Shown: positions 1 to 64,000 of the stretch, piece by piece | Numbering within the stretch: position 1 is the stretch's first letter | Layout: each line of letters opens with the position of its first letter | Source of the DNA: Parapristionchus giblindavisi | Lineage: Eukaryota > Nematoda > Chromadorea > Rhabditida > Diplogasteridae | Direction of reading: 5' to 3' | NCBI GenBank assembly: GCA_943737045.1 | Contig: CALSFV010000240.1 | Span: forward strand, 721,001-785,000 | Length of the DNA: 64,000 nt | Translations under genes and position numbers: made by a program | Notes under the pieces: generated by a model | Told to the model about the DNA's origin: nothing | The model's input: only the letters and a program-made list of their open reading frames with translations | Databases searched by the model: none

Positions 1-44
1 TTGCAAATGTCTGCCGTATACGACGGGTTGATTTCTATTTTTTT

Positions 45-57
45 CATTCATTCTTAG
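45..57 (+). promoter_or_regulatory. Probable trans-splice (or 5'UTR) acceptor, paralogue 1
   Basis: A pyrimidine-rich CATTCATTCTTAG lies 14 nt before the ATG. The same motif stands 13 nt before the ATG of the other two paralogues although surrounding sequence differs. Nematode spliced-leader acceptors look like this; an ordinary 5'UTR intron is the alternative. Confidence 0.5.
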
Positions 58-71
58 TGAACAAAATCACG

Positions 72-3000
72 ATGAACAGTCGTTTGCTTACACTACTCAT
101 TGTTTTGATCCACTGGGAGTTTATGTGAGTCCTAACATTGGCATATTTCTTCTTCAAAAGTACACCCCCGAGCTAATTTGATACTCGCCGCTCCGGTAAT
201 GCTCATCTCGCAGTCGTTGTCTCCGCGAGAGCAGTGCCAGAGCGGAGAGTTTCAAATCTTCTCGGGGTGTGCCATATACCATTTCTGTGCTGTTTTCATA
301 TTCGGAATTTCTTCAGCGTGTCTCTCAAATGCGAGAATGGTGAACTAACCATGGCTTTGCTATTTAACGTCGATAATGCCCGTCGGACCTTGGCTAAATT
401 GGAAAGATCAAGTGCTCACTGCTCCGGAGTTTGCTATGTTAAGAAAACGGGACACGCTGTCGTATTTGGGTGTGGCAAGGTGAGGGTTTTATGGGATATG
501 ATTTATGGTATATTCAAGAGTATGTTTGCTGTAGCGTTTGCTCAACATCAACATGCCTCATTTCAGAAAGGAACGTACGAAGACGAATGCGATAATGAAG
601 AGTGAGTAGATGTACATATCACTAAACAATTTTCTCTCTTAAGGGAGATGGTCGTTAAGACTCGACCACCCCCGGACACGTTGCGCTTGCAATGAGAACT
701 GGGTATCCATACTTGGGTGTTAGGAGTGTCATCGGCCCTTATTACACAAAACAGTAGAAATTTCCTGTTTGTGCCCTCAGGCTATAAGAAAAATTAATTT
801 AAGTGCGAAAACGTTTAAATATCATAATTTCTCAAATTGTTGAGATGAAGTCTAAATATCATTTGCGATGCGTCTAGGGTGCACAGACCTTGCTAATTCA
901 CTATTAGCATCGAATGCGCGTTGATTCCTAAACCACTTTTTTTACTCAAAATTTTGGTTTTTCGGACAAATTATATCTTGTTGTAGATTGCTGCAGAGTT
1001 TTTCGATTAGGTATTGTAGCCTAAGCAATTCTACATCGATTTCACTTAAAACTGGGTTCTCCACGTTAGACCCAGTTGTCGAATTTTTCGCCAAAAACTT
1101 CCGTCATCGATGGTTTTCCCGAACAAATACTGTATTTTCCAAACGATTGGTGCGGAATTGTGGTCTACTCAAAGTTTCGAGGTGAGATGTGTAATATGGC
1201 ACAAGAAGCCCATCACTTGGATCAATTTGAAAATTTCGATTTTCACGATTTTCATGGTCCGAAAATTTCAAAATTTCTCAAGTTCGAAATGTTTTCATTT
1301 ATGCGGCTTATTGTGAAGTACTAATGATGTGAATAATATTCGGCCAATGCTCAATGGCTGATCTCTCCATTCAACCAATTTTTCGAAAATTTTCATTATG
1401 TTTGAGTGCAAAAAATCAGAATTGTATTTGAATCAGTTTCCAACTTGCTTTCTGTAACATTGTGTCATAGTACTTTACAATGTACATAATCAATATGAAA
1501 AACGTTTATTTTCGAAAATTCAGAAAATTAAATTCGAGTACCTACTTTCACGGCAAATTTCTGAAATATTGCAGTTTGTCGACTCGAATGCTGCGACAAT
1601 GAGCAAATGACAATGACAATGTGAAATTTCATGATGAGTAAACATAGTAGAACTGAAATCACGGCATTCGGCTCACTTATGAAAAATCGATTTCCATAAA
1701 ATCGATTTTTGACCCCGGGGTCATGGTAAAAAATTATGAATTTTCCAAAATTAACGATTTTCATATTGATTATGTACATTGTAAAGTACTATCACAGAAT
1801 GTTACAGAAAGCAAGTTGGAAACTGATTCAAACACAATTCTGATTTTTCGCACGCAATCAGAATGAAAATTTTCAAAAAAAAATGGTTGAAAGGAGAGAT
1901 CAGCCATTGAGCATTGGCTGAATATTATTCACATCATTAGTACTTCACAATAAGCCACATAAATGAAAACATTTCAAACTTGAGAAATTTTGAAATTTTC
2001 GGACCATGACCCCCCCCCCCCGGGTCGTGAAAATCTAAATTTTCAAATTGATCCTAGTGATCGGCTTCTTGTGTCATTTTACTGGTCTCACCTCGAAACT
2101 TTGTGTAGACCACAATTCCGCACCAATCGTTTGGAAAATACAGCATTTGTTCGGGAAAACCATCGTTGACGGAAATTCAAGCGAAAAATTCGACAACTAG
2201 GTCTAACGTGGAGAATCCAGTTTTAAGTGAAATCGATGCAGAATTGCTTAGGCTACAATACCTAGTCGAAAAACTCTGCAGCAATCTACAACAACATATA
2301 ATATGTCCGAAAAAACCAAAATTTTGAGTCAAAAAAGTGGTTTAGGAATCAACACGCATTCGATGCTAATAGTGAATTAGCAAGATCTGTGTACCCTAGA
2401 CGCATCGCAAATGGTATTTAGACTTTATCTCAACAATTTGAGATATTATGATTTTTAAACGTTTTCGAACTTAAATTAATTTTTCTTATAGCCTGAGGGC
2501 ACAAACAGGAAATTTCCACTGTTTTGTGTAATAAGGGTGACACTCCTAACACCCAAGTATGGACCCCCAGTTCTCATTGCTAGCGCAACGTGTCCGGGGG
2601 TGGTCGAATATAATCGAGACTTACGGAACATGCCTCTTTAATGCCTCTTTAAAAAGATGGAGGCTTTCGAATGTTATTGCAAATGCATAACATATCTGCT
2701 ATGCAAAGGACAAGCGATATGGAAGAAATTATCACGACCATTCATCAATCCCGTAGCGCAGTAGTAAAAGTGCTCACTTGTAAGCGTAACGTTGCGGGTT
2801 CGAAACCTATTGCTGAATTTTCCCATTTTCAAAATTTCGCGCCTTTGCCTGTACATCAAGCATGAATTCATTCATGATTCTTGCGATCAATAAGCTGAAT
2901 TAGCATAAAATAATTTGCGTATGGTATGTAGAATAAGTTTTGCTATCTTTCTGTCTTCACAGTTTGTTCACGAAAATATTGCTCTGACTCCACCTTTAAA

Positions 3001-6000
3001 GTCGCAATTTTTAGCTTTTGTTTACATTTTTAACCTTTTTTTATCCCTCACTCTTTTTAAGTTGTATTATGCTGTAATAAATTGCTGTGGTGCACGGAAG
3101 GCCTTCCAAGTTTACTTTGCTACACTTGCTAAAATTGCTACACGTAGCGCCACATACAGTATAGGTCAAAAGTCATGGGACACTTTTTCATTATTTTATA
3201 CCTTTTGATCCAGGAAAGCAATCAAGCTCATCTTTTGAGACAATGTACAGAATTTATCAAGGAATAATACCATGATGTGTTGGTGTGATTAAATTAGTTC
3301 ACTGATGCGTAGTGATGACGCTACCGAAGTACACTTTTTTTGAAAATTTCCATTTCTTTAGTGAAAAGCCCTGTTCTTCAGGAACACTGTGAGAGTGGAG
3401 ACCCCCACTAGGGCTGTACAGTCAAACAATCCGGAATGGCTCCGACTCCGATTTCAAGCTGTAGAAGTGTCGCAACTTTGACCCCCAAAATTTATAACTC
3501 TGCTTCTAGATGTGCTAACAACCCGTTCTAAGCGCCAAAATGATGCTAATGGTAAGCGATGTTTTTTCCCAGATTATGGTAGTCATAGCTCTTCGTTCGC
3601 CCTCAGGGCATGAAAATCAATTTTTTCGGAAGGACTGATTTTGAGACCCTACCGTTCAGAGGGCTTGTCTTCTAAAATTATGGTTCCTCCGCAGGTAGCT
3701 TTGCGATGTATCATATATGTGTTTCCCTTATTTTGGTTAAGTTCCGATTCCTTTCAGACCCGCAGCAAACTTTATGCTGAGGTCTACTCGGTGCGCGCTC
3801 TTGCGCTTTCTCTGTTACTGCTCTCGCCCCTGGCCCTCTATTGATGAAATCTCTTAGCTTCAAAGTGCCAATGCATGTTAGAGATGTTCACAAAAGTTTT
3901 TGCACTATTTCTGAACTTTGATCTTTGATCTTTGTATTTTGATCTTTATTCGCTACAACCGAGTAGACCTCAGCAGAGCGTTTGCTGCGGGTCTGAAAGG
4001 AATCGGAACTTAACCAAAATAAGGGAAATACATATATGATACATTACAAAGCTGCTTGCACAGGAACCATAATTTTAGAAGACCCGCCCTCTGAACGGTA
4101 GGGTCTCAAAATCGGACCTCCCCAAAAAAAATTATTTTATGGCCTGAGGGCAAATGGCGAGACATGACTACCGTAATGTGGGGATAAACATTACTCGCCA
4201 CTAGCATCATTTCAGAACTTAGAACGGGTTGTTAGCACATCTAGAAACAGAGTTATAAATTTTGGGGGTCAAAGTTGCGACCCTGCTACAGCTTGAAATC
4301 GGAGTCGGAGCCATTCCGGATTGTTTGACTGTACAGCCCTAGTGGGGGTCTCCACTCTCACAGTGTTCCTGAAGAACAGGGCTTTTCACTAAAGAAATGG
4401 GGATTTTCAAAAGAAGTGTACTTCGGTTGCGTCATCACTACGCATCAGTGAACTAATTTAATTACACCAACACATCGTGCTATTATTCCTTGATAAATTC
4501 TGCACATTGTCTCAAAAGATGAGCTTGATTGCTTTCCTGGATCAAAAGTTATAAAATAATGAAAAAGTGTCCCATGACTTTTGACCTATACTGTAAGCGC
4601 AACGCCGCAATGCGCTATATAACGCCAACCGTCTGTCTCAATGAATGGAACGTTAAAAAAGATTTATAGTAAATATTTATATATCACTTAGCTTTTTGGG
4701 GGACTTCACCCCCCGGCTACAATAAGCCATAATAATCAAAACGTTCGGAATAGTTTTTTTCCAGAAAAAATTTCTTAAAAAAATAAATTCCCGCGCAATT
4801 TGATTTATCCACACGCTTCTTTTTTTTTCGGAAAAATGTGCATTTTACAAATGTCGAAAAAATACAAATTTTGTGAAAATATTTTTTGGGTACTATGACG
4901 TTGTGCAGCCTCCCAAACACTGATAACTAGTGTTGTTAGATGGAATAAAATTTAGTCTCGACTAAATTTGCATTTTTAGTCCAGACTAAAAATCATTCGA
5001 AAATATTTTTTTCATTTTAGTCTCGACTAAATGGTCAAATAGATTAATATTCGCGACTAAATTTGCATTTAGTCTCGAATAATATTTTCGAATATATTCG
5101 AGAATAGACATTCATCGTGGGTTTTCCCTAATAGATGAAGCCAATAATATGTTAATTTTAACGCATTTTGAACACTTTTATTCTCGACTAAATGCAAATT
5201 TATTCTCTATTAAATTTTAGTCTCGAATAAAATGTCATTTTTAGTCGAGACTAAAACGACCGTTCGACTAAAAAGCACAATTTTATTCGACCGAAAATAT
5301 TCGCAGAATACATTCGACTAAACAACACTACTGATAATATAATATTTAACATTTTTTCCATTGATAAAGACCCTTCGCGTGCTAGGGCATCGATCGACGT
5401 CATGTGGTATTTTGGTAATGTTTCACAAACAATTACGATCCTTGATTAGTTAGTGTAAATTGCGGGTTTGAAACCTATTTTCGAACATTCCAATTTTCAA
5501 AAATTCGCGCCTTTTAAAATACATATTTTTTCAAAGGTAATCGATCATGTAATAAAAAATTACTTCATTTTGCAGTAATTGCAAGAATTCGTACAAATTC
5601 GCTTGCGAAGGAGGTTTTGGACAATTGATGATAGAGACTGCAGCAGATTGGGATGGTGCCGTAGAGTATGTATGTGACAAGAGCAGATGGAACTACGATA
5701 GTTCTCCCGGATTCACGATGTATGTAAAAATAAAATAAATATAAAACAATAATATAATAATTTAAAAAAATATAAATAGTTAAAAAATAATAATTAAAAT
5801 AATAATATAAAACATTCATATCAATTTTGTACCCATCTGTATGTTTTTCCACACAAATCGATAAGTGAATCCACGAATGACGAAAGACCTATGAAATTGT
5901 TTATTAACACGCGTGTCACTGAAGAATCGAGTAAAATCCGGGGGTGGTTGGCACATTTTTTGACCCCCACATATTAATGCATTTTTCGGTAGTCCATAGG

Positions 6001-7735
6001 GTCCCTAACAAATTGGCAAGAGCTTTTTTGCATATCTTCATTTTTGACGTCGAGAGACGACGTCAAACTTTCTGGACGCCGAAAATTGCCGACTTTGGAG
6101 CGCTGTAGCTCTTCGGGGTGTGGTTTTCGTGTCGAGTGGTCAACAGAAGATTTTCCTGGAATGACAAGTTGAATGCGCCTGCATTATTGCCAGGTCGATA
6201 TTTTAATTAGTATTTTTGTAAATCGATTTTGTGTTAGGGTTAAAAACATAAATCGAAGCCGAAGGTTTTCAATAGCTCAATCGACTAATCTCGACGAGAG
6301 GATTTCAACGGTATACTGAACGTTTTTGTATGTGGTTGCGCTCGGAAGTTATGAGCATTCCAAAAATTTTTGACTCTGAAATTTGTGTTGTTTCCAGCAC
6401 AAGCCATCCTGATTGGTTGATAAACTCTTCTGTCAACCTTCCATACAACTATCTGTAGTGTAGTGGATAAGATGTCGGCGTTTAGTTTTGACGGTCAGGG
6501 GTTCGATCCTCCTAGCCGCAGTGATCTTTTGCTGGTTTTCCTTTTGTTGAAAAAAAAGAACTATGAATGAAACAAAGAAAAGAGAATACACTTTCACTTA
6601 TCAGTAGGTGTAAACTATAACAGGACGAGAAAGAGATGAGTTGTGGATGAGTCATGGGACGCTGGACGATGAGGCAGGAGGGAGAAGATGAGGACGAGAA
6701 AAATTTTGGACAACTCGAAGATGAATGTTTTATGTTTTAGGATGGTGGTCGAGGAAGAGCGTGATAAAATATTCCTATGAATTTGAAGCCTCTTTGTTGT
6801 CATACTCTAATTTGCATTCAAAGTGATTAATATTCATTGATTGGCTATGATTTATGAATTGAATTATGGAAATGAATATTCAAAAGATTTCAAAAATAGC
6901 TATGAGATGTACTAGAACAACAGTAAAACTAATGAGAATGTGCGAATTGTTCATACGAGGAATAAGAGTGGGTAGATCACTGGCTGCGTCACTCTTCTCT
7001 CGTGTGATCCCACGCAATGAAATATCTTGAAATGCTCATAACTTCCGAGCGCAACCACATACAAAAACGTTCAGTATACCGTTGAAATCCTCTCGTCGAG
7101 ATTAGTCGATTGAGCTATTGAAAACCTTCGGCTTCGATTTTTGTTTTTAACCCTAACACAAAATCGATTTACAAAAATACTAATTAAAATATCGACCTGG
7201 CAATAATGCAGGCGCATTCACCTTGTCATTCCAGGAAAATCTTCCGTTGACCACTCGACACGAAAACCACACCACGAAGAGCTACAGCGCTCCAAAGTCG
7301 GCAATTTTCGGCGTCCAGAAAGTTTGACGTCGTCTCTCGACGTCAAAAATGAAGATATGCAAAAAAGCTCTTGCCAATTTGTTAGGGACCCTATGGACTA
7401 TCAAAAAATGGCCTCTGCTCATTTTCGACTTTTTCAATGTGCCACCGTTTATTCGAACCTTATGCAACACGCGTGTTAAACACTTTTTGTGCTTATGCTC
7501 CGTGGATAACATATATTTCTCGGGAGTCCCGCATCTCCTTACAAAAATGCCCGTCTGCCAGTGCTATTGAAGTGAAAGAGAAAAAAGATTAAAAAATGAA
7601 AATTGTTTTGAACAGTGAAGTATGCTTTTGGAAGATCGTAAATAAGAATTGTATATTTCGTTTAGCATTTTTATTGGTCATTATTTCAGCATTATCATGG
7701 CGACTACGCTGATCGCTTTGCTTTCTACACAGTAG
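72..7735 (+). CDS. Paralogue 1: secreted Cys-rich protein with hydrophobic (GPI-like) C-terminus
   Basis: Five exons, 72-124, 317-479, 567-601, 5576-5719 and 7690-7735, give 441 nt (146 aa) in one frame, with intron phases 2,0,2,2 and GT/AG borders (GTGAGT, GTGAGG, GTGAGT, GTATGT donors). Residues 1-17 are a hydrophobic signal peptide. Cysteines fall at 23, 53, 57, 70, 80, 86, 94 and 117, so four disulfides are possible. The last 14 residues are hydrophobic and end at TAG, as in a GPI signal. Exons 2, 3 and 5 align with the two downstream paralogues; a CSxxC[YF]V...GC core is shared. Exon 4 differs: here it is cysteine-containing, whereas in the paralogues it is an acidic linker. Introns 3 and 4 (about 5 kb and 2 kb) are swollen by palindromic elements. 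The Cys spacing recalls nematode ET-module or Ly6-like domains, but this is inference; function is unknown. Confidence 0.72.
156..274. mobile_element. MITE-A copy (intron 1 of paralogue 1)
   Basis: Imperfect inverted repeat with ends like ACACCCGAGCTAATTT and an inner CTCTCCGCTCTGGC / GCCAGAGCGGAGAG pair around a CTCTCGC core. At least ten further copies occur in the window. About 110-120 bp, non-coding. Confidence 0.7.
639..2641. mobile_element. 2.0-kb foldback element with ~0.9-kb arms and TTAA ends
   Basis: Left arm about 642-1530 is repeated in reverse complement at about 1740-2638. Matches include ACCACCCCCGGACACGTTG near 664 against its complement near 2587. Both ends carry TTAA (639-642 and 2638-2641), as for piggyBac-like TTAA insertion. 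No transposase frame is present, so it is non-autonomous. It lies in intron 3 of paralogue 1; a transcript would contain a long hairpin. Confidence 0.8.
2749..2985 (+). repeat. tRNA-derived SINE-like element (tRNA-Thr-like head)
   Basis: The head (2749-2812) has a tRNA-like D-arm region, a CTTGTAA anticodon-like loop (Thr UGU) and a B box GGGTTCGAAACC. The tail contains AAAATTTCGCGCCTTTG and ends with CACAGTTTGTTCACGAAAAT. Related tails and heads recur on the - strand at 21021-21510 and as a fragment near 5458-5516. Confidence 0.6.
3155..4595. mobile_element. Tc1/mariner-like foldback element with TA target duplication
   Basis: Element 3157-4593 begins CAGTATAGGTCAAAAGTC and ends with the complement, flanked on both sides by TA. 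CAG...CTG termini with a TA duplication fit Tc1/mariner. Arms of about 0.65 kb surround a short centre near 3850-3955. No intact transposase frame. Second element in intron 3 of paralogue 1. Confidence 0.8.
4928..5330. mobile_element. hAT-like MITE, 403 bp
   Basis: Ends TAGTGTTGTT... / ...AACAACACTA, flanked by CTGATAAC (4920-4927) and CTGATAAT (5331-5338), an 8-bp target duplication with 7/8 match typical of hAT. The interior repeats TTTAGTCTCGACTAAA-type palindromic blocks, possibly subterminal transposase-binding repeats. Confidence 0.65.
5458..5516 (+). repeat. Fragment of tRNA-derived SINE-like element
   Basis: Carries a decayed B box (GCGGGTTTGAAACC) followed by the same AAATTCGCGCCTTTT tail as the element at 2749, just upstream of exon 4 of paralogue 1. 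Confidence 0.5.
5904..7479. mobile_element. 1.57-kb TTAA foldback element with CACGCGTG ends
   Basis: Begins TTAACACGCGTG and ends CACGCGTGTTAA, so TTAA is duplicated at 5904-5907 and 7476-7479. Arms about 5908-6364 and 7033-7475 are near-perfect complements, including the GACGTCGAGAGACGACGTC block near 6047 and 7328. The unpaired centre carries a tRNA-like sequence. It occupies intron 4 of paralogue 1. Confidence 0.8.
6453..6520 (+). pseudogene. tRNA-like / SINE head inside foldback element
   Basis: A-box-like TGTAGTGTAGTGGATAAG is followed about 45 nt later by a good B box GGGGTTCGATCC. Acceptor and anticodon stems do not pair well, so this is a tRNA-derived repeat rather than a functional gene. 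Confidence 0.4.
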
Positions 7736-7795
7736 AAGATGAAATATTCTCGGCTATAATTTCGATTCCATTCTAACTAACATTTATTCATGACA

Positions 7796-7916
7796 TTAAA
7801 GGGAGCGTTACCTCACTCAACGGTCTCTTCATTGCGCACACTATTTTTCTGTTCTCTAACAACGAGAGAGCATTGCGCATCGAAGAGACCATTGAGTGAG
7901 GTTACGTTCCCTTTAA
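7796..7916. mobile_element. MITE-B copy
   Basis: TTAAAGGGAGCGTTACCTCA... with reverse-complement right end ...GTTCCCTTTAA; the inner CTCTTCATTGCGCACACTAT is also shared with the other copies. Lies between paralogues 1 and 2. Confidence 0.75.
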
Positions 7917-8099
7917 TGTACCACTTCCTACTGGCTAATAAAGTATTTCGAAAATGCTTTGTATTGTTTTGTTCATCAAGGGGGGGGGGGCAGCTATTTT
8001 TTTCCTATCATGTTATACATTTGCCTAGACATTTACTGATATAAGTAATGCAAATTGTTTTGTTAAAGAAAATCGTTTTTCTTCTGTTATCATTTTTTT

Positions 8100-8113
8100 C
8101 AATTCATTCTTAG
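8100..8113 (+). promoter_or_regulatory. Probable trans-splice acceptor, paralogue 2
   Basis: CAATTCATTCTTAG 13 nt before the ATG; the surrounding 70 bp is also conserved with paralogue 3. Confidence 0.5.
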
Positions 8114-8126
8114 AGTTTTTTTCATC

Positions 8127-11100
8127 ATGAGCAGTCGTCTGTTGATTCTCTTCATCGCCATGATTAATTGCGAGATCAGGTAACCAATGACACACTTTCG
8201 GATTTGGCAACTTTAATCAATAATATCCCAATGTGAAACTCTCCACGCACATGTACTGTGCAATAGTCACGACATCGAACATCGTTGGATCAATATACTT
8301 CACGAATAATCAGAGCCATTCTGGATCATTATTGCCATTCAAGGGCTATTTTTGCCGAATGAGACATTCTTGTTCTTATTCTTTCGTTTCATAGTTTTTG
8401 TTTCCTCTCTTTTTTTGTTGAAACATAATTCAAGGGAAGCACAGATCCGTAGGCGAAACCGGGAAATAGTGCATCGGTATTTGCGAACATCGGAAGGATT
8501 TATTCATTTGCAAATCAGCATGAATTATAAAAAAAAATCCAAATTTTGGCATGAACAAGATTAGAGGGAAACAAAAGCGATGAAAAATATATTAAGAACA
8601 AAAATGTTTCATTCGGCCATAATCGCCGTTGAAGGGGGCAACTTTAGACATCCGGAACAGTCAAAAGTAAATAAAAGCCCTTTCCTTCGAGTTAAGTCCT
8701 TCGAGTAGTCCTTCGTATAAAAGTCCTTCGAGTATAAAAGTCCTTCGAGTTTCTTCTCGTTTGGACTGGTCCCCTGTTCTGCTGTAGTGCCAAATGGCCA
8801 GAATGATTCAGAATGGTTTTGATGAATGGTTACATGATCCATCGATTTTTGATGACAACAGGAAATAGTTTGTAAAAGGTGGAGAGTCTTCCCTACATCT
8901 CTTCTCGTTTCGCAACGTTTGAACAATGCATAAACTCGTTGTGAAAGAATGTGTTGGAGTCTGCCACGGCGGACACCTTTGAGAATTCACTTTCTGTATT
9001 TCTTTAAAGGGAGAGTAACCTTTCTCAAGGGCCTCTTCTACGGTCTACGCTCTCTCGTTGTTAGAGAACAGAAAATAGTGTGCGCAATGAAGAGGCCATT
9101 GAGAGAGGTTACTATCCCTTTAAATTCGAGCACACCTGTTATCATTATTTCTTCTATAGTTTATATTTTTCTTCAGTTCGTGCCTCGTGTGTCAGACGGG
9201 AACAGTGAATTTCACTTCAATGCAAGATGGTGGCAAATTGAAAGTTGAATTGGAGAGATTGGATCGAACAAGTGCCTATTGTTCCGACCTTTGTTTCGTC
9301 GAAAGCAATGTATTGGATATGAAAGTTGGCTGTGCTAGGGTGAGTGCTGTCTTATAAGCCACAATCCTGTGGTATTCATCGCTAAGGCTGGGCTACATTT
9401 TCAAAACGTGCGCACGTCCACGTGCTTTTTACTAACAGAAAAACCCCGCTGAAAAATAAAAAGTGTGCATGCTAACTGTGAGCGGGGAGGCTTAGAAGCG
9501 ATCTTTACTTGTTACATAATTACGAACTTACTTACTAGCGATATACTTTGACTTGCATTAAGCGTACCATACGCCTAGATGAGTGTTGCTTATATGTATG
9601 TAATATGAGCATTTGTTGAGATCTCTTTTAAATTTAAAATCAGTACGGCGATGGGTCAGGTGTGAGGAAGTGAGGAGGTAATCGAAAGTTAGCTGAGGGA
9701 GTGCACGCTTCGATCGGCATTGTCGCCATGCTCTTTATGTGCTTTTCTGGACTTGTTTTAGGTGTCTCAAATACGTTTTCGATAATCTATTCTGTCATAT
9801 TCATATTATGCACATGAGAAAAGAATAGAAAACTATTTTAAAATTAATGAAAATCAATTTTAAGCACAGCAATACCGTGGTGTGGTGTAATACCGTAATG
9901 CGCGTGGGAGAATTGAGAATTCCAATTTATTTTTCCAGTTTCATAGTGTGATATTTTTAAAGAAATTGATTTTCATTAATTTTAAAATAGTTTTCTATTC
10001 TTTTCTCATGTGCATAATATGAATACGACAGAATAGATTATCGAAAACGTATTTGAGACACCTAAAACAATTCCAGAAGAGCACATAGGAGCATGGCGAC
10101 AATGGCGATCGAAGCCTGTCGCGGATATCGCCTGTTAATGGGGCGATTCTGCAGGAGTGTACACATTTTTTTTTGCTTAAAAGCGCAATATAATGTTCAT
10201 TGGTTTCAGGAAGGATCTTACGGCGATGGTGAATGTAACAATGAAAAGTAAGTAACAGGTTAATAGTATATATGTACAGTACAGCAGATTCCCCCAGTTA
10301 AAATGCGGTACGCGGGGTGACCCCGGGTGACTCCTCATATCCCATCGAATTAGTACTCTGTGAATATTGAATATCAGGTGTCGAAATTATTTTAAATTAA
10401 TTAATTTATCTACGCCCGAGGCGCAACGAGACATGAGAAAAATTCAAAGGGATAAAGAACGTGATATGATATAATATTGACTCTCCAGACTGGGGGGGGG
10501 GATTTACAAAGGACGTAATTCGTGAATGATGGGGTGATGGGAAAGCCGGTTTTTGAAGATACTGGGATTGGTTGATGAAGTGATGAGTGGAGGTAATTGG
10601 GAGTACCATCGGGCCGTTCGAACAGGAAAGGAGTGGAATCGGGCTGTGCTTGTGGTCGCTTCGATGTGGATGCCGAATGAGGACGTTCGATCTCGTAAAG
10701 GTTTGTATAAATAAAAAGATGAGCGATCGATAATGGTGGAACCGGACATAATCGAATAACACATACAAATATCACTAATGACTCTCCTCTCAACTAACGC
10801 GCGCAGGCCTAGGGTTTTCATCCGATCATTGTAGGAGGGCATAGATTCAGGATATGTAAGGGAGGGGAAACAACGGTAGAAAACCTGACGAGTGAAAGTG
10901 TGTTGAACATTCTCAAGGCAACGAATATCAGAAAGATAATGTGGATTCCAAAAGGGTGAGGCGAAGTCAAGGAGGGGTAATACATAAGTCTTATAACATT
11001 TGACAAGGATTTCAGGGCAATTAACGGGGACGGCTTTAAAGAGGAGAAACATCTTATTACGAGCTTGTAGAGCACGGGTTTTGACAGAGGAGGTATGCTT

Positions 11101-14100
11101 TAAATCAGAACGAACTTGGACACCTAGATCACGAACATTATTAGACAGGGGAGGGGTATTGAGTCAATATGGTAAAGATTGGTTTGTGACTGAGAGCCTA
11201 TTCGAATGTGTGAACATTTCGAAGCAGAGATAGACAACTGGTTGGCATTAGACCAGTTATATAAACAATCGAGAGCAACTTGAAATTCGGAAGTAAGAGC
11301 ATCACGGTTTTTACGGTTATAGGAAACATACAACTTAACGTCATCAGCATAACATTGCACTTTGACATTATGATATCTAGACAGAGTAGCTGATAAATCA
11401 GAAAGATAAAGCGAGAAAAGTATGGGGCCGAGAACGCTACCTTGGGGAACACCAGAGACAATCGGAAAAGAGTTACTGAGAATGGAAGATAGTCTAACAC
11501 AAAACGATCTATCAGATAGAAAAGATACTAGCCAGTTATACAAACAACCGTGTATACCGTAGTGAAGCAATCGTGAGAGCAATTTTGGATAAGGAACAAC
11601 ATCAAAAGCACGCGTATAATCTATGTACACAACATCTGTGACAAGTTTATTGGAATGGGCAGTGGTCCAATCATTTTGGCATTGTAACAAGTTGGTAACA
11701 ACACTAGCACCGGAACGAAAACCGTGTTGAGTGGAGGGAATAATGTTGAAACGGGAAAGATGGTGTACAAGATGGTCTTTAACTATACGTTCCATGGTCT
11801 TAGCTGCAGGGGATATAATAGATATTGGTCGGTAAGAGGAGGGGAGGTGCTTATCCTTGCCTACTTTGGGTATGGGGGTGATATAGGAATGCCTCCAAGA
11901 GGAGGGTACGGTACCTGATATGAGGCTGAGATTATATATATCAGCGAGGGGGGTTGATAGGGAACTAGCACATTTGGAGAAAATTATCTGGGGAATGGCA
12001 TCATGTCCAGTGGAACATGAAGGTTTCAATCTACGGAGGGCTTTATATACGGATTGTGGAAATATTGTGAACAATGAGAGAGAAGGGGGGATGGGGGAGG
12101 TGGAGAGGGAAGGGACACTACCATCATCAATAGTGAAATGTGAGGCAAACTCGGAAGCAAGTAAATTGGCCTTAGATGATGAGTCTAATACAGTCTCATT
12201 GAGGGAATTACGTAGATCAGGGATGGTGAGTTTGGGCTTAGTGAGATTCGATACATGTCTATATAAATCACGGGAATTAAGGAGTTTCTTACGAGCGCAG
12301 AAACGGGTCCATTTGTTGATTTCAAATAGTAGGTTTTTGCTACATTGGTCAAAGAGGATCTTAACAGAAGGTATATGTATCTTAGAGAATAATGCATTAC
12401 GGTGTTTCATAAGGCGAATGATATGAGGGGGGTAGGACATGAAAGGTGGTCTGGGGGTACGATAGGGAACAAAAGAGTCTATGGCAGAATGAACTTCAGA
12501 CACGAAAATGGAATAGACGGTATCAATGTGGGTGCAGTCACGGAACAGAGATAACCAATCAATATTGGCGAAGTGGTTGTTCAGGGCAGGGTAATCAACA
12601 CGACTGTAGTCGCGGATCTTAGGAGGAGAAGAGGGAGGGAGAGGGAAGGAGAGGGAGAAAGATATACCAGAGCGATCGGATGTTGGGAAAGGGGGGATGA
12701 CGGATACGGCCGAAATTAATGTGGTATCACTAGCTAGAACCCAGTCGATCGTTCTATCGCCGCGCGTTGGAGACAAAAGTACATGAGAAAGACAAGATGA
12801 ATCAACAAAATCATGGAAAAGACGATCAATAAGAGGGGGTGGAGGAGTACGGTGACGAATCAAACAATCAACATTAAAGTCGCCAATGATCAGAGTTGGG
12901 TAAGGGGACGAGGCATGTAAATCAGAGAGAGTGGCAATGAGGGATTCGGACTTAGCAGTCGAATAACTGGGAGGTCGGTAGGTCAGAATGAGCCGAAAGT
13001 AAGAGGAATCATGGTAAAGATCAATACATAGAATCTCATGGGTACGGTGGTGTAAGGAATGAAATCTCTAATGGCTACGGCTATTCCGCCACCACGAGTA
13101 GGTCGATCACGTCTGACTATTGAATATGGTAATGAACCGGTAATAAGTGAAGATGGTGTTTTACTGGTTAACCATGTCTCACAGAGAAGAACAAGATCAG
13201 GCTGGGATGAGGACAGATAGGCTCGGAAACAATCGGTCTTATTCACTAGAGAGCGAACATTAAAGTAATGACAGTCAAGGTTATGCGGTACGGACTCGGG
13301 CGAGCTTAGTTTAAAGTGAGGACAGTCGGGCCGGTAGAAGTACCAGCGGGAGTCTGAGTAACTGAGGCATTCTTGACTGTACGACGACGAGCAGTAGATC
13401 GAGAACGGGATCGATTACGGTTCTTGATTGATCCGATCAGGGTTCTCTCAATAATCTGATTAGCATAGACAACGACATCTCTTCCTTGGCTTCTTTGCTC
13501 ACGACATTTCAATCGGAGTTGATATGCAGCTTCACGCTCTTCGCGGGTTTGGGAGGGACGGATGAACAGAGTGGAGTAATTGGGATGGGCACGAATCTTA
13601 CGGGCATTGGCAAGGAAATGAGATTGGGCACTACGGGTATGGAAAGTGACTTTGAGAAGACGAGGGCGATTCTCACTTCGCACTCCCATACGGAAAACAA
13701 CTGAGGGAGTCTGCTCAAGCTCAGTGATATCGCATAGTTCGATTATACGTGTCATATCATCGTTGACACGATCACTAGCCTTGTCATGTACAGACTCAGG
13801 AAGACCTTGGACAACTACACTCCGCTCCCTCTTATCTCTCTCGATGCATTCATCGATCAAGCTATGTGATCTTGCATTCAAGAGGAATCGGAGGTTCTCG
13901 ACACAAGTACCAATGATCATAGCCATAGGGCTATTTCTATCACCATCAGGTAGCTTGGCCAAGAAATCCTCCATCTTAGACACGAGTTGGGAGGGGGCGG
14001 AAATGTCGTCATCCACCTCTTTACGGAAAGTGGAAGGAGAATCGATAGGGGGGCGTTTAGGATCAGACATATAGATAGGAAGAACAAAAGGAAATTCAAA

Positions 14101-15992
14101 TTAAGTAACGTTAAGTTAACAAGTAATTAACTAGATCGACTGGGAATAAGAAATAAACAACAAAAATAGAGAGAGAAACGGGAACCGACCACTTCCTAAG
14201 TGATCAGAGAGAGGAGAGTGATCAGAGAGAGGAGAGTTTTTTGTTGTGTTACTCTGTGTCTGAGCTATTTTATCACATAAAGTTTGGAATTTAAAAAAAA
14301 TAAATATCTTGATTAAATGAATAATACTGCAAATTACAGTATGACTCGATTAGGGCTGCTAGGCAGTGTGGCGAATTGTAATAAATAGGACGCCTTTTCC
14401 CCTTATTTTTGCGTGTTTTTTAACGTTTTTCTTTGGTCATTTCATTTATTCCCACATCAATTTTGTATTGTGCGCATGCGCACAGCAACCAATCAGAAAG
14501 ATAAGCCTTTTCGTCAGGGCAACGTGCTTTCGTTAAAAAACTCAAACAGAAGTGCGCAGTATGCCCTCTCCACTATCAAACGCAAACAGACATGCGCACA
14601 ATACAAAATTAAAGTCGGAATAAATGAAATAAACAAAGAAAAACGTTGAAAAACACGCAAAAAAAAATTAAAAAAGGCGTCCTATTTATGAAACTATTTT
14701 GTCACATAAAGTTTGGAATTAAAAAAAAATAAATAGCTTGATAAATTAAATAATACTGCAAATTACAGTATGACTCGATTACAGGTTCAAGCCATTTTGT
14801 TTCCATAGCGAGACAAGCGAAAGACGATTGCATTTGAGAGAGTTTCTATGTTGAGCGGTCGTTTTTGCTTTCACAGCCTATAGAACATTGTGATTAGGGC
14901 TGCTATGCAGTAGGGATCCGCATTCGTGCAAATGCACAGCCGGTACGAGCATGAACGAAATAAAAATAACGAAAAGTCATTCTGCACAATTAAGACGCAT
15001 TTTTTCGTGCGATGTAATGCATGCAAATGACAGACCAACCACCAATTTGATGAATAAAAATGATAAGAATGAATCGAATGCATTAATTTGAACGAATGAA
15101 TACTTAATTATAATAATGAAGTCGTGCGCACGACTTTTCTTTCATTTTCATTTTGAAAATCATTTCGCACGAATGCACATTTGCGGATCCCTACTATGCA
15201 GTGTGGCGAATCGTAGGACGCCTCATTTTTGCGTGTTTTTAAACGTTTTTCTTTGATCATTTCTTTTTTCCGACTTAATTTTATATTGTGCGCACGTCTG
15301 TTTGCGGTTGATAGTGGACACTTCTGGTTGAGTTTTTTTTTAACAAAAACATGCTGCCCTGACCAAAAGGCATATCTTTCTGATTGATTGCTGTGCGCAT
15401 GCGCATAATACAAAATTAAGTAGGAATAAATGAAATGAACAAAGAAAAACGTTTAAAAACACGCAAAAATAAGAAAAAAAGCGTCATACGATTCGCCACA
15501 CTGCAAAGCAGCCCGAATCGAGTCATACTGTAATTTGCAGTATTATTTATTTTATCAAGCTATTTATTTTTTTTAATTCCAAACTTTATGTGATAAAATA
15601 GCTCAGACACAGAGTAACACAACAAAAATAATTTCGACACCTGATATTCAATATTCACAGAGTACTAATTCGATGGGATATGAGGAGTCACCCGGGGTCA
15701 CCCCGCGTACCGCATTTTAACTGGGGGAATCTGCTGTACTGTTGTTGGAGTTACACTATACCGCTGAATCGCAGTGTTAGCGCCTCAAATCTATTGGCTG
15801 ATAGGTCCTATCCTGGTCTGAAGGGCCAGTGGCCATGGCTTATGATCAAACTGTACTTGGAGCTCACAGTGGAGGATTTAGATCGTGGTTTTGACTCCAC
15901 TTCCGACATTTCTTAACCCCCTCGGTATTGGGTGGATCTTGCAGGGCGGGGGATCGAACTCGTGATCCTCTGATTATAGGCAGCGCTCCCGC

Positions 15993-16088
<96 letters not shown>

Positions 16089-16590
16089 TTTCGTTCAGCA
16101 ATTGCAACAGCCTTCGTAAAATGATTTGTAATAATGAAGAATTCGAACCGTTACTAGCAAACATCGGAAGTAACTCCAGATCGGAAATCTGTGACGTGTA
16201 ATACCAGTCGCATCGTAGCAATTTGATATCTCGTTTCTCATTTCAGCTTAAAGAACAAGCCTGCCAATGATTATAAGGAACGTATTAATACCCCTCCGAG
16301 TAACAAGAATGATAATACTGGAGATGACAAGGATCCGGATAGCGATACCGGAAGTACTACAGGATCTATTAATATCGATCCCAGTTATGGGAACGATAAC
16401 TCTGAATATGACAGGAGTAATGACGAAAAAAGCATTTTCGGTTCCCCGATGTGAGCACATGCACTTTTTCTAAATATATTGAACATGCGTTCTCAGTTTG
16501 CCAAATCAGTTTATTACTTCCTAAAGTTTAAATGTTTGTTTCAGTTGCATTACTACGGCCGCACTAATCCTTCTCTGTCTTAACCAATAG
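8127..16590 (+). CDS. Paralogue 2: secreted Cys-patterned protein with acidic linker and GPI-like tail
   Basis: Exons 8127-8179, 9177-9339, 10210-10247, 16247-16450 and 16545-16590 sum to 504 nt (167 aa) with intron phases 2,0,2,2; exons 1, 2 and 5 are exactly the lengths seen in paralogue 1. Signal peptide about residues 1-17. Core cysteines at 20, 23, 53, 57, 70 and 81 include the CSDLCFV and GCA motifs. Exon 4 (residues 86-152) has no Cys and is rich in Asp, Asn, Ser, Lys and Gly, a probable extended stalk. The C-terminal ~15 residues (CITTAALILLCLNQ) form a short hydrophobic tail typical of GPI signals. Intron 3 (6 kb) holds a nested transposon composite. It seems the intact member of the family. 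No function is assigned. Confidence 0.78.
8683..8752 (+). repeat. Short tandem repeat of TCCTTCGAGTATAAAAG type
   Basis: TCCTTCG recurs five times at irregular 12-17 bp spacing in intron 1 of paralogue 2. Confidence 0.7.
9004..9123. mobile_element. MITE-B copy in intron 1 of paralogue 2
   Basis: TTAAAGGGAGAGTAACC... to ...CTATCCCTTTAA. A decayed copy sits at the corresponding place in paralogue 3, followed by the same downstream sequence (AATTCGAGCACACCTG), so the insertion predates that duplication. Confidence 0.75.
9707..10115. mobile_element. Foldback element in intron 2 of paralogue 2
   Basis: Arms about 9707-9865 and 9955-10115 are reverse complements (GCTTCGATCGGCATTGTCGC against GCGACAATGGCGATCGAAGC). 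About 90 bp of unpaired centre, no coding frame. Confidence 0.7.
10504..13310 (-). pseudogene. CR1 ORF2: endonuclease + reverse transcriptase, two frameshifts
   Basis: The N-terminal apurinic-type endonuclease shows NVRSL, LCETWL and GDFNVD motifs. The reverse transcriptase (main frame about 13035-11124) shows IDYTRAFD, GVPQGSVLGP and the catalytic YADD box; a conserved C-terminal region follows (frame ending at 10504). One frameshift lies near 13040 within the endonuclease and one near 11145 in a C-rich run after the RT; otherwise the frame is open. The ORF2 frame is open across the ORF1 stop with no obvious ATG, so translation may depend on reinitiation or coupling. The element is probably a recently dead or mis-sequenced copy. 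Confidence 0.88.
13306..14070 (-). CDS. CR1 ORF1 RNA-binding-type protein, 254 aa
   Basis: Intact frame from ATG at 14070. The N-terminal ~90 residues are acidic or polar, possibly a multimerisation region. The middle (about residues 85-185) resembles the RRM-like core of non-LTR ORF1 proteins: ERSVVVQGLPES, then VVFRMG and LLKVTF, then FIRPSQTREERE. The C-terminus has an Arg/Ser-rich basic stretch (about residues 215-235) suited to nucleic-acid binding. It is expected to coat the element RNA in ribonucleoprotein particles. Assignment to a precise ORF1 class would need a profile search. Confidence 0.85.
   Translation of the reverse strand: MSDPKRPPIDSPSTFRKEVDDDISAPSQLVSKMEDFLAKLPDGDRNSPMAMIIGTCVENLRFLLNARSHSLIDECIERDKRERSVVVQGLPESVHDKASDRVNDDMTRIIELCDITELEQTPSVVFRMGVRSENRPRLLKVTFHTRSAQSHFLANARKIRAHPNYSTLFIRPSQTREEREAAYQLRLKCREQRSQGRDVVVYANQIIERTLIGSIKNRNRSRSRSTARRRTVKNASVTQTPAGTSTGPTVLTLN
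14790..14880. repeat. Dispersed repeat shared with 47325-47415
   Basis: Both stretches contain CAAGCCATTTT followed by GAGAGAGTTT and ATGTTGAGCGGTCGTT, in the same order and spacing. Family unknown. Confidence 0.55.
14911..15193. mobile_element. hAT MITE, 283 bp with perfect 8-bp target duplication
   Basis: Terminal inverted repeats TAGGGATCCGCA / TGCGGATCCCTA. CTATGCAG is duplicated at 14903-14910 and 15194-15201. The related sequence at 14352 (GGGCTGCTAGGCAGTGTGGC) resembles an empty site. Non-autonomous. Confidence 0.85.
15760..15995 (-). repeat. tRNA-derived SINE-like element
   Basis: On the - strand the head has GGCGGGAGCGCTGCC and a B box GAGTTCGATCCCC; the body runs to about 15760. 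It abuts the (TA)n tract, which may have grown at its 5' end. Confidence 0.5.
15996..16083. repeat. (TA)n microsatellite, about 44 repeats
   Basis: Pure TA dinucleotide run in intron 3 of paralogue 2. It is self-complementary and prone to length change. Confidence 0.98.
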
Positions 16591-16799
16591 ATGTACTGAT
16601 AAAGAGAATTCATAAATTAAAAGACAGTTAAAAGATGCAAATATAGATAACAAACACAGAACGTTATCAAAAGTTATTTCACTTACCGTGCTCAAATATT
16701 GGGAATGGATGTGCTTATTGATCGATGGCATCGAGCAACTTACACACTCGCTCGACTCTTTTTCGTTTCTTTTCGTGACTTTGAACACGACACTAGCGG

Positions 16800-16920
16800 T
16801 TAAAGGGAGCGTAACCTCACTCAATGGTCTCTTTGACGCGCACTGCTCTCTCGTTGTTATAGAACAGAAAAATAGTGTGCGCAATGAAGAGACCATTGAG
16901 TGAGGTAACGCTCCCTTTAA
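16800..16920. mobile_element. MITE-B copy between paralogues 2 and 3
   Basis: TTAAAGGGAGCGTAACCTCA... with right end ...GGTAACGCTCCCTTTAA; high identity to the 7796 copy. Confidence 0.75.
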
Positions 16921-17094
16921 TTGTTCTTTTGATTCTCTAAGGCATTTGTATTTCATCACTCGCGCTGAAATAAGTTTTTTTTTGCAGATGCTCCTTTGAT
17001 GTCATGTGAAAACCTTTAAATCGAACTATCAATTTATCATCGAATGCAAATTGTTTTGTTAACGAAAAATATTTTTCTTCTATTATCATTTTTT

Positions 17095-17108
17095 CAATTC
17101 ATTCTTAG
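17095..17108 (+). promoter_or_regulatory. Probable trans-splice acceptor, paralogue 3
   Basis: CAATTCATTCTTAG, 12 nt before the ATG, matching paralogue 2. Confidence 0.5.
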
Positions 17109-17652
17109 AGTTTTTTCATCATGATCAGTCGTCTCGTGATTCTCTTCATCGCCTTGATTAATTGCGAGATCAGGTAATTAATGACGCACTTTCGAATTCG
17201 ACAATTTTAATCAATAATATCCCAATGCAAAACTCTCCACGCACATGTACTGTGCAATAGTCATGACATCGAAAAATCATTGGTTCAATATAATTCATAA
17301 ATAATCAGAACCTTTCTGAATCATTATTGCCATTCAAGGTCGATTTTGGCATTCGAGGCATTCTTGTTCTTATTCTTTCTTTTCGTAGTTTTTGTTTCTC
17401 TCTAATCTAATTAGTTCGAGAGAAAATGCCAAACTATTGCTTTTTTCGCTATCCTAAGTCGACACGTGATTCAGGGGAAGTACGGAACAAAACCGGGAAA
17501 TATTACATCGGTATTCGTGAAAATTGGAACGTTTCTTTCATTTACGAATTGTCATGATTTCATGAAAACGCCATATTTTGGCATGAACAAGATTAGGGGG
17601 AAAATACTATGAAACAGAATGCGAACAAAAATTTCTCATTCGTCCATTTGCC

Positions 17653-17707
17653 GGAGAAATAGTGTATGCAATGAAGAAGCCAGTGAGAGAGTTTATTTTC
17701 CCTTTAA
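17653..17707. mobile_element. Truncated MITE-B in intron 1 of paralogue 3
   Basis: Only the right half (AATAGTGTATGCAATGAAGA to CCCTTTAA) remains. The downstream flank matches that of the 9004-9123 copy. Confidence 0.65.
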
Positions 17708-17885
17708 ATTCGAGCACACCTGTTTTCATTATCTCTTCCATAGTTATGTATATTTTTTCTTCAGTTCGTGTCTCATATGTCAGACGGGAACAGTGAGAAT
17801 TGCTTCAATCATAGACGGTGACAAATTGAAATTCGAATTGGAGAGAATGGAAAGATTAACAATAAGTGTCAATTGCTCCGACCTT

Positions 17886-18881
17886 CTCCGCATTTTTAGG
17901 GGGGCCAATAATTTGGTCAAAGTTGAGTCTCGAATTTGGCTACCAGACAAGCCCCACTTGAAAAGTTGAGCCATTAATTTGGTCAAAAAAATGGCCCCAC
18001 TAAACTTTTCGCTAAACTTTGGTCCAAATTAATGGCTCAACTTTTCAAGTGGGGCCAATAATTTGGTCAAAATAATGCCCCCACTAAACTTTTCGCTAAA
18101 CTTTAGTCCAAATTAATGGCTCAACTTTTCAAGTGGGGCCAATAATTTGGCCAATAAATTGGCTCGACCACTAAAAGTTTATCCCTTTATTTGCTTACTT
18201 TTATTCCATTTCAATTTATGTTTATTACACATTTAAATGATTTATACATCAATTAACTTCTTTATCCTCAGAACAAACAATATTTACATATCTATTACAA
18301 CATGACAATGAAGATGAAACGAGAAATAAACATTAAATTCCATAGCAATAAGCTTGTTCGGCTTGCTCTCGAGTGTAGCCGGTTGATTCTTGACATCTTT
18401 CACAGATTCTTGTGGAGTGGAGATGCTTGCAGGTGAGGGCTCGCCAGAGCTGAAGAATACGGAGCACAGTACCTATAAGGAATGTACTGAAGTTTATATC
18501 ATCATATATTCTTTAAACTGTAACAAAAAGGGTGAGATAAGTAAGAGGAGTGGTAGTTCTAATAAACAGCAGAACAACAAAATCACAAAATACTTTGAAC
18601 TGTAGAAAACAAACCAAAAATAACATTATTCAGTTGAAAACATCGAAGAATGGCATGGCGTAACACGAAAGGTATTAGCAAACATCGCCGAGCTATTCTA
18701 CGGCTCTCGGTAAAACGGCTCAACTTACCGTAGTTGAGCCATTATTTTAGCCAAAAGTTTAGCTCAACTTTGCGACTTAAATAACAGCCCCACTTTGAAC
18801 CAAATTATTGGCTCAACCACCAAAATAATGGCTCAACTTTTCACTCACGACCAAATTATTGGCCCCCCTAAAAATGCGGAG
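17886..18881. mobile_element. 996-bp TIR element inserted in exon 2 of paralogue 3
   Basis: Ends CTCCGCATTTTTAGG and CCTAAAAATGCGGAG with about 30-bp inverted repeats. The left third contains two to three tandem copies of an ~85-bp unit with AATGGCTCAACTTTTCAAG and GGGGCCAATAATTTGG. No transposase frame. Target duplication appears to be only TT, so the superfamily is unclear. Confidence 0.8.
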
Positions 18882-19591
18882 TTTGTTTTTTGATGTCGAT
18901 TCAGAGGAGGTGAAATTTGGCTGTGCTAGGGTGAGTGCTGATTTCTTATAAGCCACAATCATGTGGTATTCATCTCTAATAAAAAGAGAGTATATTGTCA
19001 GCACGTATAAAATGTACATGCATATGCAAAAGGAAAAATTGTATGTAAATACCGAGACAACGCGTGCCTACACTCCTTTCTCTCGATTACCTCTCCACTT
19101 ACTCACACCCGCATCCTTTTTCACTAGTGTAGATTGTAAGTCTCTCATGTTATAATAAGAGGAGCGCGCAAAAGAAGATGACTCGAAGGGCTCGAACCAA
19201 TATATGGCAAGAAATCGTTCAATACAGTGTAGATTCTACACCGATGTCTACATTAACCAACCCCTGCGAAACAGACCAAGAATGAGCTATAATTGTAAGA
19301 CTGGTCCGTCCTAACGCAACCATTCTACACTTGGACCTCGCCCTTCTGATTACCACCTATTCTCCGATCTCTAACGTCATCTCAAATGCGCTCTCGCACA
19401 CTACTTTACCTCTAAGTACACGGAGTGGTACGCGATTGGGATCCGGGTCCTGCAGTGATGGCCTATCTCTATGATCATTCGCTTGTCGATTAATGAGATG
19501 TACGATAAACAAGTTTGACCAGGAAATGTACCGGAATTTTTAACCAACCTAACAGCTTAAGCTGTTCAAGCTATCCAAAAAAATGTATGTC

Positions 19592-19660
19592 GTAGTGGCG
19601 CGGTGGATAAGTATCTCGACTTGTTTACGATGGTTGGATTCCGCGTACCTTCATCCTCCT
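19592..19660 (+). repeat. tRNA-like sequence, possible SINE head
   Basis: GTGGCGCGGTGGATAAG resembles an A-box/D-arm and GGTTGGATTCC a weak B box, in intron 2 of paralogue 3. Weak evidence. Confidence 0.3.
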
Positions 19661-20398
19661 TTACCCGGTTGCTCCTTAAACCCGGTAAGCATCAACATGT
19701 GTTCTGTTATTGGCTGATAGCTCATTCTCGATCCTAGCGAAGATTGTTCCGAAAAAATATTCGCTGGTCTATTTCACTTTAAGAGAATTAGGAGATCGGA
19801 ATGCTCAGGTTACTGCGACCATTTATGGATTCGGGAGACTAGTCTATAATCACCCGTACTGATATTTGATATAATTCGACCCTGGCTCCTCCCTCTGTTG
19901 GGCCAATCTAGACTTCTCACATCCAATTGAGCATATGCACAGGGGGGGGGGGTGCCCAGGGACAGCGAAGTCTGAGGGTGGTACAGCACCTAGCCATAAT
20001 CCACTTAGGAGAGGTTGCAAGAATGACCGAAAGTACGATCTAAAGGGCGCTTTATAGGCAGACTCCGCTGCCTAGTCCTAGACGTCTGGAGTAGTGCAAA
20101 GCGAATATTACTGATAATCGTTAATTGTATTAAGTGAAATGGACCGATGCATAGGAATATAAAGATTCAGAAGTCCTGTTCATGAGCAGCTGTAAATCGT
20201 CTGCTGCCAATTGTGACGTCACTACGGTTGACGTGACGTCACAGTTGTCAACATACGGTCTGCAAGATGCCTGAGAAAGCGCAATGTAATGTTCATTAGA
20301 CCATGTTTCAGTTAGGAACTAATGAGGAAAGGTACTGTAACGATGAAAAGTAAGTATATACTTATTAATATTCACTTGTTAAAGGTGGAGTTCGTCGA

Positions 20399-21020
20399 AT
20401 ATCACGCCTGTCACGAGAGAATAGAGCTGAGAATGGGAAAAAAGCGAAAATGTTGAAATGAGTTAGGACCGTTTTTGGACATCTCTAGCCATGCCTTACA
20501 ATCCCCCAATCTCCAGCTGATTTGAAGTCATTTTCGGCACCCACAATCTCTCGTTTCATCTGAAAACTTCCAAGAGGATGAACCACACGAACGCATTAAC
20601 GTATTTTTTCGCAAACTCCTCATTTGAAAGCGCATGAAAAATTTAATAACATACTGGAAGAAGAGCACCCCCTTTTCCTAAATTTTTGAGTTATTTGCTT
20701 CGAAGTGTAGCTCTATTCAGAGGCATTTTCATGACCTCTGGTTTGTTTAGATCGATAGAGCTCAACAAAGGAGCGGGGGTCATTCTTGTGACACTTCTTC
20801 GCTGAAACGCACCAGAAGCGAGAAATTCGAGCTCAAAGTTAGGACTTCGCCATACCGAACCGGTGTATTGAGCCCCAAAATGAAAATTACATAATGAGAC
20901 TTTGGGGCTGGTAAGGCATGGCTAGAGATATCCAAAAACGGTCCTAACTCATTTCACCATTTTCGCTTTTTTCCCATTATTTTCATTTTTAGCTCGATTC
21001 TCTCGTGAAAGGCGTGATAT
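20399..21020. mobile_element. Foldback element, family of 49042-50185 (shorter copy)
   Basis: Ends ATATCACGCCTGTCACGAGAG and its near complement at 21001-21020. Interior sequence (AGTTAGGACCGTTTTTGGA near 20462 and its complement near 20930) confirms the inverted arms. In intron 3 of paralogue 3. Confidence 0.75.
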
Positions 21021-21510
21021 TTTCGTGAACAAACTGTGAAGAAAAAAAGATAGCAAAAGTTATTCTGCAAACCGTATCGCTAGAATCATTAAAGGTGGTG
21101 TCCCACGAATATTTTCGTAAACAAACTGTGAAGACAGTAAGGTAGCAAAAGTGATTCTGCATAGAGTACACTATTTATTTTATGCTGATTTAGCTGATTG
21201 ATCGCTAGAAACATCAATGAACCATCAGGCCGACTCAGGGAAGGGCGTGCTTTTTGAAAATTGAGGAAATTCGGCAATATGTTTCGAACTCGCGTCAAAC
21301 GGGTAACGAGTCAGAGCGTTTGCCATTGCGCTATGGGATAGATGCGTGGCTGTGCTAACTCTTCGCATATCTTTTTGCATTCGCACAAGAGGGTGTGGTG
21401 ATGCATATGAACATTCGCGGGCCACCATCTTTAATGAATCATGCTTGATGTACATATATGCAAAGGCGCGAAAATTTGAAAATAAGGAAGTTCGGCAACA
21501 GGGTTCGAAC
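21021..21510 (-). repeat. Cluster of tRNA-derived SINE-like copies and fragments
   Basis: On the - strand: tails at 21021-21062 and 21104-21165 (GTTTG...CACAGTTTG type), a tRNA-like head at about 21262-21345 with B box GAGTTCGAAAC, and another head fragment with GGGTTCGAACCC near 21490-21510. Same family as 2749-2985. Confidence 0.5.
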
Positions 21511-22382
21511 CCGCGACGTTAACTTTTTATTGATATGCTTGAAAAAGGGGGTATCCGTTCGATATCATAATTAATTTTTTTTCTTATTTGTAGTACCTTG
21601 AACAAATTTTTTTTCGTTCAGCAGTCGGAGGCACCAAATCGGAAATCTGCGACGTGTAATTGACGTAGCATCTTGGCAGTTTGATCATTTCAGCTTAAAG
21701 AACAAGTCTACCGACGATGATCATAAGGAGCCTATTATTTCCAATTCGAGTATTGGGAATGATGAAACTGGAGATGACAAGGAGCCTGGTAGCGATCACG
21801 AAAGCGGCAGTTCCGGATTCCCGACGTGAGCGCAGAGGGCGTTTTTTTCTAGAAATTTTAAACAAGCGTTCAGCTGTTCGCCCAATCGCTCGAGCTTTGA
21901 CTAGTAAATTTTAATTTTTTTTCAGTTTCATTACGACGGCCGCGCTTATCCTTCTCCGTCTTAACCAACAGATGTGCGGATAAAGAGAATTTACGATTTT
22001 TTACGATTTAAAACACATTTATCTAGAGTAGGACTCTGATGTGCATGGGGGAAAAGCTCTTCTTACTTCCGACAGTCCCAGATCACACGTTGATGTTCAT
22101 ATGCGCGTCTTCGATTTCACAAATCCGAGAAGATCGACAGGCAGTTTGGAGTTGACCGAAGAAGTTGGCTTCCCATGATTGGGTCTCACTGCCACGGTGA
22201 CCCAATCCGGCTTGGCAGGGATTCTTGATGCTCAGAGCAAAATGAACGGGCGACCGCTAAAGATGACTGACGCAAACGAGAATAAAGAGAATACATAAAT
22301 TAAATGACAATTAAAAGATGCGAATATGTGTGTGTGAGCATGCGCATTAATGTTGATAATAAATAATATTAAAAACATTAAA

Positions 22383-22498
22383 AAAACACCCCAAGCTAAT
22401 TTTAAACTCTCCGCTCTGGCTACACTCTCTCGCTTTCTTTGTCTTCGTGAGATTATTGCCAATGCGGAGAGTAAAATTAGCTCGGGGTGTGCCTTTTA
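22383..22498. mobile_element. MITE-A copy
   Basis: ACACCCCAAGCTAATTTTA... to ...TAGCTCGGGGTGTGCC; inner ACTCTCCGCTCTGGC and its complement. Between paralogue 3 and the Ala/Pro-rich gene. Confidence 0.75.
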
Positions 22499-22955
22499 AT
22501 GAATAATGCATGGTATATCGACAGTTACATCTATGTACAATGCTGATGTCGAAGAATGAACACAGAGATTAAATTTGCCCGAGTAGGGGGAAACGTATAG
22601 ATTTGATCGTGAGAATATAGTGAATACCGGTATATTTCTCTATTTCATCGAAATTCGCAAAACCTCCATCTACCATATTGTTTTCATTAACTTCCTTCAA
22701 TATTTTTTTTCTGAAGGAATACAAAGTTAAGATTTATTTCGATGATATTTGTACGATGTTTCAATTGAACAATGCGAGCATCTTGGCCATGGCCATTCTT
22801 GTTTCAAGGAAAATTGTTCATCAATAATTAAATAAATTTATCGATTTAATCAAACTTTGTACAGAAACATTGAATGGAATTCCGAGAATCGTTCGAGGTA
22901 GATCATTTAGTGTCTGAAATTAACGAATAGTTGTCATGTCAATAAAAATAATAGC

Positions 22956-23785
22956 TTACTTGGTAATGAAACCGGGAGCAGCCATAACTGGAGCTGGTGC
23001 AAGGGCCGGAATGGGAGCTGCAAAAGCAGGGACGGCGGGTCGGAGAAGAGGAGCTACAGGGGCAAATGCGGGACGAAGGAGAGGAGCTGGAGCTGCGAGA
23101 AGCGGAGCTGGTGCTAGAGCTGGAGCTGCGAGAATCGGAGCTGGTGCCAGGGCTGGGACGGGAGCTGGGACAGGGAGAACGGGAGCGGCCTGTAGTGAAA
23201 AATAACATTTTTTACAACAATTTTTTTAAATAGTTCACCTGTGGTAGCATCGGGGCTGCAACGGGCGCCGCTGCGAGTGAGGCAACTGGTGTCTGAGCGG
23301 CGGCGAATAGTGATTGATAGAAGGGAGAATATGATTGAGCTGGCCACTAAAAATTAGTAATATTGTATCATTTTGGTCCTGCATGGAATTCTTGGAGTAC
23401 GGTAATCAACTCACCGCGGCATATTGTCCAGATGCAGAAATGAAAAGAACTGAGGCAAGGATGAACTTCCTGGAAAATTTAGTATGAACTAATTTCCGAA
23501 TCAAATTTATTTTGTGAGAAAGCGTTCCGAAATACATGTTTTAATATATTTTATTATATTTATGTTTTAATATATAATATAATTAATTCAGCATAGTTTA
23601 AAGGCGTAACACGAGCAAATTAGAAACTCTCCGTTCTGGTAATATTCTCTCGCTTTCTAGGAGAATACTTTGCCGGAGCGGAGATTAAAATCAGCTCGGG
23701 TGTAGCATTAAAAAATACTACTAATTATAATAATGCAGATATGAATTTGTCGAATGATTTATTGAATGTAAGAATCTTACTGCAT
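22956..23785 (-). CDS. Small secreted Ala/Pro-rich protein, 133 aa
   Basis: Four exons on the - strand: 23781-23785 (ATG CA), 23415-23469, 23239-23346 and 22956-23189, totalling 402 nt in one frame, with GT/AG borders at every junction (GTAAGA, GTGAGT, GTGAAC donors; TTCCAG, TTTTAG, TACAG acceptors). Residues 1-16 (MQKFILASVLFISASG) are a clear signal peptide. After a short Ser/Tyr/Ala region, exon 4 is almost entirely Ala, Pro, Leu and Val in PAPAL/APAPI/LAAP-like repeats, ending GFITK. Such low-complexity secreted proteins occur in nematode cuticle or egg-shell material, but no homologue can be named. The GC-rich repeat exon also gives long open frames on the opposite strand, which are artefacts. 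Confidence 0.75.
23598..23711. mobile_element. MITE-A copy in intron 1 of the Ala/Pro-rich gene
   Basis: TTAAAGGCGTAACACGAGC... to ...GCTCGGGTGTAGCATTAA with inner CTCTCCGTTCTGG / CCGGAGCGGAGA pair. Confidence 0.7.
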
Positions 23786-23843
23786 AATGTAGAAAGGTGT
23801 ACTGAAAGTTGACTTCCGATGTTTCAACTAAGCAATGGTTAGT

Positions 23844-23851
23844 ATTATATA
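23844..23851 (-). promoter_or_regulatory. TATA-box-like element of the Ala/Pro-rich gene
   Basis: TATATAAT on the - strand, about 60 nt upstream of the ATG at 23785. Plausible distance, untested. Confidence 0.35.
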
Positions 23852-24302
23852 CTAGATGCCCTGAGGGTTTATTCACTATTTGTTTGATCTAAGTCAAACA
23901 TTTCACTGTTCACGCTCTCTATAAGCTTGTTCAACTTCTTCCATTCATTTCTTTACCTCTGCCCCTTCTCCTTTTCCTTCTCTTACTCTCTTAACTCTCT
24001 TCTATCTCTCTTTGTCTATCGTCTATCGTATTTGATCTATTTGCCGGGAGACCTTCCGCATGGGACACCTCTCATATATTACTTCAGAAAAAGATGAAGG
24101 AAGAGACTAATCATAAGATCATTGATCAAAAATATGCTAATAATAAGTATACATAGGAAGAGCTTGTTGAGAAATTAACGTCACGTGGGGAGTCTTTGGC
24201 AAACGCGCTTGTGACGTCACAGTTGTCAAATCATTTGACAACGTACACACATACGGCATCTGGACATGAATGAAATGCATTGTAAAAAAAATTAAAATAT
24301 TA

Positions 24303-24374
24303 GCCTCGTACGGGGCTCGAACCCGGGACATTCAGATTAAAAGTCTGACGCTCTACCAACTGAGCTAACGAGGC
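24303..24374 (-). tRNA. tRNA-Lys(UUU), unit 1
   Basis: Consensus body; left edge of array, so last in transcription direction. Left flank is unique sequence. Confidence 0.92.
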
Positions 24375-24454
24375 TCTGTTAAAGCATATTGTAATGCATG
24401 TTATGTTGTTTCCTTGTTCGGCTTTATTACAAAATTGTAATAAAGAAAATATTA

Positions 24455-24526
24455 GCCTCGTACGGGGCTCGAACCCGGGACATTCAGATTAAAAGTCTGA
24501 CGCTCTACCAACTGAGCTAACGAGGC
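24455..24526 (-). tRNA. tRNA-Lys(UUU), unit 2
   Basis: Consensus body. Confidence 0.92.
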
Positions 24527-24606
24527 TCTGTTAAAGCATATTGTAATGCATGTTATGTTGTTTCCTTGTTCGGCTTTATTACAAAATTGTAATAAAGAAA
24601 ATATTA

Positions 24607-24678
24607 GCCTCGTACGGGGCTCGAACCCGGGACATTCAGATTAAAAGTCTGACGCTCTACCAACTGAGCTAACGAGGC
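24607..24678 (-). tRNA. tRNA-Lys(UUU), unit 3
   Basis: Consensus body. Confidence 0.92.
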
Positions 24679-24758
24679 TCTGTTAAAGCATATTGTAATG
24701 CATGTTATGTTGTTTCCTTGTTCGGCTTTATTACAAAATTGTAATAAAGAAAATATTA

Positions 24759-24830
24759 GCCTCGAACGGGGCTCGAACCCGGGACATTCAGATTAAAAGT
24801 CTGACGCTCTACCAACTGAGCTAACGAGGC
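24759..24830 (-). tRNA. tRNA-Lys(UUU), unit 4
   Basis: A66U; breaks acceptor pair 7:66. Confidence 0.85.
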
Positions 24831-24910
24831 TCTGTTAAAGCATATTGTAATGCATGTTATGTTGTTTCCTTGTTCGGCTTTATTACAAAATTGTAATAAA
24901 GAAAATATTA

Positions 24911-24982
24911 GCCTCGTACGGGGCTCGAACCCGGGACATTCAGATTAAAAGTCTGACGCTCTACCAACTGAGCTAACGAGGC
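24911..24982 (-). tRNA. tRNA-Lys(UUU), unit 5
   Basis: Consensus body. Confidence 0.92.
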
Positions 24983-25062
24983 TCTGTTAAAGCATATTGT
25001 AATGCATGTTATGTTGTTTCCTCGTTCGGCTTTATTACAAAATTGTAATAAAGAAAATATTA

Positions 25063-25134
25063 GCCTCGTACGGGGCTCGAACCCGGGACATTCAGATTAA
25101 AAGTCTAACGCTCTACCAACTGAGCTAACGAGGC
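25063..25134 (-). tRNA. tRNA-Lys(UUU), unit 6
   Basis: C28U; anticodon-stem pair becomes U-G. Confidence 0.88.
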
Positions 25135-25214
25135 TCTGTTAAAGCATATTGTAATGCATGTTATGTTGTTTCCTTGTTCGGCTTTATTACAAAATTGTAA
25201 TAAAGAAAATATTA

Positions 25215-25286
25215 GCCTCGTACGGGGCTCGAACCCGGGACATTCAGATTAAAAGTCTGACGCTCTACCAACTGAGCTAACGAGGC
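25215..25286 (-). tRNA. tRNA-Lys(UUU), unit 7
   Basis: Consensus body. Confidence 0.92.
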
Positions 25287-25366
25287 TCTGTTAAAGCATA
25301 TTGTAATGCATGTTATGTTGTTTCCTTGTTCGGCTTTATTACAAAATTGTAATAAAGAAAATATTA

Positions 25367-25438
25367 CCCTGGTACGGGGCTCGAACCCGGGACATTCAGA
25401 TTAAAAGTCTGACGCTCTACCAACTGAGCTAACGAGGC
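25367..25438 (-). tRNA. tRNA-Lys(UUU), unit 8, degenerate acceptor
   Basis: C72G and G68C break acceptor pairs 1:72 and 5:68; likely poor folding. Confidence 0.6.
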
Positions 25439-25518
25439 TCTGTTAAAGCATATTGTAATGCATGTTATGTTGTTTCCTTGTTCGGCTTTATTACAAAATT
25501 GTAATAAAGAAAATATTA

Positions 25519-25590
25519 GCCTCGTACGGGGCTCGAACCCGGGACATTCAGATTAAAAGTCTGACGCTCTACCAACTGAGCTAACGAGGC
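25519..25590 (-). tRNA. tRNA-Lys(UUU), unit 9
   Basis: Consensus body. Confidence 0.92.
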
Positions 25591-25670
25591 TCTGTTAAAG
25601 CATATTGTAATGCATGTTATGTTGTTTCCTTGTTCGGCTTTATTACAAAATTGTAATAAAGAAAATATTA

Positions 25671-25742
25671 GCCTCGTACGGGGCTCGAACCCGGGACATT
25701 CAGATTAAAAGTCTGACGCTCTACCAACTGAGCTAACGAGGC
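25671..25742 (-). tRNA. tRNA-Lys(UUU), unit 10
   Basis: Consensus body. Confidence 0.92.
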
Positions 25743-25822
25743 TCTGTTAAAGCATATTGTAATGCATGTTATGTTGTTTCCTTGTTCGGCTTTATTACAA
25801 AATTGTAATAAAGAAAATATTA

Positions 25823-25894
25823 GCCTCGTACGGGGCTCGAACCCGGGACATTCAGATTAAAAGTCTAACGCTCTACCAACTGAGCTAACGAGGC
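25823..25894 (-). tRNA. tRNA-Lys(UUU), unit 11
   Basis: C28U. Confidence 0.88.
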
Positions 25895-25974
25895 TCTGTT
25901 AAAGCATATTGTAATGCATGTTATGTTGTTTCCTTGTTCGGCTTTATTACAAAATTGTAATAAAGAAAATATTA

Positions 25975-26046
25975 GCCTCGTACGGGGCTCGAACCCGGGA
26001 CATTCAGATTAAAAGTCTGACGCTCTACCAACTGAGCTAACGAGGC
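25975..26046 (-). tRNA. tRNA-Lys(UUU), unit 12
   Basis: Consensus body. Confidence 0.92.
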
Positions 26047-26126
26047 TCTGTTAAAGCATATTGTAATGCATGTTATGTTGTTTCCTTGTTCGGCTTTATT
26101 ACAAAATTGTAATAAAGAAAATATTA

Positions 26127-26198
26127 GCCTCGTACGGGGCTCGAACCCGGGACATTCAGATTAAAAGTCTGACGCTCTACCAACTGAGCTAACGAGGC
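26127..26198 (-). tRNA. tRNA-Lys(UUU), unit 13
   Basis: Consensus body. Confidence 0.92.
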
Positions 26199-26278
26199 TC
26201 TGTTAAAGCATATTGTAATGCATGTTATGTTGTTTCCTTGTTCGGCTTTATTACAAAATTGTAATAAAGAAAATATTA

Positions 26279-26350
26279 GCCTCGTACGGGGCTCGAACCC
26301 GGGACATTCAGATTAAAAGTCTGACGCTCTACCAACTGAGCTAACGAGGC
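26279..26350 (-). tRNA. tRNA-Lys(UUU), unit 14
   Basis: Consensus body. Confidence 0.92.
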
Positions 26351-26430
26351 TCTGTTAAAGCATATTGTAATGCATGTTATGTTGTTTCCTTGTTCGGCTT
26401 TATTACAAAATTGTAATAAAGAAAATATTA

Positions 26431-26502
26431 GCCTCGTACGGGGCTCGAACCCGGGACATTCAGATTAAAAGTCTGACGCTCTACCAACTGAGCTAACGAG
26501 GC
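26431..26502 (-). tRNA. tRNA-Lys(UUU), unit 15
   Basis: Consensus body. Confidence 0.92.
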
Positions 26503-26582
26503 TCTGTTAAAGCATATTGTAATGCATGTTATGTTGTTTCCTTGTTCGGCTTTATTACAAAATTGTAATAAAGAAAATATTA

Positions 26583-26654
26583 GCCTCGTACGGGGCTCGA
26601 ACCCGGGACATTCAGATTAAAAGTCTAACGCTCTACCAACTGAGCTAACGAGGC
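26583..26654 (-). tRNA. tRNA-Lys(UUU), unit 16
   Basis: C28U. Confidence 0.88.
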
Positions 26655-26734
26655 TCTGTTAAAGCATATTGTAATGCATGTTATGTTGTTTCCTTGTTCG
26701 GCTTTATTACAAAATTGTAATAAAGAAAATATTA

Positions 26735-26806
26735 GCCTCGTACGGGGCTCGAACCCGGGACATTCAGATTAAAAGTCTAACGCTCTACCAACTGAGCTAA
26801 CGAGGC
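26735..26806 (-). tRNA. tRNA-Lys(UUU), unit 17
   Basis: C28U. Confidence 0.88.
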
Positions 26807-26886
26807 TCTGTTAAAGCATATTGTAATGCATGTTATGTTGTTTCCTTGTTCGGCTTTATTACAAAATTGTAATAAAGAAAATATTA

Positions 26887-26958
26887 GCCTCGTACGGGGC
26901 TCGAACCCGGGACATTCAGATTAAAAGTCTGACGCTCTACCAACTGAGCTAACGAGGC
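26887..26958 (-). tRNA. tRNA-Lys(UUU), unit 18
   Basis: Consensus body. Confidence 0.92.
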
Positions 26959-27038
26959 TCTGTTAAAGCATATTGTAATGCATGTTATGTTGTTTCCTTG
27001 TTCAGCTTTATTACAAAATTGTAATAAAGAAAATATTA

Positions 27039-27110
27039 GCCTCGTACGGGGCTCGAACCCGGGACATTCAGATTAAAAGTCTGACGCTCTACCAACTGAG
27101 CTAACGAGGC
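27039..27110 (-). tRNA. tRNA-Lys(UUU), unit 19
   Basis: Consensus body. Confidence 0.92.
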
Positions 27111-27190
27111 TCTGTTAAAGCATATTGTAATGCATGTTATGTTGTTTCCTTGTTCGGCTTTATTACAAAATTGTAATAAAGAAAATATTA

Positions 27191-27262
27191 GCCTCGTACG
27201 GGGCTCGAACCCGGGACATTCAGATTAAAAGTCTAACGCTCTACCAACTGAGCTAACGAGGC
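27191..27262 (-). tRNA. tRNA-Lys(UUU), unit 20
   Basis: C28U. Confidence 0.88.
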
Positions 27263-27342
27263 TCTGTTAAAGCATATTGTAATGCATGTTATGTTGTTTC
27301 CTTGTTCGGCTTTATTACAAAATTGTAATAAAGAAAATATTA

Positions 27343-27414
27343 GCCTCGTACGGGGCTCGAACCCGGGACATTCAGATTAAAAGTCTGACGCTCTACCAAC
27401 TGAGCTAACGAGGC
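27343..27414 (-). tRNA. tRNA-Lys(UUU), unit 21
   Basis: Consensus body; the spacer on its right is only 60 nt (20-nt deletion). Confidence 0.92.
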
Positions 27415-27474
27415 TCTGTTAAATGTTGTTTCCTTGTTCGGCTTTATTACAAAATTGTAATAAAGAAAATATTA

Positions 27475-27546
27475 GCCTCGTACGGGGCTCGAACCCGGGA
27501 CATTCAGATTAAAAGTCTGACGCTCTACCAACTGAGCTAACGAGGC
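27475..27546 (-). tRNA. tRNA-Lys(UUU), unit 22
   Basis: Consensus body. Confidence 0.92.
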
Positions 27547-27626
27547 TCTGTTAAAGCATATTGTAATGCATGTTATGTTATTTCCTTGCTCGGCTTTATT
27601 ACAAAATTGTAATAAAGAAAATATTA

Positions 27627-27698
27627 GCCTCGTACGGAGCTCGAACCCGGGACATTCAGATTAAAAGTCTGACGCTCTACCAACTGAGCTAACGAGGC
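27627..27698 (-). tRNA. tRNA-Lys(UUU), unit 23
   Basis: C61U; T-stem pair 53:61 becomes G-U. Confidence 0.88.
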
Positions 27699-27778
27699 TC
27701 TGTTAAAGCATATTGTAATGCATGTTATGTTGTTTCCTTGTTCGGCTTTATTACAAAATTGTAATAAAGAAAATATTA

Positions 27779-27850
27779 GCCTCGTACGGGGCTCGAACCC
27801 GGGACATTCAGATTAAAAGTCTGACGCTCTACCAACTGAGCTAACGAGGC
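27779..27850 (-). tRNA. tRNA-Lys(UUU), unit 24
   Basis: Consensus body. Confidence 0.92.
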
Positions 27851-27930
27851 TATGTTAAAGCATATTGTAATGTATGTTCTGTTGTTTCTTTGTTTGGCTT
27901 TATTACAAAATTGTAATAAAGAAAATATTA

Positions 27931-28002
27931 GCCTCGTACGGGGCTCGAACCCGGGACATTCAGATTAAAAGTCTGACGCTCTACCAACTGAGCTAACGAG
28001 GC
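27931..28002 (-). tRNA. tRNA-Lys(UUU), unit 25
   Basis: Consensus body. Confidence 0.92.
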
Positions 28003-28082
28003 TCTGATAAAGCATGTTGTAATGCATGCTATGTTGTTTCCTTGTTCGGATTTATGATAAAACTGTAATAAAGAAAATATTA

Positions 28083-28154
28083 GCCTCGTACGGGGCTCGA
28101 ACCCGGGACATTCAGATTAAAAGTCTGACGCTCTACCAACTGAGCTAACGAGGC
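28083..28154 (-). tRNA. tRNA-Lys(UUU), unit 26
   Basis: Consensus body. Confidence 0.92.
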
Positions 28155-28234
28155 TCTGTTAAAGCATATTGTAATGCATGTTATGTTGTTTCCTTGTTCG
28201 GATTTATGATAAAACTGTAATAAAGAAAATATTA

Positions 28235-28306
28235 GCCTCGTACGGGGCTCTAACCCGGGACATTCAGATTAAAAGTCTGACGCTCTACCAACTGAGCTAA
28301 CGAGGC
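28235..28306 (-). tRNA. tRNA-Lys(UUU)-like, unit 27, C56A
   Basis: C56A in T loop and B box. Confidence 0.65.
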
Positions 28307-28386
28307 TCTGTTAAAGCATATTGTAATGCATTTTATGTTGTTTCCTTGTTCGGATTTATGATAAAACTGTAATAAAGAAAATATTA

Positions 28387-28458
28387 GCCTCGTACGGGGC
28401 TCTAACCCGGGACATTCAGATTAAAAGTCTGACGCTCTACCAACTGAGCTAACGAGGC
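28387..28458 (-). tRNA. tRNA-Lys(UUU)-like, unit 28, C56A
   Basis: C56A. Confidence 0.65.
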
Positions 28459-28538
28459 TCTGTTAAAGCGTATTGTAATGCATGTTCTGTTGTTTCCTTC
28501 TTCGGATTTATGACAAAATTGTGATAAAGAAAATATTA

Positions 28539-28610
28539 GCCTCGTACGGGGCTCGAACCCGGGACATTCAGATTAAAAGTCTGACGCTCTACCAACTGAG
28601 CTAACGAGGC
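28539..28610 (-). tRNA. tRNA-Lys(UUU), unit 29
   Basis: Consensus body. Confidence 0.92.
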
Positions 28611-28690
28611 CCTGTTAAAGCATATTGTAAAGTATGTTCTGTTGTTTCCTTCTTCGGATTTATGTCAAAATTGTGATAAAGAAAATATTA

Positions 28691-28762
28691 GCCTCGTACG
28701 GGGCTCGAACCCGGGACATTCAGATTAAAAGTCTGACGCTCTACCAACTGAGCTAACGAGGC
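28691..28762 (-). tRNA. tRNA-Lys(UUU), unit 30
   Basis: Consensus body. Confidence 0.92.
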
Positions 28763-28842
28763 TCTGTTAAAGCATATTGTAATGCATGTTATGTTGTTTC
28801 CTTGTTCGGCTTTATTACAAAATTGTAATAAAGAAAATATTA

Positions 28843-28914
28843 GCCTCGTACGGGGCTCTAACCCGGGACATTCAGATTAAAAGTCTGACGCTCTACCAAC
28901 TGAGCTAACGAGGC
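28843..28914 (-). tRNA. tRNA-Lys(UUU)-like, unit 31, C56A
   Basis: C56A. Confidence 0.65.
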
Positions 28915-28994
28915 TCTGTTAAAGCATATTGTAATGCATGTTATGTTATTTCCTTGCTCGGCTTTATTACAAAATTGTAATAAAGAAAATATTA

Positions 28995-29066
28995 GCCTCG
29001 TACGGAGCTCGAACCCGGGACATTCAGATTAAAAGTCTGACGCTCTACCAACTGAGCTAACGAGGC
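28995..29066 (-). tRNA. tRNA-Lys(UUU), unit 32
   Basis: C61U; counterpart of unit 23. Confidence 0.88.
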
Positions 29067-29146
29067 TCTGTTAAAGCATATTGTAATGCATGTTATGTTG
29101 TTTCCTTGTTCGGCTTTATTACAAAATTGTAATAAAGAAAATATTA

Positions 29147-29218
29147 GCCTCGTACGGGGCTCGAACCCGGGACATTCAGATTAAAAGTCTGACGCTCTAC
29201 CAACTGAGCTAACGAGGC
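29147..29218 (-). tRNA. tRNA-Lys(UUU), unit 33
   Basis: Consensus body. Confidence 0.92.
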
Positions 29219-29298
29219 TATGTTAAAGCATATTGTAATGTATGTTCTGTTGTTTCTTTGTTTGGCTTTATTACAAAATTGTAATAAAGAAAATATTA

Positions 29299-29370
29299 GC
29301 CTCGTACGGGGCTCGAACCCGGGACATTCAGATTAAAAGTCTGACGCTCTACCAACTGAGCTAACGAGGC
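29299..29370 (-). tRNA. tRNA-Lys(UUU), unit 34
   Basis: Consensus body. Confidence 0.92.
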
Positions 29371-29450
29371 TCTGATAAAGCATGTTGTAATGCATGCTAT
29401 GTTGTTTCCTTGTTCGGATTTATGATAAAACTGTAATAAAGAAAATATTA

Positions 29451-29522
29451 GCCTCGTACGGGGCTCGAACCCGGGACATTCAGATTAAAAGTCTGACGCT
29501 CTACCAACTGAGCTAACGAGGC
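29451..29522 (-). tRNA. tRNA-Lys(UUU), unit 35
   Basis: Consensus body. Confidence 0.92.
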
Positions 29523-29602
29523 TCTGTTAAAGCATATTGTAATGCATGTTATGTTGTTTCCTTGTTCGGATTTATGATAAAACTGTAATAAAGAAAATAT
29601 TA

Positions 29603-29674
29603 GCCTCGTACGGGGCTCTAACCCGGGACATTCAGATTAAAAGTCTGACGCTCTACCAACTGAGCTAACGAGGC
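29603..29674 (-). tRNA. tRNA-Lys(UUU)-like, unit 36, C56A
   Basis: C56A; counterpart of unit 27. Confidence 0.65.
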
Positions 29675-29754
29675 TCTGTTAAAGCATATTGTAATGCATT
29701 TTATGTTGTTTCCTTGTTCGGATTTATGATAAAACTGTAATAAAGAAAATATTA

Positions 29755-29826
29755 GCCTCGTACGGGGCTCTAACCCGGGACATTCAGATTAAAAGTCTGA
29801 CGCTCTACCAACTGAGCTAACGAGGC
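29755..29826 (-). tRNA. tRNA-Lys(UUU)-like, unit 37, C56A
   Basis: C56A; counterpart of unit 28. Confidence 0.65.
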
Positions 29827-29906
29827 TCTGTTAAAGCGTATTGTAATGCATGTTCTGTTGTTTCCTTCTTCGGATTTATGACAAAATTGTGATAAAGAAA
29901 ATATTA

Positions 29907-29978
29907 GCCTCGTACGGGGCTCGAACCCGGGACATTCAGATTAAAAGTCTGACGCTCTACCAACTGAGCTAACGAGGC
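29907..29978 (-). tRNA. tRNA-Lys(UUU), unit 38
   Basis: Consensus body. Confidence 0.92.
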
Positions 29979-30058
29979 CCTGTTAAAGCATATTGTAAAG
30001 TATGTTCTGTTGTTTCCTTCTTCGGATTTATGTCAAAATTGTGATAAAGAAAATATTA

Positions 30059-30130
30059 GCCTCGTACGGGGCTCGAACCCGGGACATTCAGATTAAAAGT
30101 CTGACGCTCTACCAACTGAGCTAACGAGGC
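30059..30130 (-). tRNA. tRNA-Lys(UUU), unit 39
   Basis: Consensus body. Confidence 0.92.
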
Positions 30131-30210
30131 TCTGTTAAAGCATATTGTAATGCATGTTATGTTGTTTCCTTGTTCGGCTTTATTACAAAATTGTAATAAA
30201 GAAAATATTA

Positions 30211-30282
30211 GCCTCGTACGGGGCTCGAACCCGGGACATTCAGATTAAAAGTCTGACGCTCTACCAACTGAGCTAACGAGGC
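30211..30282 (-). tRNA. tRNA-Lys(UUU), unit 40
   Basis: Consensus body. Confidence 0.92.
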
Positions 30283-30362
30283 TCTGTTAAAGCATATTGT
30301 AATGCATGTTATGTTGTTTCCTTGTTCGGCTTTATTACAAAATTGTAATAAAGAAAATATTA

Positions 30363-30434
30363 GCCTCGTACGGGGCTCGAACCCGGGACATTCAGATTAA
30401 AAGTCTGACGCTCTACCAACTGAGCTAACGAGGC
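30363..30434 (-). tRNA. tRNA-Lys(UUU), unit 41
   Basis: Consensus body. Confidence 0.92.
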
Positions 30435-30514
30435 TCTGTTAAAGCATATTGTAATGCATGTTATGTTGTTTCCTTGTTCGGCTTTATTACAAAATTGTAA
30501 TAAAGAAAATATTA

Positions 30515-30586
30515 GCCTCGTACGGGGCTCGAACCCGGGACATTCAGATTAAAAGTCTAACGCTCTACCAACTGAGCTAACGAGGC
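30515..30586 (-). tRNA. tRNA-Lys(UUU), unit 42
   Basis: C28U. Confidence 0.88.
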
Positions 30587-30666
30587 TCTGTTAAAGCATA
30601 TTGTAATGCATGTTATGTTGTTTCCTTGTTCGGCTTTATTACAAAATTGTAATAAAGAAAATATTA

Positions 30667-30738
30667 GCCTCGTACGGGGCTCGAACCCGGGACATTCAGA
30701 TTAAAAGTCTGACGCTCTACCAACTGAGCTAACGAGGC
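30667..30738 (-). tRNA. tRNA-Lys(UUU), unit 43
   Basis: Consensus body. Confidence 0.92.
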
Positions 30739-30818
30739 TCTGTTAAAGCATATTGTAATGCATGTTATGTTGTTTCCTTGTTCGGCTTTATTACAAAATT
30801 GTAATAAAGAAAATATTA

Positions 30819-30890
30819 GCCTCGTACGGGGCTCGAACCCGGGACATTCAGATTAAAAGTCTGACGCTCTACCAACTGAGCTAACGAGGC
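30819..30890 (-). tRNA. tRNA-Lys(UUU), unit 44
   Basis: Consensus body. Confidence 0.92.
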
Positions 30891-30970
30891 TCTGTTAAAG
30901 CATATTGTAATGCATGTTATGTTGTTTCCTTGTTCGGCTTTATTACAAAATTGTAATAAAGAAAATATTA

Positions 30971-31042
30971 GCCTCGTACGGGGCTCGAACCCGGGACATT
31001 CAGATTAAAAGTCTAACGCTCTACCAACTGAGCTAACGAGGC
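30971..31042 (-). tRNA. tRNA-Lys(UUU), unit 45
   Basis: C28U. Confidence 0.88.
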
Positions 31043-31122
31043 TCTGTTAAAGCATATTGTAATGCATGTTATGTTGTTTCCTTGTTCGGCTTTATTACAA
31101 AATTGTAATAAAGAAAATATTA

Positions 31123-31194
31123 GCCTCGTACGGGGCTCGAACCCGGGACATTCAGATTAAAAGTCTGACGCTCTACCAACTGAGCTAACGAGGC
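31123..31194 (-). tRNA. tRNA-Lys(UUU), unit 46
   Basis: Consensus body. Confidence 0.92.
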
Positions 31195-31274
31195 TCTGTT
31201 AAAGCATATTGTAATGCATGCTATGTTGTTTCCTTGCTCGGCTTTATTACAAAATTGTAATAAAGAAAATATTA

Positions 31275-31346
31275 GCCTCGTACGGAGCTCGAACCCGGGA
31301 CATTCAGATTAAAAGTCTGACGCTCTACCAACTGAGCTAACGAGGC
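31275..31346 (-). tRNA. tRNA-Lys(UUU), unit 47
   Basis: C61U. Confidence 0.88.
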
Positions 31347-31426
31347 TCTGTTAAAGCATATTGTAATGCATGTTATGTTGTTTCCTTGTTCGGCTTTATT
31401 ACAAAATTGTGATAAAGAAAATATTA

Positions 31427-31498
31427 GCCTCGTACGGGGCTCTAACCCGGGACATTCAGATTAAAAGTCTGACGCTCTACCAACTGAGCTAACGAGGC
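31427..31498 (-). tRNA. tRNA-Lys(UUU)-like, unit 48, C56A
   Basis: C56A. Confidence 0.65.
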
Positions 31499-31578
31499 TC
31501 TGTTAAAGCATATTGTAATGCATTTTATGTTGTTTCCTTGTTCGGATTTATGATAAAACTGTAATAAAGAAAATATTA

Positions 31579-31650
31579 GCCTCGTACGGGGCTCTAACCC
31601 GGGACATTCAGATTAAAAGTCTGACGCTCTACCAACTGAGCTAACGAGGC
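31579..31650 (-). tRNA. tRNA-Lys(UUU)-like, unit 49, C56A
   Basis: C56A. Confidence 0.65.
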
Positions 31651-31730
31651 TCTGTTAAAGCGTATTGTAATGCATGTTCTGTTGTTTCCTTCTTCGGATT
31701 TATGACAAAATTGTGATAAAGAAAATATTA

Positions 31731-31802
31731 GCCTCGTACGGGGCTCGAACCCGGGACATTCAGATTAAAAGTCTGACGCTCTACCAACTGAGCTAACGAG
31801 GC
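31731..31802 (-). tRNA. tRNA-Lys(UUU), unit 50
   Basis: Consensus body. Confidence 0.92.
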
Positions 31803-31882
31803 TCTGTTAAAGCATATTGTAATGCATGTTATGTTGTTTCCTTGCTCGGCTTTATTACAAAATTGTAATAAAGAAAATATTA

Positions 31883-31954
31883 GCCTCGTACGGAGCTCGA
31901 ACCCGGGACATTCAGATTAAAAGTCTGACGCTCTACCAACTGAGCTAACGAGGC
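31883..31954 (-). tRNA. tRNA-Lys(UUU), unit 51
   Basis: C61U. Confidence 0.88.
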
Positions 31955-32034
31955 TCTGTTAAAGCATATTGTAATGCATGTTATGTTGTTTCCTTGTTCG
32001 GCTTTATTACAAAATTGTAATAAAGAAAATATTA

Positions 32035-32106
32035 GCCTCGTACGGGGCTCGAACCCGGGACATTCAGATTAAAAGTCTGACGCTCTACCAACTGAGCTAA
32101 CGAGGC
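32035..32106 (-). tRNA. tRNA-Lys(UUU), unit 52
   Basis: Consensus body. Confidence 0.92.
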
Positions 32107-32186
32107 TATGTTAAAGCATATTGTAATGTATGTTCTGTTGTTTCTTTGTTTGGCTTTATTACAAAATTGTAATAAAGAAAATATTA

Positions 32187-32258
32187 GCCTCGTACGGGGC
32201 TCTAACCCGGGACATTCAGATTAAAAGTCTGACGCTCTACCAACTAAGCTAACGAGGC
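32187..32258 (-). tRNA. tRNA-Lys(UUU)-like, unit 53, C56A + C13U
   Basis: C56A plus C13U (D-stem U-G). Confidence 0.6.
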
Positions 32259-32338
32259 TCTGTTAAAGCGTATTGTAATGCATGTTCTGTTGTTTCCTTC
32301 TTCGGATTTATGACAAAATTGTGATAAAGAAAATATTA

Positions 32339-32410
32339 GCCTCGTACGGGGCTCGAACCCGGGACATTCAGATTAAAAGTCTGACGCTCTACCAACTGAG
32401 CTAACGAGGC
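32339..32410 (-). tRNA. tRNA-Lys(UUU), unit 54
   Basis: Consensus body. Confidence 0.92.
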
Positions 32411-32490
32411 TCTGTTAAAGCATATTGTAATGCATGTTATGTTGTTTCCTTGTTCGGCTTTATTACAAAATTGTAATAAAGAAAATATTA

Positions 32491-32562
32491 GCCTCGTACG
32501 GGGCTCTAACCCGGGACATTCAGATTAAAAGTCTGACGCTCTACCAACTGAGCTAACGAGGC
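32491..32562 (-). tRNA. tRNA-Lys(UUU)-like, unit 55, C56A
   Basis: C56A. Confidence 0.65.
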
Positions 32563-32642
32563 TCTGTTAAAGCATATTGTAATGCATTTTATGTTGTTTC
32601 CTTCTTCGGATTTATGACAAAATTGTGATAAAGAAAATATTA

Positions 32643-32714
32643 GCCTCGTACGGGGCTCGAACCCGGGACATTCAGATTAAAAGTCTGACGCTCTACCAAC
32701 TGAGCTAACGAGGC
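32643..32714 (-). tRNA. tRNA-Lys(UUU), unit 56
   Basis: Consensus body. Confidence 0.92.
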
Positions 32715-32794
32715 CCTGTTAAAGCATATTGTAAAGTATGTTCTGTTGTTTCCTTCTTCGGATTTATGTCAAAATTGTGATAAAGAAAATATTA

Positions 32795-32866
32795 GCCTCG
32801 TACGGGGCTCGAACCCGGGACATTCAGATTAAAAGTCTGACGCTCTACCAACTGAGCTAACGAGGC
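32795..32866 (-). tRNA. tRNA-Lys(UUU), unit 57
   Basis: Consensus body. Confidence 0.92.
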
Positions 32867-32946
32867 TCTGTTAAAGCATATTGTAATGCATGTTATGTTG
32901 TTTCCTTGTTCGGCTTTATTACAAAATTGTAATAAAGAAAATATTA

Positions 32947-33018
32947 GCCTCGTACGGGGCTCGAACCCGGGACATTCAGATTAAAAGTCTGACGCTCTAC
33001 CAACTGAGCTAACGAGGC
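32947..33018 (-). tRNA. tRNA-Lys(UUU), unit 58
   Basis: Consensus body. Confidence 0.92.
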
Positions 33019-33098
33019 TCTGTTAAAGCATATTGTAATGCATGTTATGTTGTTTCCTTGTTCGGCTTTATTACAAAATTGTAATAAAGAAAATATTA

Positions 33099-33170
33099 GC
33101 CTCGTACGGGGCTCGAACCCGGGACATTCAGATTAAAAGTCTAACGCTCTACCAACTGAGCTAACGAGGC
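33099..33170 (-). tRNA. tRNA-Lys(UUU), unit 59
   Basis: C28U; counterpart of unit 42. Confidence 0.88.
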
Positions 33171-33250
33171 TCTGTTAAAGCATATTGTAATGCATGTTAT
33201 GTTGTTTCCTTGTTCGGCTTTATTACAAAATTGTAATAAAGAAAATATTA

Positions 33251-33322
33251 GCCTCGTACGGGGCTCGAACCCGGGACATTCAGATTAAAAGTCTGACGCT
33301 CTACCAACTGAGCTAACGAGGC
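33251..33322 (-). tRNA. tRNA-Lys(UUU), unit 60
   Basis: Consensus body. Confidence 0.92.
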
Positions 33323-33402
33323 TCTGTTAAAGCATATTGTAATGCATGTTATGTTGTTTCCTTGTTCGGCTTTATTACAAAATTGTAATAAAGAAAATAT
33401 TA

Positions 33403-33474
33403 GCCTCGTACGGGGCTCGAACCCGGGACATTCAGATTAAAAGTCTGACGCTCTACCAACTGAGCTAACGAGGC
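33403..33474 (-). tRNA. tRNA-Lys(UUU), unit 61
   Basis: Consensus body. Confidence 0.92.
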
Positions 33475-33554
33475 TCTGTTAAAGCATATTGTAATGCATG
33501 TTATGTTGTTTCCTTGTTCGGCTTTATTACAAAATTGTAATAAAGAAAATATTA

Positions 33555-33626
33555 GCCTCGTACGGGGCTCGAACCCGGGACATTCAGATTAAAAGTCTAA
33601 CGCTCTACCAACTGAGCTAACGAGGC
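33555..33626 (-). tRNA. tRNA-Lys(UUU), unit 62
   Basis: C28U; counterpart of unit 45. Confidence 0.88.
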
Positions 33627-33706
33627 TCTGTTAAAGCATATTGTAATGCATGTTATGTTGTTTCCTTGTTCGGCTTTATTACAAAATTGTAATAAAGAAA
33701 ATATTA

Positions 33707-33778
33707 GCCTCGTACGGGGCTCGAACCCGGGACATTCAGATTAAAAGTCTGACGCTCTACCAACTGAGCTAACGAGGC
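33707..33778 (-). tRNA. tRNA-Lys(UUU), unit 63
   Basis: Consensus body. Confidence 0.92.
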
Positions 33779-33858
33779 TCTGTTAAAGCATATTGTAATG
33801 CATGCTATGTTGTTTCCTTGCTCGGCTTTATTACAAAATTGTAATAAAGAAAATATTA

Positions 33859-33930
33859 GCCTCGTACGGAGCTCGAACCCGGGACATTCAGATTAAAAGT
33901 CTGACGCTCTACCAACTGAGCTAACGAGGC
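33859..33930 (-). tRNA. tRNA-Lys(UUU), unit 64
   Basis: C61U; counterpart of unit 47. Confidence 0.88.
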
Positions 33931-34010
33931 TCTGTTAAAGCATATTGTAATGCATGTTATGTTGTTTCCTTGTTCGGCTTTATTACAAAATTGTGATAAA
34001 GAAAATATTA

Positions 34011-34082
34011 GCCTCGTACGGGGCTCTAACCCGGGACATTCAGATTAAAAGTCTGACGCTCTACCAACTGAGCTAACGAGGC
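34011..34082 (-). tRNA. tRNA-Lys(UUU)-like, unit 65, C56A
   Basis: C56A. Confidence 0.65.
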
Positions 34083-34162
34083 TCTGTTAAAGCATATTGT
34101 AATGCATTTTATGTTGTTTCCTTGTTCGGATTTATGATAAAACTGTAATAAAGAAAATATTA

Positions 34163-34234
34163 GCCTCGTACGGGGCTCTAACCCGGGACATTCAGATTAA
34201 AAGTCTGACGCTCTACCAACTGAGCTAACGAGGC
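34163..34234 (-). tRNA. tRNA-Lys(UUU)-like, unit 66, C56A
   Basis: C56A. Confidence 0.65.
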
Positions 34235-34314
34235 TCTGTTAAAGCGTATTGTAATGCATGTTCTGTTGTTTCCTTCTTCGGATTTATGACAAAATTGTGA
34301 TAAAGAAAATATTA

Positions 34315-34386
34315 GCCTCGTACGGGGCTCGAACCCGGGACATTCAGATTAAAAGTCTGACGCTCTACCAACTGAGCTAACGAGGC
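34315..34386 (-). tRNA. tRNA-Lys(UUU), unit 67
   Basis: Consensus body. Confidence 0.92.
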
Positions 34387-34466
34387 TCTGTTAAAGCATA
34401 TTGTAATGCATGTTATGTTGTTTCCTTGCTCGGCTTTATTACAAAATTGTAATAAAGAAAATATTA

Positions 34467-34538
34467 GCCTCGTACGGAGCTCGAACCCGGGACATTCAGA
34501 TTAAAAGTCTGACGCTCTACCAACTGAGCTAACGAGGC
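34467..34538 (-). tRNA. tRNA-Lys(UUU), unit 68
   Basis: C61U. Confidence 0.88.
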
Positions 34539-34618
34539 TCTGTTAAAGCATATTGTAATGCATGTTATGTTGTTTCCTTGTTCGGCTTTATTACAAAATT
34601 GTAATAAAGAAAATATTA

Positions 34619-34690
34619 GCCTCGTACGGGGCTCGAACCCGGGACATTCAGATTAAAAGTCTGACGCTCTACCAACTGAGCTAACGAGGC
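34619..34690 (-). tRNA. tRNA-Lys(UUU), unit 69
   Basis: Consensus body. Confidence 0.92.
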
Positions 34691-34770
34691 TATGTTAAAG
34701 CATATTGTAATGTATGTTCTGTTGTTTCTTTGTTTGGCTTTATTACAAAATTGTAATAAAGAAAATATTA

Positions 34771-34842
34771 GCCTCGTACGGGGCTCTAACCCGGGACATT
34801 CAGATTAAAAGTCTGACGCTCTACCAACTAAGCTAACGAGGC
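34771..34842 (-). tRNA. tRNA-Lys(UUU)-like, unit 70, C56A + C13U
   Basis: Same double variant as unit 53, exactly 2,584 bp away. Confidence 0.6.
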
Positions 34843-34922
34843 TCTGTTAAAGCGTATTGTAATGCATGTTCTGTTGTTTCCTTCTTCGGATTTATGACAA
34901 AATTGTGATAAAGAAAATATTA

Positions 34923-34994
34923 GCCTCGTACGGGGCTCTAACCCGGGACATTCAGATTAAAAGTCTGACGCTCTACCAACTGAGCTAACGAGGC
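34923..34994 (-). tRNA. tRNA-Lys(UUU)-like, unit 71, C56A
   Basis: C56A. Confidence 0.65.
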
Positions 34995-35074
34995 TCTGTT
35001 AAAGCATATTGTAATGCATTTTATGTTGTTTCCTTGTTCGGATTTATGATAAAACTGTAATAAAGAAAATATTA

Positions 35075-35146
35075 GCCTCGTACGGGGCTCTAACCCGGGA
35101 CATTCAGATTAAAAGTCTGACGCTCTACCAACTGAGCTAACGAGGC
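35075..35146 (-). tRNA. tRNA-Lys(UUU)-like, unit 72, C56A
   Basis: C56A. Confidence 0.65.
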
Positions 35147-35226
35147 TCTGTTAAAGCGTATTGTAATGCATGTTCTGTTGTTTCCTTCTTCGGATTTATG
35201 ACAAAATTGTGATAAAGAAAATATTA

Positions 35227-35298
35227 GCCTCGTACGGGGCTCGAACCCGGGACATTCAGATTAAAAGTCTGACGCTCTACCAACTGAACTAACGAGGC
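35227..35298 (-). tRNA. tRNA-Lys(UUU), unit 73
   Basis: C11U (D-stem U-G). Confidence 0.86.
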
Positions 35299-35378
35299 TC
35301 TGTTAAAGCATATTGTAAAGTATGTTCTGTTGTTTCCTTCTTCGGATTTATGTCAAAATTGTAATAAGGAAAATATTA

Positions 35379-35450
35379 GCCTCGTACGGAGCTCGAACCC
35401 GGGACATTCAGATTAAAAGTCTGACGCTCTACCAACTGAGCTAACGAGGC
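35379..35450 (-). tRNA. tRNA-Lys(UUU), unit 74
   Basis: C61U. Confidence 0.88.
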
Positions 35451-35530
35451 TCTGTTAAAGCATATTGTAATGCATGCTATGTTGTTTCCTTGTTCGGATT
35501 TATGATACAACTGTAATAAAGAAAATATTA

Positions 35531-35602
35531 GCCTCGTACGGGGCTCGAACCCGGGACATTCAGATTAAAAGTCTGACGCTCTACCAACTGAGCTAACGAG
35601 GC
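35531..35602 (-). tRNA. tRNA-Lys(UUU), unit 75
   Basis: Consensus body. Confidence 0.92.
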
Positions 35603-35682
35603 CCTGTTAAAGCATATTGTAAAGTATGTTCTGTTGTTTCCTTCTTCGGATTTATGTCAAAACTGTAATAAGGAAAATATTA

Positions 35683-35754
35683 GCCTCGTACGGAGCTCGA
35701 ACCCGGGACATTCAGATTAAAAGTCTGACGCTCTACCAACTGAGCTAACGAGGC
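35683..35754 (-). tRNA. tRNA-Lys(UUU), unit 76
   Basis: C61U. Confidence 0.88.
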
Positions 35755-35834
35755 TCTGTTAAAGCGTATTGTAATGCATGTTCTGTTGTTTCCTTCTTCG
35801 GATTTATGACAAAATTGTGATAAAGAAAATATTA

Positions 35835-35906
35835 GCCTCGTACGGGGCTCGAACCCGGGACATTCAGATTAAAAGTCTGACGCTCTACCAACTGAGCTAA
35901 CGAGGC
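35835..35906 (-). tRNA. tRNA-Lys(UUU), unit 77
   Basis: Consensus body. Confidence 0.92.
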
Positions 35907-35986
35907 CCTGTTAAAGCATATTGTAAAGTATGTTCTGTTGTTTCCTTCTTCGGATTTATGTCAAAACTGTAATAAGGAAAATATTA

Positions 35987-36058
35987 GCCTCGTACGGAGC
36001 TCGAACCCGGGACATTCAGATTAAAAGTCTGACGCTCTGCCAACTGAGCTAACGAGGC
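35987..36058 (-). tRNA. tRNA-Lys(UUU), unit 78
   Basis: C61U plus U20C in the D loop. Confidence 0.85.
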
Positions 36059-36138
36059 TCTGTTAAAGCATATTGTAATGCATGTTCTGTTGTTTCCTTG
36101 TTCGGATTTATGATAAAACTGTAATAAAGAAAATATTA

Positions 36139-36210
36139 GCCTCGTACGGGGCTCGAACCCGGGAAATTCAGATTAAAAGTCTGACGCTCTACCAACTGAG
36201 CTAACGAGGC
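36139..36210 (-). tRNA. tRNA-Lys(UUU), unit 79
   Basis: G46U in the variable loop. Confidence 0.86.
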
Positions 36211-36290
36211 TCTGATAAAGCATGTTGTAATGCATGCTATGTTGTTTCCTTGTTCGGATTTATGATAAAACTGTAATAAAGAAAATATTA

Positions 36291-36362
36291 GCCTCGTACT
36301 GGGCTCGAACCCGGGACATTCAGATTAAAAGTCTGACGCTCTACCAACTGAACTAACGAGGC
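36291..36362 (-). tRNA. tRNA-Lys(UUU), unit 80
   Basis: C63A (T-stem mismatch) and C11U. Confidence 0.7.
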
Positions 36363-36442
36363 TCTGTTAAAGCATATTGTAATGCATGTTCTGTTGTTTC
36401 CTTGTTCGGATTTATGATAAAACTGTAATAAAGAAAATATTA

Positions 36443-36514
36443 GCCTCGTACGGGGCTCTAACCCGGGACATTCAGATTAAAAGTCTGACGCTCTACCAAC
36501 TGAGCTAACGAGGC
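36443..36514 (-). tRNA. tRNA-Lys(UUU)-like, unit 81, C56A
   Basis: C56A. Confidence 0.65.
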
Positions 36515-36594
36515 TCTGTTAAAGCGTATTGTAATGCATGTTCTGTTGTTTCCTTCTTCGGATTTATGACAAAATTGTGATAAAGAAAATATTA

Positions 36595-36666
36595 GCCTCG
36601 TACGGGGCTCGAACCCGGGACATTCAGATTAAAAGTCTGACGCTCTACCAACTGAGCTAACGAGGC
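36595..36666 (-). tRNA. tRNA-Lys(UUU), unit 82
   Basis: Consensus body. Confidence 0.92.
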
Positions 36667-36746
36667 TCTGTTAAAGCATATTGTAATGCATGTTATGTTG
36701 TTTCCTTGTTCGGCTTTATTACAAAATTGCAATAAAGAAAATATTA

Positions 36747-36818
36747 GCCTCGTACGGGGCTCTAACCCGGGACATTCAGATTAAAAGTCTGACGCTCTAC
36801 CAACTGAGCTAACGAGGC
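36747..36818 (-). tRNA. tRNA-Lys(UUU)-like, unit 83, C56A
   Basis: C56A. Confidence 0.65.
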
Positions 36819-36898
36819 TCTGTTAAAGCGTATTGTAATGCATGTTCTGTTGTTTCCTTGTTCGGATTTATGATAAAACTGTAATAAAGAAAATATTA

Positions 36899-36970
36899 GC
36901 CTCGTACGGGGCTCTAACCCGGGACATTCAGATTAAAAGTCTGACGCTCTACCAACTGAGCTAACGAGGC
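36899..36970 (-). tRNA. tRNA-Lys(UUU)-like, unit 84, C56A
   Basis: C56A. Confidence 0.65.
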
Positions 36971-37050
36971 TCTGTTAAAGCATATTGTAAAGTATGTTCT
37001 GTTGTTTCCTTCTTCGGATTTATTACAAAATTGAAATAAAGAAAATATTA

Positions 37051-37122
37051 GCCTCGTACGGGGCTCGAACCCGGGACATTCAGATTAAAAGTCTGACGCT
37101 CTACCAACTGAGCTAACGAGGC
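37051..37122 (-). tRNA. tRNA-Lys(UUU), unit 85
   Basis: Consensus body. Confidence 0.92.
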
Positions 37123-37201
37123 TCTGTTAAAGCATATTGTAATGTATGTTCTGTTGTTTCTTCTTCGGATTTATTACAAAATTGAAATAAAGAAAATATT
37201 A

Positions 37202-37273
37202 GCCTCGTACGGGGCTCGAACCCGGGACATTCAGATTAAAAGTCTGACGCTCTACCAACTGAGCTAACGAGGC
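37202..37273 (-). tRNA. tRNA-Lys(UUU), unit 86
   Basis: Consensus body; first 151-bp unit. Confidence 0.92.
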
Positions 37274-37352
37274 TCTGTTAAAGCATATTGTAATGTATGT
37301 TCTGTTGTTTCTTCTTCGGATTTATTACAAAATTGAAATAAAGAAAATATTA

Positions 37353-37424
37353 GCCTCGTACGGGGCTCGAACCCGGGACATTCAGATTAAAAGTCTGACG
37401 CTCTACCAACTGAGCTAACGAGGC
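37353..37424 (-). tRNA. tRNA-Lys(UUU), unit 87
   Basis: Consensus body. Confidence 0.92.
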
Positions 37425-37504
37425 TCTGTTAAAGCATATTGTAAAGTATGTTCTGTTGTTTCCTTCTTCGGATTTATTACAAAATTGAAATAAAGAAAAT
37501 ATTA

Positions 37505-37576
37505 GCCTCGTACGGGGCTCGAACCCGGGACATTCAGATTAAAAGTCTGACGCTCTACCAACTGAGCTAACGAGGC
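37505..37576 (-). tRNA. tRNA-Lys(UUU), unit 88
   Basis: Consensus body. Confidence 0.92.
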
Positions 37577-37656
37577 TCTGTTAAAGCGTATTGTAATGCA
37601 TGTTCTGTTGTTTCCTTCTTCGGATTTATGACAAAATTGTGATAAAGAAAATATTA

Positions 37657-37728
37657 GCCTCGTACGGGGCTCGAACCCGGGACATTCAGATTAAAAGTCT
37701 GACGCTCTACCAACTGAGCTAACGAGGC
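37657..37728 (-). tRNA. tRNA-Lys(UUU), unit 89
   Basis: Consensus body. Confidence 0.92.
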
Positions 37729-37808
37729 TCTGTTAAAGCATATTGTAATGCATGTTATGTTGTTTCCTTGTTCGGCTTTATTACAAAATTGTAATAAAGA
37801 AAATATTA

Positions 37809-37880
37809 GCCTCGTACGGGGCTCTAACCCGGGACATTCAGATTAAAAGTCTGACGCTCTACCAACTGAGCTAACGAGGC
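37809..37880 (-). tRNA. tRNA-Lys(UUU)-like, unit 90, C56A
   Basis: C56A; counterpart of unit 83. Confidence 0.65.
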
Positions 37881-37960
37881 TCTGTTAAAGCGTATTGTAA
37901 TGCATGTTCTGTTGTTTCCTTGTTCGGATTTATGATAAAACTGTAATAAAGAAAATATTA

Positions 37961-38032
37961 GCCTCGTACGGGGCTCTAACCCGGGACATTCAGATTAAAA
38001 GTCTGACGCTCTACCAACTGAGCTAACGAGGC
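37961..38032 (-). tRNA. tRNA-Lys(UUU)-like, unit 91, C56A
   Basis: C56A; last of this subtype. Confidence 0.65.
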
Positions 38033-38112
38033 TCTGTTAAAGCATATTGTAAAGTATGTTCTGTTGTTTCCTTCTTCGGATTTATTACAAAATTGAAATA
38101 AAGAAAATATTA

Positions 38113-38184
38113 GCCTCGTACGGGGCTCGAACCCGGGACATTCAGATTAAAAGTCTGACGCTCTACCAACTGAGCTAACGAGGC
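38113..38184 (-). tRNA. tRNA-Lys(UUU), unit 92
   Basis: Consensus body. Confidence 0.92.
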
Positions 38185-38263
38185 TCTGTTAATGCATATT
38201 GTAATGTATGTTCTGTTGTTTCTTCTTCGGATTTATTACAAAATTGAAATAAAGAAAATATTA

Positions 38264-38335
38264 GCCTCGTACGGGGCTCGAACCCGGGACATTCAGATTA
38301 AAAGTCTGACGCTCTACCAACTGAGCTAACGAGGC
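38264..38335 (-). tRNA. tRNA-Lys(UUU), unit 93
   Basis: Consensus body. Confidence 0.92.
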
Positions 38336-38414
38336 TCTGTTAAAGCATATTGTAATGTATGTTCTGTTGTTTCTTCTTCGGATTTATTACAAAATTGAAA
38401 TAAAGAAAATATTA

Positions 38415-38486
38415 GCCTCGTACGGGGCTCGAACCCGGGACATTCAGATTAAAAGTCTGACGCTCTACCAACTGAGCTAACGAGGC
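38415..38486 (-). tRNA. tRNA-Lys(UUU), unit 94
   Basis: Consensus body. Confidence 0.92.
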
Positions 38487-38566
38487 TCTGTTAAAGCATA
38501 TTGTAAAGTATGTTCTGTTGTTTCCTTCTTCGGATTTATTACAAAATTGAAATAAAGAAAATATTA

Positions 38567-38638
38567 GCCTCGTACGGGGCTCGAACCCGGGACATTCAGA
38601 TTAAAAGTCTGACGCTCTACCAACTGAGCTAACGAGGC
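38567..38638 (-). tRNA. tRNA-Lys(UUU), unit 95
   Basis: Consensus body. Confidence 0.92.
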
Positions 38639-38718
38639 TCTGTTAATGCATATTGTAATGTATGTTCTGTTGTTTCCTTCTTCGGATTTATGACAAAATT
38701 GTGATAAAGAAAATATTA

Positions 38719-38790
38719 GCCTCGTACGGGGCTCGAACCCGGGACATTCAGATTAAAAGTCTGACGCTCTACCAACTGAGCTAACGAGGC
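38719..38790 (-). tRNA. tRNA-Lys(UUU), unit 96
   Basis: Consensus body. Confidence 0.92.
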
Positions 38791-38818
38791 TCTGTTAAAG
38801 CATATTGTAAATGTTCTG

Positions 38819-38843
38819 TTGACATTCTCTACCAACTGAGCTT
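38819..38843 (-). pseudogene. tRNA-Lys fragment between units 96 and 97
   Basis: Only GACATT joined to CTCTACCAACTGAGCT remains, between two spacer pieces; the anticodon arm and both acceptor strands are gone. Confidence 0.8.
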
Positions 38844-38922
38844 CTGTTAAAGCATATTGTAAAGTATGTTCTGTTGTTTCCTTCTTCGGATTTATTACAA
38901 AATTGAAATAAAGAAAATATTA

Positions 38923-38994
38923 GCCTCGTACGGGGCTCGAACCCGGGACATTCAGATTAAAAGTCTGACGCTCTACCAACTGAGCTAACGAGGC
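38923..38994 (-). tRNA. tRNA-Lys(UUU), unit 97
   Basis: Consensus body. Confidence 0.92.
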
Positions 38995-39073
38995 TCTGTT
39001 AAAGCATATTGTAATGTATGTTCTGTTGTTTCTTCTTCGGATTTATTACAAAATTGAAATAAAGAAAATATTA

Positions 39074-39145
39074 GCCTCGTACGGGGCTCGAACCCGGGAC
39101 ATTCAGATTAAAAGTCTGACGCTCTACCAACTGAGCTAACGAGGC
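39074..39145 (-). tRNA. tRNA-Lys(UUU), unit 98
   Basis: Consensus body. Confidence 0.92.
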
Positions 39146-39225
39146 TCTGTTAAAGCATATTGTAAAGTATGTTCTGTTGTTTCCTTCTTCGGATTTATTA
39201 CAAAATTGAAATAAAGAAAATATTA

Positions 39226-39297
39226 GCCTCGTACGGGGCTCGAACCCGGGACATTCAGATTAAAAGTCTGACGCTCTACCAACTGAGCTAACGAGGC
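39226..39297 (-). tRNA. tRNA-Lys(UUU), unit 99
   Basis: Consensus body. Confidence 0.92.
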
Positions 39298-39376
39298 TCT
39301 GTTAAAGCATATTGTAATGTATGTTCTGTTGTTTCTTCTTCGGATTTATTACAAAATTGAAATAAAGAAAATATTA

Positions 39377-39390
39377 GCCTCGTACGAGGC
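39377..39390 (-). pseudogene. tRNA-Lys 3' fragment, unit 100 (14 nt)
   Basis: Only GCCTCGTACGAGGC, the perfect 14-bp palindrome of the C62U subtype, is left and is joined directly to spacer sequence. Confidence 0.85.
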
Positions 39391-39448
39391 GTATGTTCTG
39401 TTGTTTCTTCTTCGGATTTATTACAAAATTGAAATAAAGAAAATATTA

Positions 39449-39512
39449 GCCTCGTCGAACCCGGGACATTCAGATTAAAAGTCTGACGCTCTACCAACTG
39501 AGCTAACGAGGC
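39449..39512 (-). pseudogene. tRNA-Lys with 8-nt deletion, unit 101
   Basis: 64 nt. The 8 nt spanning the 3' strand of the T stem are missing, so T arm and acceptor cannot form. Confidence 0.85.
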
Positions 39513-39592
39513 TCTGTTAAAGCATATTGTAAAGTATGTTCTGTTGTTTCCTTCTTCGGATTTATTACAAAATTGAAATAAAGAAAATATTA

Positions 39593-39664
39593 GCCTCGTA
39601 CGGGGCTCGAACCCGGGACATTCAGATTAAAAGTCTGACGCTCTACCAACTGAGCTAACGAGGC
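39593..39664 (-). tRNA. tRNA-Lys(UUU), unit 102
   Basis: Consensus body. Confidence 0.92.
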
Positions 39665-39744
39665 TCTGTTAAAGCATATTGTAAAGTATGTTCTGTTGTT
39701 TCCTTCTTCGGATTTATTACAAAATTGAAATAAAGAAAATATTA

Positions 39745-39816
39745 GCCTCGTACGGGGCTCGAACCCGGGACATTCAGATTAAAAGTCTGACGCTCTACCA
39801 ACTGAGCTAACGAGGC
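39745..39816 (-). tRNA. tRNA-Lys(UUU), unit 103
   Basis: Consensus body. Confidence 0.92.
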
Positions 39817-39896
39817 TCTGTTAAAGCATATTGTAAAGTATGTTCTGTTGTTTCCTTCTTCGGATTTATTACAAAATTGAAATAAAGAAAATATTA

Positions 39897-39968
39897 GCCT
39901 CGTACGGGGCTCGAACCCGGGACATTCAGATTAAAAGTCTGACGCTCTACCAACTGAGCTAACGAGGC
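39897..39968 (-). tRNA. tRNA-Lys(UUU), unit 104
   Basis: Consensus body. Confidence 0.92.
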
Positions 39969-40047
39969 TCTGTTAAAGCATATTGTAATGTATGTTCTGT
40001 TGTTTCTTCTTCGGATTTATTACAAAATTGAAATAAAGAAAATATTA

Positions 40048-40119
40048 GCCTCGTACGAGGCTCGAACCCGGGACATTCAGATTAAAAGTCTGACGCTCTA
40101 CCAACTGAGCTAACGAGGC
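40048..40119 (-). tRNA. tRNA-Lys(UUU), unit 105
   Basis: C62U; T-stem pair 52:62 becomes G-U. Confidence 0.87.
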
Positions 40120-40198
40120 TCTGTTAAAGCATATTGTAATGTATGTTCTGTTGTTTCTTCTTCGGATTTATTACAAAATTGAAATAAAGAAAATATTA

Positions 40199-40270
40199 GC
40201 CTCGTACGAGGCTCGAACCCGGGACATTCAGATTAAAAGTCTGACGCTCTACCAACTGAGCTAACGAGGC
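40199..40270 (-). tRNA. tRNA-Lys(UUU), unit 106
   Basis: C62U. Confidence 0.87.
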
Positions 40271-40349
40271 TCTGTTAAAGCATATTGTAATGTATGTTCT
40301 GTTGTTTCTTCTTCGGATTTATTACAAAATTGAAATAAAGAAAATATTA

Positions 40350-40421
40350 GCCTCGTACGAGGCTCGAACCCGGGACATTCAGATTAAAAGTCTGACGCTC
40401 TACCAACTGAGCTAACGAGGC
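40350..40421 (-). tRNA. tRNA-Lys(UUU), unit 107
   Basis: C62U. Confidence 0.87.
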
Positions 40422-40500
40422 TCTGTTAAAGCATATTGTAATGTATGTTCTGTTGTTTCTTCTTCGGATTTATTACAAAATTGAAATAAAGAAAATATTA

Positions 40501-40572
40501 GCCTCGTACGGGGCTCGAACCCGGGACATTCAGATTAAAAGTCTGACGCTCTACCAACTGAGCTAACGAGGC
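40501..40572 (-). tRNA. tRNA-Lys(UUU), unit 108
   Basis: Consensus body. Confidence 0.92.
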
Positions 40573-40652
40573 TCTGTTAAAGCATATTGTAAAGTATGTT
40601 CTGTTGTTTCCTTCTTCGGATTTATTACAAAATTGAAATAAAGAAAATATTA

Positions 40653-40724
40653 GCCTCGTACGGGGCTCGAACCCGGGACATTCAGATTAAAAGTCTGACG
40701 CTCTACCAACTGAGCTAACGAGGC
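40653..40724 (-). tRNA. tRNA-Lys(UUU), unit 109
   Basis: Consensus body. Confidence 0.92.
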
Positions 40725-40804
40725 TCTGTTAAAGCATATTGTAAAGTATGTTCTGTTGTTTCCTTCTTCGGATTTATTACAAAATTGAAATAAAGAAAAT
40801 ATTA

Positions 40805-40876
40805 GCCTCGTACGGGGCTCGAACCCGGGACATTCAGATTAAAAGTCTGACGCTCTACCAACTGAGCTAACGAGGC
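40805..40876 (-). tRNA. tRNA-Lys(UUU), unit 110
   Basis: Consensus body. Confidence 0.92.
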
Positions 40877-40955
40877 TCTGTTAAAGCATATTGTAATGTA
40901 TGTTCTGTTGTTTCTTCTTCGGATTTATTACAAAATTGAAATAAAGAAAATATTA

Positions 40956-41027
40956 GCCTCGTACGAGGCTCGAACCCGGGACATTCAGATTAAAAGTCTG
41001 ACGCTCTACCAACTGAGCTAACGAGGC
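40956..41027 (-). tRNA. tRNA-Lys(UUU), unit 111
   Basis: C62U. Confidence 0.87.
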
Positions 41028-41106
41028 TCTGTTAAAGCATATTGTAATGTATGTTCTGTTGTTTCTTCTTCGGATTTATTACAAAATTGAAATAAAGAAA
41101 ATATTA

Positions 41107-41178
41107 GCCTCGTACGAGGCTCGAACCCGGGACATTCAGATTAAAAGTCTGACGCTCTACCAACTGAGCTAACGAGGC
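41107..41178 (-). tRNA. tRNA-Lys(UUU), unit 112
   Basis: C62U. Confidence 0.87.
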
Positions 41179-41257
41179 TCTGTTAAAGCATATTGTAATG
41201 TATGTTCTGTTGTTTCTTCTTCGGATTTATTACAAAATTGAAATAAAGAAAATATTA

Positions 41258-41329
41258 GCCTCGTACGAGGCTCGAACCCGGGACATTCAGATTAAAAGTC
41301 TGACGCTCTACCAACTGAGCTAACGAGGC
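41258..41329 (-). tRNA. tRNA-Lys(UUU), unit 113
   Basis: C62U. Confidence 0.87.
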
Positions 41330-41408
41330 TCTGTTAAAGCATATTGTAATGTATGTTCTGTTGTTTCTTCTTCGGATTTATTACAAAATTGAAATAAAGA
41401 AAATATTA

Positions 41409-41480
41409 GCCTCGTACGAGGCTCGAACCCGGGACATTCAGATTAAAAGTCTGACGCTCTACCAACTGAGCTAAGGAGGC
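41409..41480 (-). tRNA. tRNA-Lys(UUU), unit 114
   Basis: C62U plus G6C, which breaks acceptor pair 6:67. Confidence 0.75.
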
Positions 41481-41560
41481 CCTGTTAAAGCATATTGTAA
41501 TGTATGTTCTGTTGTTTCCTTCTTCGGATTTATTACAAAATTGAAATAAAGAAAATATTA

Positions 41561-41632
41561 GCCTCGTACGGGGCTCGAACCCGGGACATTCAGATTAAAA
41601 GTCTGACGCTCTACCAACTGAGCTAACGAGGC
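41561..41632 (-). tRNA. tRNA-Lys(UUU), unit 115
   Basis: Consensus body. Confidence 0.92.
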
Positions 41633-41711
41633 TCTGTTAAAGCATATTGTAATGTATGTTCTGTTGTTTCTTCTTCGGATTTATTACAAAATTGAAATAA
41701 AGAAAATATTA

Positions 41712-41783
41712 GCCTCGTACGAGGCTCGAACCCGGGACATTCAGATTAAAAGTCTGACGCTCTACCAACTGAGCTAACGAGGC
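41712..41783 (-). tRNA. tRNA-Lys(UUU), unit 116
   Basis: C62U. Confidence 0.87.
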
Positions 41784-41863
41784 TCTGTTAAAGCATATTG
41801 TAAAGTATGTTCTGTTGTTTCCTTCTTCGGATTTATTACAAAATTGAAATAAAGAAAATATTA

Positions 41864-41935
41864 GCCTCGTACGGGGCTCGAACCCGGGACATTCAGATTA
41901 AAAGTCTGACGCTCTACCAACTGAGCTAACGAGGC
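41864..41935 (-). tRNA. tRNA-Lys(UUU), unit 117
   Basis: Consensus body. Confidence 0.92.
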
Positions 41936-42015
41936 TCTGTTAAAGCATATTGTAAAGTATGTTCTGTTGTTTCCTTCTTCGGATTTATTACAAAATTGAA
42001 ATAAAGAAAATATTA

Positions 42016-42087
42016 GCCTCGTACGGGGCTCGAACCCGGGACATTCAGATTAAAAGTCTGACGCTCTACCAACTGAGCTAACGAGGC
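42016..42087 (-). tRNA. tRNA-Lys(UUU), unit 118
   Basis: Consensus body. Confidence 0.92.
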
Positions 42088-42167
42088 TCTGTTAAAGCAT
42101 ATTGTAAAGTATGTTCTGTTGTTTCCTTCTTCGGATTTATTACAAAATTGAAATAAAGAAAATATTA

Positions 42168-42239
42168 GCCTCGTACGGGGCTCGAACCCGGGACATTCAG
42201 ATTAAAAGTCTGACGCTCTACCAACTGAGCTAACGAGGC
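42168..42239 (-). tRNA. tRNA-Lys(UUU), unit 119
   Basis: Consensus body. Confidence 0.92.
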
Positions 42240-42318
42240 TCTGTTAAAGCATATTGTAATGTATGTTCTGTTGTTTCTTCTTCGGATTTATTACAAAATT
42301 GAAATAAAGAAAATATTA

Positions 42319-42390
42319 GCCTCGTACGAGGCTCGAACCCGGGACATTCAGATTAAAAGTCTGACGCTCTACCAACTGAGCTAACGAGGC
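42319..42390 (-). tRNA. tRNA-Lys(UUU), unit 120
   Basis: C62U; counterpart of unit 105. Confidence 0.87.
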
Positions 42391-42469
42391 TCTGTTAAAG
42401 CATATTGTAATGTATGTTCTGTTGTTTCTTCTTCGGATTTATTACAAAATTGAAATAAAGAAAATATTA

Positions 42470-42541
42470 GCCTCGTACGAGGCTCGAACCCGGGACATTC
42501 AGATTAAAAGTCTGACGCTCTACCAACTGAGCTAACGAGGC
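42470..42541 (-). tRNA. tRNA-Lys(UUU), unit 121
   Basis: C62U. Confidence 0.87.
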
Positions 42542-42620
42542 TCTGTTAAAGCATATTGTAATGTATGTTCTGTTGTTTCTTCTTCGGATTTATTACAAAA
42601 TTGAAATAAAGAAAATATTA

Positions 42621-42692
42621 GCCTCGTACGAGGCTCGAACCCGGGACATTCAGATTAAAAGTCTGACGCTCTACCAACTGAGCTAACGAGGC
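42621..42692 (-). tRNA. tRNA-Lys(UUU), unit 122
   Basis: C62U. Confidence 0.87.
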
Positions 42693-42771
42693 TCTGTTAA
42701 AGCATATTGTAATGTATGTTCTGTTGTTTCTTCTTCGGATTTATTACAAAATTGAAATAAAGAAAATATTA

Positions 42772-42843
42772 GCCTCGTACGGGGCTCGAACCCGGGACAT
42801 TCAGATTAAAAGTCTGACGCTCTACCAACTGAGCTAACGAGGC
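42772..42843 (-). tRNA. tRNA-Lys(UUU), unit 123
   Basis: Consensus body. Confidence 0.92.
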
Positions 42844-42923
42844 TCTGTTAAAGCATATTGTAAAGTATGTTCTGTTGTTTCCTTCTTCGGATTTATTACA
42901 AAATTGAAATAAAGAAAATATTA

Positions 42924-42995
42924 GCCTCGTACGGGGCTCGAACCCGGGACATTCAGATTAAAAGTCTGACGCTCTACCAACTGAGCTAACGAGGC
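42924..42995 (-). tRNA. tRNA-Lys(UUU), unit 124
   Basis: Consensus body. Confidence 0.92.
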
Positions 42996-43075
42996 TCTGT
43001 TAAAGCATATTGTAAAGTATGTTCTGTTGTTTCCTTCTTCGGATTTATTACAAAATTGAAATAAAGAAAATATTA

Positions 43076-43147
43076 GCCTCGTACGGGGCTCGAACCCGGG
43101 ACATTCAGATTAAAAGTCTGACGCTCTACCAACTGAGCTAACGAGGC
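43076..43147 (-). tRNA. tRNA-Lys(UUU), unit 125
   Basis: Consensus body. Confidence 0.92.
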
Positions 43148-43226
43148 TCTGTTAAAGCATATTGTAATGTATGTTCTGTTGTTTCTTCTTCGGATTTATT
43201 ACAAAATTGAAATAAAGAAAATATTA

Positions 43227-43298
43227 GCCTCGTACGAGGCTCGAACCCGGGACATTCAGATTAAAAGTCTGACGCTCTACCAACTGAGCTAACGAGGC
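43227..43298 (-). tRNA. tRNA-Lys(UUU), unit 126
   Basis: C62U. Confidence 0.87.
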
Positions 43299-43377
43299 TC
43301 TGTTAAAGCATATTGTAATGTATGTTCTGTTGTTTCTTCTTCGGATTTATTACAAAATTGAAATAAAGAAAATATTA

Positions 43378-43449
43378 GCCTCGTACGAGGCTCGAACCCG
43401 GGACATTCAGATTAAAAGTCTGACGCTCTACCAACTGAGCTAACGAGGC
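43378..43449 (-). tRNA. tRNA-Lys(UUU), unit 127
   Basis: C62U. Confidence 0.87.
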
Positions 43450-43528
43450 TCTGTTAAAGCATATTGTAATGTATGTTCTGTTGTTTCTTCTTCGGATTTA
43501 TTACAAAATTGAAATAAAGAAAATATTA

Positions 43529-43600
43529 GCCTCGTACGAGGCTCGAACCCGGGACATTCAGATTAAAAGTCTGACGCTCTACCAACTGAGCTAACGAGGC
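43529..43600 (-). tRNA. tRNA-Lys(UUU), unit 128
   Basis: C62U. Confidence 0.87.
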
Positions 43601-43679
43601 TCTGTTAAAGCATATTGTAATGTATGTTCTGTTGTTTCTTCTTCGGATTTATTACAAAATTGAAATAAAGAAAATATTA

Positions 43680-43751
43680 GCCTCGTACGAGGCTCGAACC
43701 CGGGACATTCAGATTAAAAGCCTGACGCTCTACCAACTGAGCTAAGGAGGC
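43680..43751 (-). tRNA. tRNA-Lys(UUU), unit 129
   Basis: C62U, G6C and A31G; first unit in transcription direction. Its 5' flank keeps about 40 nt of spacer before unique sequence begins near 43793. Confidence 0.75.
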
Positions 43752-43792
43752 CCTGTTAAAGCATATTGTAATGTATGTTCTGTTGTTTCCTT

Positions 43793-45027
43793 TTATTGTT
43801 AGCACAATAAAACGTCGTCTGTTTGCCACACGAATGACGCTTACGTTTGATCCCATCATTTCATCCCATTTCCGACATATAATTCGATGGAATAAAGGAT
43901 AAGGATAACAATAACATAAACAAGATCGCACGATCAGTCAATATATTTCAATAGACGAAACCATTCTGGCGTATTTTGCATGAAATATTCATTCCATCGC
44001 TGATAACAGTGCATAGCCTCTATTCATGCTTTACGATTGTCAATAATAATAGTATTTCCCCTATCAGCATATGATATGTAATTTTTACTATTGCCAAAAT
44101 CAATGTACTAATTATTTCTGCTAGTTCTTGGAATAGCCTGACATGACGTTACTTTTCCTTCCGATCAGTGGTTCTTTTTTCTTCAAATTCTTTCCTCGTA
44201 AAGCTATACTTGTCTTGAATTTAAACACAATTCATAATACATACATTTCCATAGAAATATTGTCATCTTCTCTCAATCTGGCACTATCCAAGAGAAATGA
44301 CAGACGATTTATGTGACGTACACACCTCCCCATTTTATTCGTTTTATATTTTCTTTTTATTTATATATTTCTTTTATTCTACTATAGTTTTTCGCAACTT
44401 TGCATACATCAAACTCCAAAAATAATTTAATATTTAAAAAAAAGAAACTTAAAATATTACTCCAGCATTTCGCAAAACTGGCCCATTCTTCTTCGTCTCA
44501 TTTGTCTTCGTTTCTTAAATTGCAAATAGCCTTGTGTCCCTCATCTTCTTGTTCCTTCTCTCGCTACCTTCGTCTACTTAACTCGAAACCCGAAGTCTAT
44601 ATGCTGTCCACTCATCCTTCTTCCTTTCCTTTTCTACTTGCAGATCTCATTTTTCTGTCTTATTCATTCATTTCCTGAACCTTCTGTTCGAAATTATCCA
44701 TGCAGCGATGTTCTCTCAATGGAATAAATTATAGTTATAATATTTTTTATAACTTTCGCACATTGGTGCGGTGAATTATGAGGGTTCTTCATAAATTAAT
44801 GAATTCTTTGCACTTTTATCGATTGAATCGTTATTGTTATAATATTATTGTTATTATTCTTTTTATTTTTTCTCATAAGCTCATCTTTATCTTATAATCA
44901 ATAAATCCAAAAAAATGATCCTGATCATACAAAGATTTTCTCGGCTAGTTCCCTGCATAATTGCTCAATCTCTGAAAGTTTATTGCACCTGCGCCTTCGT
45001 TGACATAAATCACTATTAATCATTCCC
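43793..45027. other. No gene recognised
   Basis: AT-rich sequence with TTTATT-rich stretches; open frames are short and lack splice or domain support. No repeat family recognised. Confidence 0.6.
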
Positions 45028-45085
45028 GTGGTGTAGTCGTTAGTGCGTCGGGTGCCTATTAGTCATTCTGTCGATTCCTATTTGT
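45028..45085 (+). repeat. Weak tRNA-like sequence
   Basis: CCCGTGGTGTAGTCGTTAGTGC resembles a D-arm/A box and GTCGATTCC a weak B box. Arms do not pair; possibly a SINE head remnant. Confidence 0.3.
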
Positions 45086-45149
45086 CTTGTCTTGTACGAA
45101 TTTGAGCGATATTTCACGTCCATCTTTTGGTGTTGTTACGGGTAGAATT

Positions 45150-45340
45150 TCACTGGGTGAGAAAGAGGAAGAGACGAAGTGGTGGGAAGAAGGTGAGAGA
45201 GAGATGGAGGGAGTGAGAGGGAGAGAGAGAGAGAGAGAGAGAGGGGGGGGAGAGAGAGATAGAGAGGCAGAGAGAGGAGGCAGGGAGTGAGAGGGGGGGG
45301 GGGGTGGAGAGAGCGAGGGAGAAGGAGAGGAATGAGGAAG
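45150..45340. repeat. GA-rich polypurine tract
   Basis: GAGA and GGGAGA runs with two long G runs. The Ser/Leu/Pro-rich frames on the other strand are by-products. Confidence 0.9.
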
Positions 45341-45399
45341 GGATGAAGGTAGATAGTTGGTGATGAGATGCGCATAACATTGGAAGAGTTCTAATCCCC

Positions 45400-46331
45400 C
45401 TCCCAAAACTACATCTTATCTTCTCACCTGAAAAAAATAACTCTCAAAACTGTCAACAGAATGAGAAAAAATTGTCAAAAAGTTTTTTTTCCAATCGGCC
45501 ATTCTGTTGAAACTTGAATCCATCGCTTCTTCAACTCTTCCACTATATACTTTATCATAATTGCAAATTGCAGCATACAACTTTGCTACCACAGTCGTAC
45601 CAGAATTTTTACTATTATATTACCATTTTACATTTATTTCCCCGTTATATTGCTGGTTCCTATGAACCCGAATTGGAAACTAAAGTTTCAAGAAGCATAT
45701 TCATTTTCGGAGTCTTTCCATTCCAAATAAATCTTTTCCTTTTCCACATTGCAGAGAACCTGGTGCGCTAAAGAACACCCTTTGAGCTGAAAATAGGTGC
45801 GTTCACTTTTGATCCAATGCTATTATTTAGTCCATGCTTGCTCACCTATACCTATTTATCACATTGGTGATGACATGGATCATTCATATATCAATAATGG
45901 CTTTTTCTTTCTTCTATTCATCGGTTTATCTTGATAAAATATGAAAATAGGTAGAATAGGATCAAGAGTGATTCACTGTTTTGTCATTAGGTTCTAGTCA
46001 TCGAAAGTGTACAGAAACCTCGTATTATGTGTCTTGTCTTCTGATACAATGTCAATAAACCTCCCTTATTCCGTTCTCACCGGTATCCTATATCGTCGTT
46101 GATGTCGATTTAACGTCCGCAAAGAGAAATACATTGTAGCAGAGATGATGTTGATTTATTTGATTTTTATTTTTATTTCGTATTCCATCAAATATCTATT
46201 CGGAAGTACATTACTGGCAAAGTGGAGATTTAGGTTTTTATTTTAATTTCGGATTGTCTGCGATTGAGGCGCTCTTGTATTTATGATCATTTGAAAAGTT
46301 TTTATATTAATATTTTGAGAGACTACATCTA
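45400..46331. other. No gene recognised
   Basis: Unremarkable AT-rich sequence; no coding exon or recognised repeat could be supported. Confidence 0.55.
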
Positions 46332-46975
46332 ACAAGGGGATGGTCGCAACTGGTCCTGGCCATACTGGATAGCAATAACATGACTAGGATCAGTTTTCGA
46401 TGCTGATTACGAATCCGTTTTCAGAAAGTGCCTAATCGATCTGATTTTCGATTAAATCAATATTTTAATTCGGGAATTCGTGTTGTTTCCTGCGCAAACT
46501 GTTCGGGTGGGCTGGTGATCTCATCTATAAACTCTCGCAATGCTTTACCTTACATTGCCGGATCTTCTCTGGTATTTTGCCACTTAAAGTCTACTTAAGC
46601 TACGTCACAGACTTTAAGTAGACTTTAAGTAAACTTTAAGTGAAAGAACATTTGACGAAATGCATTACAGTATACCACACCACTTTAAGTAGACTTACGT
46701 ATCACTTTAAGTTTACTTAAAGTCTACTTAAAGTGGGAAAGTTTAAGTAGACTTTAAGTGGCAAAATACCAGAGTTTCCGATGCAATCCAGATAGTTTGT
46801 GAAGGAAACTACACGACTTTACGAATTAACAAGCCAAATTTCAATACCGATTTTCTCGAAAATCAGGTCGATTAGGCACTTTCTGAAAACGGATTCGTAA
46901 TCAGCATCGAAAACTGATCCTAGTCATGTTATTGCTATCCAGTATGGCCAGGACCAGTTGCGACCATCCCCTTGT
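46332..46975. mobile_element. TIR element with ~115-bp inverted repeats and a nested element
   Basis: Ends ACAAGGGGATGGTCGCAAC and GTTGCGACCATCCCCTTGT; the inverted repeat continues through CATGACTAGGATCAG to about 46450 and back from about 46855. Confidence 0.8.
46567..46774. mobile_element. Nested foldback repeat built of ACTTTAAGTAGACTTTAAGT modules
   Basis: Ends CTCTGGTATTTTGCCACTTAA / TTAAGTGGCAAAATACCAGAG. The interior alternates CTTTAAGTAGACTTTAAGT and its complement several times. It lies inside the 46332-46975 element. Confidence 0.75.
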
Positions 46976-47128
46976 AAGTATCCAAAGTTCTGTTCAAAAT
47001 CTGCGAAAAGGAATGAAAATCGAAGAAAACCCTCATCGTTTTACACGCTGTCTCGCCTATTTGTCTTTGTTTTTTTCCACATTAGCTAGGCAGTAAGAAT
47101 TGTAAGGAGTACTGGTAGTCAGGGATCT

Positions 47129-47249
47129 TTAAAGGCACACCCGAGCTAATTTTATTAACCGCTCTGGCAACGCTTTCTCGCATGTAACGAAAGCCAGATA
47201 ATGTTACCAGAGCGTAGAGTTTCAAAATAACTCGGAATGTGCCTTTCAT
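47129..47249. mobile_element. MITE-A copy
   Basis: TTTAAAGGCACACCCGAGC... to ...CTCGGAATGTGCCTTT, with inner CGCTCTGGCAACGC and ACCAGAGCG. Confidence 0.75.
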
Positions 47250-47324
47250 GCGTCTTCTCGCCATCGTAGTTGAGGTTGATGGAGAATGAGTGCTCTATGA
47301 CAGATGAGACACAATATTCTTGTC

Positions 47325-47415
47325 CAAGCCATTTTTCTTCCAAAGCAAGACAAAGGAGAGACCATTGTATTCGAGAGAGTTTGTATGTTGAGCGGTCGTT
47401 CTTGCTTTGATAGTC
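47325..47415. repeat. Dispersed repeat shared with 14790-14880
   Basis: CAAGCCATTTTTCTTCC ... GAGAGAGTTTGTATGTTGAG ... GCGGTCGTT, in the same order as the other copy. Confidence 0.55.
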
Positions 47416-47907
47416 ATGAGAACGCTGTGGAGAACCGATGAACGAGAAACAACTAGACGAGCGCTATTTGCATATATAAGCGCTAATGAATAAACAAAGT
47501 ATGCCAATGATCCACGATTCTCATCCGACATACCAGAATGAGCCCATCATTGTTTGAATATGTTTCATACAATCATGAATAGGTCATCGTTAATTCCTCT
47601 CGTTGATGTACTTGGCGGTTATCGGAAAATTTAATTTGTAAACCTGAATTTAATATTTATTTTTTTAAATAATTAATTAATTGACTTCTTTTTACAGCCC
47701 GTGAATGTCTTTATCTGTCCGTGCCACAGTCGACTTTGGTCAGAACGAAGGAAAAGGTTGGTTTGTATTGATTTAATATTGTATGTATGTATTATTATTA
47801 TTATTAGACGAGAGAAAATATTATGTGTGCAATCTTATTCTTCAAATACACTTCGATGAAAATGTCTTAAATTACTTAACTTGAATCTAGGAATATTGCA
47901 ACATTAC

Positions 47908-48029
47908 TTAAAGAGACTGAAACCTTAGTCAACGGTCTCTTCAACGGTCTACGCTCTCTCATTGTTAGAGAACAGAGAAATAGTGTGCGCAATGAAGAGA
48001 CCATTGAGTGAGGTCACTCTCCCTTTCAA
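47908..48029. mobile_element. MITE-B copy
   Basis: TTAAAGAGACTGAAACC... to ...GTCACTCTCCCTTTCAA, with inner AGAACAGAGAAATAGTGTGC shared with the 9004 copy. Confidence 0.7.
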
Positions 48030-49041
48030 AAAAACTGTTCGCACTTATTGCAGAACAGAATAAGGGGAAAAAAGAAAATAGAAAAAAGAACATGAGAGAG
48101 TTCATATGGGAAGGGGAAAGTGCGATCTGTTTTGCTCTATTCTTAATTTTGAAGAAAAAATCTTTATAACAATCAGGACAATTGTAATACGAAACTTCAA
48201 AAAAGATTCACAAATATTGTTTTCTTCTTCGAACTTTTGATTAAAAATGGGAAACCCTAGTAAACACTACCAGGAAACGAGGAAGCTAGAAAGGAATAAA
48301 GATTCCTCTTCCGTGTTTATTTCAGAGAGAGGTGAAAATATGCACATTTCTGTGTACTTCATGTCTGTCAGAGATCAGAGATCAAAGATTAGAGATCAAA
48401 CATCAAAGATAGGGCGTCGTGGCCAGAACAAATAGAAATGTTATAACAAGAGGAGCCTGAACCAATAATAATTTGATTGCGCCAATGGATCATCAATGGA
48501 ATCAAAAATAATGATTAAATTAGCGGCAATTTGAATTTGAACTTTCACTACATTTACAATTGCTCATAGATGACTCATTAAATTTTCATATTATTGAATT
48601 TTATCAATGTTTACCTTTTTTGGCATTTTTATTTAAACGTTTAAAAATATTTCATGGTATTTGTCGGTCTCTGGGTCTCTGAAGTGTTCTTTATGAGCGC
48701 TTTACCACCGTTTAATTATGCACTGAGGGTGCAATAATTTCGGTCAAATGAATGTGAGAGTTAAGTATTTCTCCGAATCGAAGTTCACTCATTTCCGTCA
48801 TTTCCGAGTCCCTGCAATCATTCTGCAGTCAACATTTACTCTAAATGTGTCTGGAATCTTGGAGAAAATAAAGTACACACACTTCACATTATTAATTTAT
48901 TTTTTAAATTGTTTAATTTTAAGGATAATGTGCATTCAAACCTATATTTGCACCCCCCCCCCCCAAACACAATACATCGCAAAATTAATATTACAACTTT
49001 TTACCTATTTCGTGCAAAATATGTTTGAGAACATGCCAATA
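48030..49041. other. No gene recognised
   Basis: Contains a short AGAGATCAAAGAT-type tandem run near 48365-48410 and a run of C at about 48953-48964. Open frames lack support. Confidence 0.55.
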
Positions 49042-50185
49042 ATATCAGGCCTGTCACGAGAGAATCGAGCTAAAATGGCAATTCTTCGGAATGGAGCGAA
49101 AATCATGAAATGAGTTATCATCAGTTTTCGGTACCTCTAGGCATGCCCTACCATCCCCCAAAGTCCCATTGTGTAAATATCATTCTATGGCTCCCTACAT
49201 CGTGTCGGTCACCCGGGAACCCAACTTCGAACTCAAATATCTCGGTTCAGGTGCATTTGTGTCAAAAACTACCACGAGGGTAACCCCCGCTATTTTTCCG
49301 AGCTCTATCGATCTAAACAAACTAGAACTCATGAAAGTGCTTCCGAACAGCTCTACACTCTAGGTAAAATAACTCAAAACCTGTCGATTCGGCGCGGACG
49401 AGCCTGAAATATGTTATGTAACTTTTCAAGGGCTACAAAATGAGTGGTTTACGAAAAAAATACGTTAATGCGTTCGTATGGTTCATCCCCTTGGTAATTT
49501 CCTGATGATTTGAAGTCATTTTTGCCCAACCACAATCTCTCGTTTCACACATTCTCTCGCCCATTCCTTTTCATTCCATTCCATTCCATTCTACACCGCA
49601 CGGTCTCGAGCGCGCGGTGCGGAATGAAACATATCATTGTCTCCCTTTCTCTTCCCTGTATTTCTTTCAGTCTCCGGCGAGAGAGTGTGTGAAACGAGAG
49701 ATTGTGGTTGGGCGAAAATGACTTCAAATCATCAGGAAATTTCCAAGGGGATGAACCATACGAACGCATTAACGTATTTTTTTCGTAAACCACTCATTTT
49801 GTAGCCCTTGAAAAGTTACATAACATATTTCAGGCTCGTCCGCGCCGAATCGACAGGTTTTGAGTTATTTTGCCTAGAGTGTAGCGCTGTTCGGAAGCAC
49901 TATTATGACTTCCGGTTTGTTTAGATCGATAGAGCTCGGAAAAATAGCGAGGGTTACCCTCGTGGTAGTTTTTCACAGAAATGCACCTGAACCGAGATAT
50001 TTGAGTTCAAAGTTGGGTTCCCTGATTACCGACCCGGTGCAGGGAGCCCCAGAATGATAGTAGCACAATGGGACTTTGGGGGATGGTAGGACATGCCTAA
50101 ACAAGAATAAAACTGGAGAGAACTTGTTTTGTAATATTTCTCAATTCCGAGCTTTAGGTCGATTCTCTCGTGACAGGCCTGATAT
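49042..50185. mobile_element. 1.14-kb foldback element (ATATCAGGCCTGTCACGAGAG ends)
   Basis: Ends ATATCAGGCCTGTCACGAG and its complement at 50167-50185. Inner landmarks such as TAGATCGATAGAGCTC near 49310/49920 and AACCACAATCTCTCGTTTC near 49529 against its complement near 49693 show arms of about 0.5 kb. Longer relative of 20399-21020. Confidence 0.8.
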
Positions 50186-50787
50186 CAAGAACAAATTAAA
50201 ACATTTAAAAATAAATATTAATTCTATTAAGTAACATTGAAACAAAGGCAAGAGAGTAGCATGTAAATCAGCGTCCGCTAATCATTCTTCTCATATCTCA
50301 CGCATCCCTCCCTCGGGGGTCATTTCATTCCTCCTCCTGCCCTCCCCCCTGGACATAGTCCCACCAACTCCCCTCATCAATTTCTTTATTGACCATCCTC
50401 TACCACTACTTCTTCCAATTTTTTGTCGATAGTCTGGTCTCCATTTCTACATAGACTAATCATCTTAACTATGATGGAATCTCAACAGTGACATCATATC
50501 CTGATCAGAGTCCACAATGCCCTATGACTACTTCGTACGAGGTAAGAATTGCAATTAACGTAAATGAATGCCTTACTTTGGAAGAGGAATAGTGAACGCT
50601 ACAAATCGGGTGATCTACCGCATAAAGTGTTTAATTTTTTTAAATATAAAAATAGTGAGCGTCTCGCTATTCAAAGGGCCCGGAAACGAAACAAAGGTGA
50701 TCTCATATAAAAGAGCTTGAAATTCTGATTCATTTCTTCTCGTTAGGAGGACAGCGTCGTTAAAAATCTACAGGCTGATCCAATCAG

Positions 50788-50895
50788 CTGGAGCAAATTG
50801 TGGTTAGAATCTCTGGCCACACTCTCTCGCAGATATCGAAAGCGAGAGTGAAAAGATACTCAAACTATTCCGATAAAACAACTATTAACTCGGAA
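50788..50895. mobile_element. Decayed MITE-A copy
   Basis: AGAATCTCTGGCCACACTCTC and a CGAAAGCGAGAGTG core remain; the ends are poorly matched. Confidence 0.45.
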
Positions 50896-50984
50896 TTTTA
50901 TCCCCTAAAAGGACGAAACGTGATCCCACTGGGCGATATTTAACTTCTCCCAGTTTCCCACAATTCTAATAGGCCTATTCTCTC

Positions 50985-51065
50985 TTCCTCTGTCCCTCTC
51001 CCTCTCCCTCTTCCTCTTCCCCTCTCTCCCTCTCCCTCTTCCTCTCTCTCCCTCTCCCTTCCTAA
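50985..51065. repeat. CT-rich polypyrimidine tract
   Basis: CCCTCTCCCTCTTCCTCT-type repeats. Confidence 0.85.
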
Positions 51066-51154
51066 GTCACTTCCACTCTTTTACTGATGGCATCTCATCT
51101 CGCCCATTCTTTATTTGAACATCCACGCAAAATTAGACATGAGAGTATTAGGGA

Positions 51155-51297
51155 GTGCGAGATGGAGAGAGGAGGGGAAAGGAGAGAGGAGAGATAGAGA
51201 CATAGAATAGAAAGTGTGAGGGTGAGAGCCATAGAGAAGAGTCAGAGATAGTGAAAGGGATGAAAATAAAGGGAGAGACAGAGAGAGAGAGAGAATA

Positions 51298-51361
<64 letters not shown>

Positions 51362-51390
51362 GAGAGGGAGAGATAGAGAGGAAAGCTATC
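51155..51390. repeat. (GA)n-rich polypurine tract
   Basis: Includes an almost pure (AG)n block near 51311-51358. Ser/Leu-rich frames here are artefacts. Confidence 0.9.
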
Positions 51391-51449
51391 TGAGCTGCCT
51401 GTTTTTGGCCGTCTGATTCTGCCTTCTCATCTTCCATTCCCTTCATTCA

Positions 51450-53019
51450 TCTCTGGTTCCCTTATTCATTTCTACCACTACAATCCTCCAGAGATTCCAC
51501 TAATTGTAGACGATTATGTAATGCGTGATCTTGATGATGCTTCTGCGCGTCTATCTTACTGATACTCTCGCTACCTACTCTATATGTACCTTATGAGAGA
51601 CTATCTGGCTCAAGTGACATTCTCTTGGCACTTGGTTCGATGAACTGTCATCAAAATTTCAAAGTTAACGGATTCGTTCGATATGTGTATATGACGAAGG
51701 GCAATAGTAAGCAGGCAAATTCCACCAAGTATCATCCCGATTCTAAACCGTGAGACCCAGAAAAAAATTTAAAAAGACATAAAAAATATTTTTCAATTTT
51801 ATTTTATTTTTCCTACAATTGCCTATAGGTGAGGGTCATTTTTTATTCCTTCAATTTGACGAGTATTCATTAGTGTAACTATTGTATGAAAATGAATTTA
51901 AACAAATTGGGAAGAAGTTACCTTATTCCCGAAAAACCACGATTAATTTGCCTTTTTATCGCCAACTGAGCGAATAAGCATTTCCCGGTTACGGTTATGC
52001 AAATTCAAAACATCAAAATTGATATTTTTTCCGAAAAATAGTGTGATACTACAACTGTGCACGATTTGGGCCCGATCGGTTCGTATCACTTTTTGGCCAA
52101 GTGCCAAGCCATAAGCAAAATATGTTCACTGAGTCAGATAGTCTCTCTTATATCCTTGACCTAGAAGTGACCTTGATCTTTCTATCAATAATCATGTTCC
52201 TGAACTTTGCCCTGTGACCCGGTTATCCGCCGCAAAATCGATCTAGATAAAAAAAGAAAAAAAACTTTAGGAAGTTCAAAGATCACTCTTTTCCTAAATC
52301 TTCATTTTGTTGTCCAGCGCAGTCAGCTATGACTAATCACAACTACAAAATCATTCTACTGTTTCAAAATCGCTTACAAGCCCGCCCTAGCCTAACATGA
52401 AGCTTTGCATTTATAATAATAAATAAATAAATTAATATTATTGAGGATGCGTGTATCTTCTCATTGAGAGAACGCATGAATGCTCACAGATTATATGCGT
52501 TACAAGTCATAATTATAATTTTTATCTCTTCAATGCAAATCTGAAGCTTGGTCTTTCTGCAACTTTGTTGCATGAATTGAAAACCATCGATTTTGACGTA
52601 GTCGTTTTATCGATTGCTTGAAAAATTGTAGAAAAATCCTGCTATCACCACCCCAAGGGATGATTTTAGGACATTTCATGGTTATCTTGCGCAGTGGTGC
52701 ATCTCAATCTGGCCCATTATTCCCTCTATTCTCATTCTTTTTGTTATTATCTTTCATCATCTACTTCCTCATTTTTCTCCCCATCATTTATCATGATCGA
52801 TTACCCATAGATAAATGGGGATATATCATACGCATTTCGTCCTATTTCCTGGTATGCATAATATGATGGAATGAAAAATAAGAATAAGAATAGGAATATA
52901 ATGTGGTGTTCAAAACAACGATAAGAAAAGAAAGATGCAGCAGGAAGAAGAAGAAGACCTGGAAAATTCTCTCAACATTTATCATCAGCTTTTGATCACA
53001 ATATTAGAGGTTAAAAAAA
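51450..53019. other. No gene recognised
   Basis: No supported exon or element. Frames near 52618 and 52935 lack splice support or homology cues. Confidence 0.55.
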
Positions 53020-53075
53020 TGATTTGGCACACCCCGAACCAATTGGAAACTCTCCGATCTCTTGCAAACAAAGAA
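53020..53075. mobile_element. MITE-A fragment
   Basis: GGCACACCCCGAACCAATTGG followed by AAACTCTCCGATCTC matches one half of MITE-A; it forms part of a spurious frame. Confidence 0.5.
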
Positions 53076-53422
53076 AGCATAACTTTTGATGAATTGGCTT
53101 CACATTTTGTCCACGAAAAAACTCGCGGGACTCCACCAAAGGCGACACTCTTATTGTGTTTTCGTGGCTTTTGAACAGTACAAAATGGAAATGCCATTCC
53201 TTTTCCATTTCCGCTTCCTTGTTACTGACCTCTTGAAAAATGAGGTTGTCAAAAGTCACGAAAAATTTTTTATCTGTTCTTTTCTTTTCTTTTCTTTTCT
53301 ATTTATTTGCATTTACTTTTACTTTTAGTCTTTAGTGAAATAATTCTTTGACATTTGACATTTATCAAAACAAACCATTAGTCATCTGATAATCGTCTTA
53401 AATTCCATGTTTTGAAATTCAC

Positions 53423-53525
53423 GCCCAGAGCTAATTTTATTCTCCGAATTGGCAATACTCTCTCGCAGATAAAGAAAACGAGAGAGAGAGAGAGCATTGC
53501 CAGAGCGTTTCAAATCGACTTGTAC
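53423..53525. mobile_element. MITE-A copy
   Basis: CACGCCCAGAGCTAATTTTA... with inner GGCAATACTCTCTCGC and GAGAGCATTGCCAGAGCG. Confidence 0.7.
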
Positions 53526-54029
53526 ATTTCACTTCAAAATAATTTGAATACCACTCTGGTGAACACATTGTTCTAGCTAGTTTGAAACAAAAAAAAAAGT
53601 TAACGCTCAACAAACTTTCTCCAATAGTTAATTTGTGGAACTCATTACCTAATGCAATTTATAATTTATCCGAATTTAAATATATTAATATTAAATATAT
53701 TTATATATAAATATGCTTTCTCATTGGGCTTTTAAATATATCGGATGCATTTCCTTCCCATGCGTACATTCCAATACCACTCCAAAGATTTATTGAACAA
53801 GCTCAGTTTAAATTTACTTTTACCAGGTTCTAAAAACACTCTTTTCAACAATTATTGTGTTAACAGTTAAAGGAAAAGATGGTACTGAATAGATACATCA
53901 AACTTATTCATCATAGCCGCGCCTTGAAACCTATTCCAATCAATCTCATACAAATTTTCATATCTATCATACTCTCTTCTGTTCAGACCACGATGTGTCT
54001 AACCAAACCCGTTGCATCTCCGCCGCATG

Positions 54030-54152
54030 TGGACCTACCCGAACTAAATAATTTGAAATTCTCCGTTCTGGCTACATTCTCTCCTCGACTAAGAAAGTGA
54101 GAGAGTGTGGCAAGAGCGGAGAGTTTCAAATCAACTCGGGTGTGCCTTTAAA
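54030..54152. mobile_element. MITE-A copy
   Basis: ACCTACCCGAACTAAATAA... to ...CAACTCGGGTGTGCCTTTAAA, with inner CTCCGTTCTGGCTACATTC and GTGGCAAGAGCGGAGAG. Confidence 0.75.
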
Positions 54153-54416
54153 GAGTCTTTTTCCGGATTTCACATATGCAAAGCGTGTTGACCGAGTGAA
54201 TTACGTGTGAGGAGACGGAGGAAGAGGTAGGAGAAGGAGAAGAATAGGAAAAGACGAAGGAGAAGAATCAAATAAAGCGAAGGAGGAGTCAAAGGAAGGA
54301 GGAAAAGTGTGTGATAAAGAAGTTACATTGTTCAATCGGAGATGTACGCGGCAACAGGCAAGTCGAGAAACTCGATCACTAAATTCTTTCGAGGTTACCG
54401 TATTTTATTTTTATTA

Positions 54417-54556
54417 TTAAAGACACACCCGAGCCGATTTTAACACCTCGAGCTAATTTTACTCCCCGCTATGGTCACATTCTCTCGTTAAAAAATAAAG
54501 CGAGAGAGAGTTGTCAGAGTATAACAGGGTAAAATTAAGTCGGGGTATGCTTTTAA
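54417..54556. mobile_element. MITE-A copy with partly duplicated left end
   Basis: The left end appears twice (ACACCCGAGCCGATTTTA, then CTCGAGCTAATTTTACTC). Right end AAATTAAGTCGGGGTATGC. Confidence 0.65.
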
Positions 54557-54847
54557 AACTACTTACTATCGCGAAAAATTATTTCCAATTTCACGTGCAC
54601 ATCGCTTGTAGAACTCCGGAGAATATTTTTTTATAATAATCAACTTCCTTTGGTTTCTCAGTTATTTTTCTCTGTTCCACCCAAACCAAACACAGTGTTC
54701 TCACTACTTCGAAAGCCAAAATATACTTGTAATAGACCTTAAGCGGTAAAAAAAGGATGGTTGTAAATAAATTTATAGCATAAATACGATGCTTCGACGA
54801 TTGTGGCAAAGTTGATTTTTTTCAAAAAAAATATTCCATGTTTTCGA

Positions 54848-54940
54848 GGCACATCCCAAATTAATTGCAAATATTCACATAGACAAAAGCAAGAGTGTGT
54901 GGCCAGAGAGAGTTTCAAATTAGCTAGGGTGTGCCTTCAA
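54848..54940. mobile_element. MITE-A copy with internal deletion
   Basis: GGCACATCCCAAATTAATT... to ...AATTAGCTAGGGTGTGCC; much of the inner left arm is missing. Confidence 0.6.
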
Positions 54941-55181
54941 AAAATTCCATATTTCAAACGAATAACTGTAGCACAAAAATCTCGCTTTTCTTTCTGACTT
55001 TAAAGAAAAAAAATAGCTACTAAACAAAATACTCTTGAATGAAGTGTGACAGTCTCTTGAATAACTTGTAGACAATTTATCCTCTACAAAAAAACTTCTG
55101 CAATCTTCCGAAGTATCACCTATTATGGGAATTTTATGTACATAACGATTAAATATCAGGAAATGATACGTGGACTCTCCA

Positions 55182-57406
55182 TTAAGAGACCGGCTCGGTA
55201 AGACTCGAGCATTTTGACCCTCTGCCGGACATTCGCGAGGACTTTCGATCTGGCCCTCAATACTTTCATCATAGACACATACCGGGGGGAGACCGATGAA
55301 AGTTATAGTGAAAATGCCCTTAGGCTCAAACCCGGCTCACATATGTCGCATAAAATAAAAAATTGAAAAATTCATAACTTTTCAATCGCGATAGCTAGGA
55401 CTTTTATTTCTTTTTATTGGTGAATAACATGTCATGCACTCTTACAAACACAGTTGAGCAGTAATATCATGTCGTTCTGGATATGTTTTTTCGTGTATGA
55501 TTTTCCGATTTTTCCTCTTCCATCCTCGTTGAAGAGAGACGGCAAGCATTGACATAGTACATATTGTAGCCCTGACACTTCTGTACATGATGGTCACATT
55601 CCCTTGGAAATCCAACTTTTCTGAAGCATCGAGAATTGCAACTGAATGTGAGATATGTGTAATTTGTAAAAATCGAAAATTAAATTTCTTGTAAATCGCA
55701 AGAGTAGTAGGTAGCTTTATTATGTCATTTTACTTGTAGTGATGTGCATACACAGAAAAAATATACTAGTAGACTCAGACTAAATTTTTAAAAATTTTTA
55801 AAAATAATTATTTTATTTTTATTTTTTTCAACCCTGACATTGAGTTGACCGTCAAGGCAAGTTGATTCATAGGGCGGATGGTAGCTGATGCATGTCCGTT
55901 TGCGAAAACAACTGCCACGAAAAGAATCGTCGTTTCGCAGATCTAGAATTTATTTTTTTAATTATCAAACTTGAATATTTATATGTTTCTTTCACATAAA
56001 TCGGTTGGAAGGTGGCGTATGGCAACCAAAGCTGTACCATTGTTATCAGTAGGAGTGTACTGTACTGCACTACCGTAACCGTCAGGAATCACGAACTAAC
56101 TTTTTTTCAGTCGACCCATGATTCACAACCATGACCCCGGGTTCATGGTTGAGAATAGCTGAGGTCGAAAAATTCATGATGATCCCAGACCAAATACTAT
56201 TTGGCAATATATCAACAGTGAGCCAACTTCTAGTTTTCTGGATACCGTAACCCAAAATACAGTAATCTAGTTACCGTACCCTATAATAATGTGGTGAAAT
56301 TCTCGGAAAATTCAAGTGCGTGCCTTACAATTACTGTAGTTTGGGTTACGGTATCCAGAAAACTAGAAGTTGTCTCACTGTTGATATATTGCCAAATAGT
56401 ATTTGGTCTGGGATCATCATGAATTTTTCGACCTCAGCTATTCTCAACCATGAACCCCGGGTCATGGTTGAGAATCATGGGTCGACTGAAAAAAAAATCA
56501 GTTCGCGATTCCTGACGATTATGGTATTCAAGTACAGTTCACTCCCACTGATAACAATGGTACAGCTTTGGTTGCCATACGCCACCTTCCAACCGATTTA
56601 TGTGAAAGAAACATGTATTTTTTCAAGTTTGATAATTAAAAAAATAAATTCTAGATCTGCGAAACGACGATTCTTTTCGTGGCAGTTGTTTTCGCAAACG
56701 GACATGCATCAGCTACCATCCGCCCTATGAATCAACTTGCCTTGACGGTCGACTCAATGTCAGGGTTGAAAAAAATAAAAATAAAATAATTATTTTTAAA
56801 ATTTTTAAAAAATGTAGTCTGAGTCTACTAGTATATTTTTTCTGTGTAGGCACATCACTACAAGTAAAATGACATAATAAAGCTACCTACTACTCTTGCG
56901 ATTTACAAGAAATTTAATTTTCGATTTTTACAAATTACACATATCTCACATTCAGTTGCAATTCTCGATGCTTCAGAAAAGTTGGATTTCCAAGGGAATG
57001 TGACCATCATGTACAGAAGTGTCAGGGCTACAATATGTACTATGTCAATGCTTGCCGTCTCTCTTCAACGAGGATGGAAGAGGAAAAATCGGAAAATCAT
57101 ACACGAAAAAACATATCCAGAACGACATGATATTACTGCTCAACTGTGTTTGTAAGAGTGCATGACATGTTATTCACCAATAAAAAGAAATAAAAGTCCT
57201 AGCTATCGCGATTGAAAAGTTATGAATTTTTCAATTTTTTATTTTATGCGACATATGTGAGCCGGGTTTGAGCCTAAGGGCATTTTCACTATAACTTTCA
57301 TCGGTCTCCCCCCGGTATGTGTCTATGATGAAAGTATTGAGGGCCAGATCGAAAGTCCTCGCGAATGTCCGGACCATGCTCGAGTCTTACCGAGCCGGTC
57401 TCTTAA
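55182..57406. mobile_element. 2.2-kb near-perfect foldback element, TTAA target duplication
   Basis: Element 55186-57402 begins GAGACCGGCTCGGTAAGAC and ends with the complement, flanked by TTAA (55182-55185, 57403-57406). Arms of about 1.08 kb pair almost perfectly to a ~60-nt centre near 56265-56325. Frames inside are mirror artefacts; no transposase. Longest hairpin in the window. Confidence 0.88.
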
Positions 57407-57869
57407 TTAAAAGAATGTAGACGAAGGATGTATTAGCTGTGTGGTATAGTCAGACAAAACAATATTGTGTATGAAGCGAACAGCTCTTTGTTTCGACGCT
57501 GGGTCCCCGCCGACTTCGAAAATAAGAATTTCTTAGGAATTTATTGGATAGTTTTACCATTCACTTATTGTTAGTGCTAATTTTTAAAAATGGTTGCTTT
57601 TCTTTGTACGCAATATTAAGTTTCCATTACTTTGTGATGAACCACTAAAATACTAAATTAAATTAATATTTTTAATTGATGTACAAGAATAAGTATGCAT
57701 GCACTTTAAATATAATTTTTTTGATTCAACAACTTAACTAGCAATGTGCCCTATGGTGACTAAAGCCCAGGGTAGTTAAAATAAGTTGGTCGTCGAACCA
57801 ATATCGTTTCCCTTTACCTATAGTTTTCTGTGATGTCAAAGCCTCCCCCATATCGTATGGGAAAAGAGG

Positions 57870-58120
57870 AAATGTGAGTAGACAGAGGAGAGGGAGGAGG
57901 GGGAGAAAGGGAAGGAGGAGGGGGAGAAAGGGAAGGAGGAGGGGGAGAAAGGGAAGGAGAGAGAGGAGAAAGAAGGAGAGAGAGCGAGAGGAGAGAGGGG
58001 GGGGGGGTAATAGAAGAGAGGGGGAGAAAGTGGGAGAGGGAGAGATGAGAAAAAAGTAAAGAGAGAGAAATAGAAAGAGAGTGAGCGAGAGAGAGGTAGA
58101 GAGAGAAGGAAAGAGGGAGT
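57870..58120. repeat. GA/GGGAGAAAGGGAAGGAGGA polypurine tract
   Basis: Includes three tandem copies of a GGGAGAAAGGGAAGGAGGAG-type unit near 57900-57958, then irregular GA repeats and a G run. Confidence 0.9.
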
Positions 58121-58930
58121 GGGAGCCGTTCTATATTATGTGAAAATGAAGGAGTTAATCGGAAAGTGAACCGAGCAAAAATTAGGTTTTTGAAAAAAAA
58201 TTAAAAGATCTTTACTAATGTGGCAACAAAACATTTCACTTCTCACATATTTACTATGCATAATGTATGCACTATAGCGATGCGCTATGTGAGAAAACTC
58301 AAGAAAATACGTGAAAAAATAGAACAAAATAGTGCGAGAAAGACCGATAGGCTACATTAACATGCCGTGCTTTTCTTGAATTTTGAACAAAAAAAGCGCC
58401 AAAAAGGAAAGATGAAGACTTTCCTCAACACTTTCGCATTCGTCATCGAACGTGAAAGCAAATTGATGTTCAATTAGCGTCGCACGCAGATTTAAAGGTT
58501 TACTGCATAGTAAACAAGAGCTGTGAGGCAAAAAATCGAACAATAAATAGGAAAACAGGAAAAAATAGTCTGTAGTCTATGCAATTGAATTGTGGAACTT
58601 CTTTAATTTCTGATTTTGATTTTTGATTTTTGATTTATTGATTTGATTTAGCTACTTATGTTCAACTCCTTAATGAACGTACATTTTGGTAGCTCTAGTT
58701 CTTTTTCAGTTAATTTAATTCAGTTTAGCTAGATTTATTTGTTTTAGTTAATTTAATTCAATTTAGTTAGTTCTAGTTCGTTCTTCGTAAATTCTTTTCC
58801 AGTCTTTGAAGAGAGGGCTTCTCCGTCTGTTTTTTTAGGAAAACAGACATAAATAAGACCAAAAAGTGATTTCGAAACGGCACAGAGGGGAAACAACTAA
58901 GAATAACTTAGCAGTCGCCCTCTACCTATC
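58121..58930. other. No gene recognised
   Basis: Short TTTTGATTT-type runs near 58610-58650 only. Confidence 0.55.
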
Positions 58931-58931
58931 T

Positions 58932-59066
58932 TCCCTCCCTCTCCCTCTCCCTCTCCCTCTCCCTCTCCCTCTCCCTCTCCCTCTCCCTCTCCCTCTCCCT
59001 CTCCCTGTCCCTCTCCCTCTCCCTCTCCCTCTCCCTCTCCCTCTCCCTCTCCCTCTCCCTCTCCCC
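58932..59066. repeat. (CCCTCT)n hexamer tract, about 21 copies
   Basis: Near-pure CTCCCT hexamers; the - strand is GGGAGA-like polypurine, capable of triplex or quadruplex structure. The Pro-Leu frame across it is an artefact. Confidence 0.92.
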
Positions 59067-60153
59067 TCTCCCTCTTCCCGTCCTCCTTCGACTATTCATC
59101 TTGACAAGTAGATCTCCTTAGTAGATTCTCATCTAGTATTTTCTCATTCATTCTCCTCTTCTCATCTCTCCGTACCTACCCTTCGTTCCTTATATCCGAC
59201 TCGACTAGAACAGACCTATCAAAATATTCCTATCGTTAGCTACTAGCTAGTTTACTTAGCTAGTAGCTTCTAGCTGGCTACTCTATCCATCAACTAGAAG
59301 CCGATAATGTATACCACCACAGGTACTGCGTAGCGATCATTTTAGTCATGTTCCCATACCTATTACAACGTTTGGGAAAGTTGATAGCTCAAATTTCTCT
59401 TCGATTGAACATGTTATCGTTTACCTATACAGCACACATGAGTGTTAAACCTCAACAAAGATCACATAATCTAAAACAGATTATTGATGTACACAATGAA
59501 CATACAAATGTTTATTCGGTTTTTTTAGGTTCTAGATAGTGAACCTTTATTTAATCTCACACCAACCAAACATTCTGGAGATTACAACAGATATAGTTTG
59601 ACTATGGCATCACACTCACTCAGATCATAGGTGTGGTTCTCGTTCATTTAATTGATCTCAATCACGGCTTTCAAAACTTTTAAAATGGTTCTTTAAAAAT
59701 GTGAAAAGATGGGGGAGATACGAGAGAGATCATGTAAAACTAAGGGCCTTTACTCTGCTTTTCGTGGCTTTTGAACACCCTCGGAACAAGCATGTAAAAC
59801 CAGAGAGAGCATTTATTGCTTTTCAAAACTAATCAGAAGACCCTATTTACTAACCGATGTGATCCTACGGGTCTTCGATAAACAAAAACAAAAGTAAATA
59901 AATAGCCGTTCGTCTCAACTTCGTTGGGTTCAAAACAATAACAGGTGTCAGATAAACAATTGGCTGGTTTTCACCTCAATCTCAGCTAAATATCCCTGAA
60001 TTATCACTGGCCTAGCAGTGATCACCCGCAGGACTTCGTGTGCCTTGAATAACTGGTTGTACCTTTTACCTTTATCTCATTGTCAGCAAAAGTAGTCGCC
60101 AAAATCACCCAAAGCCGTGAAAAATCCCCTAAAAATCATCAAATCCCTGTAAA
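59067..60153. other. No gene recognised; upstream flank of the 60154 candidate
   Basis: No supported exon. A possible splice acceptor TCTCATTGTCAG at 60075-60086 would give a 67-nt leader before the ATG at 60154. Confidence 0.45.
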
Positions 60154-62063
60154 ATGCACTGGGAGCCACTAGAAATTAAAAATGGTAAGTTTACTTCTCC
60201 GCTAAAGCAAATATGAAAAACGTTTTTTATGCATAAAATTTTTAAAATTTGAAACAAAATTGTTAAAAATTAGTTTAAATTGAATTTTTAATATTTCTAA
60301 ATTCTCAGGAAAGAATCCGTTCGTGGGCGTCAACAATGAGAGGGTGAAGAGGAGACCGAGTCAGGTCTGAGAATTCAGTATTTTATTTTTTTTAATATTA
60401 TGCATTTATTTATTTATTTTATTTTATTTTATTTTGTTTATTCATTTATTTATGTATGTACATATTTAGTTAGTTACTTATTTATCTAAGAGATTGTTCT
60501 ATTATTATCCACACCAAAAGCTCAGTTGAAACTCTCTCACACTCTAATAAATAATTTTTATGTGAGAAACTGTGGTCAGAGCTTATATGTAGCTTACTTA
60601 GCTTATAGCTTATCGTTAGTTTATATAATTACTTACTTAGTTTGGCTAGTTTGAGTTTAGTGGAAATACATTTTCTTTGAGTCATCATTGAAGAATCAAA
60701 AAACTTGAGCTTTATGATTGATACTCGAACTTAGAGAGAGCTCTTAAAGTCTTAAAGGGCACACCCGAGCTATTATGAAATTCTCCCCTCTGGCAATGCT
60801 CTCTCGCTTTCTTTGCCTGAGAGAGAACACAGCCAGAGCGAAGAATCGAATTAGATTGGGGAGTGTTTATAACTCTTCAGAGCACAATGCTCTCTCGCTG
60901 TCTCTCACTCTAGACCAAACGAAAATAAACGCTGATAATTTAATTTATTTGCAATTTTTGTATCGTATCAGCATTCAGGATGACGTGCAAGGGGGATTTT
61001 GCACACATCTTCTAGCCCTTTCGCCTCTGAGAGATCTGTAGATGTTTTAATTCAAGAAAAAGAACTCGAAATTGATGAAAAGCAGATGAAATCCATGAAA
61101 CTGTTCGACTATAGAGATCACTGCAAGCACCGCTACCTCTAATTTTTTAAAAATCAATCAATGTAATTTCTAAGATTTTATTTATTCATGACAAGACCTC
61201 CTGTAATTGTATTTAGTCTAGTATATCTGTTTGAAAACAGAGGTGAAATATGGATGAGCGGAAGCTAGGCAAAGAAGAGAGAGAGAGAGAGAGAGAGAGA
61301 AACGCGATAAAAGTTACGAGAGCATGAAGGAATTGGACAATTAGTGTTGTTTTATAGTTGGCGAGAAGAACAACAAAGCAACTTACTGTTAGTTACCTGC
61401 AGTTAGTTGCAGTTAGTTAGCTACAAAGCTACTTAGTTAGAACTTATAGACAATTTGTCTAAAATGATGATCGAGAAAGGGGGGGGGGGGGGGTTCTACC
61501 TTTTTTACAGTTAAAAACAATTATCAAGAGTAGGCTCTGATGTGCAGGTTAGGCCACTATTGACTTCTTGCTTGTCTCATAAAAGTTGTGAGTGCCGTTT
61601 TGTAAGAGCATTTGCGATTACTTCAATGAGTTTTTAGTCAAATAAACTACAAAGGGGAACTATAAAGGGACATGTACAGTATGCACACGATATTAGAAAA
61701 ATCACTCACAACTAAGGAACTATCCAAAATGAAACAATTTCCGTTTTGGGGAATTTTTCAAGCGGCTATCCTGGCGAAAATATAGAATCATTTTCTTTGA
61801 TTTTATTAGATATTTCTCTTATGCTCTGTTCTTCTATAATTATGAGTTGGAAATCAATTTATCGATTTTTATCAATTTATTATCTTGTAAAATGAGAATC
61901 GTCCAATTCTATTTTTTTCAAAATTTTCTGATATTTAAAAATATATTAATTTATTATTTAAAGAAATATTAATTTATAATTAAAATTGCAGTTCGATCGA
62001 GCTGTTCATTCCAAGTTTCGCGAGCCTCGAGGACGACTGTGCAGCAATCCTATCCTTCGTCAA
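60154..62063 (+). CDS. Candidate small basic protein gene, 3' end unresolved
   Basis: Three exons, 60154-60184, 60309-60364 and 61992-62063, join in one frame with phases 1 and 0 and GTAAGT / GTCTGA donors and TCTCAG / TTGCAG acceptors. An in-frame TAA lies upstream of the ATG. The predicted 53 residues are basic (MHWEPLEIKN, then GKNPFVGVNNERVKRRPSQ, then FDRAVHSKF...). Exon 3 ends CAA before GTGAGA; either another exon follows that I could not place, or reading continues to a TGA about 50 nt on. Intron 2 holds a MITE-A copy and microsatellites. No family recognised; support is splice phase consistency only. Confidence 0.42.
60752..60870. mobile_element. MITE-A copy
   Basis: TTAAAGGGCACACCCGAGC... 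to ...AGATTGGGGAGTGTTT, with inner TCTGGCAATGCTCTCTCGC and CAGCCAGAGCGAAGA. Confidence 0.7.
61262..61301. repeat. (GA)n microsatellite
   Basis: About 16 GA dinucleotides. Confidence 0.9.
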
Positions 62064-62093
62064 GTGAGAGATCTTGTTTTCTGTTTATTGAGA

Positions 62094-62215
62094 AAATTTG
62101 ATTTTCCACCATGACAATGATCTCTCGCTATCTTTGTTTACGAAAGAGTGTTGCCAGAGAGGAGAGTAATATTAGCACGCGGATGTGATGTTAAAGGGAG
62201 AGTAACCTTACTCAA
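62094..62215. mobile_element. Decayed MITE-A followed by MITE-B end
   Basis: ATGATCTCTCGC / GAGTGTTGCCAGAGAGGAGAG recalls MITE-A; TTAAAGGGAGAGTAACC at 62192 is a MITE-B terminus that stops after about 24 bp. Confidence 0.5.
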
Positions 62216-62324
62216 AATTCACCAAATTTCAAATCTCACTCCCACGCGGAAGAGGTCGTACTGTAGATTCTAACAATGCAAAGGAAAGGAACTCTCAAAT
62301 AAACACTCAAAAGAACACTGATTG

Positions 62325-62397
62325 AATGAGGGATCGAACCCAGGACACAATGAGTGAGAGGCAGAGATCATACCAACTGAGCTATACAACGGATACA
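62325..62397 (-). pseudogene. tRNA pseudogene / tRNA-derived repeat (Glu-like loop)
   Basis: On the - strand TAGCTCAGTTGGTATGATC (A box) and GGGTTCGATCCC (B box) are well kept, and CTCTCAC could be a Glu (CUC) loop. The anticodon and T stems are mismatched, so it is not a functional tRNA. Confidence 0.5.
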
Positions 62398-62697
62398 CGG
62401 CCTATGGAACACCAGCCTTGTACCTATTGGCATCTATAGAAATATCTCAATAGAGGGGTCCGCTCAACAGACTTTTCTCATTACTTTCACATATAATACG
62501 ATGGAATAAAGAATAAGAATAATACTTTATTCTATTTGGACTTCTATCCTCACAAATTTCTTTATTTTTCGAGCTAATTATATAAAACAAAATAAATGTA
62601 GCAAACAAGCAGCATGAATAGCATACAAAATGTGAAATGGGTTAACAACGACGGTAAATGGTGGTGTGACGAGAGCATGGCTCCGTTCGACGTTTAC

Positions 62698-63355
62698 TTA
62701 TAAACGACGGCGCCTAAGGCGTGACCCTTCTGATATCCTTAGCGAGGGGAACGAACAGCGAGGGGAAGGAACAGTGACGACCATGAGCGGGCAAAATGAC
62801 ACCTGGAATACGGGGTGATCAGAGTGAGAGATACGATGTTGCATGTCAATCATCATTAGCCACAAAATGTAAACATAGTATACTCGTTAATGAACTATTC
62901 ATAACTGAACAATTAACTTTTCAATAATAGTACAAAAACTTCAAGTTAAGATACAATATAATCAATAACTAAATCGTTACTACCTTGGAGAAATCGAAGA
63001 CTGCTAATCTCCGGGCCGACGAACGTGGTGACTCGCTTACGAGGTCGATGATTAGTTCACAGTTAAGGCGAAATCTCCTTGAAAATGGTGAAAGTAGAAA
63101 TAATAATAGATATAAATAATAAATAATTTAAGCGTTAATACTACTTTATTAAGGGTTTGTCTCATTTTGTGTTGTTCTCTATCAAAGCCCAACTTATATC
63201 AAGGAAACAATGTGCCTCAGCATCATGATATCAATGAATATTAACTAAACAAATCACAAAAAAACAGTGAGCAAATTGAAAATAACTCACGAACTGTCGT
63301 ATCTGTGGCCGTTCGTGCTATAGCACTTCGCGTCCTTCAGGTGGAAGGTCAGCAT
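62698..63355 (-). CDS. Candidate small basic protein gene at window edge, 87 aa or longer
   Basis: On the - strand, exons 63291-63389 (frame open throughout; first ATG at 63355), 62984-63077 and 62698-62802 (ending TAA) join with consistent phases (2, then 0). Splice signals are TTTCAG acceptor, GTGAGT donor, TTCAAG acceptor, GTAGTA donor and TTCCAG acceptor. From the ATG the coding length is 264 nt. The product is basic, with KCYSTNGHRYDSS, then LNCELIIDLVSESPRSSARR, and ending SRLRRRRL. An upstream spliced exon (about 63607-63687, GTACAC donor) has a stop in the matching frame, so it would be leader, or the 63389 acceptor may receive a trans-spliced leader. No family recognised. It is convergent with the 60154 candidate. 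Confidence 0.38.
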
Positions 63356-63389
63356 CCCTTGACACAAGCGTAGCCAGAGAAAATTCTGC

Positions 63390-64000
63390 CTGAAACAAAG
63401 CTAAAATCAGAGATTTGCCACGGGAAATAAGACATCTACTATCGAAATGTTACTATTTTAAAACATATACGAAACAGATACTAGATAAACAAAAACGTAA
63501 ATATGTAGAACTATTTAAACATATAAGTTACAGGGACGTCTAACATGTTTTATACTATCTGAGATTAAGTTTATGAGTAAAAAATATAAATAAAAGGTTA
63601 AGTGTACCTTTGGCGTAGTGAAGACTGGACAACGGAGTTCCACCCACAACACGATAATCAACGCTTCTGCCCGACATGCGCTACTGCAAATATGAACATC
63701 ATCACATAGGAACGTGTAGAGCGATAAATCAAAGCTATTAAGTAGTGTATCGATGACAATAAAGTAAATATGAACAGTAAATCAGATATTGCAAGATCAA
63801 TCGACACTAGCGCTAGTTTAACTACTCTTCTAGGCGAATTCCGACCTTGCGTCAATAGACAAGAGCTAGTAGTATAGCTAGAGTGTCGATTAAACACGAA
63901 ACATGATGACGTACAACAAATAATAATGCGTAAACAAGTGAAAATGCTGAAAAAACGCATGGAGAAATCGAGGAAAATTTGAGCTATCGCGAACTGAACA
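63390..64000. other. Possible upstream part of the - strand candidate gene
   Basis: Contains the possible noncoding exon near 63607-63687. A 100-codon frame at 63658-63960 (- strand) overlaps it but has no domain or splice support. Confidence 0.3.

Follow-up and report, generated by a model that had tools for sequence, protein, structure and literature searches.

The window, the whole 64,000-nucleotide stretch of DNA analysed here, contains a tandem array of 127 tRNA-Lys(UUU) genes in units of 151 or 152 bp (Table 1). It is probable that this array grew from a functional tRNA gene by unequal exchange, and that it is held under a weak, collective constraint while probably dead copies hitchhike. 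Seen directly in the sequence are the arrangement of the units, the identity of the copies, the block duplications, the homologous dispersed copies (one with a clear decayed second copy) and the conservation of the dispersed bodies. We further infer that the array is transcribed, that unequal exchange was the mechanism of its growth and that copy number is nearly neutral.

Table 1. Features of the tRNA-Lys(UUU) array (positions in the window)
Feature	Positions	Strand	Basis
Complete array of tandem tRNA-Lys(UUU) units with a 151/152-bp period	24294..43789	-	TRF, ARAGORN, Rfam
Extent of the 127 full-length tRNA-Lys(ttt) bodies	24301..43752	-	ARAGORN, Rfam
Promoter-side array edge: ~40 bp of unit-like 5' flank ahead of the first gene, beyond it non-unit sequence	43753..43792	-	Sequence, alignment with dispersed loci
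Terminator-side array edge: ATATTTTAA after the last gene, beyond it non-unit sequence	24292..24300	-	Sequence, alignment
Disordered stretch within the 367-bp spacing, with a partial unit and a truncated tRNA body (39448-39512)	39299..39590	-	Spacing analysis, Rfam
Spacer within the 204-bp spacing: ~52 bp extra, a scrap of a unit	38792..38920	-	Spacing analysis
Spacer within the 132-bp spacing: 20 bp shorter	27416..27472	-	Spacing analysis
Representative spacer, including the 5' flank of the following gene and a perfect inverted repeat of 11 bp (24422-24445)	24376..24452	-	Sequence

ARAGORN, run over the whole window, identifies the 127 tRNA-Lys(ttt) genes, on the minus strand throughout. With Rfam model RF00005, 128 matches above the gathering score are found in the array: 70 at 65.9 bits, 57 at 51.5 to 64.3 bits and, as the 128th, the truncated copy at 47.6 bits. 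TRF reports a period of 152 bp from 24294 to 43751 and one of 151 bp that runs on to 43789. The starts of successive genes lie 152 bp apart in 101 of 126 cases and 151 bp apart in 22; the remaining three spacings are 367, 204 and 132 bp. The sequence-only reading had described 127 full-length bodies of one isoacceptor in a head-to-tail repeat of strict 151/152-bp period, and this description is borne out. The animal host that it presumed is right as well, and the genome's mitochondrial contig indicates a chromadorean nematode. The array is indeed a homogeneous tDNA tandem array of the Phytophthora infestans / Hydractinia type (one isoacceptor, head-to-tail, conserved spacing), with 127 copies and 123 of the 126 spacings at 151 or 152 bp. 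That so many copies should have arisen by chance is not an issue. The gene takes up about half the length of each unit. The copies had also been called near-identical, a term that has to take in 42 distinct sequences among 126 whole units; 70 of the 127 bodies share the same mature 73-mer.

The tRNA model does not reject the consensus body. All 127 bodies match the cloverleaf model at 51.5-65.9 bits, where the Rfam cut-off is 29, and ARAGORN reads the anticodon as ttt. Apart from the 70 identical bodies, 32 have wobble or D-loop changes only, 19 carry the substitution C56A in the B box and 6 have pair- or core-breaking changes. The downstream TTTT noted earlier is invariant, columns 74 to 83 being without variation in the 123 units compared. 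The fold and the A and B boxes, which had been attributed to each unit, are present in most copies; the B box is not intact in the 19 bodies with C56A. These C56A copies are probably dead. With A and B boxes inside and TTTT behind, each unit is a complete gene, so that transcription would be possible from most copies. The consensus body folds by MFE into a cloverleaf with a T stem of 4 bp, and the centroid fold is without the T stem. The T stem of the array isodecoder (CCGGG/CCCGU) has one mismatch, and the isodecoder scores 65.9 bits versus 73.8 bits for canonical Lys-UUU, of which two loci were scanned. A defect due to U73 was considered and rejected, T73 being common to the dispersed Lys-UUU and Lys-CUU genes inspected. 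Six stem transitions in the array all keep a wobble pair (sign test, p 0.031), and five stem transversions (G6C, C63A, A66U, G68C and C72G) break a pair. Since five of the six pair-keeping transitions are C to T, strand-biased damage would give them too.

Judged from sequence comparison, the repeat unit did not originate in the array: the same isodecoder with homologous flanks occurs at ten full-length loci elsewhere in the genome (four at C74, three at C667, two at C243 and one at C49). Among these ten, 4 of 73 body sites are variable versus 40 of 67 flank sites, although indels in the C667 loci make the latter figure somewhat too high. One of the C243 loci has a decayed second tRNA copy upstream of its gene, and four further dispersed loci (L009, L011, L015 and L016) carry a remnant resembling the tail of a preceding unit. 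Three more partial unit matches (C243:628654, C268:572010 and C268:576960), which start at position 31 or 35 with 85-86% identity, were left out of the ten. A tRNA-derived SINE was rejected on the alignment of the ten loci, which share about 40 bp on the 5' side and up to about 60 bp on the 3' side, without a common tail.

Numbered along the direction of transcription, units 58-70 are exact duplicates of units 75-87 (13 units), 2-12 of 17-27 (11 units) and 89-96 of 98-105 (8 units). Together with the 70 identical bodies, these blocks show the near-identity of bodies and spacers, and the grouping of variants, that unequal exchange would produce. C56A copies have been carried along in the block duplications. 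The founder would have been a dispersed gene of a minor tRNA-Lys(UUU) isodecoder, on a segment that reached about 40 bp into the gene's own 5' flank and 37 bp into its 3' flank, terminator included. A head-to-tail duplication of this segment would have been followed by its amplification, several units per block, through either unequal exchange or slippage during replication. Selection would act loosely, on the pool of copies: mutations in the body would arise and seldom reach a common frequency, yet some probably dead copies, those with C56A, would have been carried along. Having spread to 19 of the 127 copies, C56A indicates that selection on each copy is weak at best.

Variability within the array was compared over 123 units, at 73 sites of the mature body and 79 sites of the spacer. 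Non-singleton variable sites amount to 7/73 in the body versus 25/79 in the spacer (p 0.0012), so that common variants are rarer in the body by a factor of about 3.3. Singleton variable sites number 7 in the body versus 2 in the spacer (p 0.088), and the two variant spectra differ (p 0.0037). The scarcity of common variants in the body could be a legacy of the founders, from a time when these were constrained single genes, and not a product of selection within the array.

These figures bear on the proposal that the array is a selfish or structural satellite, in which the tRNA body is a mere passenger or else a dense TFIIIC/Pol III site marking a chromatin boundary or nuclear position. We hold this to be unlikely. 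A passenger body should be as variable as the spacer, which the common variants argue against; rare variants, not being scarcer in the body, behave as for a passenger now free to drift. The acceptor and anticodon stems, needless for a pure TFIIIC function, are mostly kept. Growth by blocks, on the other hand, is satellite-like, and a human tRNA tandem repeat has been proposed as a boundary element (PMC4041453). The surroundings of the array also look gene-poor, since no Pfam match was found among the 150 longest of 237 ORFs of at least 50 aa (low-complexity ORFs, the array and a LINE at 10.4-14.2 kb excluded), in a scan that is insensitive, nematode exons being short. The initial suggestion of selfish satellite DNA with an incidental tRNA holds as regards the satellite-like growth of the unit. 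Within the unit, however, it is the body that is conserved, and the same gene also occurs as constrained dispersed copies.

Equally unlikely, in our estimate, is that selection for a high output of tRNA-Lys(UUU) to decode AAA keeps the array. The genome holds at least 163 Lys-UUU genes (127 in the array, 10 of the same isodecoder and 26 canonical dispersed ones) versus 76 pattern matches for Lys-CUU; genome-wide scoring with the Rfam tRNA model took in 63 of 22684 candidates. The array bodies are mostly intact, and a table in PMC1779591 gives a wide range in AAA share among nematode species. However, actin exons favour AAG (60 AAG versus 3 AAA in 12 exon matches of 47 listed, a count over five gene copies, three of them near-identical, with some intron codons included), so that the little codon evidence seen does not support a role in Lys-AAA dosage, as had been proposed. 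Moreover, the 26 canonical Lys-UUU copies are already present, the array isodecoder has its T-stem mismatch and C56A copies travel along with the blocks.

More doubtful still is a role of the array as a dedicated Pol III domain, in which over 100 TFIIIC sites at a near-nucleosomal 152-bp pitch would shape local chromosome organisation and would also be a source of a distinct Lys-UUU isodecoder (with its 4-bp T stem) or of its fragments, copy number being tuned by selection on the pool and not on single genes. Expansion of the array during assembly, from a true locus with far fewer copies, is the least probable reading: exact duplicates of 8-13 units (1.2-2 kb) are of a kind that assemblers can invent, but the 42 distinct unit sequences stand in order, the array lies within an 870-kb contig of the 251-Mb genome with non-unit sequence to either side, and there is no sign of leftover contigs carrying array units. 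The pattern total of 133 is accounted for by 125 matches in the window and 8 at C74, C667 and C243 (these 8 matched from other searches), and an artefact betrayed by leftover copies was rejected as far as possible on this count.

The array is a compact further case of the large one-isoacceptor or satellite arrays of tRNA genes known elsewhere. In Phytophthora infestans, 271 tRNA-Cys copies in a 513-nt unit are reported, and array growth is ascribed to unequal crossing-over (PMC9584435). As here, its arrays have one tRNA per unit, one isoacceptor, near-identical copies (hundreds there) and grouped variants. That organism differs in being an oomycete with a longer unit and in having most of its tRNA genes in arrays, whereas the canonical Lys-UUU genes are dispersed here. 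Hydractinia, like the present host an animal, has tRNA arrays of tens to hundreds (PMC11067881), and maize, a plant, has a tRNA satellite, tRNASAT_ZM, which likewise forms a single block, of 91.95 kb, on chr4L (PMC10335936). With these three reports at hand, the earlier statement that the array is far beyond ordinary clusters is overstated. Entamoeba also has tandem arrays of tRNA genes, but with up to 5 tRNA genes per unit and microsatellite-like repeats between them, making up >10% of its genome (PMC2652664). The human tRNA VNTR at 1q23.3 is likewise a tandem repeat holding tRNA genes, but its 7.3-kb unit contains several of them plus CTCF sites and is present in a variable number of 9-43 units (PMC4041453). 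Among the open-licence PMC papers listed by literature searches, including 20 of 68 and 12 of 42 hits from searches aimed at nematodes, none was recognised as describing a tRNA array in a nematode.

Provided that the copy number is genuine, the array is an animal example of tRNA genes packed very compactly and in almost pure form. A single genome here displays the birth of one tRNA gene unit, the spread of its probably dead copies and its decay (the degenerate second copy at C243), which makes it possible to ask if individual tRNA genes, or only the pool of them, are visible to selection. tRNA gene counts, used as a proxy of codon demand, may be inflated by one local amplification. The same genome contains smaller tandem arrays, one of 8 Lys-CUU copies with a period of 170 bp and one of 4 Ala-UGC copies with a period of 338-341 bp.

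The window spans bases 721001-785000 of the 870-kb contig C240, part of a genome of 251 Mb in 703 contigs. Run on the whole window, ARAGORN reports 127 tRNA-Lys(ttt) genes, all on the minus strand, and no tRNA besides these. Rfam yields 128 tRNA matches in the array, as it also picks up a truncated copy. The sequence-only reading, which had proposed some 127 tandem Lys(UUU) bodies, is borne out by these counts. Start-to-start spacing is 152 bp in 101 cases and 151 bp in 22, with odd values of 367, 204 and 132 bp. Both ends of the array pass into non-unit sequence; at the promoter-side end the first gene has ahead of it a 5' flank that is unit-like for about 40 bp, and at the terminator-side end a T run is still present behind the last gene.

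The same mature 73-mer is encoded by 70 of the 127 bodies, and another 32 differ from it solely by stem changes that keep a wobble pair or by a change in the D loop. Six bodies have pair-breaking or core changes, the "core" loop positions being those of our own list. The earlier claim that each unit carries A and B boxes and a TTTT holds for the latter, which lies 3' of the body and is invariant in the 123 units compared, but not for the B box, altered in 19 of 127 bodies by C56A, a change that also affects the T loop. The T stem of the array isodecoder is CCGGG/CCCGU, in which C49 and U65 mismatch, whereas that of the canonical gene is AGGGG/CCCCU; the Rfam score of the isodecoder is 65.9 bits versus 73.8 bits for the canonical type (two loci). 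Folded alone, the array body gives an MFE structure with four stems, the T stem having 4 bp, and a centroid without the T stem; the canonical body gives four stems with a shifted T stem. Since the C56A body folds as the array body does, folding does not separate them. T73 is not an array defect, because the dispersed Lys-UUU and Lys-CUU genes printed (those in loci L009-L038 and L081-L085) have it too. As far as sequence goes, the data support the view that the array is a set of potentially transcribed genes.

The 126 units comprise 42 distinct sequences, and runs of 13, 11 and 8 units recur as exact copies. Unit identities and block duplicates are as would be expected of multi-unit unequal exchange or slippage. 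Variability was assessed in 123 units, with the three units of unusual length and the final one excluded. The mature body has a nucleotide diversity of 0.0132, the spacer one of 0.0702; 14 of 73 sites are variable in the body versus 27 of 79 in the spacer (p 0.045). Non-singleton variable sites number 7 in the body versus 25 in the spacer (p 0.0012), singletons 7 versus 2 (p 0.088), and the two frequency spectra differ (p 0.0037). Thus the body mutates, yet few of its variants grow common. This pattern is compatible with weak purifying selection on the pool of copies. It also fits a history in which the founders, still single genes, were under constraint, and relaxed drift set in once they had been amplified. 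Changes in the stems comprise six transitions that retain a wobble pair and five transversions that break one. Five of the six wobble-keeping transitions are C to T, as would also result from strand-biased damage to transcribed DNA.

The canonical Lys-UUU pattern has 26 matches dispersed in the genome. The array-type pattern has 133, 125 of them inside the window, and ten full-length array-type loci (two mutated copies included) lie outside it, on contigs C74 (four), C667 (three), C243 (two) and C49 (one). All ten carry the 5' flank of the unit and some of its 3' flank, and among them 4 of 73 sites vary in the body versus 40 of 67 in the flanks, the flank figure being somewhat inflated by indels. 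Upstream of the gene at one of the C243 loci lies a decayed tRNA of the same type, and at four other loci (L009, L011, L015 and L016) the upstream stretch resembles the tail of a preceding unit. These remnants suggest that the 150-bp format is probably older than this array. The four array-type genes on C74 (L009, L015, L016 and L017) stand directly before a repeated exon-like stretch, reading about DIDIAHNEHFKGYG, and so seem to have been copied along with a host gene family. Partial unit matches at C268:572010-572114, C268:576960-577064 and C243:628654-628760 lack the first 30-34 bases, show 85-86% identity and are possibly decayed copies.

A role in Lys-AAA decoding dosage, one of the functions suggested earlier, is not supported, as actin exons contain 60 AAG versus 3 AAA codons, a count on few sequences from a single gene family (12 exon matches of the 47 listed, from five gene copies, three of them near-identical, with some intron codons included). 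The longest 150 of 237 selected ORFs outside the array and the LINE gave no Pfam domain match, so that the surroundings look gene-poor at the low sensitivity of this search. The reverse transcriptase and endonuclease parts of the retrotransposon are in overlapping frames, and its upstream frame of 264 aa is without a Pfam match. The spacer contains an 11-bp inverted repeat (CTTTATTACAA/TTGTAATAAAG) just past the terminator, perfect in two units at the low-coordinate end and imperfect in one unit at the other end.

Features of the window, in window coordinates
Feature	Position	Strand	Detail
Non-LTR retrotransposon	10504-14100	minus	RT domain and endonuclease match
Reverse transcriptase domain	11124-13067		part of retrotransposon
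Endonuclease match	12983-13414		part of retrotransposon
(TA)44 run	15996-16083
Minisatellite	17963-18180		84-bp period, ~2.5 copies
tRNA-Lys(ttt) genes	24301-43752	minus	ARAGORN
Spacer inverted repeat (example)	24422-24445		perfect, 11 bp
Truncated tRNA copy	39448-39512		Rfam
CTCCCT array	58935-59075

The Lys-CUU pattern has 76 matches in the genome; eight tRNA-Lys(CUU) genes stand head to tail about 170 bp apart at C3:1155001-1157000 (L081), and four identical tRNA-Ala(UGC) genes are spaced 341 or 338 bp apart at C332:96500-99500 (L082). Tandem growth has therefore occurred here for at least two other tRNAs. The Lys-UUU array is the largest tRNA array among those examined in this genome, where the genome-wide Rfam tRNA search scored 63 of 22684 candidates. 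Four further Lys-CUU pattern matches with 170-bp spacing lie at C3:1242984-1243523. The B-box pattern GGTTCGANTCC has 6550 matches genome-wide versus 69 for a reversed control, which points to thousands of tRNA genes or tRNA-derived repeats.

Tandem tRNA genes are described elsewhere. Bermudez-Santana et al. give a definition of tDNA clusters and report large ones to have originated many times among eukaryotes (PMC2888827). In Phytophthora infestans a single array of 513-nt units holds 271 tRNA-Cys genes, gene numbers being checked by read depth (PMC9584435); Hydractinia arrays run from tens to hundreds of genes, with longer spacers (PMC11067881), and maize has a 92-kb tRNA satellite (PMC10335936). 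Plant clusters reach 26 when the genes are identical and 110 when they are not (PMC12652284), and tandem arrays expand and contract in Drosophila simulans and its kin (PMC7919458). No published nematode tRNA array was found among the matches listed by literature searches, including nematode-specific ones. The Parapristionchus array is thus a compact addition to an already known class.

COX1, on contig C644 (14.2 kb), has TGA as a sense codon. The 8 kb examined contain seven long frames, all on one strand, which by eye we take to be, in order, ND1, ATP6, ND2, CYTB, COX3, ND4 and COX1. That mitochondrial gene order, together with code 5, is the chromadorean nematode pattern.
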